A stretch of DNA of 64,000 nucleotides, taken from the NCBI GenBank assembly GCA_963989385.1, contig OZ022509.1, positions 54,293,431-54,357,430 on the forward strand, in the 5' to 3' direction. Positions within the stretch are counted from its first letter, which is position 1; each line of letters begins with the position of its first letter. The position numbers were made by a program, and so were the translations under genes. Below are positions 1 to 64,000 of this stretch, in pieces. This stretch comes from Ctena decussata. Taxonomy: Eukaryota > Mollusca > Bivalvia > Lucinida > Lucinidae. The notes below the pieces were generated by a model. The model did not search any database. It was not told the DNA's origin and saw only the letters and a list, made by a program, of their open reading frames with translations.

Positions 1-1186
1 ATTCAGTTTAAATGGGATATGTCCCCCTTTACAATGACCCCAAATATGTAGATCCACTATGTAGTCTTGCAAGATGAGGGGTTTTCTCTTCCAAAACACT
101 CCCAAATATCTAGATCCATCTTAAAAGATGGATCTAGATTCTTGGGGAAAAATCTTGTTATATAACCAATAAATTGGATAAATATTGATTGATTAGAACA
201 GTTTCCAACCAGTTTGCCTACATACACAGGTATGTCTGTGTCAGCTGGCAGTATGCACATTCATCATATACCATAAGCATAAAGTGCAATCCTTAATCCA
301 AGAAGGTAAAGGTATGGAATAAGCACAGCACTTTTTATGATGGAGTTTCCCAAAATGGCATCAGAAAATCACATGTATATTTTGCAGTGCAAAGGCTCCG
401 CACATACTTTCAGCAGAAATATAACCATACTTGATCTTATATGTACTATAAGCTGATAAGTCTTAACAAATCCTTAACTAACAGCTTCATAAAGCTTAGA
501 CTACATGTACTTTGAAAATCTGAGCCCAGGCACATGTTCATGCAGTGAACAAAACCCTATTGCATAAATCAAAGCACTCAAGAAAATTGAGGAGCTTTTT
601 GGACGTCACGCCCACAGTCTATGCACACAGACAATATAAAAAAAATATAGTCAGCTGGAAAAAAAAAGATTCATGTAGTAGGTCACAAAATGAAATCTTG
701 TTCTTTAGAATCTTATTTTCAATTCGCCACCTCTTAATTCATGCAGTATCAAGTCTGTACAATTGTATAGTGATATCTTTTAATATTGCAATGGCTGGCT
801 TGATTTTAAGTTGCTGGCTGATAGCTTTGACACTTGTATCAGAAAAAACTTGAAGGCACATATGAATTACTATTGTAATACATTGATTTGGGAGTATGTG
901 AGTTCGGGTTTTACGTCCCACCAACAACGAGGTCATATGGAGACGGGACCTCGGTTTAAAGTTTCATCCGAAAGACAGGAGAAGCAGGGAATTGATCTTG
1001 CAAACCCTGGATTGGTAGTCCTGAGTGTTATCCACTACACTACAGCTGCTGCTCATGGATTTGGGGGGTTTAAACATGGCTGTGAAGAGGATGTGACTCA
1101 GTGTACTATTACATGTATTAGATAAAAGTAATACAGATATTTGAACGCCCAACGCATATTTACATTGAGGATACATTATTTTTCAG
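1..1186. other. Non-coding DNA upstream of first zinc-finger exon
   Basis: No gene is recognisable. About 63-165 is a palindromic element (arms around GATCCATCTT / AAGATGGATC, flanked by CCAAAACACTCCC) belonging to a short family seen again at 7.7, 9.9, 12.3, 32.6, 38.2 and 51.4 kb. The short open frames on either strand have no domain or splice context. This is presumably intron or intergenic DNA of the zinc-finger locus, whose shared 5' exons would lie further left. Confidence 0.6.
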
Positions 1187-1785
1187 CCACAGCACTGTCA
1201 AACCAACTTCGTTGTGATATTTGCGACAAGACGCTGTCATCCAAATCAAATTTGAAACGCCATAAACTTTATCACGAAACGCCACAGTTTTCTTGCGTGG
1301 GCTGCCAGAAATCATTCCACACAGAAGCACACCTGAAGAGGCACAACATCAGTCATACGGGAGACACGAAACACATTTGTCATGTCTGCGGAGCACGGTT
1401 TGTTAATGATTACAATCTCCGTCGCCACAAAGAATGCTTACATCTCCAAAATAGGAAATTTAAGTGTGATATATGTGAAAAGACATTTAAAAGAAAAGAA
1501 AATGTTTCCGCCCACATTTTAACCCATAGTGGGCAAAAGCCGCATAGATGTTCCAAGTGTGGGAAAGGCTTCTGTGTAAAGCGGTATCTAAAGAAACATT
1601 CCTGCAAGAAGGCTCCAGAGTCTCCACCTAAGTGTCAGCTTTGTGGCAAGCTTTTTTCCAAGGCGAAATATCTGAAACAACATTTACTTAAACATGCAGA
1701 GCCCAGTCATCAATGCAACGTATGTGGAAGGCAGTTTACTTGGATGTCTTCGTTGGCAAAACATCTTAAAACCTGTAGGGTGTAA
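1187..1785 (+). CDS. Alternative terminal exon 1: seven C2H2-type zinc fingers
   Basis: Probable sequence-specific DNA-binding end of a nuclear transcription factor. The exon begins after an acceptor with a T-rich tract ending TTTTTCAG at 1186. Two bases (cc) complete a split codon (phase 1), and about 198 further codons run to TAA. Seven finger units start at roughly residues 10, 38, 66, 97, 125, 153 and 180. Units 1-4 and 6 are canonical Cys2His2. Unit 5 has a collapsed His end (KKHSC). Unit 7 ends H-x3-C, a C2HC variant. It carries the most fingers of any exon here, and only weak HTG-type linkers join them, so it is an outlier. A longer frame extends upstream of the acceptor but adds no domain. 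It could be an independent gene's last exon; the shared phase argues that it belongs to the array. Confidence 0.85.
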
Positions 1786-1797
1786 ACAAGATGTTTA

Positions 1798-1987
1798 AAG
1801 CAGACGACAAAATTTGCGTATGCAAAAATTAAAAAAACATCTTGTCCAAATTATTTCATATTGAGAATTCAAAGACTAGAGGGCAAACAGTGTAGATCTA
1901 GATGAGGCAGCTCATTATGAGGCCCCTCATCAAGATCTACGCTGTTTACAAATTCTGCTATTTTCGTCACTGGTGCTTAAAGTGTTA
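1798..1987. repeat. Palindromic MITE-like element, family A
   Basis: Outer arms carry GCAGACGACAAAATTT-type sequence and a terminal TTAA. The core is a near-perfect palindrome (GGCAAACAGTGTAGATC on one side, GATCTACGCTGTTT on the other). Related copies lie at 10.1, 10.8, 12.4, 13.4, 33.4, 33.6, 36.0, 42.3, 43.9, 45.3 and 50.6 kb. No coding capacity. Confidence 0.75.
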
Positions 1988-1999
1988 AAAACTGCTGAC

Positions 2000-2365
2000 A
2001 CTTATAATCTCAAACACTGATATTTCAAAGAACCCTCTTATGTCTAAGAAAAGATGGACACAATTTGTATTTTTCTTAACATTTCCACTTCTATTATCTC
2101 AAACTATGGTATCTCAAAGTAAATTTTCTGAGACCAGAAAATTTACTGTGAGATATCAGTAGTTTGAAATGATCTTCAGCTTTGAAATATTGAGAGCTGA
2201 GTGAAACGAATATAAGTAATTTTCAACTTAGAAATATTGAGAGCTGAGTGAACTGAATATAAGTAATTTTCAACTTAGAAATATTGAGAGCTGAGTGTAC
2301 TGAATATAAGTAATTTTCAACTTAGAAATATTGAGAGCTGAGTGAACTGAATATAAGTAATTTTC
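2000..2365. repeat. Palindrome followed by four tandem 54-bp repeats
   Basis: An inverted-repeat segment (GATATTTCAAAG ... CTGTGAGATATC) resembles the element at 15.49-15.71 kb. It is followed by four near-identical direct repeats of about 54 bp containing GAAATATTGAGAGCTGAGTG. The repeat unit looks like an amplified end of the palindrome. Confidence 0.75.
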
Positions 2366-2410
2366 AAGTTTGATGTAGGGGGAGTAATTTGTACATTGTG
2401 AATTGCTTTT

Positions 2411-3546
2411 TAGCTCGCCTGAACGAAAGTTCAGGAAGAGCTATTGTTGTCACCACGGCGTCCGCGTCAGCGTCCGCGTCAGCGTCGGCGTCCGGATTGG
2501 ATGTTTTGGTTAAAGTTTTTTAAAGACCTATATCTCCCTAACTCATGGATGGATTCTTTTGATACTTGCACTGTAGTTAGATATTGGTCCAAAGTTTAAC
2601 ATGGTACCACCCCCACCCCACTCCTTGACCTTGATGTCAAGGTCATGGACTAACAAAAATTGGGAGTTTTTTAGGACTGGATGTTTTGGTTAAAGTTTTC
2701 TAAAGCCCAGTATCTCCTTAACCCATGGATGGATTCCTTTGATACTTGCACTGTAGTTAGATATTGGTCCGAAGTTTTCCAAGGTACTACCCCCACCCCC
2801 CTCAGTGACCTTGATGTCAAGGTCATGGACTTAGAAAATTGTCTTTTTATTGAGTGGATGTTTTGGTTAAAGTTTTTTAATGACCCATATCTCCTGAACC
2901 CATTGATGAATTCTTTTTATATTTGCACTGTAGTTAGATATTAGTCCAAAGTTTTACAGAGTACTACCCCAGCCCTGCTCGGTGACCTTGATGTTATGGT
3001 CAGGGACTTAGGAAATTTGGTCTTTATTAAAGTTTTCTGATTGCGTACTGATTCATAATGCTTGGCAGAGATTCAGTTTACACCTGAACTGATGTTAGAC
3101 ACTTTTTTGAGTCTTTACAAAACACTATATACTTACCCGACTGGATGACCTTGATGTCAAGGTCATGGACTTTGAGTTTTGTCTTAAAGATTTTGATTAG
3201 TTTTATATTAATGAAGACATAATTTCACAGTGCCACAGTGGACTCAGTTGATACTAATACTTGGACTGATGTTAGATAACGGTTAAAGGCTTTGATACAT
3301 CCTAGCCCTGCCCTCCTCTCCTCCCCCCTACCCCTTAGTTCTTTGACCTCAAGCTCTTGGACTTTGAAATTTCATGTGGATTTTTTTTTTAAGACATTTC
3401 TGAGATAGCTTTTGTTTATAAATGTGTTGTCATTATGGACATGCTTGCCTGAAGTTTTATACATAGCAGTCCACACCACGATAGCGACTGTGTGATGGGC
3501 AAGCATCTATTCAGGCGAGCTATGCTGTCAGGCGACAGCTCTTGTT
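2411..3546 (+). repeat. Mollusc-type TTTTAGCTCGCCTGA repeat with internal 180-bp tandem units
   Basis: It begins TTTTAGCTCGCCTGAACG and closes with an inverted GGCGAGCTAT motif near 3517. Inside are about three clear units (starts near 2498, 2678 and 2856) with the phrase GGATGTTTTGGTTAAAG and a CCTTGATGTCAAGGTCA palindrome, then decayed units. Short versions of the same element lie at 18.66, 34.15 and 51.25 kb. Non-coding; I know this style from bivalve genomes. Confidence 0.8.
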
Positions 3547-4320
3547 TCACTGGAAACAGTGATGTTTTTCTTTTCATTTCACCCATTTTCTGTGTTTCAT
3601 TCAAAATAAACCAGCTAAAGATGTGATTGTTTGGCATTTGTAAGGAAAGTAGATATGAGCAATCTCATGACATTTTGGCTCTTACTGTCCTCCATCAGAT
3701 GATTTTTTGAAGCCAAATTGCAATGTGGAGATTTAAGCCTCGTTTCCATGGGAAAAGTTTCTGTGACAAAGAAGGTTTGGCATAGAAAAAATTGCTCGTG
3801 TAAATGAAAAAAATATGCCAAATTTATATGATAAAGTTTCTATGACAAACAAAATTTGTCCATGTGAACAGAAAATTTGCCATTGAATATGTAACAAAGA
3901 AACTAGCTATGGAGATGAACACAGAAAACTTTGCTCATAATCAAATCAGTTTGATTTTGAACAAAGTATATGTAACAATGAAAATGTGGCATGGTTGGCC
4001 GTTCACACGAGCAAAGTTTGTTTGTCTAGGTAACTTTGACAAGAATTCTTTGTTCATGTATCCATTCATTTATGTGTCTTGTCACAAGACAAGGTGTCTT
4101 ATGGGGTGCACACTCAGATGAACTTACATATCTACCTATTTCTTTGGTTATAGTTTTTTCCCTTTAAGACAATCCCTAAAATCCAGATCTGCCTTATAAG
4201 ATAGGTAGGGGACTGGAAAGCCCCATCTTATCGCAGAATTTTGGAAGACTGTTTTAGATATTTGGGGTCATTCTAGTGAGGGGAAACTCCCATTTTTTAG
4301 CCAAATAAATACAGTTCATA
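3547..4320. other. Non-coding intron or spacer
   Basis: No exon signature was found. About 3690-4060 is a degenerate run of variations on TTTGACAAA / TTTGTTCATG, probably an old repeat. About 4150-4290 is a weak copy of the short palindromic family seen at 63-165. Confidence 0.4.
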
Positions 4321-4560
4321 TGAGCCTTGTCACGAGAAAACCAACAAAGTGTCATGTATGCCCAGCGAAGACTCAGATCAGCCTGGGCAGCCGCTGAGTC
4401 TGATCAGAGTCTTTGCTGTGTACTTAAAGCATAGCTTAGGACCTAAGCTACCTCCATGCCAACAGTGAAGACTCTGATCAGACTGGGTGGATGCCCAGGC
4501 TGTTCTGAGACTTCACAGGGCACTCATGCCACTGCCTTGGTTTTTTCATGTCGGTTCATA
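4321..4560. repeat. Palindromic MITE-like element, family B (about 240 bp)
   Basis: Long terminal inverted repeats: TGAGCC..CACGAGAAAACC on the left and GGTTTTTTCATGTCGG..CA on the right. Internal GATCAGCCTGGGC / GCCCAGGCTG arms are present. It is one of eleven copies in the window (others at 14.2, 15.0, 26.1, 27.3, 28.1, 33.1, 38.4, 46.6, 51.5 and 53.4 kb). Confidence 0.85.
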
Positions 4561-4740
4561 TCTATGTTGTATGTTAAGTATTCCCTTTCGGCAGCAACCG
4601 TACACTGATTCTGGAGAATCGATGCAGCATAAATGGATAGATGGATACTGCATTTATTATGGTTTTTCTCTCCCTCGAATAACCCCAAATATCTAAATTA
4701 GCTCATTATAGTTTTAAGTGTTTTAACTTTTAACTTTCAG

Positions 4741-4982
4741 CTATGGATTTTAATATTTCTGAAACTAATAGAAGACAGACGAGTGTTATATATGGAGGTA
4801 ATGCATATAGAATAGATTCTGTGCTGAAATCAGGTGACATATCTTGGCGATGCACAAAGCAAAAATGCAAAGGGCGACTAAGAACAGATGGTGCCGTGAC
4901 CAAGTTAGTCCCGATAAACATAGAACATAACCACACTGGAAATGAGAAAAAGGCAGAGAAACAGCTGGCTGACGGAAGATAA
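4741..4982 (+). CDS. Alternative terminal exon 2: FLYWCH-type zinc finger
   Basis: The acceptor is AACTTTCAG at 4740. Two bases (ct) complete a split codon, then 79 codons run to TAA. The peptide fits the FLYWCH pattern: F near residue 4, a VIYGGNAY block in the L..G..Y position, then W-R-C near residues 36-38, a second Cys after four more residues (KQKC), and an H-N-H pair near residue 64, before a short basic tail. FLYWCH fingers are DNA- or protein-binding modules best known from the variable ends of the insect chromatin protein Mod(mdg4). It is the only non-C2H2 end in this array, yet it has the same strand, the same splice phase and the same single-exon layout. A methionine follows the acceptor directly, but this is more likely an internal residue of a spliced product. 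Confidence 0.85.
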
Positions 4983-5254
4983 AGGTGCTTATGCGTAACT
5001 GACATGACAATTTATGCACTTTCATGTAAAAAATCTGCACAAAGGTGATTCTGGTCCATGCTTTCATAAACCTCCATAAATTCTGCCATAAGATGTTGTT
5101 TTTTTCCATTCTAAAAACAGTCCTGAAAATCTAGGTCTGTTTCATGAGACTGACCTAGGTGTTTGGCATTGTTTTGGAAGGGAAAAACTTTGATCTTATA
5201 ACGTAAGAAATAAGAGGTTTTGACCAGATGGTATAGCTGCATGCACTTTGACAT

Positions 5255-5705
5255 CTATACATCCATATTTCAATTTTTTAATATCTGTAATTCGATATAA
5301 TAGATATCCAATTATTCATCTTTATTTTCTGATATTCAAAAATTGATTTATGGATATCCAGAAATCAAGTTTTGGATATCTCAGAATCATGATGAAATTG
5401 GCTATGCATAATTTGATTTTTGGCTTTCCAAATATCATGTTATAGATATCCGTAACTCAAACTACAGATGATCAAAAATCAGGTGAACATTGGATATCCA
5501 AAAATTAATTAACTAAAATCAAATTTTGGATATCTGAAAATAAAATCAAACATCAGATAGGTGCTGTTATACTATTTATTCTCTATGAATATCCATATTT
5601 CAATGTTTTAATTTCCAAAAATCAAATCTTGGATATCACCAAATCAAAAAATTGGATTATGGACATCAAAAAAAGGAATGTTAGATATTCAAAAATCCAT
5701 TAGAT
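5255..5705. repeat. Degenerate GGATATCCAAAAATCA-type repeat tract
   Basis: About 20 imperfect occurrences of TGGATATC / GATATCCA joined by A-rich spacers. It behaves like an old short tandem repeat with both orientations mixed. No open frame of note. Confidence 0.6.
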
Positions 5706-6076
5706 TAGAGTCTAAATTGTAGTAACTCAGCCACTGCCAAAATATCTTTAATAAACAGTATTTAAGTGAATGGGTATACTTTGAGAGGAAGGAACTTTTT
5801 TTTAGCATCCCTTCTCAGTAGGAGTGGGGCCAACTCTTAAGTAAAAGAATTTGCTCTTTCCTTTATGAGTAGACCCCATTTCAAAATGCTATCTCAGGCA
5901 GAGAAGCACACAGGAATTCAAGCAAATTAATATAACATTACATGCGGAAAAGAAGAGGGGGTTTGGGGGGACGCGTTTGTTAGAGCTGGGCTGTTAAATA
6001 AGACTTAAACAGTAGTTTTCCATTGGTCTGTATAACATTACATTTCCCATACAGAATGATTTTTGTTTCATTTCAG
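5706..6076. other. Non-coding spacer with palindromic relic
   Basis: About 5760-5900 contains a weak copy of the AAAGGAAAGAATTTGCTC palindrome family, and G-runs occur near 5955. The last 15 bases form the T-rich acceptor tract of the next exon. Confidence 0.4.
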
Positions 6077-6345
6077 ATAACCAGGGCACATTTCAAACAT
6101 CCATATTTGGATTAGCTAGTCAAAGCCTTGGAGGAACAGGATTTACAGAGGATGAATTCATGAAATATCTAAAATTCCGTTGTTCTGTGTGTGACAAGAT
6201 TTTCACATCTAGAAATGCACTTAAGATGCATGAGAATATTCATACAGGAGAGAAACCTTACGCTTGTGATAAAGAGAATTGTGGTGCGAAATTTAACCAT
6301 TCTAGTAATTTGAAGAGACATATGAAAACTGTACATGGCATCTAG
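6077..6345 (+). CDS. Alternative terminal exon 3: two C2H2 fingers
   Basis: The acceptor is TTTCATTTCAG at 6076. The split codon (at) and 88 further codons end in TAG. An acidic and Gly/Ser-rich lead of about 36 residues precedes finger 1 (CSVC ... HENIH) and a TGEKPY linker. Finger 2 has an extended Cys loop (C-x4-C, CDKENC) and ends H-x4-H. Only the part from residue 29 has a methionine in frame, but the frame is open back to the acceptor, which supports splicing rather than an independent start. Probable DNA-binding end of the same transcription factor family. Confidence 0.88.
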
Positions 6346-6356
6346 TATACTAGTTA

Positions 6357-6565
6357 TGAGCCTTATCATGTGATTTTAAACAATGTGGCATTGGTGACAA
6401 GTAAAGGCTCTGATCAGACTGCACTTAAGAGACATCCATGGAATTGGCCCAACCATACAACCAACAGTGAGGCATCTATAAACCTGGGTGTCAAGGATAA
6501 GGATGATCTGAATATCACATGGCAAAACTGCCACATTGTTTGAAATCACATGAGGTGGCTAATAT
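6357..6565. repeat. MITE-like element ATGTGGCATTGGTGACAAGT
   Basis: It has inverted ends around ATCATGTGATTTTAAACAATG and CATTGTTTGAAATCACATGA, and internal CTCTGATCAGACTGCA. A second copy lies at 48.92-49.16 kb, also just outside a zinc-finger exon. Confidence 0.7.
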
Positions 6566-6784
6566 ATGTTTGTAGGCAGGAGAATCGTGATGCTTAAGTT
6601 GCTGTTAAACACTTACATTTAGTGGTTTCTTTCGTGATATTAGTAGTTAAGGCAAAGAGCTGAAAAATATAAGCCTGCTGAGAATTGATTTCCACACAGT
6701 TACATATGCACAGAATAACTGAGGATCAGATAAAAAGGGATTCCTGATGAGAATTTGGGATATTTTCTATACCAGTCCATTAAA

Positions 6785-7005
6785 ACTATACATTGTGGCA
6801 TCCCACTAGAATTGCCTCGATAAGGCAATTCCAGAAGATGCTACCATGTATGGTTTAAAGTGTACATTGTGGCATTCCTCAAAATAGTCTTGATGCGGGG
6901 ATTCTAATAGATGCTACAATGTATGGTTTAAAGTGTACATTGTGGCATTCCTCAAAATAGTCTTGATGCGGCGATTCTAATAGATGCTACAATGTGTATG
7001 GTGTA
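6785..7005. repeat. Three tandem units of about 74-78 bp
   Basis: Units contain ACATTGTGGCATTCC ... GATGCTACAATGTATGG, each itself a palindrome (ACATTGTGGCAT versus ATGCTACAATGT). The second and third are nearly identical. Confidence 0.75.
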
Positions 7006-7261
7006 ATAGAAAAGTAAGAAAAAGTAAAACAAATTTATACCAAATATGCATGTACTGTATTATCTGGAGCCATGGCATATGATGAACACCAAAATTTATC
7101 TTCATCAATATGTCATTGTTCATTAATCGGCAATATTTTAATATTGAAGGTATTAAGTGTTTTGCAGTCAACATTCTAGAAATCTTAGACAGATGAAATC
7201 TGTACATGGCATCGGGTGTACATGGAATAATTTTGTAGATCATTTGATGATTTATTTCAGA

Positions 7262-7620
7262 TACCGTATACACAATAATTTTCGCGGTGTTCCATTTTTC
7301 GCAGTCACTTAGAAACCGTGAATATTAAAATCGCGAAATAATTTCCTGTTTCTTACAAAGTATCACCAGTAGACACAGCGTCCATATATTTTGTTTCTGT
7401 TTGCTTCGGTAAAGTCTGGTACTTTTCATTTGAGCCTGTTCTTTCATTAACCTGCGGCTGCAGGTTAATGAAAGAACTAGCTCAAATGAAAATGAAGCAA
7501 TTTTGCTTTTTGCGCATGTTGCTAACCGCCAAAATTAAAAATCGCGAAAATAAATGTTTATGTTTTTGCCCCTAAACCACAAAAATTTGAACCTGCGAAA
7601 ATTACCGCATATAAGGTAAT
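7262..7620. repeat. Inverted-repeat element (TACCGTATA ends)
   Basis: The left end TACCGTATACAC plus AATTTTCGCGG is mirrored by GCGAAAATTACCGCATAT on the right. A strong internal hairpin at about 7438-7486 (TTTCATTAACCTGC / GCAGGTTAATGAAA) sits mid-element. Non-coding. Confidence 0.65.
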
Positions 7621-7712
7621 TAATTTTCTGCTGAATACTACATTTATTTGCTATAAGACAGTTTCTGTTCTTCCTCTAAAATAACCCCAAATATCTGAAA
7701 TAGTCTCTCGTA

Positions 7713-7822
7713 ATTCTGCTATAAGACAGGTTCTTCTTTCCCAAAACAATCCCAGAAATCTAGATTCTTCTTGTGAGGATCTAGAATTTTAGGATTGTTT
7801 TGGAAGGGAAAACCCTGTCTTA
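7713..7822. repeat. Short palindromic family C element
   Basis: Arms TTCCCAAAACAATCCCAGAA and TAGGATTGTTTTGGAAGGG surround a GATCTAGA-type core. Other copies are near 63, 9868, 12275, 32635, 38172 and 51411. Confidence 0.75.
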
Positions 7823-8117
7823 TAAACAAATATTTACACTTGCCACTGATTTCCCATAGGTGAACCCTTTAGAGCAACTAGCTTCATACACTGATGAAGG
7901 ACAGTTGATCATGTGACGTTGTCATCAAGCAACGTCTTATGTAAAGTCTTGATTGGTTCTTGTAACGTTCGATTGACGCCACGTCAGGGCGACAGCTGTT
8001 TAACGTTGTGGCCGAACACGTCGTAACTAACTATTCTTCGACCCATATTTTGCCTCTTCTACACCAAATTACCACAAAAACGGCACAGAGAGGTTCACAA
8101 ATAAAGTGTAAATATAA

Positions 8118-8262
8118 GTATAAAAATTTGATTGTTCATCGTGTGAAGAAGCCAGTGGTCGTCGCTAAAATTCTACAAGAAGCGCTTTGTGCTTCCTGGA
8201 ATTTTAGCTCCACCCACTGGCTTCATCACACGATGAACGCTGAAAAATCAAATTTTAATTCT
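8118..8262. repeat. Long palindrome
   Basis: GTTCATCGTGTGAAGAAGCC on the left pairs with GGCTTCATCACACGATGAAC on the right. The inner arms (CTAAAATTC / GAATTTTAG) also pair. The open frame across it is an artefact of the inverted repeat. Confidence 0.8.
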
Positions 8263-8920
8263 TAAATAAATGTGGCATTCAAAACTCAGATGCATTGTGT
8301 GTGAAAAGATTTTGACATGAAAAAACAAACAAACAAAAAAACACATGAACAGTTGAAATATTGGATTAAACTCCTCATTTATACTCTGAATTATCACTTT
8401 ATTTTAGTGCCTGTTTCTTTACATACAACATATTGGAATTCTAATTTTATTCTAATGAGGGGATAACTTAACTCAAAACTGTCATTTGGGGAGGTAAATC
8501 ATCAGTTTTTATGGTTGCAAATTGTTTTACAGCAACACTCATGTGTCGCCATAAAATACAATTTATGACCATAAAACCAACAATTTACTTCCCCAAAATT
8601 TATGACACTTTATCATATAGTCATCCCTATTCTAATGCAATTTTTCACATTTTGCCTATTACTTCTCGCTACTTTGCACCCAAAGCTAAAGCCTCAGCTA
8701 CATTAAGCTGGATGTCATCCAATGAGAAGAATATTTTAGACAGTGACACCGGGTATCAGACAGGATATCACAGAATGTACTGTCTTTTCCAATCAGACAT
8801 TGTATTATATACATAATTGCATTAGAATATTATTTTAATGTTCAAATGTGGAATCATTTTTCTGTGTATAAAGCCTCTTTCCTTTAACTGAAATGTGTTA
8901 TTGCCATTTGTACTTTTCAG
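8263..8920. other. Non-coding spacer
   Basis: It includes a partial inverted repeat (GGGGAGGTAAAT near 8490 versus ATTTACTTCCCC near 8582) and otherwise plain AT-rich DNA. The pyrimidine tract and CAG of the next exon close it. Confidence 0.4.
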
Positions 8921-9129
8921 GGATGTTTGACAAAACAACTGCAGCAAAAGCAAAGAAGATGTGTGTGTGTCCTATCTGTGGGCAGGCGTTTGTCCGACCC
9001 TCGGCTTTACAGATTCATCTTCGGGTCCATTCTGGGGATAAACCATATCAGTGTACAGTCTGCCAGAAAACGTTTTCCCAGAAAAGCAACTTAAAAACTC
9101 ACCTTTTCCGACATTATGCTAATCCATGA
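8921..9129 (+). CDS. Alternative terminal exon 4: two C2H2 fingers
   Basis: The acceptor is GTACTTTTCAG at 8920. A gg split codon (Gly if the donor ends in G) and 68 codons end in TGA. A short basic lead (about 14 residues, AKAKK) precedes finger 1 (CPIC...HLRVH), an SGDKPY linker and finger 2 (CTVC...HLFRH). Both fingers have the full C2H2 spacing and conserved core Phe and Leu. The second-finger helix (SQKSNLKTH) differs from other exons in the array, which suggests a distinct DNA target. The exon ends eight residues or fewer after the last His, as is usual in this set. Confidence 0.88.
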
Positions 9130-9242
9130 ATTGTATAAATTATTGACTTATTAGATTTGGTAATATTACAACTGAGGTAAAAATATGGAATTTACCTTCA
9201 AATATGGAATATGTGAATTACTAAGATACATGTAAATACCTG

Positions 9243-9469
9243 GGGCCATATTTATAAAATGACTTACAAGGTTGCTATGCTGTTGCTAAGGCTAAATTTC
9301 TATGAAGGAGATTCCCTACAACTATGAAATTTGCTCTGGAGGAACAGTCGGAAAAAAAAAGACTGTTCCTCCAGAGCAAATTTCATATTGTAGGGAATCT
9401 CCCTCATAGAAATTTATCCTTAGCAACAGCATAGCAACGACTAAGGTCGTTGTATAAGTACGGCCCCAG
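9243..9469. repeat. 227-bp near-perfect palindrome (foldback element)
   Basis: Arms run from GGGGCCATATTTATA to the mirrored GGCCCC end. They share GCTATGCTGTTGCTAAGG, GGAGATTCCCTAC and AATTTGCTCTGGAGGAACAG, with a nine-A spacer at the centre. A second copy of the family, interrupted by a 2-kb element, lies at 19.17/21.19 kb. Confidence 0.9.
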
Positions 9470-10113
9470 AAACCCAGGTTCTGGCTGCTATATGGACTGG
9501 AAATGACTGTTCAATGAAAAAGACAATCCTTATTACTTATCATGTATCAGCTACATATTTGAGAAATTTTAGGTTTTGAAAATGTGTGTGTTGCACAGGT
9601 TTAATATAAATTCGCCGTTAAACCCAAAAAACTCTAAAAATTCTTAAATAATTCATTTAGACGTTAATTTTGGCATCATAATGTTTAGAATTGGGGGAAT
9701 AAAAACAATGAATGTTTGTCTCTCTTACTTCTAAGGAAAAACATGTTGTGGCCCCTCGTAAGAATTGTTTTCTCGTGATAGTTCTGATAAGGGGTCATAG
9801 GGTATTTGTTAGGCTTCTTTGAGGATAACCATATTTATACAGCTGTAAGATAGGTTCCTGCTCAAGAGTTTGACTATAAGATTGGGTTTTCTCTTCCAAA
9901 ACAATTTAAAAAATCTACCCTAGATTCATAAGATGTATCTAGATTTTGTGGTTGTTTGGGAAGGGAGCAATCCCCGTCTTTTAACCAAAATTCAGGTACA
10001 TAGGAACTGTCACTGAAGCCACATCTATCCTGAAGGCCACCTCCATTTAGTAGTCTGTCAATAGAGATTAAAGTCTCTTATCCTGATAGACTTGGCATTA
10101 TTTTATGATCTCT
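9470..10113. other. Non-coding spacer with family C palindrome
   Basis: No exon signature was seen. About 9715-9790 is an inverted pair around TGTTGTGGCCCCTC / GAGGGG-like sequence. About 9868-9990 is a family C element (TTCCAAAACAAT / TTGTTTGGGAAGG). Confidence 0.5.
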
Positions 10114-10314
10114 TTAAGCCCCAGTGACAAAATTAGCAAAATTTGCAAACAGGGTAGATCCTGATGAGGCGGCTCATAATGAGCCGCCTCATTTAGATCC
10201 ACACTGTTTGCCCTCTAGTCTTTGAATTCTCAATATGAAATGTCTTGGACAAGGCATTTTTAATTTTTTTGCAGACGTAAATTTGTCGTCTGCTTTTTGG
10301 TGCTTAAAGAGTTA
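10114..10314. repeat. Palindromic MITE-like element, family A
   Basis: The core GATGAGGCGGCTCATAATGA palindrome carries arms GCAAACAGGGTAGATC / GATCCACACTGTTTGC and ends in TGGTGCTTAAAGAGTTAA. It finishes 85 bp upstream of the next exon's acceptor. Confidence 0.8.
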
Positions 10315-10399
10315 AGCAAGCAATTGTATCAGGCAAGCTAACTTTGCTTTCTTTGGGATGCTTCTCTCCCTCTGCCTAGAGCTTTTTGTCTCATTACAG

Positions 10400-10611
10400 G
10401 TCTAACTGGTATGGAAGATGGTGTAAAGAAGAAAATATATTCTTGCCGTTTTTGTACAAAGAGTTTTACAAAGCCATCTCTTGTTTTACGACATGAAAGA
10501 ATTCATACTGGAGAGAAGCCGTTTACTTGCGAACTCTGCGGAAAATGTTTTGCCACAAAAGATGGAATGAAGTCACATCAGGTGACGCATATAAATAGGA
10601 TTAGTTTCTGA
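10400..10611 (+). CDS. Alternative terminal exon 5: two C2H2 fingers
   Basis: The acceptor is TCATTACAG at 10399. The gt split codon (Gly after a G donor) and 69 codons end in TGA. A 15-residue lead with KKK precedes finger 1 (CRFC...HERIH), an HTGEKPF linker and finger 2 (CELC...HQVTH). Helix residues of finger 2 (ATKDGMKSH) are shared with exon 7 at 16.5 kb, and finger 1 (PSLVLRH) is also shared, so exons 5 and 7 are recent relatives. The product would be a DNA-binding isoform end in the nucleus. Confidence 0.9.
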
Positions 10612-10750
10612 AATAGATTTTGTTTGGTTGTACTGGAAAGAAACAATCTGTATTCCTGCATTTATTACAAAATTTGGAGTGAATCCCGCTATGTTAGTGG
10701 TTTGAATAAACTAGTGATCTAAATCAGAGAGAAATTTTGACTTTGGGAGT

Positions 10751-10980
10751 TTTAACCCTGAAAGAGCCTGAAAGAGCCCAGAAAAAAGCAGACAAAATTT
10801 ATGTCTGCAATATTTTACAAAAATATTTCATCCAGGTTTTATCATATTGAAATTTCCAACACTGGAGGGCAAACAGTGTAGATCCAGAATGAGATGGCTC
10901 ATGATGAGCAGCTTCATCTGGATCTGTTTGTTGTTTGCAAGTTCAGTTATTTCCTTTTTTGGTGCTTTGTTATTACTCTT
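10751..10980. repeat. Palindromic MITE-like element, family A
   Basis: It starts with TTTAACCCTGAAAGAGCC and GCAGACAAAATTTATGTCTGC. The core GATCCAGAATGAGATGGCTC is partly mirrored by GAGCAGCTTCATCTGGATC. Confidence 0.65.
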
Positions 10981-11344
10981 TCATTTGGTATAGGAAAGCA
11001 GCTGTATGCGTCTGAGGTTGGAAAGTTGACTTGTTATTAAACCAACAGTTAAAAAATTATTACAACACATGGCATCTTTTAAAAGCCAGCTTGTCAATTT
11101 TTTTAGTGCTCAGCAAAACAAGTATTCTGTTGGAACAAAAAGAGAAGTACAGTTGGCATGATGGATGGAAGAGATTTAATGTTTGTCGAACCCAGTCTTA
11201 ACTGTGCTAGGAGTTGCTTCTTTATTTATTCGTTTTTTTATTTATTTATTTTTTTTTTTTGCTTTTGCTTTTTCAGGCAAAGATGGAGTAAAAAATAATG
11301 ATTTCGCACTTTGTTACGAAGTCTGATAATGTAAAAATTCCAGG

Positions 11345-11450
11345 TATTGGTCCCAACAAACAGTGTCAACCCAGACCAGACTGCTCCTTGAAGGAGCAGT
11401 CTGATCAGGTTTGAAACTGTTTGCTATTCCAACAGCATCTTTTGGACACA
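11345..11450. repeat. Small palindrome, family E
   Basis: CAGTGTCAACCCAGACCAGA and the mirrored GATCAGGTTTGAAACTG flank CTCCTTGAAGGAG. The same family occurs twice at 14.5-14.8 kb, and near 40.3 kb. Confidence 0.65.
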
Positions 11451-11637
11451 TTACTGCATTCCATTTTTAGGACAAATATGGTAATGATTTTAGATTTCCA
11501 AACATGTCATAAATTTTACCAGCAAGAGGGTCATGACATTGCACTGACATAGTCACATTGTTTCAGTGTTGCTGGGGTAATATTAATACTATAAGTGACA
11601 TCCTCTAGTTTGAAATTTTAACCTTTTCACCCTTTAA

Positions 11638-12176
11638 AGGTAGGTTCCTGTACTAGCGATAACAATTATGTCCACAAAATAATTTCATCTTTTTCTGAGC
11701 AGTATTGAATTCTCTTATTTTTCTGAATTTGTTGCTACTGAGAAACTCGTCAGATGTTGAAGAAAATAGTCGTTTTCCCTTTTGGTTTATTTTTTTTCGT
11801 TTGAATTCCAGTTCTAAAAATAACTATGTTTATTATGTCTATAAGTGTGTGATTTCTGATGCCATTCTCCAAAGGTCAATTTTCCCTTGTCGTGAGCTCT
11901 CCTAGAGGTCTTGCCATGGTGGATGGGTTAAAACTATCCCAAAATGCAAAGCAGCATGACCTCAGCTGCGTAATCTATTTTTGGCGCGAACTAAAAATAG
12001 TGCTAACTGGTGTGCGAAGCAGAGTTAGGAAATCCCTTGCAAAACAACTTTTCTAATATTTTTTTGATTTACGCTTTTTAGTGAAACTTATTCATTCCCT
12101 TTTATAAGTGCTTTCAAACAACTTGGATGAAAGATCATCAAAATTATGATGCATTTCAAAGTACAGGAACCTACCT
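11638..12176. mobile_element. TTAA-flanked inverted-repeat element (539 bp)
   Basis: Terminal inverted repeats AGGTAGGTTCCTGTACT / AGTACAGGAACCTACCT are perfect over 17 bp. Each is bordered by TTAA (11634-11637 and 12177-12180), the target duplication typical of piggyBac-type insertions. No transposase is present, so this would be a non-autonomous copy. The two small open frames inside show no domain. Confidence 0.8.
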
Positions 12177-12274
12177 TTAATGGCTGAAATTGGCTTCCCT
12201 CTAATACACATGGAGGAGGGAAGACTCCCATTCCAGTTTACCCCAGTTGTGTAAATCGGTCTCGTGTAAATCAG

Positions 12275-13602
12275 CTGCAAGATGGAAATTTCCTTTCCAA
12301 AATAATCCCCCAAATCTAGATCCATCTTGCTTTTGGGAATTTATTTTGAAAGGGAAACCACCCCACCCTCCATCTTCTTATACCCAAATATGTTATGACA
12401 TTTGACTAACCCACACTTACCCTCAAAGTGCAAAAAATACAGATGACAAAATTGACATAAGATCTGCAAATTTTCAAAAACTATCTCATCCAAACTACTT
12501 ATATTTAGAATTAAAAGACTAGATGGCGATCACAGACTAAAGGGCAGACATTGGAGGTCCAGGTGAGATGGCTTACTATGAGCCGCCTCATCTGAATCTA
12601 CACTGTTTGTCTATGCAGATATTTTCAATTTTGGTACCTTATGTGCCAAAAACAAAGAAGAACAAACAGAATATACAGTTGGCATACCTGGTATGACTCT
12701 GTCAACCTTCATCAATATTGAAGGTTGACAGAATCATACCAGGTATGCCAATTGAGAGAATACAATAGGAAACAGTGTAGCCCTAGATCTTGTGCTGAGG
12801 CTCCTTATCTGGATCTACACTGTGTGTAAAAGTTTGTTATTCAAACTATGGGTCTGTGGATTTACAGAATATAGGTATACCTACATGTTTGTTCCAGTCA
12901 CTTTTACAAAGTGAAACAATTTTCGTGACTTCCTATTTTCTTTCATGGACTAGGAAATTTCTAAAAAGGGTCTAACACTCTTCTAGGAAAGAATTTGCTC
13001 TGGAGCAATTTCTTTCCTTCAAGAGTTGACCAGCATTTAGAAGGGAGGCAAAAAGTTGAATGTCAAAGTTGCTCATCCTGAAAAGAGTGCTTAGTCCCTT
13101 TAGTGAGCTATCTTTACAGTTACAGCACTTTGCACTCTACAGTCTGTGTGTTTAAAGGGTGAAACCTTTAGAGCATCAAAAAAGCAGATGACAAAATTTA
13201 TGTCTGCAAAATTTAAGAAAACATTTCATTCAAGCTGATTTCATGTTCATAATTCGCCATTCTGAAAACCATGCCTACTTTAAACAGGTTTGTATCCCTC
13301 CATTAACGGTAAAATAAAACAAATTTTTGTGGGACATTCAACATGTGTGATTTTGTTTGTGGGACCATGTCACATGCTAAGTTGCTGTTGCATTGGCCAG
13401 GTATACACTAACAGGTGACTTTTGAGTGAAATTCGGTGTGTGGCTCAGAACTATCAATTTGAAGCCTAGAGGGCAAACAGAATAGATTCAGATGAGGTGG
13501 CTCATAATGAGCCACCTCATCTGGACCTAAAACTGTTTGCAAAATTCACTATTTTCAGTTTTGCTGTTTTAAATGTTAACTGCACTTTGTGTTTCCTTAC
13601 AG
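12275..13602. other. Intron packed with palindromic elements
   Basis: It contains a family C element (12275-12370), a family A copy (12425-12640), and a clean palindrome at 12672-12757 (GGCATACCTGGTATGA / TCATACCAGGTATGCC). It also has an AAAGAATTTGCTC / GAGCAATTTCTTT hairpin (12980-13022) and a second family A copy (13157-13570). The last copy ends within about 35 bp of the next exon's acceptor, so its arm overlaps the likely branch-point zone. Confidence 0.65.
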
Positions 13603-13892
13603 ATTCATATTCACTGGTCAGGAATGAAGACGGGTTTTACAGCTGTCGATTTTGCCAGAAGAAGTTCTGTGCCCCGTCACTCACGTTACGTCACGAGAGA
13701 ATCCATACGGGAGAGAGGCCATTCAGTTGTGAATTTTGTAATAAGACGTTTAACGATCCATCAGCCTTGCGTAGGCATCGCAGGCTTCATACAACTGAGG
13801 CACCAAACCAACATTGTGGAATCTGCGGCAAAGAATTCTTTACTAAAGCTGAGCTTAAGATGCACTTTAAAACGCATCTAAACATATCCTGA
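13603..13892 (+). CDS. Alternative terminal exon 6: three C2H2 fingers
   Basis: The acceptor is TTTCCTTACAG at 13602. The at split codon and 95 codons end in TGA. A lead of about 13 residues precedes finger 1 (CRFC...HERIH), an HTGERPF linker, finger 2 (CEFC...HRRLH), a six-residue non-standard spacer (TTEAPN), and finger 3 (CGIC...HFKTH). Finger 1 shares the APSL(T/V)LRH helix with exons 5 and 7. A long overlapping open frame in another register is a shadow. The segment from finger 2 onward is duplicated immediately downstream as a broken copy. Confidence 0.9.
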
Positions 13893-13980
13893 AAGTTAAA
13901 GTTTTTAAAAGGTGTGACTTGCAGGTCTTAGAAAAATCCAAATTTGGGGTGAAAATGTTTTACCCTATATAGTTTGTTGT

Positions 13981-14121
13981 AAGGATCCATTAGCCTTGTG
14001 GAGGCATCGCAGGCTTCATACAACTGAGGCGCCAAATCAACATTGTGGAATTTGTGGCAAAGAATTCTTTACTAAAGCTGAGCTTAAGATGCACTTAGGA
14101 ACACATCTAAACGTATCATGA
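13981..14121 (+). pseudogene. Broken tandem copy of exon 6 3' half
   Basis: The sequence matches exon 6 from the GATCCATCAGCCTTG stretch of finger 2 to the stop codon. Nearly all of finger 3 is intact, but finger 1, the first half of finger 2 and any acceptor are missing. The homology continues into the 3' flank (AAAAGGTGTGRCT), so the duplicated unit spans about 230 bp. Confidence 0.85.
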
Positions 14122-14217
14122 AAGTTTTCAAAAGGTGTGGCTCACAGATCTGTGGACAATCCAAAAGTTTGGGGTGTAAAATATTTTATGTTATTTAAAT
14201 CACTTCTGAAGCTCATG

Positions 14218-15198
14218 TGAGTTGTGACATGACAAAACCAACAAAGTGGCCAAGGCTCAGATCAGCCTGGACAGTGGCCCAATCTGATCAGAGTCTTTGC
14301 TGTCAGCAAGGAGGTAGGCTAAACCCTCAGTTAACCAATAAGCCCACACCAAAGACTTTGATCAGACTGGGCAGATGCCCAGGCTGATCTGAGTCTTCCC
14401 TGAGAGCACATGCCACTTTGTTGGTTTTGTCGTGTCGTGTCTCATATTATTGGATCTCACTAGAAACTGTGTTAAAACTGAGACACCTAAAATAATTACC
14501 ATAGTTGTTCTAAAACATGGAACAGTTTGATTTGGCAGATGGAATGGCAAACAGTGTAGACCCTGATCAGACTGCTCCTTGGAGCAGTCTGATCTGGATT
14601 TGCACTGTTTGCTCTGCAGATGAGAAGGCAATGATCAGGTAGTGACACAGTTGATCTCTACATTCTGCCCTAAACACTGAACAGTTTGATTGGAAAGATG
14701 GGATGGCAAACAGTGTAGATCCTGATCAGACAGCTTCTCTAGGAGCAGTCTGATCTGGGTCTGCGCTGTTTGCTCAGTAGATGAAAAGGCAATGATCAAG
14801 AAGTAAACCCAAGATTTCCATATCCTAGTACCCTAAACACTGGATGGGAAAAGAAAACAATGAAGATGGCACTCTAAGCAAAGCAAGACAAGCAACGAAT
14901 GAAGGTGTAAGCTGTTTCCAAGCAGAATAGAAGCATCACTTGGAACAGTCAGTAATATATGAGCCACGACACGAGAAAACCAACAAAGTGGCATGTCTGC
15001 CCAGCGTAGACTCAGAACAGCCTGGGCATCTTCCCAGTCTGATGAGAGTCTTTGCTGTGTGCTTAAAGGGTAGTTAAAGTCTAAGGTACATCTATGCCGA
15101 CAGGGAAGACAATGCTCAGACTGGGTGGATGCCCTGGCTGAAGTAGGCTTCACTGGCGCACATGCCACTTTGTTGGTTTTGTCGTGTCGGGGCTCATA
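14218..15198. repeat. Two family B MITEs with two family E palindromes between
   Basis: Family B copies lie at 14218-14446 and 14960-15198 (TGAGCC...GACAAAACCAACAAAGTG ends). Between them, 14510-14640 and 14690-14780 are sister copies of the family E palindrome (GATCAGACTGCTCCTTGGAG / AGTCTGATCTGG). No gene. Confidence 0.8.
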
Positions 15199-15490
15199 TG
15201 TTAAATTACTGGGGGCTTTCAGTTGAGTCCTCATCTTTTTTATACATGTCTTATTTCTTGATTTTTAAATTTACTTTGAAGATTCCCATGAAATTTATAC
15301 TGACCATTCCAAGGTGGGGCTTCTGTTATTGTACATTGTATATCAATATTGTTTGTTGTGTCAATTTGCCTGAAGTTTTCTAGCAATGTTGTAACCTGCA
15401 TACCTATCCAATTGGCTTTCTGTTTAATTTTGTGGATTAAAACAGAAAAAAGAAAAAAAAAAAGAAGTAGCTTTTTCATTTTTTTCATGT

Positions 15491-15712
15491 ACAGTCAACT
15501 CTCGATATCTAGAACACTGATATCTCAAAGTACCCTCTTTTATCAAAGAATATAGTTTTGACATATTTTCTACTTCTATTTACAGTTCAACTCCTTTTGC
15601 CTCAAACTACTGATATCTGAAAGTAAATTTTCTGGGACCAGAAAATTTACTTTGCGATATCAGTAGTTTTGGATGAATTATGACTTTGAGATATCGAGAG
15701 AGTTGACTGTAT
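15491..15712. repeat. MITE with TACAGTCAACTCTCGATATC ends
   Basis: The terminal inverted repeats TACAGTCAACTCTCGATATC and GATATCGAGAGAGTTGACTG are nearly perfect, as are inner arms around CCAGAAAATTTACTTT. This end sequence recalls Tc1/mariner-derived MITEs; that class assignment is inference. Confidence 0.8.
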
Positions 15713-15907
15713 TTTGTTTGTTGTATTGTCACATGAATCACTATGAAGGCTAGGGTGAGGCTTGTTACTACTGCTGTTCCAAGCCAGTGTTCCATTGTAT
15801 TTTATTGGTTTGTCAATTTATTGATGATACTGTTTGATGTGTCCATTTATTTAAAAGTGCAAAATACCAGAAAATCTTTTGTCCTAGCTATATTAGAGTC
15901 GAGACGG

Positions 15908-16080
15908 GTAAATTCGGACATACCATTGCAAACAGTGAAAATCCAGATGAGACAGCTCATAATGAGCCGTCTCATCAGGATTTTCACTGTTTGCCCAGTT
16001 ATTTTTGTTTTAATGCCAAACAACTGACATATAAAGGAAACAACATCACTGTCCAATTTAACTGCTGTCCGAATTTACCC
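15908..16080. repeat. MITE with GGGTAAATTCGGACAT ends
   Basis: GGGTAAATTCGGACA at the left is mirrored by TGTCCGAATTTACCC at the right. The centre is a second palindrome (CAGTGAAAATCC ... GGATTTTCACTG) related to the family A core. Confidence 0.85.
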
Positions 16081-16551
16081 AACTTGGCCCTATATTGAGA
16101 CTGTGTGCCACTGTAGCAGAAAAGAGTGGCAAATAGTTCAAACCCACATCAGATTAATCGATGGCACAGCTTGTTTAGGCATTTTGGGTAAGTTAGATCG
16201 TCCAGAATATAGAGGATCTTACACGAGTGGTCATTTCATTTGAAATTTTTTAAACGAGACTTTGGCGAGTTTCATAAATTTCATATGAAATGACTATGAG
16301 CTTAAGATTCTGTTTATCATATGACCCTTTAAAATGGGATTTTATTGCCTTCAAAATGAACATTATTTCAATAAGAAAATGCATTGTTGACATGGTCGTT
16401 GTCAGTGGTGTCAGATATATGCGCCAAAATGTTATTACTTGTGTGGTCATACGATTTTAATGAAATGACATTCTCCACTGAATAACAGTGACTTGTATGT
16501 ATGACTGAATAACAGTAACGTGTATGTATGACATGTTCAATCTCCTTTCAG

Positions 16552-16769
16552 ATATACCTGTGCAACAACCACAAGAAGTAGATAGTACAGACAATAAACA
16601 TGCCTGCCGTTTTTGTTCGAAGAAGTTCAAAGCACCGTCACTAGTACTACGACATGAGAGAATTCATACAGGGGAAAAACCTTACTCTTGTAGTATCTGT
16701 GGACGGCGGTTTAACACCAAAGATGGCATGAAGTCTCACCAGATCACTCATATGAACATGAGTTTTTAG
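16552..16769 (+). CDS. Alternative terminal exon 7: two C2H2 fingers
   Basis: The acceptor is CTCCTTTCAG at 16551. The at split codon and 71 codons end in TAG. A 17-residue polar lead ([11 protein letters not shown]) precedes finger 1 (CRFC...HERIH), HTGEKPY and finger 2 (CSIC...HQITH). Fingers closely match exon 5; finger 1 differs at helix position -1 (A here, K there), while finger 2 contacts are the same. Such a pair would be expected to bind overlapping targets. An in-frame ATG just upstream lies inside the pyrimidine-rich intron end and is unlikely to be used. Confidence 0.9.
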
Positions 16770-17737
16770 CTTGCTTAACTGTTTAAATAGTCCCTGTTAC
16801 CTATAGACTGCCAACTTTGGCATCCAAATTTGAATGACTGGACAAGGTGCTGAAATTTTCAAAAGCAGTGTTATGACCTGAGATTGAGAGTAATGTTAAA
16901 TATAGCACCAGAGATAAAAAAAATTTAGAGATTATCTATCATTCTCCATAAACTATACTTACAGGCAAAAGTGGATGTTATTTTAGCAACCGTGCAGAAC
17001 TTTTGTCCTTAAGTATATATCAGTAGGGCACACTATTTAGCAGGCCTTATGACACGTAAATTGTATCTGGCTCAGTGGATTGTTTGTGTTAGCATGTTTT
17101 TTGAAAGAAACTTTGAAAAACAATGAAATGACTTAATATGGAAATACGTGCTCCTTTGGTCTTGACTTGACTTGACTTGGGCAAGTTTTTGTGACATTTG
17201 TGATAAAATTTGATCTGAACCTGAAAACAAAATATAAAATTTTCTGTTTTTATATGCTTTGAATTATAGTTATATTACTCCAAATCATTTGTTCTTGCAT
17301 CAGACTTTTTTTCTTGCCATATTGTATCAATTTGGTTTATTCCGCATTTAGGCCTTACAAGTATTATATGGGTGCAAAGAAGTCAAGAAACTGCTAAATG
17401 AAATCTCAAAGATTCCTGTAAGGAAAGAATCCTGCAGGTGTAATCAGCTATGCAGTTCGTGAATTACTTCAGCAGAGTACATGGCATTTCTTCAGTTTTG
17501 GTGTACAGTAAGCAAAACTAATAGTCAGTTGGCTGAGGTGTTCAAATATATAACGTAAATACCATAGTGACAGTGTAAAAAGGGAAATAACTCAAGAGCC
17601 AATAAAGATATGCTACAAATGTATTTATTAAATTTTTGTTTTGACGTCAACTCCTTTGATCTTCACACGCTTGATAAGGGAGACAACACCTAACCAGAGT
17701 TGATTTAGTATCCAAGAGTCCAGAACATGAAGGTATA
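16770..17737. other. Plain non-coding stretch
   Basis: No exon signature, palindrome or clear repeat stands out apart from a short TTGACTTGACTTGACTTGG simple repeat near 17161. Confidence 0.5.
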
Positions 17738-18637
17738 TATACTGAACGCCTAAAGAAACGCATACAATGTATACGCCCAATGTATTTGAAGGTATAGAAA
17801 TATGCTCTTATTTAGACATTCTAAGTTACTTTGTTTATGATATTCCGACAGAATGAGCACCTTAACGTTTCGATATTCCATAAACTTTAGAGACCAGAAC
17901 GCTTGCTTTTGTGATGAGGTTAAACTTAAAGTCACCATACTTTCAGAAGCTGAACTTTAAATTCCGTATAATGCTCATCTAATATTTCCTCCAGACATAA
18001 TGCCCGCGGCAAGGGTAAGAAACACCGAAAAAATCAAAGCAGTCGAGCCTTGCGTTTTAGAGAAACAATCAGGTGAAAGTTGGCAGTAGAAACAGTAACA
18101 CTGGCTTACCATTGGATTTCCATAGACCTTTTAACACCCTGTATTTCTTGAAAAGAACAGAAACCATTCGTACGAAGCGGTTAAATGAATTAACAAGAGT
18201 AAAATATAAAGGTTTGCGAAGAATTTTTTCGTAGCACTGCAGAACTTTTGATGTTATTGGACTTCCCATTTTGCTATTTGTTTAATTGCAAGGGAGATAA
18301 TTTGACAAGTGTTCAACTTCAAATTGCTGTCATGTTCCTAAGAAGAATACCATGGTAAAAAAACGACGTTTTTTTCATAACCACACACCAGAGTCGTGTT
18401 TTGGAAAGAATTTGTTATACTGCCAAAGGAAAGACAACTCATACAACAACTTTGAATGTTTCACGATAAATTGAGATAACTCTTAAATCCAAGTTTAATT
18501 TTGCAAGAAGATGAGTTTATATTGTTGGCAGATGTCAGTAGTGTTTTCTGCTATATATGGTTTAAAACCATAAATCAGTTGACAGAAGAAAACTAAACAT
18601 AAACTTGTAGGCGTTTCTTTTGGCGTTCAGTATAGAT
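17738..18637. mobile_element. Inverted-repeat DNA transposon, non-autonomous (about 0.9 kb)
   Basis: Left end TATACTGAACGCCTAAAGAA and right end TTCTTTTGGCGTTCAGTATA are inverted copies over about 24 bp with one or two mismatches. Two short minus-strand open frames (62 and 66 codons) lie inside but show no transposase motif I can name. The superfamily is unresolved. Confidence 0.75.
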
Positions 18638-18662
18638 ACACTTCCATGGTTTAGCTGCCATT

Positions 18663-18838
18663 TTTAGCTCGCCTGAACAAAGTTCAGGAAGAGCTATTGT
18701 ACTACCCCCGGCGTTAGCGTTAGCGATAGCGGCGGCGTAGGCGTTAGCAAAATGTTAAAGTTTTACGTTAAAGTTTTTTATGTGTTTGGCAAGGCACTGT
18801 CAGGCGAGCTATCCTGTCCCTGTAACAGGTCTTGTTAC
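18663..18838 (+). repeat. Short TTTTTAGCTCGCCTGA repeat
   Basis: A 175-bp version of the 2.4-kb element: GTTCAGGAAGAGCTATTG at the left, GTCAGGCGAGCTATCCTG at the right, with a GGCGTTAGCG-type simple repeat between. Sister copies are at 34.15 and 51.25 kb. Confidence 0.8.
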
Positions 18839-19000
18839 AAGTGAGGCAACTTTTTTAGAATAGTCTTTGCTACCCTGTTAGGTGAAGTCGTACTCCAAGG
18901 GGTCTACATATATGTATAGAAAAAGAATTTTGCCACTGTTAAAGGAAAGAATTTGTAAATGTTGCTTTCTTTAGAAAGAAATTTGCTGTCTTTTGAAGAA

Positions 19001-19170
19001 GGAGCCCCTAGTAGCTCAGTAGGTTAAGCGCTGGCCTGCTCAAGCCCCACTGTAGGCGGGAATCTTTCAACACAGCCTTTCATTATCACCAACCCATAGT
19101 ACTGATATGACTGAAATACTGTTGAAAAGGACATAGGTCGCAAGTCATCTATCCACCCATCTCTGTCTTA
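19001..19170 (+). repeat. tRNA-derived SINE
   Basis: It opens with a tRNA-like head containing an A-box (TAGCTCAGTAGGTTAAGCG). The B-box is decayed. A body follows with GACTGAAATACTGTTGAAAAG, then CATCTATCCACCC. The same body is on the minus strand at 26.95-27.15 kb and, degenerate, at 50.3-50.5 kb. Pol III head plus shared body is the SINE layout. Confidence 0.75.
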
Positions 19171-20595
19171 CAAAGACTGTTCCTCCGGAGCAAAGGACGG
19201 GTTACACTTTGGCCGTTTATGTGCCCACGACCGATCTTGATAAAATTTATGTTAATAAAAGCTTGGCATTTGGCAGTTTATATAAGCACATTTTTAAGTT
19301 TGCGGTTTCATAAATAATCACGTGACTTCCGGTTTATTGCATATGGGGTGCTGAACGGGGTACACTAACTACCTGCGGTTTTTCGATATAATCAGCGATT
19401 CCTCTAACATATCAGCCCTCCAAACTGACAGATATTATGCTTTTGGTTCTTATCTACAGTCTAAAAGAGATGTATTTGTTCAAAACATCTAGTAAGGAGA
19501 AATTTTATTTGAATTTTTACGAAACCTCAGAACAGTAGATTTTACAAGTGTTTATTAACACAATTATAAGCATGTAAAGCGTTTGTTTTTTTTTTTTGGT
19601 GAAAATAATGAAACAAATGAACAGGAAGTCGATTATAGCCGACCGATAAGGTTAAGCAAATGTATTCTTGGCGAAACGCTTTGCACGCTTGTGCTCTGGC
19701 AAGTGCATGATAAGGTCATCAACCATCTTCTTTGCTTAAGCATTATTCACCACCTGTATATATAATGAAAGCTTCATCAGATCAAATATTTATAAACACG
19801 TATGAAATATTACGTATTTATGGATGCTACACAGGTACAGATGTTTAAAATATTAGACAAAATCAGTGAACCAAGAAATTCAGGTCACAGGGACCTACAT
19901 GTAGTACCAAATGCGACGCAGCGCTGAATTGACTTACTATTCCGAGTCCGAGGAAGATTCAATTAAATATTAGTTTGAAATAAACATTTATTCAATGGAT
20001 CCTGAAATACAAGTCACAATGACCTACACATAGTATGACGTCATTTGCAATGTCTGACTGAACCATTGTCTTTACTATGATGCACATATAATGTTAAATA
20101 TATCAGAAAAGAACAGTGAACTTTTAAATATATGTCACAGTAACCTACAAATAGTTTGAGGATTTTTTTGCATCGTTTGACTGATCAACTATTTGTAATT
20201 ATGTTGCGAATCCCAAAACCGTGTTGAGAAATATTTGAAAATCTTGGTCCATGCATAAAGTTTAAAGACTCAGTGTGCATGGATGCTTTGCAGTTCCTAC
20301 ATTTAATGGATATGATCTGATCAAATATCAGCACTCTTACCCAAATGCAAGGATATCAAAAGAGGTAAGGAAAAAGCTCATCCAAGTAACTTTTCATACA
20401 AAGTTAGTGGACCAAAGTTCAAGGTAACAGAATTTTACAATGCATCAGCTTCAAGCAGAGGAATACATCATCTGACCACATCGCAACATTACACCATCAG
20501 AGGTTATATCACAGCATGATGATGAAGGACATACAGTCTAACGCCTTACATACGCATATTACGCCATACCGATACGAATGCCCAGCGCTGCGCCG

Positions 20596-20596
<1 letters not shown>

Positions 20597-20642
<46 letters not shown>

Positions 20643-20645
20643 CCC
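20597..20645. repeat. Poly-C and (CA)n microsatellite
   Basis: A run of about 32 C is followed by (AC)n. Proline-only or glycine-only open frames across it are artefacts. Confidence 0.95.
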
Positions 20646-20834
20646 CACACACATACACAGAATCCTTGGTGGGGGCATTAGGAACACATACTACATAAAT
20701 GAACTCTTTGAGAAAGAATAATGCCACTATTTTCTATCAGATACAAAATATACTGCTGCGATTTTGATATAAATCCTTTAGTCCTAGTGTTGGATACATG
20801 AAAATTTACCCAAAAAGTTTATTTTTCGTTTACT

Positions 20835-20933
20835 CCTACCCTCGTAACCACTCTAATATAACCCGATTATGATGAATATGTATATGAGGAATAATTATAT
20901 ATAAAAATTGTAGTGGTTACGAGGGTAGGATGA
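20835..20933. repeat. Small nested MITE
   Basis: CCTACCCTCGTAACCACT at the left is mirrored perfectly by AGTGGTTACGAGGGTAGG at the right, about 95 bp overall. It lies inside the 2-kb element. Confidence 0.85.
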
Positions 20934-21184
20934 AGTGAAATTTGGATGCATAGTGGACGTTGGTAGTTCAAATTCCCATAGGCTCAATGTTAACTGCTGC
21001 AGACAGTACATGTATTCAACCGCAAAATTAACCTAAAAGGCATTAAAATACGGGAAAATGAAATCGTACAGAATAAACTAGAAACATATAGCTAACATTT
21101 CTGCATGTTTTTGTGGTTATCTGCCTACCTTAGAAAATCGGCCTTTTCAGTGGGCACATTGCAATAGTAAAGTGTAACTCGTCC

Positions 21185-23648
21185 TTTCATAGTTGTAGGG
21201 AATCTCCTTTATAGATATTTGGCCTTAGCAACAGCATAGCAACCACTTAAGTGGCTTTATGAATATGGCCCCTGAATGATCTCCATTGGAGGAGTACTTA
21301 TTTGTCACTTTTATTACGTAAAAGGATAAATAGGTAAAATGTAAAGCTGAATATCTGTTACTAGTAAGGGTCCAGTTCTTAAAAAACAAATGGTATCTTT
21401 AATTAACTAGATGTGAATTTTCAAATGTATTACGCATAGAAACACTGCCAGTTTTGCCAAAAAAATGTGAGAAGCTTTTGCACTGCTTCTCTCATTTTTT
21501 TCAGCAAAAAATATTAGCACTTGATTTTATATGTACTAGAAGATTTTACCTAATCATGACTAATGGCTTGTTAAGCTAATGATGCTTTGATCAACCGGGC
21601 CCAGGTACTTTATAACAGTTTTGGATATTACGATCTTATATGAGTACAGCAAAACCTTTCAAACATTAGTTCTTGCAGACACCAAGTGGATAATTACGTA
21701 ATGACCAAAAGATTTCAAAGAAAAAAATGAGACTTGAAAAGAAAAAAATCCTGAAACTGGAATTACCAACAGTTATATCTTACATCTTACCTTTGTCTGT
21801 AGTAACCACCTTGTTTTATGATTCCAGTGTCCAGGCTACTTCAAAAAAGTGATCTTACAGTCAGAGAATTACTACAAGGTATGTAGAGATTATAACATTA
21901 AAATCTGTCTCTAAGACCTGAGATCTACAAACTTTCATACCATGCCAATTATTGGTTATCCCCTTGGGGATAACCATATTAAGATAGGAATTCGTACTCG
22001 ATTGTACGCCGTTTGCTTTTGCTTTGCTTTCGCCGTTTCCAACAGGCCCCACTATCTCCCGGTACTTCTATACATTTGGCACACCCAGCTACAGGGTTCT
22101 CGCCAGCATCGCTAATGCATGATCTTTATAGCTTATATCTTAAAACCCTTTATGTCATCTTATACAAACAGTTACCTGAAAGTTCAGTTAGCACTTTACA
22201 GTGCAGATCAAGTTCTTCTTGATTAACGCTAAATGCAGGTTCCACTATTTACCGGTACTTGCTCCCATAGTTTGGCGCACCCAGCTGCAGGGTCCCTTCC
22301 AGTATTGCTAAGACGCGAGCTTTAAATCTTATCCTGAAGACTTCATCTCGCCTAATACAAGAATTTCACCTAATACAAGCACTTACCAGAGAGTACAGTC
22401 CACTTACGAAGAGCCATTACTAATCAGTACAGGTCACCTAACAAAAGGTAGTAGCACTGAAGCTCACCTGTTACAAGCAATCATTAGACAAAAAGAAAAA
22501 AAAACTGTCAAACTCACCACTTACCGACAGGTTCAACAAATCCAAGAATACAATAAAAACAACTTGTATTGCTGCCATTTTTCTGCTTAACCACTTGCAT
22601 CCTATAGATTCATTTGCTAAGGGATAACCACTCAAGCTTTTTCAAAAGCTAAACTTGTGATCATTACATTCTGTGTTTCATGCCATATAGTCATCTGGTC
22701 ATGAGGTTCATGCATGCTGTTCCAAAGATTGTGCAGACTGATACAGCATATGTTGTCAAATAGAAAAATGTCTTTTGGAACAGCGAAGATTCAGGTCAGC
22801 CTGTACATCCACACAGGGCAGCCGTTTCTTGTGACATTTTAAGGAAACTAGTTAAGGAACTTTATAGCAAAAAAAAACAAAAAAAACCAACATAAAGCAT
22901 AAAAACAACAACACAAAACAAAAAAACAAACTCTGATCTGACCCCAAGGCTATCAAATATTTTTTCATGCTCAACCATATCAAATAAGCCCTATCCGGTT
23001 CGCAGAGATGTTCATTGTTTTCAGTGCTTGTATTTCACATCCTTTCTCTTTTTGGAGTGCATGAAACAAGTTTGCTTTAGTATTTTATTTATTCAACATC
23101 AAAGTTTGAGCACAATCTGAGGTGAGCATGAAAAAACTTTTATAACCTTGGGGCCAGAGGTTATCTGAATCTGGATGAAAATAATGTACCTGCAATAAGG
23201 TGCCTTAAATTGCAGCACAGATTATGGACTGCTTGAGGCCTATTTGATACCCCGAATTACGGAATATTACATTCCCTGTTCCATAAATGCCATAAACGTT
23301 CTCTCACTTATAAGATGCCACCTATTTTTTTCTATAAAAAGGGGACCAAAGTCAATGAAAATCGTTGGCTGCAGACCACCAACATTTGTTATTTTGTCTA
23401 GATTTTTTTCTCAAGAATTATCAAATGCAAGAGTAAGACTTGTACATTACATTGCACATTGGTACATTTGTGAGAAGGAAATACAGAATGCTTTGTTTTT
23501 GTGAAACTCTCCAGATGCCAAATTTTATGAAAATAAAGTCTGCATGTTTTCAGAAAAGGGAACATCTTTTGTGAATTCTTGTTGGTTTCTCTCGATTACT
23601 ATTTTATGATTAGAAGGTCTAAATTTCAGTATTTTTATATCATTGTAG
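21185..23648. other. Non-coding stretch with a tandem pair
   Basis: 21185-21275 is the right half of the interrupted palindrome. About 22030-22230 and 22235-22440 are diverged direct repeats sharing GGCRCACCCAGCTRCAGGGT and TACTTGCTCC-like phrases. Short A-rich microsatellites lie near 22870. No zinc-finger remnant was found, so this is the largest exon-free gap in the array (with 17-21 kb it spans 6.9 kb). Confidence 0.5.
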
Positions 23649-23881
23649 ACAGTGTAAATCCTGCCCAAATACACAAGAGGGAGATAAATTTCCGAGTCTA
23701 CAATTGTTCCTACTGCGACAAGAAGTTCGACCGACAAGATCATGTGATCAGGCATGAACGAAGTCACACTGGCGAGAGACCTTTTCTGTGTTCAACATGT
23801 GGGAAAGGATTTAAACGAAAAGACGCTTTAAAAAGTCACCTGATCACTCACATGGACAAGAATTTCTTCAAATTGTCTTAG
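23649..23881 (+). CDS. Alternative terminal exon 8: two C2H2 fingers
   Basis: The acceptor is ATCATTGTAG at 23648 (a TAG rather than CAG acceptor). The ac split codon and 76 codons end in TAG. A 20-residue lead with basic residues precedes finger 1 (CSYC...HERSH), HTGERPF and finger 2 (CSTC...HLITH). A seven-residue tail (KNFFKLS) extends past the last His. Finger 1 helix (DRQDHVIRH) is unlike its neighbours; finger 2 (KRKDALKSH) is a relative of exons 5 and 7. A weaker pyrimidine tract suggests lower or regulated use, which is inference. Confidence 0.87.
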
Positions 23882-23911
23882 TAATGGTTTTAATAAAAAG
23901 TGCTAAAAAGT

Positions 23912-23946
23912 TGAACTGATCACTCACATGAATAAGAAGTTGTTCA
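23912..23946 (+). pseudogene. Short duplicated relic of exon 8 end
   Basis: Repeats the exon 8 phrase CTGATCACTCACATG and the following AAGAA..TTCTTCA-like bases just 30 bp past the stop, with changes. Too short to code. Confidence 0.7.
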
Positions 23947-24112
23947 CATGTGTTGATTCAATGTTGATTAAACGTGGTGTGCCTGACAGGATAGGTTATG
24001 ATGTTCTGGCATTGTTAGTGGCATAAACTTTTGTCACGTTTTCTGGCAAGACACAGCTCTCCATGCAATTCTGGTTTATTTGATTTTTTTTTTTTTTTTT
24101 TTTTTTGATGAG

Positions 24113-24187
24113 GGGTTAACCTTTTGCAATCAGAACGGCCAAAACTCCATAGAGTTTTGGCCGTTCTGAGTGCAAAAAGGTTAACCC
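24113..24187. repeat. Perfect short palindrome
   Basis: GGGTTAACCTTTTGCA and TGCAAAAAGGTTAACCC bracket AACGGCCAAAACTC / GAGTTTTGGCCGTT. A poly-T run precedes it. Confidence 0.85.
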
Positions 24188-24639
24188 ATTTTAGAATGGA
24201 AATCCATTTTGGGGACATATGCAAATATTGCAGTCCCAGTTCAGATGCTGCAGCATGTGGCATCTGATCAGGGTCGACACTGTTTGCTCAAGGAATTCCT
24301 GTGCTAAATACAATAAAAATGAAAACATTCACCAGAAACCCCTAAAACTAGAAATGGACTCATCCAAAGGATAAGAATGGACAAGTCCACCAGTCAAAAA
24401 AGGGTTAAAGCTCTGAAATAATAACTGCAGTGGATACATGTATTTGTCAAAATCATGATCATTTCTGATACAGGCTGTTGATTATTTCTTATCATTTTAC
24501 CACTTCCCCCTATATCAGCCCAGAATGACTGAAATAATGTTGAAAGTATGGTAAACCTAAAGTACGGGATTTAAAATTGCATTTTGTGCTTTATGCGGTA
24601 TACTTGGAAGGTTGAAGACTGTTGATTAGTGTTTATCAT

Positions 24640-25095
24640 GCATACGCCATAAAATCTTCGTTGCATGATAAATAGAAAACCATGATAGTGTATTTTGATA
24701 TCAGGTTTATCAGGCTCGACCAGGAACACTTCGGACTGGCTCGGCAAGCCTCGCCGTTCCTACGCTGTTTCTGGTCTCCCCTGATAAACTTGATATCAAA
24801 AGACACTAACATGGTATTCTCTTTTTATCAGTATGTAACTGACACTTCTATATTAAGGGGCCAGGTGTATGGGACATCTACATGTATTTCGACCATTTTA
24901 CAAAGAGGAAAACTTACATGACTTCCTGCTTGCCTACTTGGAGAACATTATAAGTATCTATCATGCGGATAGGAAAGTCAGTCACGAGGGTCTCTGTTGG
25001 GCATCACGAGGCTTGCTGAGTGATGCAGAACAGTGATCCTGAGTGAGGATTTTTCTATCCGCACCTCACACCCATGATAGATACTTTTTCTTGCA
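24640..25095. repeat. Two palindromic elements with GC-rich cores
   Basis: About 24640-24815 has arms TGATATCAGGTTTATCAG / CTGATAAACTTGATATCA. About 24945-25090 has arms AGTATCTATCATGCGGATAG / CTATCCGC...CATGATAGATACT. Both carry CTCGGCAAGCCTCG-like or CACGAGGCTTGC cores and look like members of one MITE type. Confidence 0.75.
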
Positions 25096-25731
25096 CACCA
25101 TGTTTTGTTTTAACTTCAGAACTTGTTAAAATGCGTAATTCTAGTGCTTGAGAGGTTTCAATGTGATTTTGAAAGACAGCACCGCTTTCAACGACCGCCA
25201 TTCGTCTCTTTACGTCAACGACTGGCGTGCATAAACTGACGTCATTTTTACCGTCTTTGTGACGTCATCATCTAAAATGCCAACGTCACTTGACGACGCA
25301 GGTACGTGAGCTCAGATACAACCAATGCATTGACAACTCATGATTTTTTTCCAGTCCTGGGTCAGAACACCAGGGTAAGGTAAGATTTTCTATCCCAGGT
25401 GAAAAGAATGACATTTTCTATCTGGTGTGCAAGAATATATAGTCTACTCTTAAAGGCAAGATTTTGCTCTTAGGGGATCAAATTCTTTTGTAGGAAGGGA
25501 GGCAGAAATGGAAATGGAAATCTCCTGAATGTTTAGACAGTCACCTTTAGAGAAAGGATTAAGCATCAGAGGAACAAATTCTTTAATTTCTGCTAGAGTC
25601 GCCACTACAAGAGAAATGAGGCATAAACCTCCTGACATAGAGAGCACTATTTTTTAGATGTTTTCATGTACCTAAACCTCAGTAATCAAACTGGTTTATT
25701 TTTCATGTCTAACATCTGTTCCATTTTGCAG

Positions 25732-25928
25732 GTGAGAAAAACCTCAAAAAAGCAAAGATGAAGTTTGAGTGTGATGTTTGTAATAGGGGGTGTGCTGGAC
25801 CAGCTGACCTTGCTAGACACATTAAAACACATACTGGAGAGAAGCCATATGTTTGTGTTACCTGTGGGAGGAGATTTGCTTCTGCATCAGGCATGAAATA
25901 CCACCAGATAAGGCATTTCAGCACCTGA
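25732..25928 (+). CDS. Alternative terminal exon 9: two C2H2 fingers
   Basis: The acceptor is CCATTTTGCAG at 25731. The gt split codon and 64 codons end in TGA. After a ten-residue lysine-rich lead, finger 1 (CDVC...HIKTH) has Cys where the core Phe normally sits (CNRGCAG), HTGEKPY links it, and finger 2 is CVTC...HQIRH. The first methionine is ten residues in, leaving under 60 residues from an ATG, so length-filtered gene calls would miss it. It is the shortest C2H2 end in the array. Three decayed copies of its finger 2 follow within 1.5 kb. Confidence 0.87.
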
Positions 25929-25937
25929 GTCTACAGC

Positions 25938-26035
25938 ACTTCAGAAACTGACTGTACAGGTTTCAGCAACTGACTGTACAGTTTTTATCAACAGACTGTA
26001 CAGTTTTCAGCAACTGGCTGTACAGATTTTGCTAG
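25938..26035 (+). repeat. Four short repeats CAACTGACTGTACAG
   Basis: Variants of TTCAGCAACTGACTGTACAG repeat about every 20-25 bp directly after exon 9. Scattered later copies (26395, 26890, 26925) accompany the exon 9 relics. Confidence 0.8.
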
Positions 26036-26058
26036 CCACACTAAACATATAAAAATTA

Positions 26059-26298
26059 TGATCTGTGACATTACAAAACCAACAAAGTGGCATGTGTGCA
26101 CAGTGAATACTCAGATCAGCCTGGGCATCTGCCCAGTCTGATCAGAGTCTTCGCTTTCAGCAAGGAGGTTGCTTAGACCCTTTGCTACCTGTAAAGTGCA
26201 CATCGAAGACTCTGATCAGACTGGGCAGATGCCGAGGCTGATCAGAGTCTTTGCATGGTGCACATGCCACTTTGTTAGTTTTGTCGTGTTGCGGCTCT
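26059..26298. repeat. Family B MITE
   Basis: Ends TGATCTGTGACATTAC and TTGTCGTGTTGCGGCTC with internal ATCAGCCTGGGCATCTGCCC. It sits between exon 9 and its first relic. Confidence 0.8.
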
Positions 26299-26304
26299 AT
26301 TATT

Positions 26305-26395
26305 ATGCTGATGTTACCTGTGGGAGATATTTGCTTCTGTGTCGGGTGAGAAATACCACCATATATAGCACATATCAGTAGCTGAGTCTACAGAA
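26305..26395 (+). pseudogene. Relic of exon 9 finger 2
   Basis: Matches GTTACCTGTGGGAG, TTTGCTTCTG and GAAATACCACCA of exon 9, followed by the same CTGAGTCTACAG flank. It carries small deletions and base changes and no acceptor. Confidence 0.85.
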
Positions 26396-26635
26396 CTTTA
26401 CCAACTTACTGTACAGATCACAGCAAGGTTGGGCAGAAAATACCGATGGTGGAAATTCCCAGCAGTAATTACCAGTAGCAGTAAATACTACAGACTTTGC
26501 CAAAGTGGGAAATACTGGGAAATAGGAAATTTTTCAGCTATTGTAGCTAAAGTATTCTATCATTTTTCTATAAATTTAAGTTGATAGAGATATTTCTTAT
26601 CACTTTGATAGGATTATGATTTGCTTAATTGTAAG

Positions 26636-26935
26636 GCATGATGTTGCATGAAATATCACCAGATAACACTGCAAGAAGATTTGCTACTATCACCAGTTTT
26701 TTCAACAACAAATGGACATTCTACATCACATACTGGAGAGAAAGTATACAGTAGTTTACTCACTGCACACACTAAAACTCATAAAGAGACAAACCATACA
26801 GTACAAATGGAGATAAAGAATGCATTTGTGTCCTGCATTGCTGAAGATTTGTATTTTTGTCTGGCAGTAAATATCGCCAGATAACACACCTCGGCAACTA
26901 ACTATACAGATACAGATTTCAACAACTGACTCTAC
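26636..26935 (+). pseudogene. Scrambled relics of exon 9
   Basis: Pieces resembling GCATGAAATACCACCAGATAA, the HTGEK linker (CATACTGGAGAGAAAG at about 26729), ACTAAAACTCATAAAGA and again AAATATCGCCAGATAACAC. At least two decayed finger copies appear fused. A 78-codon frame across them keeps no full finger. Confidence 0.75.
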
Positions 26936-26949
26936 ACATTTAAGCATAG

Positions 26950-27145
26950 ATGGATGGATGACTTGCGATTTTACGTCCTTTTCAACAGTATTTCAGTCAT
27001 ATCAGGATGATGGGATGGTGATAATGAAAGGGTGTGTGCAGTGGAACCCCGTTTATGGTAGGAAAGAATCTCACCTCAAGAGGGGCTCAAACCCAGTCCG
27101 CTAGATCTGTAGGCCAGCGCTTAACCCACTGAGCTACCGGGGCTC
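26950..27145 (-). repeat. tRNA-derived SINE, minus strand
   Basis: Read on the minus strand it starts GAGCCCCGGTAGCTCAGTGG (A-box), has a B-box-like GGGTTTGAGCCCC, then the same body as at 19.0 kb (GACTGAAATACTGTTGAAAAG). This is the best preserved of the three copies. Confidence 0.85.
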
Positions 27146-27214
27146 TAAGCAACTGAGAGTATAGACCATGCTAGTCACACTAAAACATACCAAAAAATAA
27201 ATAAATTAATAAAT

Positions 27215-27275
27215 AAAGAAAAAAGGCATATGCATTTGTGTCACATGTGGGAGATAATTTTGAATGAAATATTTT
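27215..27275 (+). pseudogene. Third relic of exon 9 finger 2
   Basis: CATATGCATTTGTGTCACATGTGGGAG parallels the exon codons for PYVCVTCGR, then loses homology after GAAATATT. Confidence 0.7.
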
Positions 27276-27316
27276 GAGGAAAGAACTGTACATGTATTGG
27301 TACGGCACAGATAATA

Positions 27317-28306
27317 TAAGCCACAACTCGATAAAACTAACAAAGTGGCATATGCCAGTGAAGACTCCAATCAGCCTGGGGAGCTCTGATCAGAGTCTTT
27401 GCTGTGTACTTACTAAGTAGCTAAGGGCCTAAATTAGCTCCATGCAGACAGCAAAGACTTTGATCAGACTGGGCGGATGCCCCTTTCTTGGTTTTGTCGG
27501 ATCGCGGCTCATGTATAGAAGTTGAGCTTATGATGGGATCTCATTTGTTTTCATATTGTTCATGAACTACAAGTCAACATGGTGGATTATTCAGAGCTCC
27601 AGATATGAAGGGGTATTGAGGATAATTTGGAGATATCTTTTCTTATTTCTGAACAAAAACATATGTTGTGACCCCTCATTAAAACCTTCTCACTTGACAA
27701 GACATTCCAAATGAGGGATCACAACATACATTTTTATGGAGAAATATAGATAATTATCCCTAAAGTAAATTATCCCTGTTACCCCTTTTAATTTAGAGCA
27801 CTGAGCATTTTAGCAACTAACTATACAAATATATATTGGAATTTATATAAAATGTTGTTTGTGTTGAGGCCATGTGTGAACTGTGACCATGTTACGTGCC
27901 ACGTTTCTGCAAGTTATCATACATGACACAGAAAAAGAAAACAGTCCCTTACTGCATAATCTTACATGACATGTAAGATTATGCAGTAAGGGACTATTTT
28001 CAACTTCTGTATTAATGGGATATATTTCTGTTCTGCTTGTAAACCTGTAATTACAGAGAAGACAAAATTGAGCCACGCCACGACAAAACAAACAAAGTGG
28101 TTGTGGTCCCAGCACAGACTCAGGTCAGCCTGGGCATTCGCCCAGTCTGATCAGAGTCTTCGCTGTCCGCAAAGAGGTAGCTTAGACCCTTAGCTACCCT
28201 TTAAGGGCTTAGCAAAATGTCTAATCAGACTGGGCAGATGTCCCGGCTGATCTGAGTCTGCGCTGGGTGCACAACCACTTTGTTGGTTTTCTTGTGTCGA
28301 GGCTCA
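27317..28306. repeat. Family B MITEs and a perfect palindrome
   Basis: Family B copies lie at 27317-27512 and 28069-28306. A palindrome at 27943-27999 (GTCCCTTACTGCATAATCTT and its exact mirror) and one around 27660-27745 (TTGTGACCCCTCATT / AATGAGGGATCACAA) lie between. No coding sequence. Confidence 0.8.
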
Positions 28307-28890
28307 AATCTTATTTAGCTCTGTTTTGTGGACCTGCATTGTCTTCCTGTAGCTGCTATCAGAATATGACAAGAAATCTGTATTCAAACAATTTGTATTT
28401 CTATTTCATTTATAACTGGATATACTCCCTCGCCATTTCACCATTTACAAATAAAATCTTTCTTCTAAATTTCGTTATATTTTATTTATGCATATCTAAA
28501 TCCTGGTTGAAAGCTCATAAGAATGTTTTGGTTTAAGACATGAGGAGTTCAAATGGTAAATGCAGATTAAAAAAAAATCATGAGCCAGTAATTTAACCAA
28601 TAGTACCGGTAGTTCTTGGTATCATGTGGTGATATTCATGTAATTTTTTCATTCAAGCATGCAATTGTTATGTCAATTTTATTTCGACCAGTCGAGTGTT
28701 GTCCACAATTCTTCCTGTCTTGTTATATTTTTTGTTTTGAATAAGTTTTACCACCATACTATGCCCTTAACCCATGACTAATAGTCAATTTGGACTATAT
28801 AAAAGCTGTCAGGTAAATATTTCTTAAAAATACATTTTTTTTTTCATAGTTTAGCAAGGGAGTTAACCTTAAATTTTACTTTAATTTCAG
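28307..28890. other. Non-coding spacer
   Basis: AT-rich with nothing recognisable until the T-rich run (28838-28847) and the TTAATTTCAG acceptor of exon 10. Confidence 0.5.
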
Positions 28891-29120
28891 GTGAGACAGA
28901 AATGAGGGAAATAGAAATGAGGGGAATACCCATATGGAGAACACGGGTTAAAAGGAACAGAACTTGTGGATTCTGTGGAAAACAGTTTATCGCCCCTTCC
29001 CACCTTGTGAGACACGAGAGAATCCACACTGGTGAAAAACCTTTTATCTGCGATTTTTGTGGTAGACTATTCAGTGACAGTTCTACCCTACGGAAACATA
29101 GACAAAGACATCTTCGCTGA
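28891..29120 (+). CDS. Alternative terminal exon 10: two C2H2 fingers
   Basis: The acceptor is TTTAATTTCAG at 28890. The gt split codon and 75 codons end in TGA. A 25-residue lead, rich in Arg and Glu (EMREIEMRG, RTRVKRNR), precedes finger 1 (CGFC...HERIH), HTGEKPF and finger 2 (CDFC...HRQRH). The peptide stops two residues after the last His. The Arg-rich lead could add backbone contacts or a nuclear signal, which is inference. The region just after the stop is an expanded array of decayed finger tails. Confidence 0.9.
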
Positions 29121-29880
29121 GACTTGTGTAGTAAAGGATTCAGTGATAGGATAGACTAGGGTTCGAGGTGATTAAACTTGAGAATAATTTCAAACTCAAA
29201 ATAAAGCACACTATAATAATTTCAAACTCAAAATAAAGCACACTGATTGGCTGTCTCCGAGCATGTGCTCGGAAGCAGCCAATCAGTAAGCTTTATTTTG
29301 AGTTTGAGAATGTACTCAAGTTTTAATAACGTCTGGGCTAGACTGGACTAGACAATTCTGTCCCAAGGAGACTTAGGTAGAAACAATTTTGCTGAGATCT
29401 CTGATTATAGAATAACTTGGAGCCTCAAGAGATGCCTATTGTAGATTCATAGACAAAGACTTCTTCACTGAGACTTGTGTAGTAAAGGATTAAGTGATAG
29501 GATAGACTAGACTAGACTAGACAATTCTGACCCATGGAGACATAGAAACATGTTTGCTGAGATCTCTGATTACAGAATGACTTGGTGCCTTAAGAGGTGC
29601 CTCTTATAGATTCATTAAGGATTCAGTGATAGGATAGACTAAATAATTCTGTCCCATGGAGACATAGGTAGAAACACATTTTGCTGAGATCTCTGATTAC
29701 AGAATGACTTGTTGCCTCAAGAGGTACCTGTTATAGATTCGTCAAGGATTCTGTGATAGGATAGACTAGACTAGACTAGACAATTCTGTGCTGAGACATA
29801 GGTAGAGACACTTTTGCTGAGATCTCTGATTACAGAATGACATGGCACCTGAAGAGGTGCCTGTTATATTATAGACTCAG
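29121..29880 (+). pseudogene. Tandem decayed copies of exon 10 tail
   Basis: Four to five units of about 115-135 bp repeat GTAAAGGATTCAGTGATAGG (recalling codons of a KGFSD finger segment), GAGACATAGGTAGA, TTTGCTGAGATCTCTGATTA and AGAGGTGCCTGTTATA. The first overlaps the exon's own AAACATAGACAAAGACATC ending. All frames are broken. A palindrome with CAAACTCAAAATAAAGC arms (29174-29325) interrupts the first unit. Confidence 0.75.
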
Positions 29881-30239
29881 TCCCCAGATTCTCTCGGGGA
29901 AGCTTGTTATAAGAAACTGGAAAATGAACAAACAAAATGATTTATTGTTAGACCAATTGTAATACAGCAACAGATTGCACACAACATGGAAATGGATTTT
30001 TTGACTCAAAGCATTTTAGGTATTGCCACGAACAGTGCAGACCCAGATCAAAATGCTCCTAAAGGAGCCAAATGGAAAATTAATTATTTTTAGGTGTCCC
30101 AATATATACGCACATTACGGTATTTTGGACACATTCCTGCATTGTGTAAAACCAAACTGGTCCAGTTCTAGGAGAATGATTGTAATTATTTTAGTAGTCC
30201 TAATTTTCAGACTTTTTACAGTGTCCCAATTAAAACCTT

Positions 30240-30462
30240 TAACCCATTGCATTCTGGGTATTTTTGTCATCTGCTGAAATTGTTGTCTGCATCAAAAATC
30301 AAGAATATTTTGACAATATTGGTCTAACTCTTGTAGAAATGATGTCTAGGCAGTAAACAGTTTGGATCTCAGATCAGGCCACACATTTGTGTGGCCTGAT
30401 CTGAATCCAAACTGTTTGCCCAGATACCCCTAAAGGGGTACCCCGAATGGAATGGGTTAAGA
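30240..30462. repeat. MITE with TTAACCCATT ends, family H
   Basis: Terminal TTTAACCCATTGCATTC is mirrored by GAATGGAATGGGTTAA. The core CAGTTTGGATCTCAGATCAG is inverted at the right arm. Its sister at 45540-45757 is about 90 percent alike by eye and ends just before exon 16. Confidence 0.85.
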
Positions 30463-30599
30463 GCTGACTAATAAAATTCTGAACATATCCAAATGTTGTC
30501 AGTAAATATGTTCATCTTCAGTGTGTTGATTGTGAATTTTAGCAGTATGCATCTATAGAAGCAATGGAAAAGCTTTTTGTTTCATTCTGCAACAAAGCT

Positions 30600-30830
30600 C
30601 TCTTAAGATGGGTTTACATGGCAACACATGTTGCATGACACACATGTCATGCAACATGTATTGTCATGCAATACATGTTGATGTGTAAACACCCCTTAAA
30701 ATGTTTGTTGCATGACACAAGTCTGTTGCATGCAACATGCCTCATTGTCTAAATATGACTTAAATGGTTGCATTATGTATGTCTTGCAACTGTGTTGTCG
30801 TGTAACCCGCCTTTACAGAGTGATTGTTTT
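30600..30830. repeat. GTTGCATGACA-rich repeat
   Basis: Multiple overlapping copies of TGTTGCATGACA / TGTCATGCAACA in both orientations. Probably an inverted-repeat element with internal amplification. Confidence 0.6.
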
Positions 30831-31254
30831 TACCGTAATGGACCTTTTTAGCAGCCTGTGCGCTTAATTTTTTCAAACTGGCAGCAAATACTTGTACTGA
30901 ATTTTCTTTCTCATAAGCACATATTTCAACGAATGAATGTATATTAAAGGAACCAAATTTAAAGGTTAAGCATAGGAGAAAAAGTTATTAATGGTCACTG
31001 AAGGATAGAGAAACTTTACAAGTGAAAAATGAAAGATTCCATGGCATTTTTCAGCTCTTGTAAACTAGTAAACAAAAGGATAAACCAGTAAAAATATATG
31101 CGCTTATAGTCAAATGCCTCTTAAATTAACATGATGTGTGCTTACAGGGGCATGTGCGCGAATTAGGTTGATTATGGTAATTGACATCACTTGCAGTTAC
31201 CCAGATTTGTGATTGCCTTTGAAACTTATGTTCTTGCGGTTAACATCAGTCTAA

Positions 31255-32402
31255 AGGCCCTGTCACACTACAACGTTTCAGACAACGTATGCCAACGTAT
31301 GAAAAATTTATCCAATACGCTGCCATACGCTGGAGATAAATTAAAACATCAAACAGCAGCCGGTTTTGGAACGCACACATAGCGTACTGAAACGTATAAA
31401 TAAATTATTCACAACTTATCCCTAGCGTATACATAACTTATACAAGCGTATAACAGCGTGTTCCCAGAGTATCTGTAGCGTTCATGTCTTATGCCGAACG
31501 CATGCACAACGTTACTCTAACTTACACCGACCTTATGTATAGCTGGTTGGAGCGTGCTTCGACAATCAGATGTAAAGTGACGGCTCTCTACAACACTTTT
31601 TATTGTAGTGGACGTTGATCGATGGACATGCCTAAAGAACGAAAATTAGAGAACTTTGCAGGTAGTAGCTGACCACCTGAACCTACCGTCGTCCCAATCA
31701 TCACTCGACTGCCGTGCCTATGATGGTAGCCAACCTCCCTCTCGCGCAGACTCCAATGCCTCTTTAGTGGTATCCGTGGCAGCATCTGCAGCAGCTGTGG
31801 TGGCATCTGAAGTATTAACCCCCTCTCAAGCCCCAAAACGACAAGCAGAAGCGGTCCAAGAAGATTCCTTATTTAAAAGTGATGAATTGCTGATCTGTAT
31901 CCAATATATATAGCTGAAGCCCAGGTTGCTGGCGGATATGTTACCTAAATACGCTCAGTGCGTTAGTGATACATTGAATAAGTTCTTAGGTCGTCAGGCA
32001 TAGGTTGGATACGTTCTGGATAGGTTCGGTATACGTTACAGGTAAGTTACCTATAAGTTAGAAATAAGTTACGCGTACGCTCCACAATGGACCTGCTGGC
32101 TGCCGACGTATGTCAACGTATGATTAACTTACAAGTTACGTGCATGAACGTATGCATAACTTACCTGTTGCGTACACCAAACTTATGACTAACTTATAAA
32201 CAGTACGTCGGCGTACGCTGAAAATTTTTATGCATGCACAAAATTTTGGGCTGCATTCGACGTATAACAACTTATACCAACGTATTTGGGCGTACTCGTA
32301 ACTTGTTCATAACGTACCCCTAACTTATTCAACGTACACCAGTGTGTTTACTAAATTTCTCATACATCGGCATACGCTGATGCTTTACGTCACTGTGTGA
32401 CA
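31255..32402. mobile_element. Non-autonomous DNA element built of AACGTATG / AACTTAT motifs
   Basis: Ends GGCCCTGTCACACTA and AGTGTGACAGCC-like (right end GTCACTGTGTGACAGCC) are inverted. Both arms are saturated with variants of CAACGTATG and TAACTTATA. The middle (about 31560-31920) is a different, GC-richer segment with an 85-codon open frame, possibly captured DNA; I cannot name it. Confidence 0.7.
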
Positions 32403-32634
32403 GCCACATAACATGCAGCATGATAGCATCAATGACATACTTTGAACGTCTGTATAATTGGAACGGAAAAAGATTCCAACTTTATATTTATTCTGTTAAT
32501 CAGACATGAATTACAGTGGAGCTTAACATATTTATTTATTATAAAGCTGTGATACATAAAAGCGCGAAATGGACACAGTGACACAGTGACATTACTTCTG
32601 GATCAACCCTTGTATGTAAGCCAGTCAGTTATAG

Positions 32635-32723
32635 AATGGGTTTTTCTCTTCCAAAACAATCCCAAAAATCTAGATCAAGATTTTTGGGATTGTTATGGAA
32701 GAGAAAAATCCTCGTCTTATAAT
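32635..32723. repeat. Family C palindrome next to exon 11 acceptor
   Basis: TTCCAAAACAATCCCAAAAA / TTTTTGGGATTGTTATGGAA with a GATCAAGATC-like turn. It ends 32 bases before the exon 11 start, so a hairpin here would lie over the branch-point region. Confidence 0.85.
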
Positions 32724-32754
32724 TGAAGAAATGTGGTACTGTTTTTCGTTACAG

Positions 32755-33095
32755 GTTCTGTGGCAACAAAACCAGGCAAGTGCAAAAGAAAGAAGACAGC
32801 ATGCGCTTTTTGTGGGAAACTGTTTGAAAGAGCAAAACTCCTTGTCATACATGAAAGACGGCATACTGGGGAAAGGCCCCTCAGTTGTGAATTTTGTGGG
32901 GACAGATTCGGGGATCCTGCAGCTCTTCACAGACATCGATTCATTCATACCAGTGAAGAATCATTCTCATGTGATTCTTGTGGGAAAAAATATTCGAGGA
33001 AAGATTCTGTGGTTAGACATATCAAAACCCATCATAGGAAGGAAATAAAGCTCATAAAAACAAAGAAAATACGGAAAATTAGTGATTTGGGTTGA
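32755..33095 (+). CDS. Alternative terminal exon 11: three C2H2 fingers
   Basis: The acceptor is TTTTTCGTTACAG at 32754. The gt split codon and 112 codons end in TGA. A basic lead (KCKRKK) precedes finger 1 (CAFC...HERRH), HTGERPL, finger 2 (CEFC...HRFIH), a seven-residue spacer (TSEESFS) and finger 3 (CDSC...HIKTHH). A strongly basic tail of about 22 residues follows (KEIKLIKTKKIRK). The three-finger plan with a non-TGE second linker is shared with exon 6, suggesting common origin. A 117-codon frame in another register is a shadow. Confidence 0.9.
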
Positions 33096-33120
33096 CTCTT
33101 AACCTGTGAATTTGCATAAT

Positions 33121-34316
33121 ATGAGCGGCGACACAACAAAACCAACAAAGTGGTATGTGCGCCCTGCAAAGCCTCAGATCAGCCTGGGCATTTGTTTGAT
33201 CAGTTTCTTCGTTTCTGAATGGAGCTAGCTCTGACCCTTGGCTACCCTTTATGCACACAAGTTGGATGCACAGGCAGATCTGAGTCATTGCTGGGCCCAC
33301 ACGCCACTTTGTTGTTGTTGGTTTTTGTGTTGTGGCTGATATAGTCTGCTACTAAATTTGCATAATATAGTCAAATGCCTTCATTTTTTGACTTTTGATA
33401 ATGCTTAAAATGCCAGCAAAGCAGACGACAAGATCTACATCTACAAAATTTCAGAAAATTATTTATACAAGCTATATCATATTGAGAATTCAGAGACTAG
33501 ATGGCAAACAGTGTAGATCCAGATCAAGTGGCTGATTATGTAAACTTTAACCCTTGAATCTGTATTAACCCTTAAAGCACCAAAAAGCAGACAAAAAATT
33601 TGTGTCTGCAAAATTTAAGAAACTGTTTTGTTCGACCTATATTATATTGAGAATTTACAAACAAGATGGAAAACAGTGTAGATCCAGATGAGGTGGCTCA
33701 TTATGAGCCACATAATCTGGATTTACACTATTTCCAAATTCAACTATTTTCAGTTTTTCTAGCATGTTAACCTGCTGAATTTGTGTAATATAGTCTACTG
33801 CCTTCTTCTTTTGAGTTGTTCCACTCTTGAAAACCCTGAAAGTGCTTACAAAGCAGACGACAAAATTAAAAAAAAAAAATGATCATTCAGACTGTACCGT
33901 CACAGTAATTCAAATAACATCAAAATCCTTATTTATTGAAAATTGTAGCGACTGATGGTGATGTCAGTTCAAATGGATGTTTTCCCTTTATTCATTGAGA
34001 AGTTCAGTATGAAGCAGAGATTCAATCAAGACAGAAACAAAAAAAAAGAACAAAAAAAATAAGGAAAGAAAAGCAGATGCGTTTCGGTAAATTGGTGAAA
34101 AGTTGTCCTCCAGGGAAGCAATGAGGAAGCTGCAAAAGTCATTTTTAGCTCACCTGAATGAAGTTCAAGAAGAGCTATTGTACTACTCCCGGCGGTGGCC
34201 GCCGCAGCATTGGCGGCGGCATTAGCAAAATGTTAAAGTTTTACGTTAAAGTTTTTTATGTGATGGGCAAGGCGCTGTCAGGCGAGCTATCCTGTCCCTG
34301 TGACAGGTCTTGTTCT
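33121..34316. repeat. Cluster of MITE copies (B, A, A, A, F)
   Basis: Family B at 33121-33340, family A at 33400-33550, 33562-33760 and a fragment near 33835-33880, then the short TTTTTAGCTCACCTGA repeat at 34145-34316. Adjacent family A copies are in the same orientation. No gene. Confidence 0.75.
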
Positions 34317-34479
34317 TTTTGAAAATGGCAATTTTTCTTTTGAAAAATGGCAAAAAAAAAAGAAAAACAACAGTGGCTGTGTACCCATTCACCACAATAT
34401 ATATATATATGGTGAGACTGGATGCATAGAGTTAGGACATAGTGTTAGACTAACATACATATTCCCTTTTCAATTGTAG

Positions 34480-34685
34480 GACCAAAGAGATGCCAATATT
34501 GTCCAAAATCATTTAAGGACCTGTGGCACTTGAAACGACACGAGAGAATGCATACTGGTGAAAAGCCTTATGGCTGCGACATCTGTGGGAGAACGTTCGG
34601 CGATCAGTCATATGCTAAGAAGCATCAGCGGAGACACCTAAGAGTTTTCAGGATCCAGTCAAGAGTTGAAATAAACCCAAGATAG
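34480..34685 (+). CDS. Alternative terminal exon 12: two C2H2 fingers
   Basis: The acceptor is CCCTTTTCAATTGTAG at 34479. The ga split codon and 67 codons end in TAG. The lead is only three residues (PKR) before finger 1 (CQYC...HERMH), HTGEKPY and finger 2 (CDIC...HQRRH), with a 17-residue basic tail. Finger 1 (KDLWHLKRH) has Trp at helix position 2, shared only with exon 13 (SSMWHMKRH), so those two exons form a subfamily. No methionine occurs before residue 26 (the M of HERMH), so an ATG-based search does not find this exon. The exon's second finger and 3' flank are repeated four more times downstream. Confidence 0.9.
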
Positions 34686-34734
34686 GCATTTCATACTTAA
34701 CGGGTGTCACTTAGTCATTCAAGTTGCAAATGAT

Positions 34735-35468
34735 TTTTTTTTGAAAAGCTTTATTGGGAGAACATTCGGTGAGCAGCAATATGCTTAGAAGCATCAGTGA
34801 AGACACCTTAGAGATTTTGGAGTTTTTAAGATACAATCAGACTTTAAATAAAACCAAGATAGGCATTTCATACTTAACAGGTGTCGCCCAGTCAATAAAG
34901 TTGCAAATGAGTTTTTTTTTAAAAGCCTTATGGTTACAACGTTTGTGGGAGAACGTTCAGTGATCAGCAATATTTTAAGAAGCATCAGCGAAGACACCTT
35001 AGAGATTTTGGAGTTTTTAAGATACAATCAGACTTTAAATAAAACCAAGATAGGCATTTCATACTTAACAGGTGTCATCCAGTCATTAAAGTTCCAAAGG
35101 ATTTTATTCGAAAAGCCTTATGGTTGGGACATTTGTGGGAGAATGTTCGATGATCAGCAATATGCTAAGAAGCATCAGCGAAGACACCTAAGAGTTTTCA
35201 GGATCCAGTCAAGAGTTAAAATAAACCCAAGATAGGCATTTTATACTTAACATGTGTCACCCAGTCATTAAAATTGCAGATAATTTTTTTTTTATATAAA
35301 AGCCTTATTGGGAGAATGTTCAGTGATTAGCAATATTTTAAGAAGCATCAGCAAAGACACCTTAGAGATTTTGGAGTTTTTAAGATACAATCAGACTTTA
35401 TAAACCCAAGATAGGCATTTTGTAGTCATGTGTCACCCAGTCATTAAAGTTGTAAATGAGTTTTATAA
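34735..35468 (+). pseudogene. Four tandem decayed copies of exon 12 second finger
   Basis: Units of about 180 bp start near 34735, 34919, 35106 and 35293. Each has AAAAGCCTTATGG-, GGGAGAACGTTC-, CAATATGCTAAGAAGCATCA- and AAGATAGGCATTTCATAC-like phrases. The third (35110-35232) keeps an almost whole finger frame, but its first Cys codon reads TGG (Trp). The others have frameshifts. None has the first finger or an acceptor. The last unit folds back on an inverted copy at 35470-35510. Confidence 0.9.
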
Positions 35469-35539
35469 AACGCATTTGCAATTTTAATGACTGGGTGACA
35501 TGGGCTTTTTCTGTGTAAAGATGGTGGACTTTGAGATAC

Positions 35540-36190
35540 CAATAATATGAATATCACTACAATAACAGCTAAAGTTGAATGGGTTCTCTTTTGGTTGGGA
35601 TGGGTGACAGGGGGGCAATTCTACCATTTATATTTTTACTTCTCTTCCCAGCTTTGGTCAAGCCTTGAAGGAAAGAATTTGCTACCCTTGGAGCAAATTC
35701 CTTTCTGTAAGAGTGAAACTCATTTTTGAAGGGCTATGATCTCCAGGGAAGCAAGTAGGAAGTCGCAAAAGTTGTTTCCCTTTGTAAAAATGGTGGAAAA
35801 CATGGAGGTGTATCCAGCCACAGTATTTCAGAGATATTTCAGGGACAATCGAGTCTACCTATAGGCAGCCAAACCAGTGTTAAGCAAGCACCTAAAGCCA
35901 AATGATGGTTGCTTAAGATAGGTGCTTGCTTAATACAGATAGATCTCATTTATTTGCCATTGCTTAACAGAAATGGCTTTAACCATTAAAGCGCCAAAAA
36001 TTAAAATTTTTGAATTGGCAAACAGTGTAGATCTAGATGAGGTGGCTCATAATGAGCCACCTCATCTGAATCTACACTGTTTGCCCTCTAGTGTTTGAAT
36101 TGTCAATATGATATCGCTTGGAAGAAACATTTTTTGAAATTCTGCAGACGTAAAGTTTGTTGTCTGCTTTTTAGCGCTTTAAGGGTTAAA
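35540..36190. repeat. Palindromes between exons 12 and 13
   Basis: 35655-35712 is an AAAGGAAAGAATTTGCT / AGCAAATTCCTTTC hairpin. About 35868-35945 has TTAAGCAAGCACCTAA / TTAGATAGGTGCTTGCTTAA-like arms. 35985-36187 is a well-preserved family A element. Confidence 0.75.
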
Positions 36191-36707
36191 GACAGAGACA
36201 GACATAGCTGAGTACAGTATTTTAAAAACAGCTTTCATGACAAGCATTAAAGCATTATACCTGCTCAAAATGACCCATTACATTTATTGCTTAAAAAGAT
36301 TGTTAACTTATTATTTTGCCTTTTAGAAATCTTAAACACTCTTAGGCAGATGAAAACCTGCTAATTTAGTGTGTAAACCAAGTTGTGTAGCATAGAAAGT
36401 ATACATGCTCCTGTGTGTATTTATCTTTTTACCGGGTCCACCAAAAAATGGGCTAACAGTACAGTCAAAAGTATCATTCCTGCTTGTAAATGAGTCATGA
36501 AGTAAATGGAAATCGGTTTACTTGCATAGAAAACTTTATACAACTGTTTTTAGAAAATGTGACATTTGGGCAGAAATACTGCTTTAATGAGAAAATGTGA
36601 TAAATGATACTCATTATACAGATAGCTGTCTATAATTCAGTTCATTTTAGGATACCTTACAGCTGAATGATAGGACTTCATCCATTAATAAACAGTACAA
36701 ATATCTG
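36191..36707. other. Non-coding spacer
   Basis: Nothing recognisable; ordinary AT-rich sequence. Confidence 0.4.
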
Positions 36708-37100
36708 TGGTTCAAAACTTGGTGCTACATGTGTACTCATGATTTTGAGTGACTTATATAAATGACTTCTATTATCACTTCAAATTGGTGCTACATATGT
36801 ACCGTACTCATGATTTTGAGTGACTTACATAAATGACTTTTATCAAAATTGTGCTCCTTCTTTAGCGGTCCTGGGCCAAAGAACTCCTGGAGAGCTTATT
36901 GGATGGAAAGGTTCAAAATTTGGTGCTACATGTGTACTCATGATTTTGAGTGACTTATATAAATGACTTCTATTATCACTTCAAATTGGTGCTACATATG
37001 TACTCATGATTTTGAGTGACTTACATAAATGACTTTTATCAAAATTGTGCTCCTTCTTTAACTGTCCTGGGCCAAAGGCTCCTGGATAGCCTTTTGGATG
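36708..37100. repeat. Two tandem units of about 195 bp
   Basis: Each contains two sub-units with TGGTGCTACATRTGTAC and CTCATGATTTTGAGTGACTT, then GTGCTCCTTCTTTA and GTCCTGGGCCAAAG. The copies differ by a few bases and a four-base insertion. Confidence 0.85.
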
Positions 37101-37124
37101 AAAAGGCTGTGTCATGCCTCTTCC

Positions 37125-37275
37125 TGTCAGGGGCCGTATTCGACTGAGCATTTTGTGCTTCTTGATTCTTAGCGTGAAGCACTTTTTCTATAGAAAAAGT
37201 GCTTCGTGCTAAGAATCGTGAAGCAAAAAGTGCTTAACGCAAAAATTGTGAAGCACAAATGCCCAGTCAATAACT
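37125..37275. repeat. Palindromic MITE
   Basis: GTATTCGACTGAGCATTTTG and the mirrored AATGCCCAGTCAATA ends, with a perfect centre GAAGCACTTTTTCTATAGAA / AAAGTGCTTC. Confidence 0.8.
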
Positions 37276-38402
37276 GCCAATATTATCAATCAGGAATATC
37301 TCAGCCATATCTTGAGCAGTATGAGTTAGTGGCATTGCAGAGCTAGTGGATTTATTGGAAACTGTTTTTGGGGCAGATTGATTAAGAACTTCAGTTGCTA
37401 TGTAACTGAGAGTCTCTGTTGGGAAAGATCTCGAAGGTTATTAGCTCTGTTGGTGGCCATTAGGTAGTTGAACAAGTTCAACCCTAGGTAATCTATATAC
37501 TATATATACAGTCTCTTTTTAATGTTTGGGATGCATAAAAAACCAAAGCAATATGAGCAACTATTACTAAATACCATAAAAATCATAAGTATTGGGACAA
37601 ATAGTTCTTAGCAAACAGTGTTGACCCAGATCAGACTGCTACTGAATGCTAAATAAATACCGTTGTAAGGGATTTCTGCTGGCAAGTTCTTAGCAATGTT
37701 ATAATGAGTAGTATTGAGTACTACATACAGAAATTTGGCTATAAGAAGATTCCCCCCCCCTCCCCCCCCCCCCCTCTAGAATGACCCCAGAATATATGAT
37801 ATGGTATTTATCCTATGAACTGCCCTAGAGGTGTGCATTATTCAGAGCCTAAGGTGTAGTAAATCAGCCACTGTTCAATACCTTTTAATAATATATGAAG
37901 ATGAATGATATAAATGCCGAGGAAGCAATTCTACTATTTTTTGCCTCTTTTCTCAGTAGGGATCAGCTTTTAAAGGAAAGAATTTACTCTTGTAGGAGCA
38001 AATTCTTTCCTTTAAGAGTACATGTAGATCATATTTCAATTTCTCAGCCAGAGAAGCAAACAGGAATTCATGCAAGTTAATTTAACATTTTTTTCGGAAA
38101 AGAGGGGGAGTTTATTAGAACGGGCATTTATTAGGACTAATATTGTATTTAAAGTAGTCAATGTGTAATTCTGCTATAAGTTGGGTTTTCCTTTCTAAAA
38201 CTATACCAAAATTGTAGATCTATCCAATAAGACAGATCTAGATATTTATGGGGGTTTTTGGGGTGTTTTTTTCTGGGGTGGGGGGGTGGAGGGAAAACCC
38301 TGTGTCTTATAATCAAATAAATATGGTGCCATTAGAAAAAAGGCTGTATTGAAAAGTGAAGATGATGATCAGTCTCTGCAGGTGCACTGGTTGACCAATA
38401 TA
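37276..38402. other. Non-coding spacer with simple repeats
   Basis: A C-run at 37751-37773, a hairpin of the AAAGGAAAGAATTTACTC family (37970-38020), and a family C element with G-runs (38172-38315). A 70-bp segment at 38330-38400 (GATCAGTCTCTGCAGGTGCA) is repeated at 38745-38815, flanking the family B copy. Confidence 0.6.
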
Positions 38403-38666
38403 CAAGCCACGACGAGAAAATCAACAAAGTGTGGGCCAGGCAAGGACTCAGATCAGCCTGGACATCTGCCAAGTCTGATCAGAGTCTTCGCTGTTGGCAT
38501 GGAGGTAGCTTATACCTCACTGTCGGCATGGAGGTAGCTTATACCCTCAGCTACCCTTTTAGCACACAGTGAAGACTCCAATCAGACTGGGCAGATGCCC
38601 AGGCTTATCTGAGTCTGTGCTGGGTGCACATCCGACTTTGTTGGTTTTCTCATGTCGTGGCTCATA
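38403..38666. repeat. Family B MITE
   Basis: GCCACGACGAGAAAATC at the left and TTTTCTCATGTCGTGGC at the right. It includes a short internal duplication of CTCACTGTCGGCATGGAGG. Confidence 0.85.
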
Positions 38667-38855
38667 ATACAGATCTAGATTTTTAAGTTTGTTTTGGCAG
38701 AGAAAACCCTGTGTCTTAAACCCAAATTAAATAATGTAGCACTATAATGGGCATGAGTGAAAAGTGACGTCTATGATCAGTCTCTGCAGGTGCACTGGTT
38801 GACCAATATATATGTATCATGAACTTGTATAACATTTGTCTGTCTATCGTTGCAG

Positions 38856-39058
38856 TAAAGGAACCCAAAAGATGCCGCTATTGTCAGAAAGCATTTTCTT
38901 CAATGTGGCACATGAAACGACACGAGAGAATTCATACTGGTGAAAAACCTTTTTCCTGTGATATCTGTGGGAAACAGTTTAGTGATCAACAAAATGCCAA
39001 AATACACAAGATTACTCACTACAAAGATGGCCGCGGCGGATTATTTCAGAATATATAG
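38856..39058 (+). CDS. Alternative terminal exon 13: two C2H2 fingers
   Basis: The acceptor is TATCGTTGCAG at 38855. The ta split codon and 66 codons end in TAG. A four-residue lead precedes finger 1 (CRYC...HERIH), HTGEKPF and finger 2 (CDIC...HKITH), then a 12-residue tail (KDGRGGLFQNI). The Trp-His helix of finger 1 ties it to exon 12. The tail codons are the seed of a 49-bp minisatellite that starts at the stop codon. Its acceptor has a short pyrimidine tract. Confidence 0.9.
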
Positions 39059-40600
39059 TATTTTTCACAACACAGATGGCTGAAGTGGATTATTTCAGAT
39101 TACATAGGATTTTTCACTACAGAGACGGCCGAGATGGATTATTTCAGAATACATGGGATTTTTCACAGCAGAGACGGTCGAAGCGGGTTATTTCAAAATA
39201 CATGGGATTTTTCACTATAGAGACAGCCATAGTGGATTATTTCAGAATACATGGGATTTTTCACTATAGAGACGGCCGAAGTGGGTTATTTCGGAATACA
39301 TGGGATTTTTCACTATAGAGATGGCTGAAGTGGATTATTTCAGAATACATGGGATTTTTCACTATAGAAACGGCCGAAGTGGGTTATTTTGGAATACATG
39401 GGATTTTTCACTATAGAGATATTTCAGAATACATGAGATATTTCACTATAGAGATGGCTGAGGTGGGTTATTTCAGAATACATGAGATTTTTCACTATAG
39501 AGATGGCCGAAGTGGATTACTTCAGAATACATGGGATTTTTCACTATAGAGATGGCTGTAGTGGATTATTTCAGAATGCATAGGATTCGCCACTGCAGAG
39601 AATTCGTCACATTTCAGAATACACAAGATTTTTTGTGACAGACCTGATTGAAGTGGATTATTTCAGAATAATAGGACTTTCACTGCAGAGATGGCAGAAA
39701 TGGATTATTTCGAAGTATACCGTAGAAATTCATTGGCTCGAACAAGCTTGTGACCATGGAAATTAGTTCTAGCCAAAGGTAGTTCTAGTCATCCATGGTT
39801 AGTTCTAGTCATCCATGGTTAGTTTCTATATAAACTAAACTGTGCCGATCCCAGAATGAGCTCAAGCCAGGCAGGGTAAACGAGACTTCAGTGTTCGAGC
39901 CATTGAAGTTCTACTGTATATAGTTTTTTTCAGTAAAGAGATGACCAAAGTGGATTATTTCAAATTATTTCCAAAAACAGGATTTTTCACTACAGAAATT
40001 GCCAAAATGGATTATTTCAGAATTTACAGCATTTTAATATCAGAGATAGCCAAAAATTATCTCAGAATATGAGTTTTCACTACAGAGCTGACTAGAGTAG
40101 ATTATTTCAGGATACATAAGATCCCTACAAAGATGGATGAAGTAGATTATTTCAGAATACACACTATAGGATTTTTCACTGCAGTCATGACCAAAGTAAC
40201 ATTTGGATTGCACCATAAAAAACTCTTAAACTAAAAATTGGGAGGCTAAAAATAATTACTGTTACTGTCCTAAAATGGAACCATTTGGTTTAACATTGCA
40301 GTAATTTGCCCAGAAATGCAGATGGAATAGCAGACAGATACACGCTGATCATACTGCTTCTTAGTAACAGTATAGACTCTGATCAGACAGTGCAGTCTGA
40401 TTTAGGTCTGCACTGTTTGCTCAGATCTGTCTGTCCCAATACTTAATTTTCTATGGTACAGGGTTATTTACATCAGAGATGGATGAAGCAAATTATTTCA
40501 GAATATATAGAATTTCATTGTTATGTAGATAATGGAAGTTGATTATTTCAGAATCAGAATATATGTTTCTTCACTACAAAAGTTGCTGAAAGTGAATTAT
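39059..40600 (+). repeat. 49-bp minisatellite derived from exon 13 tail
   Basis: From 39059 to about 39600 there are some eleven near-identical 49-bp units (GGATTTTTCACTATAGAGA, TGGCCGAAGTGGATTATTTC, AGAATACAT). They are direct descendants of the exon's last codons and stop region. Diverged units continue to about 40200, and again at 40470-40600 past a family E palindrome. Since 49 is not a multiple of 3, the frame rotates; the 66-80-codon open frames here are by-products. Confidence 0.9.
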
Positions 40601-40847
40601 TTTAATCAGTCCTAATCTGCCTTAAGAGACTACCCACGGGAGTAGGCAAAAGTGGTCTTTTATGATAGGTTGTCTCATATAATAAGTCTGATGCACCTTA
40701 GTCATAGTGTGAGTAATAAGTTGTAACAAAATCAACTTCAAGCATGCCTTTATTTTAATAAGCAATAAAATGCTTATGTCATCTGAAATTATTTATTTCT
40801 ACAAAATAAGCCCAGCAGTGAGCAGAGCTATTCTTAAAAATAATAAG

Positions 40848-41736
40848 TGTTACGACACGGAACTGGTAATTAGAAAGATAGGAGTAAACCAGCAACAGGC
40901 TTGTTTTAAACCTTAACAACATTTATTTTCATGTACATCAAAGTAAAACAGTCTGTAGTGAATCAAAGAAAATGTAAGTTACAGTACCTTGTTTTATCCT
41001 AAATGTCCCTCATAATATTTTAGACACAAGTCTTTTAACAGTTTCTGATCCCAGAAAATAATGTCAGCTGTATGAGCACAAAATTTCAAATCCAAGAATG
41101 AAAGTCACAAAGTAATCCAATATATTTATATTTCAATTTTTACGTTTTTAAATATTGACTGGTGAAAGTTTACAAAGGTACCCTTTTGAAAATTTATGCT
41201 CTATATATATTATCTAGGAATATTCAGGAATTAGTCAGAGATTGATTTTATCAGACAGTCTCAGTTCTGACAAGTTTAGAACCGAAGATTCTAAATATTT
41301 ACAATAGAAAGTTCTAAGATTTTCATAGTACTGAAATAAGTTACCCTAAAAAATCTTGAGATATCTTGTATGTTCTTCAAGTTTCAACCTTCTTTTAATC
41401 TTGAAGAGCAAATTCCAGAACCTTCCGGACAATTCTTTCTATTTCTGCAGTTCACTGTTTAATCAGTTCACTTTTCAAGTCCTGCTAGTGTTCAGGATAG
41501 TAAACCTTAACTTGTGTTGTTGGAGTATTCTAGATACAGTTTTCAAAAGTTTCACCGATTTTCTAGAAAGTTTTAAAGTACAATGTAAACAACTTATTTT
41601 AAATCTGTTAACATCTAGAAACTTCCAAATCATGGTTAAAAAAATATTTACAGCATTTAAACACCATATTCATAACATTACAAACATTGTTTTAGACTTG
41701 TGCTGGTCTACAACAAAACGTATTTTAGAATGTTCA
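40848..41736. mobile_element. Solo LTR (889 bp) with 5-bp target duplication
   Basis: It begins TGTTACGACACGG and ends TTAGAATGTTCA (TG...CA), flanked on both sides by ATAAG (40843-40847 and 41737-41741). No internal coding region or primer site, so this fits LTR-LTR recombination. It differs from the LTR at 55-56 kb. A 131-codon frame inside lacks any motif and is not called. Confidence 0.78.
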
Positions 41737-41884
41737 ATAAGTACTGACTGAAATAGTAAGCTTCTTTCTTCATGACCCCCATGCACCTTATCTTTCAAAA
41801 GTGTAAGTTTTCCTGTTTTATAGTAGAAATCTTCAGCTGAGGGCTTCTCAGTCCTTTGATTTGCTATTTCTATTCTTTTTTCAG

Positions 41885-42276
41885 GTACAAACATACCCTA
41901 TGCAACAGCAGAGGCACCTCAGCAGAGTGTAAGAATATCAACCCTAACTCATGCAAGTGATCTACAACAAATAAATGGAGACAATAGATCCCGCAAAGTG
42001 GCACCTGGAGAATTAGCAAACTCAGGCCGGTTTCCGAATTCTAGGTCACCAAAAGTTTTACAAAGCAAGGCAGTTACGAGACCAATGTACTTTTGTGATG
42101 TGTGTGGGAAAGGGTTCCCATACCCTTCAAATCTAGAAATTCACAAGAGAATTCATACTGGGCTCAAACCTTTTGCTTGTGAATTTTGTGACAAACGGTG
42201 CACTACAAGGTCAAACCTCCAGTCTCATGTAGTGCACAATCATTTGAAAGATAGACAAGAGGATAGTAACTGTTGA
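41885..42276 (+). CDS. Alternative terminal exon 14: long lead and two C2H2 fingers
   Basis: The acceptor is TTTTTTCAG at 41884. The gt split codon and 129 codons end in TGA. A polar, probably disordered lead of about 70 residues starts TNIPYATAEAPQQ. Finger 1 is CDVC...HKRIH, the linker is TGLKPF, and finger 2 is CEFC...H-x4-H with Cys instead of the core Phe (CDKRC). First of five related exons (14-18). The start TNIPYA is shared with exon 16. The first in-frame start-like codon is a GTG deep inside the lead; the open frame from the acceptor is the better model. Confidence 0.9.
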
Positions 42277-42289
42277 ATGTTTTACACTT

Positions 42290-42500
42290 CAGGTGTCAAA
42301 ATGGAAAATAATTGAATTTTCAAACAGCATAGATCCAGATGAGGTGGCTCTTAAAGAGCCACCTCATCTGGATCTACACTGTTTGCCCTCTAGTCTTTGA
42401 ATTTTAATTATGATATAGCTTGATTGCCACACCTTTTTTTTTTTTTTCAATTTTGCAGACGTAAATTTTGTCGTCTGCTTTTTATGTGCTATAAGGTTGA
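42290..42500. repeat. Palindromic MITE, family A
   Basis: GATCCAGATGAGGTGGCTC / GAGCCACCTCATCTGGATC perfect core, ending in GCAGACGTAAATTTTGTCG and TCGTCTGC. Confidence 0.85.
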
Positions 42501-42578
42501 GGTGAATGAATACACTGTCAAGAGAGATTACTTTGACATGGAAGTGTTTTCCTTCATGTTTATTGGTAGGCTACTCAT

Positions 42579-43491
42579 TAGAGCTGCAATGATAAACCGG
42601 TATACTGGTATATTGCGGGACAGACCACAGCCGATATCATATCGCGATACGAAATGCAAATGGCGGTAATACCGGTTTTTAGTCGGGCAGCCCGCTCAGA
42701 TTTGGGATGCTTCAATGAAGCGTAACTAGCAAACAATCACCTCCCAAGCATGGCCGAAAAGCAATCGAAACACAGCTCGGCCAGCTCCGTGAATCAACCT
42801 CGGATGTATGACATGGGACTACTTACGTCACACGACTGTTGTTCGGAACAGAGACATAAACAAAGATGGCCGCACTGTAGCACCGAGTAAAAAATAAAAT
42901 GAAAAGAAACAAATTTACTTTCTGTCTCGGTATCAATAATTGACTATTTTGTTTTGACAACAGCAAAGCATTAAATGAGTGTCTGTGCAATAGCTGAAAA
43001 GGACGCAGGCCGAGACTTAACTATCGTTCGTAGACATAGAGTGCTATGTCTTTGGCGTATACTTATTCCAGCTACCAAATGTTGCATTTTTGCAACATAT
43101 TTCTCTGCCGACAATACATCCGAGGTCTGATTCAAGGAATCGACCGAGTGGTGCTCCGATTGGGTCGAAAAGGCAAAGAGTTCCTTAATGTGCCAAATAA
43201 AACGGCGAAGAATAGCATCTGGGACCACTTTTGCCTGTGAAAAACTGATTTCAAGTTTTCAATCTAGTACTTTCTTTTCAGTTTTTAATAGAAAACTGCT
43301 TTCAATCTAGATGTTCTTTCTTTTCTACTTGTAGATTTTTAAAGTTGAAAAATAAAAACAGCAGATTTATCTCAGATTCCTTACGTATTATATGTTTACT
43401 TTTGAAGCAATATATTGTGATACTATTGCAATACACTTACCCTATATTGCAATATATCAAAATAAGCTTCTGGCGTATCGTTGCAGCTCTA
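42579..43491 (+). mobile_element. hAT-type element (913 bp) with 8-bp target duplication
   Basis: Terminal inverted repeats TAGAGCTGCAATGATA / TATCGTTGCAGCTCTA, flanked by an exact 8-bp duplication CTACTCAT (42571-42578 and 43492-43499). Both features are diagnostic of the hAT superfamily. A degenerate inner piece near 43180-43240 reads NKTAKNSIWDHF, like the start of a BED zinc finger of a transposase, then stops. Non-autonomous. Confidence 0.88.
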
Positions 43492-43499
43492 CTACTCAT

Positions 43500-43997
43500 A
43501 AATGAAACAATTTGCTCTCTAAGCTCTCTAAAGAGAGCAGATTGTGTCTTTTAAAGATATTGCCTATTGAAGAAGGGATTCATGTAAGGTGTTGCAATAT
43601 AAACTGAGCCAGGAACTTGGTCAAAAACCATTGGGAGTATAAAACAAGATGAAGATGGGACCAAAACATGGAGCCAGATTTAAAGGGGTAATTGAGCCAG
43701 AGAATGCTTTTAGCTGTCATAAATAATGATTTTTTGCTTTGTGAATAAATCTATCATTACTTTTCAGAGATTTCCAGTCCTTTGATTTGCCATATATCTC
43801 TTATTAACACCTAAGGTGCCCAGAATGAAAATATGGTCTTCATGGACTGTCTCATATGGATCTACACAGTTTGCTAGTCTTTGAATTCTCAATATAATAT
43901 ACATCGGAAGTAACATATTTATTGTAATTTTACAGACATAGATTTTGTTGTCTATTGTTTTTGGCACTTTAAGGGCTAACAGTTATTTTATTTTCAG
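43500..43997. other. Intron duplicated with 45.1-45.78 kb
   Basis: AAATGGGACCAAAAC-, CTCTTATTAACACCTAAGGTG- and AATGAAAATAT-type phrases recur at 45.2-45.4 kb. Exon and upstream intron were therefore duplicated together. A truncated family A element lies at 43840-43980. Confidence 0.7.
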
Positions 43998-44347
43998 GTA
44001 CAATAGTGGCATCTCAACAGGATGTAGGAATATCAACCATTAATCATCCAAGTGGTTTACAGAATTTAAATCAAGACTATAGACCTGGGAGGGTAACGCA
44101 TGGAGACTCGTCAAACACAGGCCAGTTTACCAGCATTAGACCAACAATGTTGAACACCATGAGGGGATCAGCAGGAACATGCTTTTGTGATATCTGCGGA
44201 AAGGGGTTCCCATATCCTTCAAATCTTGAGGTTCACAAGAGAATTCACACTGGAGTTAAACCATTTGCGTGTAAACTATGTGATAAACGATGTACAACTA
44301 AGTCAAATCTCAAGTCCCATGTACTATACAACCATTATAAAGAGTAA
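43998..44347 (+). CDS. Alternative terminal exon 15: long lead and two C2H2 fingers
   Basis: The acceptor is TTTATTTTCAG at 43997. The gt split codon and 115 codons end in TAA. A lead of about 58 polar residues contains [11 protein letters not shown]. Fingers are CDIC...[11 protein letters not shown], and CKLC...H-x4-H with CDKRC. Nearest relative is exon 16 (lead motif DVGIS[TA]IN, YKE or IKS tail). Finger 1 helix is PYPSNLEVH, one conservative change from exon 14; finger 2 helix TTKSNLKSH is shared with exons 16 and 17. Confidence 0.9.
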
Positions 44348-45334
44348 TATATGTTATGTCTTAAAGTCACAGATTCACTGTCGAGAGAGAGAACTTTGAG
44401 ATGGAATGTTTGCCTCAATGTTTATAGGGAGACTGTTCTTAAAGGCCTAGATTCAGAAACCACCGGCAAGAGATTAAAGACAGGACTTCTCTGCCGGGGG
44501 GTCTGGTTCCCAGTACATAGCAATGTTACCTGTACAGGTGAAGGTGTGAAAATTTAGTCAACCAATCAGTGGACCAGAAATAACACTTATGGTGATTTTA
44601 TTGGCTAACTGGAGGTGTTGACACTATGAGATCAAGAGACAGAATGACACTGTGGAAGTTAATCCTCCTTATATAGTACCATCCCTGTCTTTAACTACCT
44701 ATTTGAGACTTTAAATGGGCGGGGCTACTGTGTTATTGATAAAATTAATCCCAGTCAACTGTATATTTGATAGATATAAACCCCAGTCAACTGTCAATCA
44801 TTTCCCAGGTAAATTCCTGTGCAGGACCTAGAGCCAATCAGTTATTGGATTTTTATGACCTCCTGGAGATGTTTACACTTAGGTGGCTGAAGAAATACTG
44901 AGATAAATGTGTCAACTAATTCTGCCTTTTATAGTCCACTAGTCCACCTAGGCCTTTAAATGAAAGAATTTGTTCTTTAAGGAGAGTATTGGACGGACAC
45001 AGGGGGTGCCAAGTGCGTGCAACTATGGTTTTGTACCACTGAGCCACTTGGGCAACGGCGTTAGGAGAACTGAACTGAACTGAACTAAGGAGAGTAACTT
45101 GTGTCCTTTGAAAAAAAGTGCCAAATTGAAGATGAGATTCATGTATAGTAAAACAAGAACTCAGTCAAAAACATTTGGTAGGAGGATTAAACAAGACAAA
45201 GATGGGACCAAAACATTGAGCCAGATGTAAATGAAGAAGAGAATGCTTTTAGCTGTCATTTATCTCTCTGAATAAATCTTTCACCACATTTCAGAGCTTT
45301 TCAGTCCATTTATTTGCTGTAGATCTCTTATTAA
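44348..45334. other. Non-coding spacer
   Basis: About 44560-44620 and 44850-44880 share CAATCAGT and inverted GATTTTATTGGCTAACTGG phrases. A minus-strand tRNA-like A-box (TGGCTCAGTGG) at about 45040-45062 hints at another SINE fragment. No exon. Confidence 0.45.
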
Positions 45335-45757
45335 CACCTAAGGTGTCTAGAATGAAAATATAGTAGTTGAATTTGCAAACAGTGTAGATCCAGATTAGGC
45401 AGCTCATAAAGAGCTGCCTCACCTGGATCAACACTGTTTGCTGTCAAGTTTTAGAATTCTCAGCATCATACACCTTGGGAGTAACAGTTTCTGAAATTTT
45501 TTGGACATATTTTGTTGTCTGTTTTTTGGCACTTTAAGGTTAACCCATTGCATTCTGGGTATTTTTTGTCGTCTGCTGAAATTGTCGTCTGCATCAAAAA
45601 TCAAGAATATTCTGACAATATTGGTCTCTTGTAGAAATGATGTCTAGGCAGCAAACAGTTTGGATCTCAGATCAGGCCCTACATTTGTTGGGCCTGATCT
45701 GGATCCAAACTGTTTGCCTAGATACCCCTAAAGGGATATCCCGAATAAAATGGGTTA
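45335..45757. repeat. Family A then family H MITEs directly before exon 16
   Basis: Family A (about 45360-45542) abuts family H (45540-45757, TTAACCCATTGCATTCTGGG to GAATAAAATGGGTTAA). The latter ends 19 bases before the exon 16 start, so the exon's branch-point region borders or lies within the element. Confidence 0.85.
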
Positions 45758-45776
45758 ACAGCTACTTTATTTTCAG

Positions 45777-46156
45777 GTACAAACATACCATATGCAGTAT
45801 TGGTAGCAGCCCAGCACGATGTAGGAATATCAGCCATTAATAGCCAAAATAATCTTCTGGAACTAAGTCAAGACTATAGCTCTTCTACAGAAACACCTGG
45901 AGAATCGACAATCACTGACCGGTTTCCGGAGCCTAGACTGCCGACAGTGTTGAAAACTATGAGGAGAAGAGGAGGAACATGCTATTGTGATATATGTGGG
46001 AAAGGGTTCGGGTATCCACACAATCTTGTGGTGCACCAGAGAATTCACACCGGGGTCAAACCATTTGCGTGTAAATTTTGTGACAAACGATGTACAACTA
46101 AATCAAATCTCAAGTCCCATGTACTGTACAATCATATAAAGAGTAATAACTATTGA
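45777..46156 (+). CDS. Alternative terminal exon 16: long lead and two C2H2 fingers
   Basis: The acceptor is TTTATTTTCAG at 45776. The gt split codon and 125 codons end in TGA. The lead of about 68 residues begins TNIPYA (as exon 14) and continues with QHDVGISAIN (as exon 15). Fingers: CDIC...HQRIH with helix GYPHNLVVH, TGVKPF, CKFC...H-x4-H with CDKRC. The finger 1 changes S to H at helix position 2 and E to V at position 5. The lead's final MRRRGG is basic. Most similar to exon 15 overall. Confidence 0.9.
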
Positions 46157-47272
46157 GTATTTGGGTGAATGGGTGCAATTTTTAGGGGAGGCAACTATGC
46201 AATTTTCATTTTACCTCCCTTCTCAATTGGGGATCAACCCTAAAAGAAAAGAAGTTGATGTAAATGCAATTAAGAGTAGCTCCCAATGAGTTGGGAGTTG
46301 TAGCACAACTCCCACCTTATTGGGGTCTACTCTTAAAGAGTTTCTTCCCCTAGGGAGCAAATTTTTTCCTTTAAGAGTAGCCCCTAGTTCCTAAGCAATA
46401 AAGTTAGCACTGTTGAAGAAAACAGTAAATACAACTTTTGAATCAATAACATGACTATGGAAAACTGTAAAATGTCAGGGAAAAATTAGGGAAAGTCAGG
46501 TAATTTTGAAGTGGAGGATAAGACTTACTAATAGTGGCAACCCACCTTAAGTGACCTAGGGGAATTAAAAGCACTTGATCTAGAACTGAAAAGAAGTCTT
46601 GACAATTTGAGCCGCGACACGAGAAAACCAACAATGTGGTTGTGCGCCCAGCACAGACTCAGATCAGCCTGGGCATCTGCCCAGTCTGATCAGACTCTTT
46701 GCTTAGCACTTAAAGGGTAGCTAAGGGTCTAATCTACCTCCATGCCGACAGCGAAGTCTCTGATCAGACTGGGCGAATGCCCAGTCTGATCTGAGTCTGC
46801 GCTGGGCGCACAACCACACTGTTGGTTTTGTTGTGTCGTGGCTGATTTAATTGTGATTAGGATAGAGAGTCGAAATTCAGACTTATGACCTGTGTATTTC
46901 AAACCTGTCATTTGTTTGTTGAATAATTTGTCCTTTTTTCACTGTTTGGAAGACACACATATTATATGATATGAAATAAATAAATGAAATAGAAATGAAA
47001 TAGAGGATGTTAAATTTTAACTGAATATGGACTCTAATACTGGCTGTTCAAAGTTGATGAAGAGTAGATATATACAAATTTCGTCTTATTTTGCTCAGTT
47101 CCTTGATTTCATATTTGACAGTAATGGGGTTGTGGGGGATGGGGAGATGGTGGTTAGCCTGTCTTGAGGTCATGGTCACAGAGGTGGCACAGGTTTCCCT
47201 ACCTATGCTTTCAACTGAGCCAGTCAGTTACCACATGTGTAAGAGTGGCTGATTAGCCAGATTTTTTATTAT
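46157..47272. other. Spacer with palindromes and one family B MITE
   Basis: 46190-46390 holds nested AAAGAAAAGAAG / CTTAAAGAGTTTCTTCCCC hairpins and an ACTCCCAATGAGTTGGGAGT turn. The family B copy is 46608-46844 (TGAGCCGCGACACGAG ... TTGTGTCGTGGCTGA). The rest is plain. Confidence 0.6.
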
Positions 47273-48450
47273 GCCCCCGAAGGAACTTCGGGTGGCATAT
47301 TAAAATCGCACCGTCCGTCCGTCCGTCCGTCTGTCAGTCCGTCCGTCCGTTACAAATCGTGTCTCAGCGATAACTTTAAAACCACTGAAGCAAATTTGAT
47401 GAAACTTCACAGAAAGATAAAGCATGATGCGAAGGTGTGTCGCGCGCAAGACTTAGGTCCCTACGCCCAAGGTCAAGGCCACAGTTGGGTCAAAGGTCAA
47501 ATTGGGTCTCAAAATCGTGTCTCAGCAACAATTTTAAAACCACTCAAGCAAATTTGCTGAAACTTAACAGAAAGATAAAGTATACTGAGAAAGTGTGTCG
47601 CGCGGAAGACTTAGGTCCCTACGCCCAAGGTCAAGGTCACAATTGGGTCAAAGGTCAAATTGTGTCTCAAAATCATGTCTCAGCAATAATTTTAAAACTA
47701 CTGAAGCAAATTTGCTGAAACTTCACAGAAAGATACAGCATAATTAGAAGGTGTGTCACGCACAAGACTTAAGTCCCTACGCCCAAGGTCAAGGCCAGTT
47801 GGGTCAAAAGTCAAATTGTGTCTAAAAATTGGCTCTCAGTGATTACTTATAAACTACTGAAGCAAATTTGATGAAACTCCACAGAAAGATGAAACATAAT
47901 GAGAAGTTGTGTTGCACATCACATTTGGGTTGCCAGGTTCAAGGTCAAGGTCACAATTGGGGGTCAAAGGTCAAATCTTGCCTCTATGATAGCTTAAAAC
48001 CTGCTGAAGCTAATGTCATCAAATTTCACAGAAAGGTAAACCATAATGAGAAGGTATGTTACACACAATTTTTATGATCCCAAATCCAAGGTCAAGGTCA
48101 CAATCTGGGGTCAGAGGTCAATTCATGTCTCGGCAATTACTCAGAAAAGTACCAAAGCAAACTTTAAAGAAAGATAAAGCCTAATGAGATAATTTACCAT
48201 GCACAAGACATAGATTCCCACACACAAGGTCAAGGTCATAGCCTGAGGTCAAAGGTCAAGTCATTCATCCTCAGTTACCTAAAAACTTCTGAAGTAAACT
48301 TCATTTAACATCATGAAAAGGTAAACCAAAATGAGAATGTATATCATGTGCTAGACTCAGGTTCTATGCCCAAGGTCAAGGTCACAACTAGGGCTCAAAG
48401 GTCAGTTTAAGGGGCCTTCGGGGGCATTTGTTACACACTGTAACATTTCT
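47273..48450 (+). repeat. ATGCCCCCGAAGG element with 160-bp tandem units
   Basis: Left end ATGCCCCCGAAGG-AACTTCGGG, right end CCTTCGGGGGCAT near 48414-48426. A CCGT simple repeat follows the left end. Then come some six diverged units of about 150-165 bp with CCCAAGGTCAAGGTCACAA, GGTCAAAGGTCAAAT and GAAACTTCACAGAAAGATAA. Non-coding; the open frames ride on the tandem units. Confidence 0.85.
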
Positions 48451-48454
48451 TGTT

Positions 48455-48722
48455 TTTGGTTGATTTGATGCTTAACGTCCACGGTAAACAACTAAGGTTA
48501 TGTCGGGATGGTCAGTTAACCTAACCACACTATTCCTGGGCAGGCTTAGACCTCCTAAGCGGTTAACCAGTACTAAGTGCACATACTTTCGCCAGTAACT
48601 GACAACTGCCCTTCTTGAATCAGCGGAAGGAGAAACAAAAGTATGTGGCCAGACCGGGATTCGAACCCAGGACCCCTGACTTACGAGTCAGGTGCCCTAC
48701 CGATTGTGCTACCCGGCCCGGT
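48455..48722 (-). repeat. tRNA-derived SINE, minus strand
   Basis: On the minus strand it starts GGGCCGGGTAGCACAATCGG (A-box region) and has an exact B-box GGTTCGAATCC. The would-be anticodon arm CTGAC/GTCAG has a six-base loop, so it is not a functional tRNA. A body with GTATTACTGGTTAACCGC-like sequence follows. Confidence 0.8.
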
Positions 48723-48921
48723 GATTAGCCAGAGGGTTGACAGCAGATGTTCATTATCAACATCATCAGCTTACCTATATGGGTGTGGTATTGACCAAAT
48801 TCTTAGTCATTGGCCACTTTGCACAGTACCAGGAGGGTTGATTTTACCCTTGTGGTGCTTGGAATGCCACATGACTACGAGTAAGGTTTTGTTGTCGCCA
48901 CCACTGCATTGGTGGTATTAG

Positions 48922-49163
48922 ATGAGCCACATCATGTGATTTCCAACAATGTGGCATTGGTGACAAGTGAAGGCTCTGATCAGACTGCACATAAGTGTAG
49001 TCTGATCAGGACCTTTGCTTGTCACATCAGCCATCTAAGAAAGTGGCCCAAGCCGTAGAGCCAACAGTGAGGTCTCTGATTACCTTGTCTAAAAGAGAGG
49101 GATGATCTGAATATCACATGACAAAATTGCCATATTGTTGGAAGTCATATGACGTAGCTCAAT
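48922..49163. repeat. MITE-like element, second copy
   Basis: Sister of 6357-6565: ATGAGCCACATCATGTGATT at the left, AGTCATATGACGTAGCTCA at the right, core CTGATCAGACTGCACATAAG and inverse. Confidence 0.8.
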
Positions 49164-49278
49164 TACTGTCATGTGCTTGTATTTTTGCCATGACTATTCA
49201 CTGTGAATAATGCTAATTCATTGTCATTGTCACTAACCACTTAAGTCTGCTTTTGCAAAATGGTTTATTGTGTTTCAG

Positions 49279-49682
49279 GTGGGAGTAATCAGCATGCAAA
49301 ATTTATACCAGTTCATCAGGGAGTTATTGTAGAAATATCAAGTATCAACAATACAGCCAGTGATCAGAAAGATGTACCACTTAAGTTAAAAGCTTGAGAG
49401 TCATCTAAAAGAGAATGTTTTCCCAATATGATGTCATCAACAGTGGATATGATGTCATCCACACAAGATATGATGCCATTAACAAAGCCCCCAAATGGGA
49501 GAGGGCCAGTTCCTTTTTGTGATATTTGTAGAAAGAGCTTCTCATTTCCATCATATCTAGAAAGACATATGAGAATCCACACTGGGGTCAAACCATTTGC
49601 TTGTGAATTTTGTGATAAACGATGCACAACAAAGTCAAATCTCAAGTCACATATAATTTGCAGTCATTGTAAAGATAAATAA
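49279..49682 (+). CDS. Alternative terminal exon 17: finger exon interrupted by in-frame stop
   Basis: The acceptor is TTGTGTTTCAG at 49278 with a gt split codon. The phase-1 frame encodes 38 residues (GSNQHAKFIPVHQGV...) and then meets TGA at 49395-49397. The same frame reopens, and from ATG at 49428 encodes three MMxxT-type repeats, finger 1 (CDIC...HMRIH), TGVKPF and finger 2 (CEFC...H-x4-H, CDKRC), ending at TAA. Fingers are intact and close to exon 18. Either the exon now makes a finger-less isoform, or another acceptor is used (an AG at 49398 would restore the frame but lacks a good pyrimidine tract), or readthrough occurs. The parallel stop in exon 18 argues against a random error. Confidence 0.75.
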
Positions 49683-51542
49683 GTGTTATACTGAAGGTGA
49701 ATGATGGAACAACTCTGTCATCTTAATTTTTGCCTCCCATTTCTGTGGGAGGTCAACTCTTAAAGGAAAGAATTCGTTACTCTGGGGCAAATTCTTTCCT
49801 TTTATTAGAAAGGAACCCTTTTAGGAACAGTTTCATCATACAAGAAAGCAAAAAGGGGAAATTACAAAAGTTGTACCCCCCCCCCCCCCCCCCCCCCCCC
49901 CACACACACACACCTTTGAAAAAGTGGTGGAAAAACATAACACCTTGTAGTGTATGAATACACTGCCAAGAGAGATCACTCTGACATGCAAGTATTTTTC
50001 CCATTTTTCATGGGGAGCTTATCTTAAAGGACAGAATTTGCTCTCTAGAAGGTATAAACTTTACCCTTGAAGGTGAATGGGTGCTTTTAGAGGGGAAGCA
50101 ACATTGCATATTTCATTGATGCCAGCTTCTCCATGGGGGTCAGCTCTTAAAGGAAAAAAATTTCCTTCTCTAGGAGCAAATTTTTTTCCTTTAAGAGTTG
50201 ACCCCCTTTATGGAACAGTTGTCATCCAGGGAAGCAAACTGGAAAACATTAACATCAAAGCTGCTCTCCCTTTGAAAAAATGTGAAAACATGAAAGTGTA
50301 TGCCTTAAGAGTAGCCCCAATTGATAGATAAATAACTTGAGATTTTACCTCCTGTTTAATAGCATTTCAGTCATATCAGGTTAGGTGATAGTTAAAGACT
50401 ACATAAAATGTATAACCCTATTATGGTGGGAAAGAATTCTGCCTCCAGCTGGATTTGAACCAGGGACAGCTAGATCTGTAGGCCAGCGCTTCACCCAATG
50501 AGCTGTAGGGGCTCCTATTCCCAACTGAAGGGATTCATATGACAGGGAAGCAAATAGTACTTTGTTGAAAAATGTCTCAGTTCCTAAAGTGGCAGCTTAA
50601 CACTAAGCACCAGTGACAAAAATAACATAATTTGCAAACAGCATAGATCCTGATGAGGCAGCTCATAATGAGCCGCCTCATCTAGATCTACACTGTTTGC
50701 CCTCTAGTCTTTGAACTCTCAATATGAAATGTTTTGGACAAGGCATTTTTTTAATTTTTGCAGACGTAAATTTTGTCGTCTGCTTTTTGGTGCTTAAAGA
50801 GTTAAGCTATGAATGTGTAGCCATAGACTGCATGTAATAATAGATGTGCCTTCTTGAGTGTTAGTGTTAGAAGTGTTAGTTATAGTTACTGTAACCGACC
50901 CTTGTAGCGCACAGGGCGCTAACGTTTTCAAAATGGTGGCAAATACTTGTAGTAAGTTTTCTCTTTTATAAGTGCACATTTCAAAGAGTTTTTATATTTT
51001 TAGGGAAACAATTTTAAAGGCTAAGCATATGAGAAAAGCTGCTTATGGTCACAGAAAGATAGAGAAGCTTTACTAAAATGAAAAATGAAAGATTCTGTAG
51101 CATTTTACAGCTCTTGTATACTAGCAAAAAAAAGGCAAAAACTGATGAAAATATGTGCGCTTATAGTCATATGCCTTATAAATTACCATGATGTGCACTT
51201 ATGGGCATGTGCGATTATTGGGTCGAATACGGTATCCAATTAAAAGAATTTATTTTAGCTCGCCTGAGTGAAGTTCAGGAAGAGCTATTGTACTATCCCT
51301 GGCATCGGCGTCGGCGGCGGCATTAGCAAAATGTTTAAGTTTTACGTTACAGTTTTTCAGGTGATGGGCAAGGCGCCGTCAGGCGAGCTATCCTGTCCCA
51401 CTGACAGGTCTTTTTTCCCTTCCAAAACAATCCCAAAGACCTAGATCTGTCTTGTAAGACAGATCTAGCTCTGTGGGATTGTTTTGGAGAAAAGAAAGGC
51501 ATTTTATCACTGAATTACACAAGACTGACGTACATATTAAAG
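49683..51542. other. Spacer dominated by repeats
   Basis: AAAGGAAAGAATTCGTTAC hairpin (49760-49802), poly-C/(CA)n (49877-49912), AAAGGAAAAAAATTTCC hairpin (50145-50195), and a minus-strand SINE (about 50325-50514, A- and B-box decayed). A family A element follows (50600-50806), then the short TTTTAGCTCGCCTGA repeat (51254-51413) and a family C palindrome (51411-51500). No exon. Confidence 0.7.
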
Positions 51543-51735
51543 AGCTGCAACACGACAAACATAACAAAGTGGCATGTGCCCAGCCAAGACTCAGATCAGA
51601 TCGCTGTTTGCATGGAACTAGCTTAGACCTAAGCTACATAAAGCGCATAGTAAACTCTCGTCAGACTGGGCAGCTGATTTATATCTTTGCTGGGCCCACA
51701 TGCCACTTTGTTGGTTTTGTTGTGGCATTGCTCAT
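51543..51735. repeat. Family B MITE, shortened
   Basis: GCAACACGACAAACATAAC at the left and TTGGTTTTGTTGTGGCA at the right; the middle is reduced. Confidence 0.75.
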
Positions 51736-52449
51736 TTGTATAGTTTTGGAATGCTTTACTTTCTTCTTATAACCAAATAAATAGTGTGCGTTCCCCTTCT
51801 TTTCTGATAAGATATTTGATTGTGTGGTAAACAATTCTGTTTTGGGTGTAGCCCCTTATTCCTTCATCTGTCAAGGACCAGAGCCAGAGCTTTCTTAAGA
51901 GAATGCATTTTATATACCATATTAATCCATATAAATGCCCCTGCTCTTATAAATACCCCTGTCTCTTTTCTGAGCTGGTTAAAATCACCTTAGGTGTATG
52001 GGTATACTTCCATTTTTTTCTATCAATTGTACAGAAAAACAACTTTCATGAATTCTTGTTTGCCTCTCTGGAGGACATTGTTCTTCCTAAAAGGGTCTTC
52101 TTTATAAGGAATGAATTGGCATTTGCTCCTAAAGGAGCAAATTCTTTCCAGTAAGAGTTAACCCCTATTGAGAACAGAGGCAAAAACATGAAAAAAAAGA
52201 ATTGCTTCCACTGGAGGAATATCTGTTCTCCTTAATACTGTTTTATTAGAAGTACTTTTGCAGTGGCCAATTTACTACTCTTTAGGCTCTAAATGATGCC
52301 CCCCTTAGGTAAAGTGCAATGCCCCAGAGCGTTTAATAGGACTTATACAGCTATATTTACACCTCTATATTTTTGTACCATTTTATCAAAGTGAACAATT
52401 TTTGGACTTCCTGTTTGCTTCCTGGATAACGTAGTACTGTCAAAACTGG

Positions 52450-52575
52450 ACATGTTGCAGAGGGGAGGTGGGTGGGTGGGTGTGTATGTGAGTGTGTGTG
52501 TGTGTGTGTGTGTGGGGGGGGGGTAATGTAGTACTGTCAAAACTAGAATGTTGCATGCAGAGGGGGGGGGGGACA
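52450..52575. repeat. GGTGGG/(GT)n/G-run microsatellite
   Basis: (GGTG)n, then (TG)n and two G-runs, flanked by a direct repeat of TAGTACTGTCAAAACT. Histidine/threonine-rich minus frames are artefacts. Confidence 0.9.
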
Positions 52576-52670
52576 AAACTGAAAATGGCAGAGTTGCTTC
52601 CCTTCAAAGTGTACTGAATTACCTTAAGTCTGCTTTTGTACAACATGACAGGGTTGATATTTTTTTGCAG

Positions 52671-53097
52671 GTGGGAATAGTCAGCATGCAAAATTAATAC
52701 CAGTTTATCAGGGAGTTATTGTAGAAATACCAAGTTTCCACACACCCAATGATCAAGATCTACCATTTAAGCAATGACAAGAGAGTCATCTAAAAGGGAT
52801 ATGATGTCATCAACACCAGATATGATGTCACCAACACCAAATATGATGTCATCAGCAGTGGATATGATGTCACCAACACTAGATATGATGCTATTAACAA
52901 AGCCCCCAAACCTGATGCCACAAGTTCATTTCTGTGATGTTTGTAGAAAAGGCTTTCCCAGCCCATCACATCTAGAAATACACAAGAGAAGTCATACTGG
53001 GGTGAAACCATATGCTTGTGAATTTTGTGATAAACGATGTACAGCTAAGTCAAATCTCAAGTCACATAGATTTCACAGTCATTCTAAAAATAACTAA
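52671..53097 (+). CDS. Alternative terminal exon 18: lead frame and finger frame overlap at ATGA
   Basis: The acceptor is TTTTTTTGCAG at 52670 with a gt split codon. The phase-1 frame gives 35 residues (GNSQHAKLIPVYQGV...), clearly homologous to the exon 17 lead, and ends at TGA 52775-52777. The finger frame begins with ATG 52774-52776, so stop and start share ATGA, and the finger frame is shifted by one. It encodes five heptad-like MMSxTxx repeats, finger 1 (CDVC...HKRSH) and finger 2 (CEFC...H-x4-H, CDKRC), ending at TAA. An AG at 52770-52771 would put the fingers in the array's phase 1, but with a poor tract. Reinitiation is another possibility. Last finger exon in the window. Confidence 0.75.
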
Positions 53098-53199
53098 ATA
53101 CATTGACATAGTGTACAAGTGCATCTAAACTGCATGACAGTTCATTAATAAACAGACCCCATTTTACATGGAATTCTGTTATTTTTCGTATGTTGCACA

Positions 53200-53275
53200 C
53201 TTTTTACATACTGGAGAGAAAGCATACTTGTTCTTTTTACATATTTCAGAGAAAGCATTCAGGTTAGACTTTTAG
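53200..53275 (+). pseudogene. Relic of a finger linker after exon 18
   Basis: ACATACTGGAGAGAAAGC and CATATTTCAGAGAAAGCATT read as HTGEKAY- and GEKAF-like pieces in one frame. No complete Cys or His pair remains. Confidence 0.6.
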
Positions 53276-53360
53276 CTACTGCGGTGAAGTCTCATTATAT
53301 TAATTCTTATAAATGCCCCTGCTGTAGTAAATGTTGCCTGCCTCTTTTTATAAAATAATG

Positions 53361-53600
53361 TGAGCCACGACACGACAAAACCAACAATGTGGTTGTGCGC
53401 CCAGCGCAGACTCAGATCAGCCTGGGCATCCGCCCAGTCTGATCAGAGTCTTCGCTGCCCGCATGGCGGTAGCTTAGGCCCTTGGCTACCCTTTGGGCAC
53501 TTAACGAAGAGTCTGGTCAAACTGGGCAGATGTCCAGGCTGATCTGAGTCTGCATTGGGCGCACAACCACATTGTTGGTTTTCTCGTGTCGCGGCTCATG
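53361..53600. repeat. Family B MITE, well preserved
   Basis: TGAGCCACGACACGACAAAA and TTTTCTCGTGTCGCGGCTCA are almost perfect inverted ends. It is the best of the eleven copies for defining the family. Confidence 0.9.
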
Positions 53601-55269
53601 TTATATTGTCTTGTCAACCTCCTTGTTTTCAATCAGGTTTACAAAGAGAACAACATGATTTTCTGTTTTCTTCTCTGGAAGGTGTAGCTGTTTGAAATGG
53701 GGTACACTCTTCAAGGAAAGAATTCGCTCCTAGAGGAGCAAATTCTTTCCCTTAAGAGCTGACCCCTATTGAGTAGAGAGATAGAAAAAGAAAATAGTAG
53801 AATTGCTTTCAGTGGAAATACACTGCTCAAAATATTTAAAGGAACAGCTGACATTTTCCCATAGACATTACTACAACATATACCCAATTCCACGGCCCAT
53901 AGATTCGATCGCTAAAGGCCAAGAATTCACCATTCCTTTGCAGGGGTTGCAAGAACAATCCCAGTTTTAGACAACAAGAATTTCAATACAACTGATACCC
54001 AGATCATTTCCATGGAACAGATTTTGCATTTTTCGATTTTTCTGAAAATGAGGTATTTTTCTGGAAGTCTATAAAATCTCATAAACTTGAGTTCAAAGTA
54101 ATCCTTTCAGACAGGTCACCTTGTAAGACATTCAGCTTCATAGGCAAACTGATTGTGTTGATTTTGGTTGTAATTTTCATGCTCTTCCCCTGTTCTTAAA
54201 TAATGCAATTTTTTACCAAAATTTCATTGTACAAAAAACAGTCCATGGGCATGAGTAGGGCATATTGGATCAGAACTTGTGCTGTCAGTAACCTCGACCC
54301 TCTTTAAGAAAACTGGCAAAAAATTGGGAAAAAATGTCTTTGTCGAGCAAAAGTAAATGTCCCTTAAAGTGGGAATGCATTGCACTGTCGTCTACGGAAA
54401 AATATTTGGCATTCCTTCAAATGTTTTGAGCAGTGTATATCCATTCACCTTAATACTGTTGATTAGAAGTACTTTTGAAGTGGTCAGTTTACTACTCTTC
54501 AGGATCTTAATAGCACCCCCTTTGGTAAATGCAATGCCCCAGGGGTGGTTAATTTGATTAGTATGGTATTAACTGCTTATGGTGTATGGGTATGCTTCTA
54601 TGTTTTTCTGACATTTTATCAAAATGGAACAGCTTTTGGGACTTCCTGTTTGCTTCCCTAGATAATGTAATTTATCATATGACGTCGCATCTGAGAGTGT
54701 AATAAAGCCATGTATTAAAAGCGATAATCCACTAGTGGATTAAATATCCAAATTACGTCGTAACGTTATACGTTGACGTCCATTAAAACGTCGCATTTTC
54801 TAATGGCGAAATCGTGACGCTTTAGTCCAATTTTTGCAAATAAAATGCGAATTTATTGTCATATAATAAATAGAATCTTGCATTTGTGCTCCTGTGTTAT
54901 TGAATTTATTAAACTCGTTGGGGAAAACCGATAAGATGCTCGGCAAAGCCTCGCATCTTATCTTTTTCCCCAACTCGTTTAATAAATTCAATAATACATG
55001 AGCACTCATGTAAGATCCCCTATATGTTGCTGAGGGAGAGGAAACTGGAAATGGCAGAGTTGCTTCCCCTGAAAGTATACAAGAGGCGTTTGGAAAGTTT
55101 TGCAAGTGACGTAATTCTTGGTAAACACCATAAAGACAGAACTTCTGATAGCAAAACACAAAACTATGATATGCCTACAAATGTCTGCAAACATGTATTT
55201 TTTTAAGAGGACGCATTTTTAACTGCGTTGATATAGGTATACCCTAAAGGCACTACAGAATCTTACTTT
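53601..55269. other. Spacer between zinc-finger array and retroelement
   Basis: A hairpin AAAGGAAAGAATTCGCTC / GAGCAAATTCTTTCC (53714-53752). About 53820-54440 is possibly one element: AATACACTGCTCAAAATATT near its left end is mirrored by ATGTTTTGAGCAGTGTAT near 54420. A palindrome at 54896-54995 (TGAATTTATTAAACTCGTTG and mirror) has a CTCGGCAAAGCCTCG core. No gene. Confidence 0.55.
53817..54441. mobile_element. Inverted-repeat element (AATACACTGCTCAAA ends)
   Basis: Left AATACACTGCTCAAAATATT pairs with right AATGTTTTGAGCAGTGTAT. This is the style of Tc1/mariner ends (CACTGCTCAAAA), so a decayed mariner-like copy of about 0.6 kb is likely. No transposase frame remains. Confidence 0.7.
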
Positions 55270-56120
55270 TGTCATATGTTGAAATAAATCATTGAAAACA
55301 CATTGTGTTTTGTTGTATATGCATCCCGCACATTTATCTCCTAGGTTGTCCTCGCGTAGCAGATTGCATGGGGTGTTTCTAACTAACCTGTATTAATAGC
55401 ACTCAGGTGTGTAGGCTACCTGCATGAGTACTAAGTATGCTTCATTGCAGATAGCCATAGGTATTCAAGGTGAAGACATCTACATATTCACCCTTGAACA
55501 TACATGTTTATCATGTATATTTATGTTTGTTTCATCTTTGTATGTTGCAGGTTAGTGAATATTTTGTACCATTTCCATAGAAACATTACTTTTTACAGAC
55601 TAGTTAAGCCATGTTTGTAAGTATTTGCCATTTTAGTAGCAGAATTGAATTCCGTCGGCGTCGGTGACGGCAGGAATTCTTCTTGCCGGCAAAGGATGCA
55701 TCATTGCACATTCTTTCATTGTCATCATTTCATTGACTCATTATATCTTAATTGCTTTCTAAGAACTGTGAAACCTTGTATTATCATTTGAATACTTTTA
55801 AATAAGATGAATTTTGAAACAGTTCTTTATACATGTTGTATTGCATATTTCCATTTGTTAATTAGCTGCATAGTGATTGTATGAGTATTAAGTATGCTTC
55901 ATTGCAGATAGCCATAGGTATTCAAGGTGAAGACATCTACATATTCACCCTTGAACATACATGTTTATCATGTATATTTATGTTTGTTTCATCTTTGTAT
56001 GTTGCAGCTGCCATGTTCCAGATCATCATTAAATATCATCATCATAGAAGCCTGTTGTTCTTGTTCAATTAGAACCTACATCCCGAGGTCGGGGCATCAA
56101 AGTATGCTTCTCCCATGACA
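55270..56120 (+). repeat. Probable 5' LTR, left boundary uncertain
   Basis: The right end CCCATGACA precedes the primer site by two bases. A matching inverted TGTCAT occurs at 55270 and again at 55720, so the LTR is 851 or 401 bp. Within, a 127-bp segment (55424-55550) is repeated at 55881-56007 with one visible mismatch, both copies ending TATGTTGCAG. Confidence 0.55.
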
Positions 56121-56122
56121 AT

Positions 56123-56140
56123 TGGCGCCCAAGAATGGAA
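56123..56140 (+). promoter_or_regulatory. Primer-binding site, Lys-tRNA-like
   Basis: TGGCGCCCAAGAATGGA starts two bases after the LTR end. TGGCGCCC is the complement of the 3' end of tRNA-Lys as used by many retroelements; the rest diverges. Confidence 0.75.
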
Positions 56141-58240
56141 TTGGACTGATAACAGCTTCGTTGTACAGCGTACCTGCAGTGGATTGTTATATTCAGTTTG
56201 TTCTGAAAGTTCCATGGATTGTTTGTAAACAATGTACATGTGGTATCTACATTGGTAATTCCTAGGGATCCCCGCGATTTGTGCTAATATTTCTGGGCCC
56301 ACAGACTGTCGCGCGTTAGGATCGATACTTGTGAGGATCTTCGCTGCTGACGACCATCTAGTGCACACGGAGTGACATTCCCTTGGAGTGAATTTACTTT
56401 AATCCGGAACTGAACTATACATTTTACATGTGTATTTGTTTCGTTGGATAGTATGTTTAACACCAGATAGATGATCATGGCTGTTGTAAAGGTATTTAGC
56501 TTATTTTAGTTTGCTTTCTCTTGTACATTTTTTTAGATAACTCTAGGCCCGCACATATACGTTGTGCCAGCAGTGCAATTATTTTGACGGTTTGCAGTCG
56601 TTATACGTCTGAAGACATTCCAAACTTTCTCCTGTAGTAGTTCTAAGGTGTGTTATCTCCGTCTTGGCTTATTCCGACTGGGAGTCAGTCCGTCAAAGTG
56701 AATTTGCAGTCATAAACACAGCGGTTCATACTGTTGTCACCATACAATCACTGACAATGTATATGTGTGATCTAGACTAGTAATAACACGTCATAGGTTA
56801 TTCCGTTGTCTATAAATAGTCCAAGGTAGTTATATATAGCCATTAATCCTTGTATATAGAACTAGACTATAAGTGTTTTAAAATCATAGATTTTTTAATA
56901 TTAAGCTTGAAACAAAGAATTTACACATCTAGACTGCACTTTGCATGCTGCTAACATGGAATAATCCAGTCCCAGGTCCTGATTGAAGTGTCCCAATCAT
57001 TTTCATTCACGGTACTACAGGTTGTGTATTCAGTCCAGAGTGCGTATTAAAGTGGTTTACCTACTTGTAAGACGGCTGTCGATAAAAGTTATTGGTAGAA
57101 AACTATCAGATTGAAATTGCTTTTCAGTATAAATGAATACTTAAAAGACATTTCAAATAGCTTTTGGTTATTCACAAATATAATCAGGAATATGGATATA
57201 TAAATCTATTTTCATGAACTGTGAACTGTTGAACTGAAAGTAGATATATGTGTCAGGATATCTGATTTGGTTATACTGCTTGTTGACATAAAGGGCTAGA
57301 AATAATTTATTTCTGTGATCACATTAGCTTTTGCTAATTTTTCAGAGAAATAAAAGTATTCTGTTGTTCACTGAAAACTTTGCTTTGCTTGAAAAAGGGG
57401 ACACCATACAATATTCAATAATCAAGTGCACAGATACTCTTCAAGTACTTTAGTTTGAAGAGATCACTGACTTGATTTCTGATCTAAGCCACATATAAAC
57501 AGACGTAGTAAACGATGTTTTGAATCGCTAGCGTGCACGCCGCGTTATTTTGAATGCGAACCCACAAATTCACCACTCTATAAAACCTAAACCCTACCTT
57601 ACCCCACCCCGTCCTACCTACCTACTTCAAACCCGACACAGTTAACATTGTAATCAACTATTTAGAACAATTAAAGACACAATAAATATTAAATACCCAG
57701 GTCCTAAATCTCGCACAGCCTTACACACAAAACCGTTGACGTACCCTCCAAATCACGTAAAATTTAATTCTGCTTATCCCTACTTTTTCATTTTTCCCCA
57801 AATATGTGTTGAAAATGTTTAAAAAGTTCAAATCTATCAACAATTGCTCTCACGGAAAAATTGATTTGAGAACTTGTGTTTTCCGCGCGTCTTTCAGCCG
57901 TGTATATACATCGGTAATGACCCTCGATAACAGCTGTCAGTGTTAATATATTAGTGTACAGCAGGTATACTATCAGTTCCTATAGCTCAGTGGTTAGAGC
58001 GCATGACTTATAAACTCTACACTTAGGTGGTTTTGTCACCGCAGTGGTTCGAATCCCAGTCAATACCAAAATTTTTTTTTTTTCCTTCTCTCTCTTATTT
58101 CTTTTCATTTATTCTTCTCATTTTTTTTTCTCTCACTAGCTGAAGGATTAACTTAAAGGCTAGCAAGACTATTAATTGGAGTCAACTGTCCACAGGACTT
58201 AATATGTTGATTTTTCTTATTCATCTTGACAATAATACAC
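56141..58240 (+). other. Retroelement leader, 5' part
   Basis: No long open frame and no recognisable protein. The tRNA-like segment at 57976 and T-rich runs at 58069-58135 lie near its end. Many short ATG frames would impede scanning ribosomes over so long a leader. Confidence 0.6.
57976..58068 (+). tRNA. tRNA-like sequence (Ile-UAU type with intron?), probably pseudo
   Basis: It has a perfect A-box (TAGCTCAGTGGTTAGAGCG), a B-box (GGTTCGAATCC), and an anticodon arm TGAC-TTATAAA with an intron-like insert before GTCA. It is followed by TACCA and a long T-run that could stop Pol III. Acceptor and T stems pair poorly (most bases mismatched), so it is unlikely to be a working tRNA. Confidence 0.45.
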
Positions 58241-58401
58241 TTTCCACTTTTTCACAGATATAAAAAAAAAAATTCTAACAGTGTTGGTTACTTTTAACCA
58301 TAAACAAAATTAACATTTTTGCCAACAATTCTACACATAACCCTGAAGAATTTTATTCAGTGTTCTGGAAAGGTTAAACAAAAATTAATTTGTGAACAAA
58401 A

Positions 58402-59360
58402 CTTAGCAAGCAATACAACCTGGATGTAATTCCCTATTATTCCAATTTATTGGTAAACTGGGAAATTCCATAGTGTGTTAGCCTCTGCTAAGCATAAAAA
58501 CTAATACATTCGTGAACAATTAAAATATTCGCGTGACCGATACTGAACATACAACATTCCTTGAGTGTTAGTTCCTACTATTCTAACCGATTGGTTAAAT
58601 AGTATACACTCATATGGTGTTGGTCTCTGTTTAGTTTAAGATAAAATAGTTTCGTGAACGCCTATTTAAAAAAAAAAAAATGTGACCGATACTGAACATA
58701 CAACATTCATTGAGTGTTAGTTCCTACTATTCTAACCGATTGGTTAAATAGTATACACTCATATGGTGTTGGTCTCTGTTTAGTATAAAAAAATAGATTC
58801 GTGAACGCCTATTTAAAAAAAATGTGAACGGTGCTGAACATACAACACAATTTGAGTGTTTCACCATGCTATTCCAATTAATTGGATAAATAGCATGAGC
58901 TCATAAGCTGTTGTTCTCTGTTCAGTAAAAAAATAAAAAAAGATTCGTGAACGCTGAATAATCACATATTCATATACAAAACTAAATGCATACTGTCACA
59001 CACATGCTACTCCCTTACCGTCGGGCTGTTTCAATAAAACTGATGATTTAGAAAACTTTGGTTCCTGAATTAGCACGAAAAGATTCGTGAACGTTCAGCT
59101 AAACGGTTAAAATTCGTGAACAAGGCTAAGCATATAACACAATTTGGGTGTAAATCTCTGCAGACTAAATAGTGATGCAGCAGTTACCCATCAGCTGTTA
59201 GTCTTTGCTTAGCATTTTCATTAATTAATTCGTGAACGAAAAATCTTTTACTAAGTCATAGCAAACAGCACAACTGGAGTTTTCGCCTCTGCTATTCCAA
59301 TTTATTGGTGATAAAGCAGTATATACATGTACTCCTTTATGTGTTAGTCCCTGCTAATGA
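58402..59360 (+). repeat. Tandem array of long hairpins with GTGAAC linkers
   Basis: Clear units at 58402-58492, 58542-58635, 58691-58784, 58833-58926, 59125-59213 and 59256-59360 each fold outside-in. The outer stem is, for example, GCTAAGC/GCTTAGC. Then come AACA/TGTT-like pairs, TGAGTGT/ACACTCA, and an apical stem such as ACTATTcTAACC/GGTTAAATAGT. Paired changes (TGGGT/ACCCA, GGAGT/ACTCC) preserve pairing. Linkers between units carry TTCGTGAAC; a last CCGTGAACGC lies 27 bases before the gag ATG. One degenerate unit may lie at 58950-59080. Confidence 0.8.
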
Positions 59361-59432
59361 ATAAATAGTTCGTGAACAATAGCGTTAATAGTTTATTTAT
59401 CCGTGAACGCATATCATTACCCACAGATTAAA

Positions 59433-61427
59433 ATGGCAACAAGTGCGCGTGAAGAAAGAGTAAGGAGGAGAGAATTAAGAAGGGAAGAAGAAGAAAGAAG
59501 AGAACAAAGAAGAAAAGAAGAAGAAAGAAGGAAACGAAGAGTAAAAGAAGAAATAAGTCAAGAGGTAGAGGCAGTTGAAATAGTTAGAAGAAGACTACAA
59601 AGAAGTCAGTTAGAAGACCAGGGAGTCTTATTGACTACTTATGAAGATGATGAGGGACAAGTTGAAGATGAAAATGAAGAAGAAAGTATAGAAAAAGAAG
59701 AAGGAAGAGAAGATGAACCAGGACTACCTCCTACACCATCATTAGAAAGTCATTTTGTATATGAAGAAGAGTATAACTTAACACTCTCTACCTCTGAAGA
59801 AGAAGTTGAAGAAGGCGAAAAGAAGACACAGAGTGATGAAGTGTATGAAAGAACAAGATATATTGAAGAGGAAAAAGCCAGAATTGAGGAAAAAATGCGT
59901 CAGCTGAATGAAAGAGAGCAAGAAGCATTAAGAAGAGAAAGAGAACTGGAGGAAAGAAGATTAGTCTTTGAGCGACAGATGGAAGCAGATGAAGAAAGAT
60001 TGAGACAAGCAATGAAGAGCAAGATCAAGAAGGAAATGTATGATGAGAGTATCAAAATACTTAGCAAGTTAGAAACAGAGCTACTAATGCAACAAAACGT
60101 AACTCTAGAGAAAGAGAAGCAGGTAAGTAGAAAGGAAAAGGAACTTGAACGTAAAGAAAAAGAATGGAAGGACAGAGAAGTAGAAGCAAGAAGGCAATTG
60201 AAGAAGAAGATACAGCATGAACTAAAAGAAAGTACTGGTGGTGATGTTACGTCAAGAAAAGTATCTAGTGACATAGGACAGAAGACGTTAAAGCAAGAAA
60301 TAGAAGAAGCGTCAGGATATGGTGCTGATAATGAAGAGGAAACTGAGCCCTTATCAAGTCGTAAGGTGTTATCACCTGAAGAAAAGGATAGCGAAACTAT
60401 AATGAAGAGTTCCAAAGACGATAAAGTCACTAAATCAGAAGACATTCGCCCTTCCGGTATATTATCGGAAGCAGTGAGAAAGAAAGTCAGTTTAAAAACT
60501 GATAGAGAAGGAGAAGATAAATCTAAAGTGTCTCACGTGTCCACTACAAAGACACAGACTAAACAAGCGGAGGCTGAAGGATTCATCCTGAAACCCTTTG
60601 TAGGTCCTTTTTCAGGAATGCAACCTACCCCGAAGCATGAAAACACTTTTGAGGTCTGGAAGCTAGAAGTCCAAAGCCTCATGGCTATGAAAGTATATTC
60701 AGATATTTCCATAGTACAAGCAATATGGAAATCTCTAAGGGGACAGGCAAGAAATGTCTTGTTTAATATAGGACCATCTGCTAAAGCAGATGATATAGTT
60801 AAAAGATTAGAAAGTGTATATGGAAATGTTGCCAGTGGTGAGGCAGTTCTCCAAGAATTCTATACTGTCCACCAAGAAGAAAATGAATCAGTAACTGATT
60901 GGGGGCTCAGATTAGAGCAAATTTTACAAAGAGCAAAGGAGAAAGGTCACGTAAATGATGAAAGAAAGGACCAAATGCTAAGAGATAAATTCTGGAGGTC
61001 TTTATATGACCAGAATTTGAAGAATGCTACAAAGATTTACCACCAGTCACTAACTAGCTTTGAGAAATTACAACAAAAAGTGCGAGCAGAGGAATATGAG
61101 ATGAAGGAGAGTGTAGTTAAAAAGGAACAAACAACAACTCAGAAAGACAGAAAAAGACAAGCACAACATCAGCCACAGCTGACAGAAATGGATGACCAAA
61201 TTCAGCTATTAAAATCAATGTCCGAGAATTTGGTTAGAATGGATAGAGATATCCAACAGCTAAAAAGAGGACAATCCAGATCAAACTGGAGGCCTCGAAG
61301 AGGAGGTAGAGGAAAAGGAGATAGAAAACAGAATGAAACAAATGTGAATAGAACAGATAATACGGAAAGAAAAGAAGTAAAAGATAGTAGCAAACAGGCA
61401 GAGGACAAGAAGGGACCTTTAAACTAA
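59433..61427 (+). CDS. gag: Gag: coiled-coil plus PNMA-like capsid, no zinc knuckle
   Basis: Structural protein forming the retroelement particle; 664 residues from ATG 59433 (AAAATGG context). The open frame extends 10 codons upstream to a GTG, but the ATG is preferred. Residues 1-270 are very rich in Arg, Glu and Lys and should form a long coiled coil; 270-370 are polar. About 383-560 resemble the capsid of PNMA-family Gags: F-x-V-W-K-L-E near 406, SLRGQAR near 435, a Q-E-ENESVTDWGLRLE segment near 483-497, and SFEKLQQKVRAEE near the end. No Cys-x2-Cys-x4-His-x4-Cys knuckle is present; instead an Arg/Gly stretch (RPRRGGRGKG, about 619-628) probably binds RNA. It stops one codon after the slippery site. 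Confidence 0.9.
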   Translation: MATSAREERVRRRELRREEEERREQRRKEEERRKRRVKEEISQEVEAVEIVRRRLQRSQLEDQGVLLTTYEDDEGQVEDENEEESIEKEEGREDEPGLPPTPSLESHFVYEEEYNLTLSTSEEEVEEGEKKTQSDEVYERTRYIEEEKARIEEKMRQLNEREQEALRRERELEERRLVFERQMEADEERLRQAMKSKIKKEMYDESIKILSKLETELLMQQNVTLEKEKQVSRKEKELERKEKEWKDREVEARRQLKKKIQHELKESTGGDVTSRKVSSDIGQKTLKQEIEEASGYGADNEEETEPLSSRKVLSPEEKDSETIMKSSKDDKVTKSEDIRPSGILSEAVRKKVSLKTDREGEDKSKVSHVSTTKTQTKQAEAEGFILKPFVGPFSGMQPTPKHENTFEVWKLEVQSLMAMKVYSDISIVQAIWKSLRGQARNVLFNIGPSAKADDIVKRLESVYGNVASGEAVLQEFYTVHQEENESVTDWGLRLEQILQRAKEKGHVNDERKDQMLRDKFWRSLYDQNLKNATKIYHQSLTSFEKLQQKVRAEEYEMKESVVKKEQTTTQKDRKRQAQHQPQLTEMDDQIQLLKSMSENLVRMDRDIQQLKRGQSRSNWRPRRGGRGKGDRKQNETNVNRTDNTERKEVKDSSKQAEDKKGPLN

Positions 61428-61477
61428 ATGATGTCTCCGTTGCAGGGCAGACGGAAGACAGGACTGCTAACAGCCCT
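61418..61477 (+). promoter_or_regulatory. -1 ribosomal frameshift signal
   Basis: The slippery heptamer T TTA AAC at 61418-61424 is in the exact Gag register, followed directly by the Gag stop TAA. After an 8-base spacer an 8-bp stem forms: GTCTCCGT (61433-61440) with ACGGAAGAC (61451-61459, one bulged A). Its loop contains AGGGC (61444-61448), which can pair with GCCCT (61473-61477), giving an H-type pseudoknot. Pol is in the -1 frame and stays open across this point. Confidence 0.88.
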
Positions 61478-64000
61478 AGTTTAAAGACAACACCTGGTTT
61501 GATAGGAAGGGCTAATGAATCAACAATTACCTTCTGTGGGGTTGAGACAAAAGCACTCCTTGATAGTGGATCGCAAGTCACAACGGTCTCAGAGCATTTT
61601 TATAATTCCCTTAACCCAAAGCCACCTACAGCTGAAATTGAAGAGCTTGTTTTGAAAGGACCAGATGGCAGGTCTATACCATACATCAAATGTATTGTGG
61701 TATCGGTTGCAGCTGGGTTTCTTCCTGAAAAGGAAGTTGATGCTCTGGCATTAGTTGTGCCTAATACTGCATACCACGCACAAGTTCCAATAGTTATTGG
61801 CACAAATGTGATACGTGAGTACGTAGAATTTTGCGATGGTGATGATATACCACCGGAGTGGAAAACTGCTTTTGTCTCCCTACAGAGTGGGTATTTGGGA
61901 TCTGTTAGATCAACCAACAAAACCTCCATCACACTTCAGCCAATGGAAGTTAAGACAGTTTCTGGTTTTGTTAGGAAACAAAAAGAAGCCGAATCTGCAA
62001 TAACAGAACAGGATGAAAGGGCTTCTTCCAAAATCGGCGTTTGCCCAAGAGTTGTAGCAGTAAATAAAGCTGGCAGGAATGCAAGAGTTCCTGTCAAGAT
62101 CTTTAATATGTCTGCCAAAACTCTGACTATCCCTCCCAAAGCACTGCTATGTCAGTTGCAAGAGGTAAAGGTTTTGCGATCTTGCAATCCTTTGTCAGAT
62201 CAGACAAAAACTGCTACAATTAATCAGCAAACAGCAGATAAGTCGAAACAAAATCAAAAGGAGCCTTTCAAACTGTCTGATATTGGGGTTGATCTGACAG
62301 ATTCTGTCATTAGCGAAGGACAGAAAGAACATGCAAAAAGCATATTTGAAAAATGGCAGTCAATATTTTCACGGGGTCCAATAGATCTTGGCCACACCAA
62401 CTTAGTGCAGCATGAAATCAACTTAGCCGACGAAACACCTTTCAAAGAACCAGTTCGCAGAATTTCTCCAGCCTTGTTTGAAGAGGTTCGAGAACATATC
62501 GCTGAAATGTTGGAGGCAGAGGCCATCAGACCTTCACAGAGTCCTTATTCATCTAATGTGGTGGTAGTGCGTAAGAAGGATGGAACAATCCGGCTTTGCA
62601 TAGATTTCCGGAAGCTTAACTTGCGCACTATCAAGGATGCATATCCCATTCCTAGAATAGAGGACTCACTCCACTTGCTAGTAGGCTCGAAGTTTTTCAC
62701 AAAACTTGACTTGAAAGCCGGCTATTGGCAAGTGGAGTTGAAGGAGGAAGACAAGCATAAAACGGCATTCCATGTCGGAAATCTTGGGTTTTATGAGTGC
62801 AACCGTATGCCGTTTGGCCTCTGCAACGCACCAGCAACATTTCAGCGACTTATGGAGAGGGCGATGGGCGACCTCAATCTGCGAGACTGTCTAATATATC
62901 TCGACGACATCATTATATTTTCTGACACCTTTGAGAGCCATCTTAGTCGTCTTGAGGCTGTTTTTCAGAGACTCCATGAGTACAACCTGAAACTAAAGGC
63001 AAGCAAGTGCGAGTTTTTCAGGACCCAGGTGACTTACCTTGGACATGTTGTCTCTGAGGATGGCATCAAGACAGACCCTGAGAAACTTAAGGCCCTCAAA
63101 GACTGGCCAATTCCTACTAGTGTCAAAGATGTCAGAAAATTCTTAGGTTTCGCGGGATATTATAGACGGTTCGTGAAAGGTTTCGCTCGGATAGTTCGAC
63201 CACTCAATGATCTCTTGGTTGGCAACTCTACCAAAAAGCCCAGTCGTCGGAGGACACCTTTTGAGTGGGGTGAGGCTCAACAGAGAGCTTTTGAGACCAT
63301 CATTGAGAAACTCTCAAACCCCCCAGTGCTTGCTTATGCAGACTACCGTAAGCCATTCAAACTGCACACAGATGCGTCCTCTAGTGGCCTTGGAGCCGTT
63401 CTGTACCAGCAGCAGGATGGCATCGACCGTGTCATAGCATATGCCAGTAGGAGTCTGAAACCATCTGAAAGAAATTATCCGGCCCATAAGCTAGAATTTC
63501 TAGCCCTCAAATGGGCCATAACGGATAAATTCCACGACTACCTCTACGGGGCGTCTTTCGAGGTGGTGACAGACAATAATCCACTGACATATGTTTTGAC
63601 AACGGCCAAACTGGATGCCACCGGCCACCGTTGGGTCGCCGCTTTGTCAAATTATAACTTTAGTTTGACCTACAGGAGCGGAAAGCTGAATCAGGACGCT
63701 GATGGCTTGTCACGCCTTACTGAAGGGCAGGATCAGCAAGTGATGTATCCAGAAGTTCTGAAAGCCATTCTGAATGTCTCACAGACTGGTCGAGACGAAC
63801 TACCGCTTGCTGATAGTTTGCTCGTGTGCAGGTCTATGCAGCACATAGCAGCCGATGATGCTGTTCCTACTGACGCTCTGAAAGGAAGTGTCATGTCCTC
63901 CACAGACTGGGATAAAGGCCAATCTGGAGATAACATCATTTCCAGAGTTAAGGAACTGGTTTCAAGTGGTCAGAAACCGTCGAAGAAAGCAGCAGCGGAA
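61418..64000 (+). CDS. pol: Pol polyprotein: protease, reverse transcriptase, RNase H (partial)
   Basis: Frame -1 to gag, open from the slippery site to the window edge (more than 860 codons), so it is made as Gag-Pol. The aspartic protease active site LLDSGS is at about 61559. Reverse transcriptase motifs in order: RKKDGTIRLCIDFRKLN near 62572, FTKLDLKAGYWQ near 62696, MPFGLCNAPATFQ near 62807, catalytic YLDD at 62897-62908, and FLGFAGYYRRFV near 63140. RNase H follows with TDASSSGLGAVLYQ at 63368 and VTDNNPLTYV near 63565. A conserved HRWVAALSNYNF and YRSGKLNQDADGLSR close the domain. The remaining codons to 64000 would lead to integrase. No stop or frameshift is seen, which supports a potentially active copy. 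Confidence 0.93.

Follow-up and report, generated by a model that had tools for sequence, protein, structure and literature searches.

A bivalve locus that very probably splices one shared head to many alternative zinc-finger ends

The 64,000-nucleotide stretch of the Ctena decussata genome analysed here (the window) carries a one-strand array of short zinc-finger exons, which raises the question of whether these exons are separate genes or interchangeable ends of a single gene and, if the latter, whether the arrangement is shared with the insect loci lola and mod(mdg4). To our knowledge, alternative DNA-binding ends behind a common head are known mainly from insect BTB genes. Open reading frames, splice-site phases and isoforms of relatives point, with high confidence, to one long plus-strand gene in which a shared head would be spliced to one of about forty terminal exons.

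The plus strand of the window contains 18 C2H2 finger open reading frames (ORFs), the first at 1132-1785 and the last at 52771-53097. This agrees with the 18 same-strand finger exons of the first-pass annotation. The array also has a FLYWCH exon (4741-4982) and extends to the left and right of these exons, neither of which that annotation recorded (Table 1). With acceptors scored by our own untrained consensus matrix, the best acceptor of all 18 leaves exactly two bases ahead of the first codon, as had been claimed, and 16 of the 18 ORFs have an acceptor in this phase with a score of at least 2. From the exon 3 donor to +114 kb, 35 of 37 finger ORFs have their best acceptor in the two-base phase; the exceptions are the ORFs at -11963, where the best acceptor is out of phase and a weaker in-phase acceptor occurs at -11956, and at 73442. 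Control ORFs of similar length fall about one-third into each phase (phases 0/1/2: 38/55/43 on the plus strand, 46/44/46 on the minus strand). Among plus-strand acceptors that score at least 4 and open at least 60 codons, 31 are in the two-base phase (26 with C2H2 fingers), compared with 9 (one with C2H2) and 8 (three with C2H2) in the other phases. The odds of about 1 in 3 to the 15th power originally attached to this coincidence of phase were too generous because exons produced by tandem duplication inherit their phase. Fifteen of the 18 ORFs are intact and three are decayed: ORF 13918-14121 is a truncated copy, and the exons at ORFs 49398 and 52771 retain recognisable acceptors (49279 and 52671), but their frames close after 39 and 35 codons, short of the fingers, which matches the earlier reading that sixteen exons run straight into their fingers. 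Of the 16 in-window exons examined, eight contain no ATG upstream of the first finger, where several had been said to lack an early one. Neighbouring ends are more similar than in shuffled arrays (0.595 versus 0.475, p = 1e-4). Poly(A) signals occur within 300 bases behind the stop in 19 of 37 cases versus 40% at random positions; this enrichment is weak and the hexamers were left unused as evidence.

Table 1. Predicted exons of the locus in window coordinates (for negative values, 0 is the base preceding window base 1)
Feature	Position	Strand	Remarks
Shared exon 1	-46051..-45962	+	left of window
Shared exon 2	-43173..-43017	+	left of window
Shared exon 3 (linker)	-35719..-34769	+	left of window
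Alternative end exon, C2H2 (6 matched fingers)	1187..1785	+	second same-phase acceptor at 1193
Alternative end exon, FLYWCH	4741..4982	+	Pfam PF04500 E 4.4e-10; same-phase acceptor
Alternative end exon, 2 C2H2 fingers	6077..6345	+	
Alternative end exon, 2 C2H2 fingers	8921..9129	+	
Alternative end exon, 2 C2H2 fingers	10400..10611	+	
Alternative end exon, 3 C2H2 fingers	13603..13892	+	
Relic	13973..14121	+	truncated copy of 13603 exon
Alternative end exon, 2 C2H2 fingers	16552..16769	+	
Alternative end exon, 2 C2H2 fingers	23649..23881	+	
Alternative end exon, 2 C2H2 fingers	25732..25928	+	
Alternative end exon, 2 C2H2 fingers	28891..29120	+	
Alternative end exon, 3 C2H2 fingers	32755..33095	+	
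Alternative end exon, 2 C2H2 fingers	34480..34685	+	
Degenerate copy of 34480 exon	34852..35235	+	finger matches in two frames
Alternative end exon, 2 C2H2 fingers	38856..39058	+	
Alternative end exon, 2 C2H2 fingers	41885..42276	+	
Alternative end exon, 2 C2H2 fingers	43998..44347	+	
Alternative end exon, 2 C2H2 fingers	45777..46156	+	
Relic end exon	49279..49682	+	acceptor recognisable, stop ahead of fingers
Relic end exon	52671..53097	+	acceptor recognisable, stop ahead of fingers

Shared exons off the left edge and an upstream phase-1 donor had been anticipated, and both are present: three exons lie between -46.1 and -34.8 kb, and exon 3 ends in the phase-1 donor A|GTAAGT. These exons encode an N-terminal domain of about 82 residues followed by a linker, and all features of the head family occur here: the IPGYKVILK...FCLK domain, a linker with EITGVEPG, the GY junction, and a switched end. 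Exon 2 is 80-93% identical to five of six relatives, and the linker exon has 36-90% identity to relatives. No convincing Pfam or PDB match was found for the N-terminal domain (a PDB sequence search with only 52 profile positions of the head returned no match, best E 0.93). The BTB domain predicted upstream was not recovered and a BTB head is rejected on local and genome-wide searches: a search of frames of at least 20 codons across 264 kb gave a best E of 1.6, and a genome search that scored the best 150 of 192 candidates gave 124 BTB matches, of which the nearest on this chromosome lies at a distance of 3.6 Mb. Neither BTB nor KRAB appears in Pfam scans of four head-bearing relatives, and the Pfam entries listed for relatives include no BTB. 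Nothing is claimed about the fold of the head because two AlphaFold models are weak over it (block pLDDT 43-87 and 48-87) and structure comparisons matched the fingers only, DNA-bound two-finger domains of SALL4/SALL3 being among the top matches. No prior description of the head or system was found in the CC-licensed literature searched, and the front domain is apparently undescribed.

The passage from head to end can be read in bivalve relatives. The head is carried by 130 of 191 relatives, and the other 61 are mainly linker-only frames. With the widest head motif, 115 of the 130 form 19 isoform sets, each sharing 289-396 identical residues; a narrow motif gives 15 sets with 85 proteins and a further count 16 sets with 102, and all three counts agree in kind. 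The shared part ends exactly at GY in 17 of 19 sets (one SY and one GYN), and past it are 115 distinct ends, 113 of which have C2H2 fingers. A donor that leaves a single A requires the residue after the junction to be codable by ANN, which is so in 112 of 112 readable cases. Fifteen head proteins lie outside the sets; GY plus an ANN-codable residue occurs in 11 of the 14 examined, the others being P0045, P0088 and P0145. These foreign isoforms are mostly automatic database models. In six sequence-archive contigs, each 1.2-1.9 kb long, a single frame runs from head through linker into a finger tail; four of them have two fingers, P0130 has one, and in P0126 the finger is cut off. Such contigs are too short to contain the introns, given that here the head exons by themselves cover 11 kb. 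P0191, which was found with a padded query carrying a divergent head exon, combines the head with five fingers. The GY splice junction is conserved in five heterodont genera. RefSeq isoforms of Mercenaria (LOC123540335), Ruditapes (LOC132744376) and Mya (LOC128205483), and entries from Dreissena and Mactra, share with the Ctena gene the head domain, the linker, the junction at GY and the switching of finger ends, and on these sequence features they and the locus belong to the same gene family; one Dreissena end has a CENP-B/Tc5 transposase domain. Many of these isoforms carry names taken from the fingers ('sal-like', 'zinc finger and BTB', 'early growth response'), which hides the common system in databases.

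The whole array extends over about 174 kb with 41 candidate ends, of which 32, up to +114 kb, were read directly for position and acceptor phase, and nine beyond that point are known by match only. The proposal of a lola/mod(mdg4)-like isoform locus holds for its architecture, but the locus does not stand alone: eight genes of this kind (head plus finger array), this one included, lie within 1.8 Mb. Head exon 2 has 38 matches genome-wide, and all 14 linker-exon matches have a same-strand head exon 1.3-11.7 kb to their 5' side. FLYWCH matches number 36 in the genome, including the exon in the window, and there is a second array match at +124 kb. The genome finger search scored the best 150 of 7103 candidates and its matches are not one-for-one with exons; exon counts outside the directly read region are lower bounds because only the best candidates were scored.

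A mechanism can be proposed in which the window lies inside one very long plus-strand gene. Three upstream exons would give the N-terminal domain and linker, the linker exon would contribute one codon base, A, at its end, and its donor would join one of about forty terminal exons, whose use is predicted from the relatives. Each terminal exon would begin at a separate acceptor with two leading bases, continue into fingers (usually two of C2H2 type, rarely FLYWCH) and finish with a stop, and each transcript would yield a transcription factor with a common head and a different DNA-binding tail. Because a pair of zinc fingers recognises no more than about six base pairs, the common head most likely serves to dimerise or to bring in partners. 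Ends would be born by local tandem duplication, maintained by purifying selection on their fingers, and would sometimes decay.

The best-surviving rival, which we nevertheless consider unlikely, is fast-evolving genome defence in the style of vertebrate KRAB zinc-finger genes, with ends that chase mobile elements. A large, duplicating and clustered repertoire fits this idea, as does the difference of contact-residue sets in 31 of 32. It is also consistent with the lack of clear one-to-one end orthologues among 169 foreign ends delimited by a crude cut-out rule; the best of these match at 36-63% identity, mostly across the fingers, and individual-end orthology with foreign isoforms is rejected. 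Under that rule, 133 of the 169 ends begin with an ANN-codable residue and 36 with G or D, which are taken to be cuts at an earlier DY or GY. Selection argues against defence: finger dN/dS is 0.07-0.23 in 9 of 11 close pairs (pairs share members and are not independent), which indicates strong purifying selection on the fingers of recent duplicates, whereas their linkers are relaxed. Contact positions are barely more variable than others (3.0 versus 2.67 bits), and two fingers per end are short for sequence targeting.

Trans-splicing as in mod(mdg4), in which head and tail transcripts from separate promoters are joined later, concerns the mode of joining. It is used by the closest functional analogues, according to the sections consulted of PMC12692577 and PMC11426971, the same-phase acceptors fit it equally well, and the finger exons lie about 23 to 197 kb from the exon 3 donor. 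Against it, all 89 finger matches listed for the cluster lie 3' of a head gene and on its strand, as expected in cis, whereas mod(mdg4) has exons on both strands (PMC12692577, section consulted). Where just one strand is possible, all 45 matches agree, and among the matches listed none falls between head-to-head genes. That all listed finger matches share the strand of their head gene makes ordinary cis-splicing of alternative terminal exons most likely, and we judge trans-splicing improbable.

Common descent with lola and mod(mdg4) from an ancient animal feature would suit the same architecture, FLYWCH ends included, but the heads look unrelated, with no BTB here, and TTK-type BTB was not found in Mollusca according to the part of PMC11426971 consulted. 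Every listed relative with a named organism is a heterodont bivalve (best 120 of 220 hits), and other phyla may occur among the remaining hits. Ancient descent is very improbable, and independent invention is favoured over it. Least credible is a tandem cluster of independent short zinc-finger genes with private 5' exons: such clusters are common, and finger matches elsewhere in the genome occur within long open frames as in conventional genes, but in 14 of 32 directly read exons the first finger is not preceded by an ATG, matches to the head exons are confined to two genes within 264 kb, foreign isoforms carry an identical head, and finger and head strands are concordant. The preferred reading is that the lola/mod(mdg4)-like isoform locus is real and probably an independent invention. 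In fly neurons, lola provides a combinatorial cell-identity code. We are evenly divided on a broader reading, that the bivalve lineage independently invented multi-locus variable-end transcription factors with a non-BTB head and C2H2, FLYWCH or CENP-B/Tc5 ends, as a larger lola-like combinatorial cell-identity code; its scale would be as many as 38 head genes, with eight in 1.8 Mb, and about a hundred ends in that cluster alone.

The same plan in another phylum, with a different head and repeated across clustered genes, allows the question of why such architecture evolves to be addressed by comparison, and brings to light a large repertoire of transcription factors that is masked in databases by misleading names. 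KRAB zinc-finger genes, with their KRAB domain and long finger arrays under diversifying selection, differ from this locus, where ends mostly have two fingers and finger dN/dS is below 0.25 in 9 of 11 pairs. With lola and mod(mdg4) the locus shares 5' exons common to all ends, a common-phase array of terminal exons and C2H2/FLYWCH ends, but not an N-terminal TTK-type BTB. In the sections of PMC12692577 and PMC4667647 consulted, Drosophila mod(mdg4) joins common 5' exons to one of more than 30 alternative 3' exons, has FLYWCH in 26 of 31 isoforms and tandemly duplicated end exons, and has a BTB head, trans-splicing of every mRNA and exons on both strands. The Ctena gene resembles it in shared 5' exons, alternative 3' exons, a FLYWCH end and tandem duplication, and differs in its non-BTB head, mostly C2H2 ends, single strand and eight clustered loci. 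Drosophila lola likewise has a common head and alternative ends, with C2H2 in 17 of 20, and its head is a TTK-type BTB, an arthropod-specific domain (PMC11426971, section consulted). The common head with alternative C2H2 ends recurs here, but with about twice as many candidate ends, a different head and a multi-gene family.

Three shared exons lie to the left of the window and a phase-1 intron follows the third, as the first-pass annotation had predicted from an array of finger exons that it likened to insect lola and mod(mdg4). Exons 1 and 2 are separated by a phase-0 intron, exons 2 and 3 by a phase-1 intron, and the intron that follows exon 3 is likewise in phase 1. A protein search with the 951-base exon returned 85 proteins, including single-locus isoforms in Ruditapes, Mercenaria and Mya. 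The BTB domain that was expected in the shared part was not found: the best match across 264 kb, in frames of at least 20 codons, has E 1.6, and of the 124 BTB matches in the genome the nearest one on the same chromosome is 3.6 Mb away. The shared part consists of an N-terminal head of ~82 residues and a linker. A Pfam search with the head gave no convincing match, its exon-2 part has no match in the PDB, and AlphaFold models of the head are of too low quality for a fold to be assigned. The head exon is 80–93% identical to five of six relatives.

Shared exons and non-standard end exons of the gene (window coordinates; position 0 directly precedes window base 1, negative values lie to the left)
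Feature	Position	Strand	Remarks
Shared exon 1	-46051 to -45962	+	Located via N-termini of relatives' proteins
Shared exon 2	-43173 to -43017	+	Located via N-termini of relatives' proteins
Shared exon 3	-35719 to -34769	+	951 bases; starts with two bases; 3' end GGA TAC A|GTAAGT
FLYWCH domain	4741-4982	+	E 4.4e-10; acceptor in same phase as C2H2 ends, score 3.0
Truncated C2H2 end exon	13973-14121	+	
Relic end exon	49279-49682	+	Acceptor present; stop after 39 codons, ahead of fingers
Relic end exon	52671-53097	+	Acceptor present; stop after 35 codons, ahead of fingers

Eighteen finger-bearing open frames occur on the + strand of the window. Acceptors were scored with our own simple consensus matrix, applied without training on this genome; in all 18 frames the best one lies two bases ahead of the first codon, with a score of at least 2 in 16, which bears out the uniform phase noted earlier. 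The same phase is found for 35 of 37 frames in the readable region, and control ORFs of similar length without fingers prefer no phase. Acceptors that score at least 4 and open at least 60 codons number 31 in the two-base phase (26 with fingers), and 9 (1 with fingers) and 8 (3 with fingers) in the two other phases. The odds originally attached to this uniformity presuppose independent exons. Neighbouring end exons are 59.5% alike versus 47.5% in shuffled order (30 exons, p = 1e-4); they descend from one another, so phase on its own is weaker evidence than was claimed. Junction, strand and genome-scale evidence is independent of the phase argument.

Three pooled searches yielded 191 related proteins; the head is present in 130, most of which are automatic database models. 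Grouping places 115 of these in 19 sets, each with 289–396 identical N-terminal residues, and no two of the 115 members end alike; 113 of the ends have C2H2 fingers. The last shared residues are exactly GY in 17 sets, SY in one and GYN in one. An A| donor, as present in this genome, calls for an ANN-codable residue after GY, and the relatives fit in 112 of 112 cases read (SY set omitted). Among head proteins outside the sets (14 of 15 inspected), 11 have the same junction, including four from Mactra; P0045, P0088 and P0145 lack it. Six archive contigs of 1.2–1.9 kb (P0045, P0049, P0126, P0130, P0144 and P0185) carry head, linker and tail in a single frame, with two fingers in four contigs, one in P0130 and a cut-off one in P0126. 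They are best read as spliced transcripts because the head exons alone cover 11 kb here. Isoform X1 of Dreissena polymorpha LOC127864620 (P0142) joins the shared head to CENP-B/Tc5-type transposase DNA-binding domains and has no fingers; its end is perhaps a captured mobile-element domain serving as an alternative end. Archive contig P0191 (2130 bases) encodes a divergent head followed by a long linker and then five C2H2 fingers, perhaps the conventional ancestral arrangement of the head family.

Intact C2H2 end exons number 15 in the window. The gene extends to about +162 kb with 41 candidate ends: 32 directly read (31 intact C2H2 with acceptor scores of at least 2, excluding the relic at 13918, and one FLYWCH) and nine matches beyond the readable part (eight C2H2, one FLYWCH). 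FLYWCH matches total 36 genome-wide, with two on the + strand inside this array, where 0.004 are expected by chance across its span. Finger dN/dS is 0.07–0.23 in nine of 11 close exon pairs, which share members and are non-independent; of the others, 34449/38777 gives 0.51 and dS is saturated for 10342/16509. Such low values indicate that the fingers are functional coding sequence. Linker dN/dS is 0.30–0.95 in the nine pairs with >20 synonymous linker sites, above the finger value in each, and 1.48 and 0 in two pairs with short linkers. Contact residues are only slightly more variable than other positions (3.0 versus 2.67 bits, 67 fingers). No clear one-to-one matches were found between individual ends and foreign ends; the head is conserved while the tails turn over. 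Between two end exons sits a retroelement at window 59376-64000, reaching on to about +65.5 kb, in which a pol-like frame comes after a PNMA/gag-type frame (PF14893). Two tRNA-like matches on the - strand (48646-48718 and 50440-50512) are possibly tRNA-derived short repeats, not working tRNA genes.

Head exon 2 has 38 matches in the 1.66-Gb genome, with identity down to 43%; each of the best 20 combines an open frame with an AG acceptor and with a GT donor ≤4 bases from the match end. Eight lie within C12:53.11-54.88 Mb (C12 is the chromosome of the window, which occupies C12:54293431-54357430). When a single finger pair was searched against the entire genome, all 89 finger matches listed in or beside this interval are 3' of a head gene on the same strand. 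Intervals that permit one strand only have 45 of 45 listed matches concordant, each tail-to-tail interval has a single strand switch among those listed, and none of those listed falls between head-to-head genes. Linker-exon matches are on the head exon's strand in 14 of 14 cases, 1.3–11.7 kb 3' of it; one of the eight clustered head genes, 54624703, has none. A sister gene in divergent orientation has its own copies of all three shared exons at C12:54155669-54169044 on the - strand (window -137762 to -124386), and its same-strand finger matches reach leftward to C12:53849777. Four head genes, C12:54584597(-), 53110003(+), 54882472(+) and 54250257(+), have an identical 52-residue exon 2 and differ in the 30 bases upstream of it, and this identity suggests recent conversion or very strong constraint.

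Established here are the shared exons, a single donor, a large number of terminal acceptors that agree in phase and strand, and the junction in relatives. In each transcript the exon-3 donor would be spliced, probably in cis, onto a single end, and the head may oligomerise or recruit cofactors, given how few bases two fingers specify. No published description of this gene system was found in CC-licensed literature. Relatives that name an organism are all heterodont bivalves (Mercenaria, Ruditapes, Mya, Mactra and Dreissena) among the 120 of 220 head-search matches listed. In Drosophila, FLYWCH ends are present in 26 of the 31 isoforms of mod(mdg4) (PMC4667647); TTK-type BTB has been sought in Mollusca and not found, according to another study (PMC11426971). 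The gene has a working plan similar to that of lola and mod(mdg4), but the BTB domain that defines them was not found in it. The first-pass annotation had allowed either an ancient feature or an independent invention; the lola/mod(mdg4)-like layout stands, the BTB head does not, and independent invention is the best reading.
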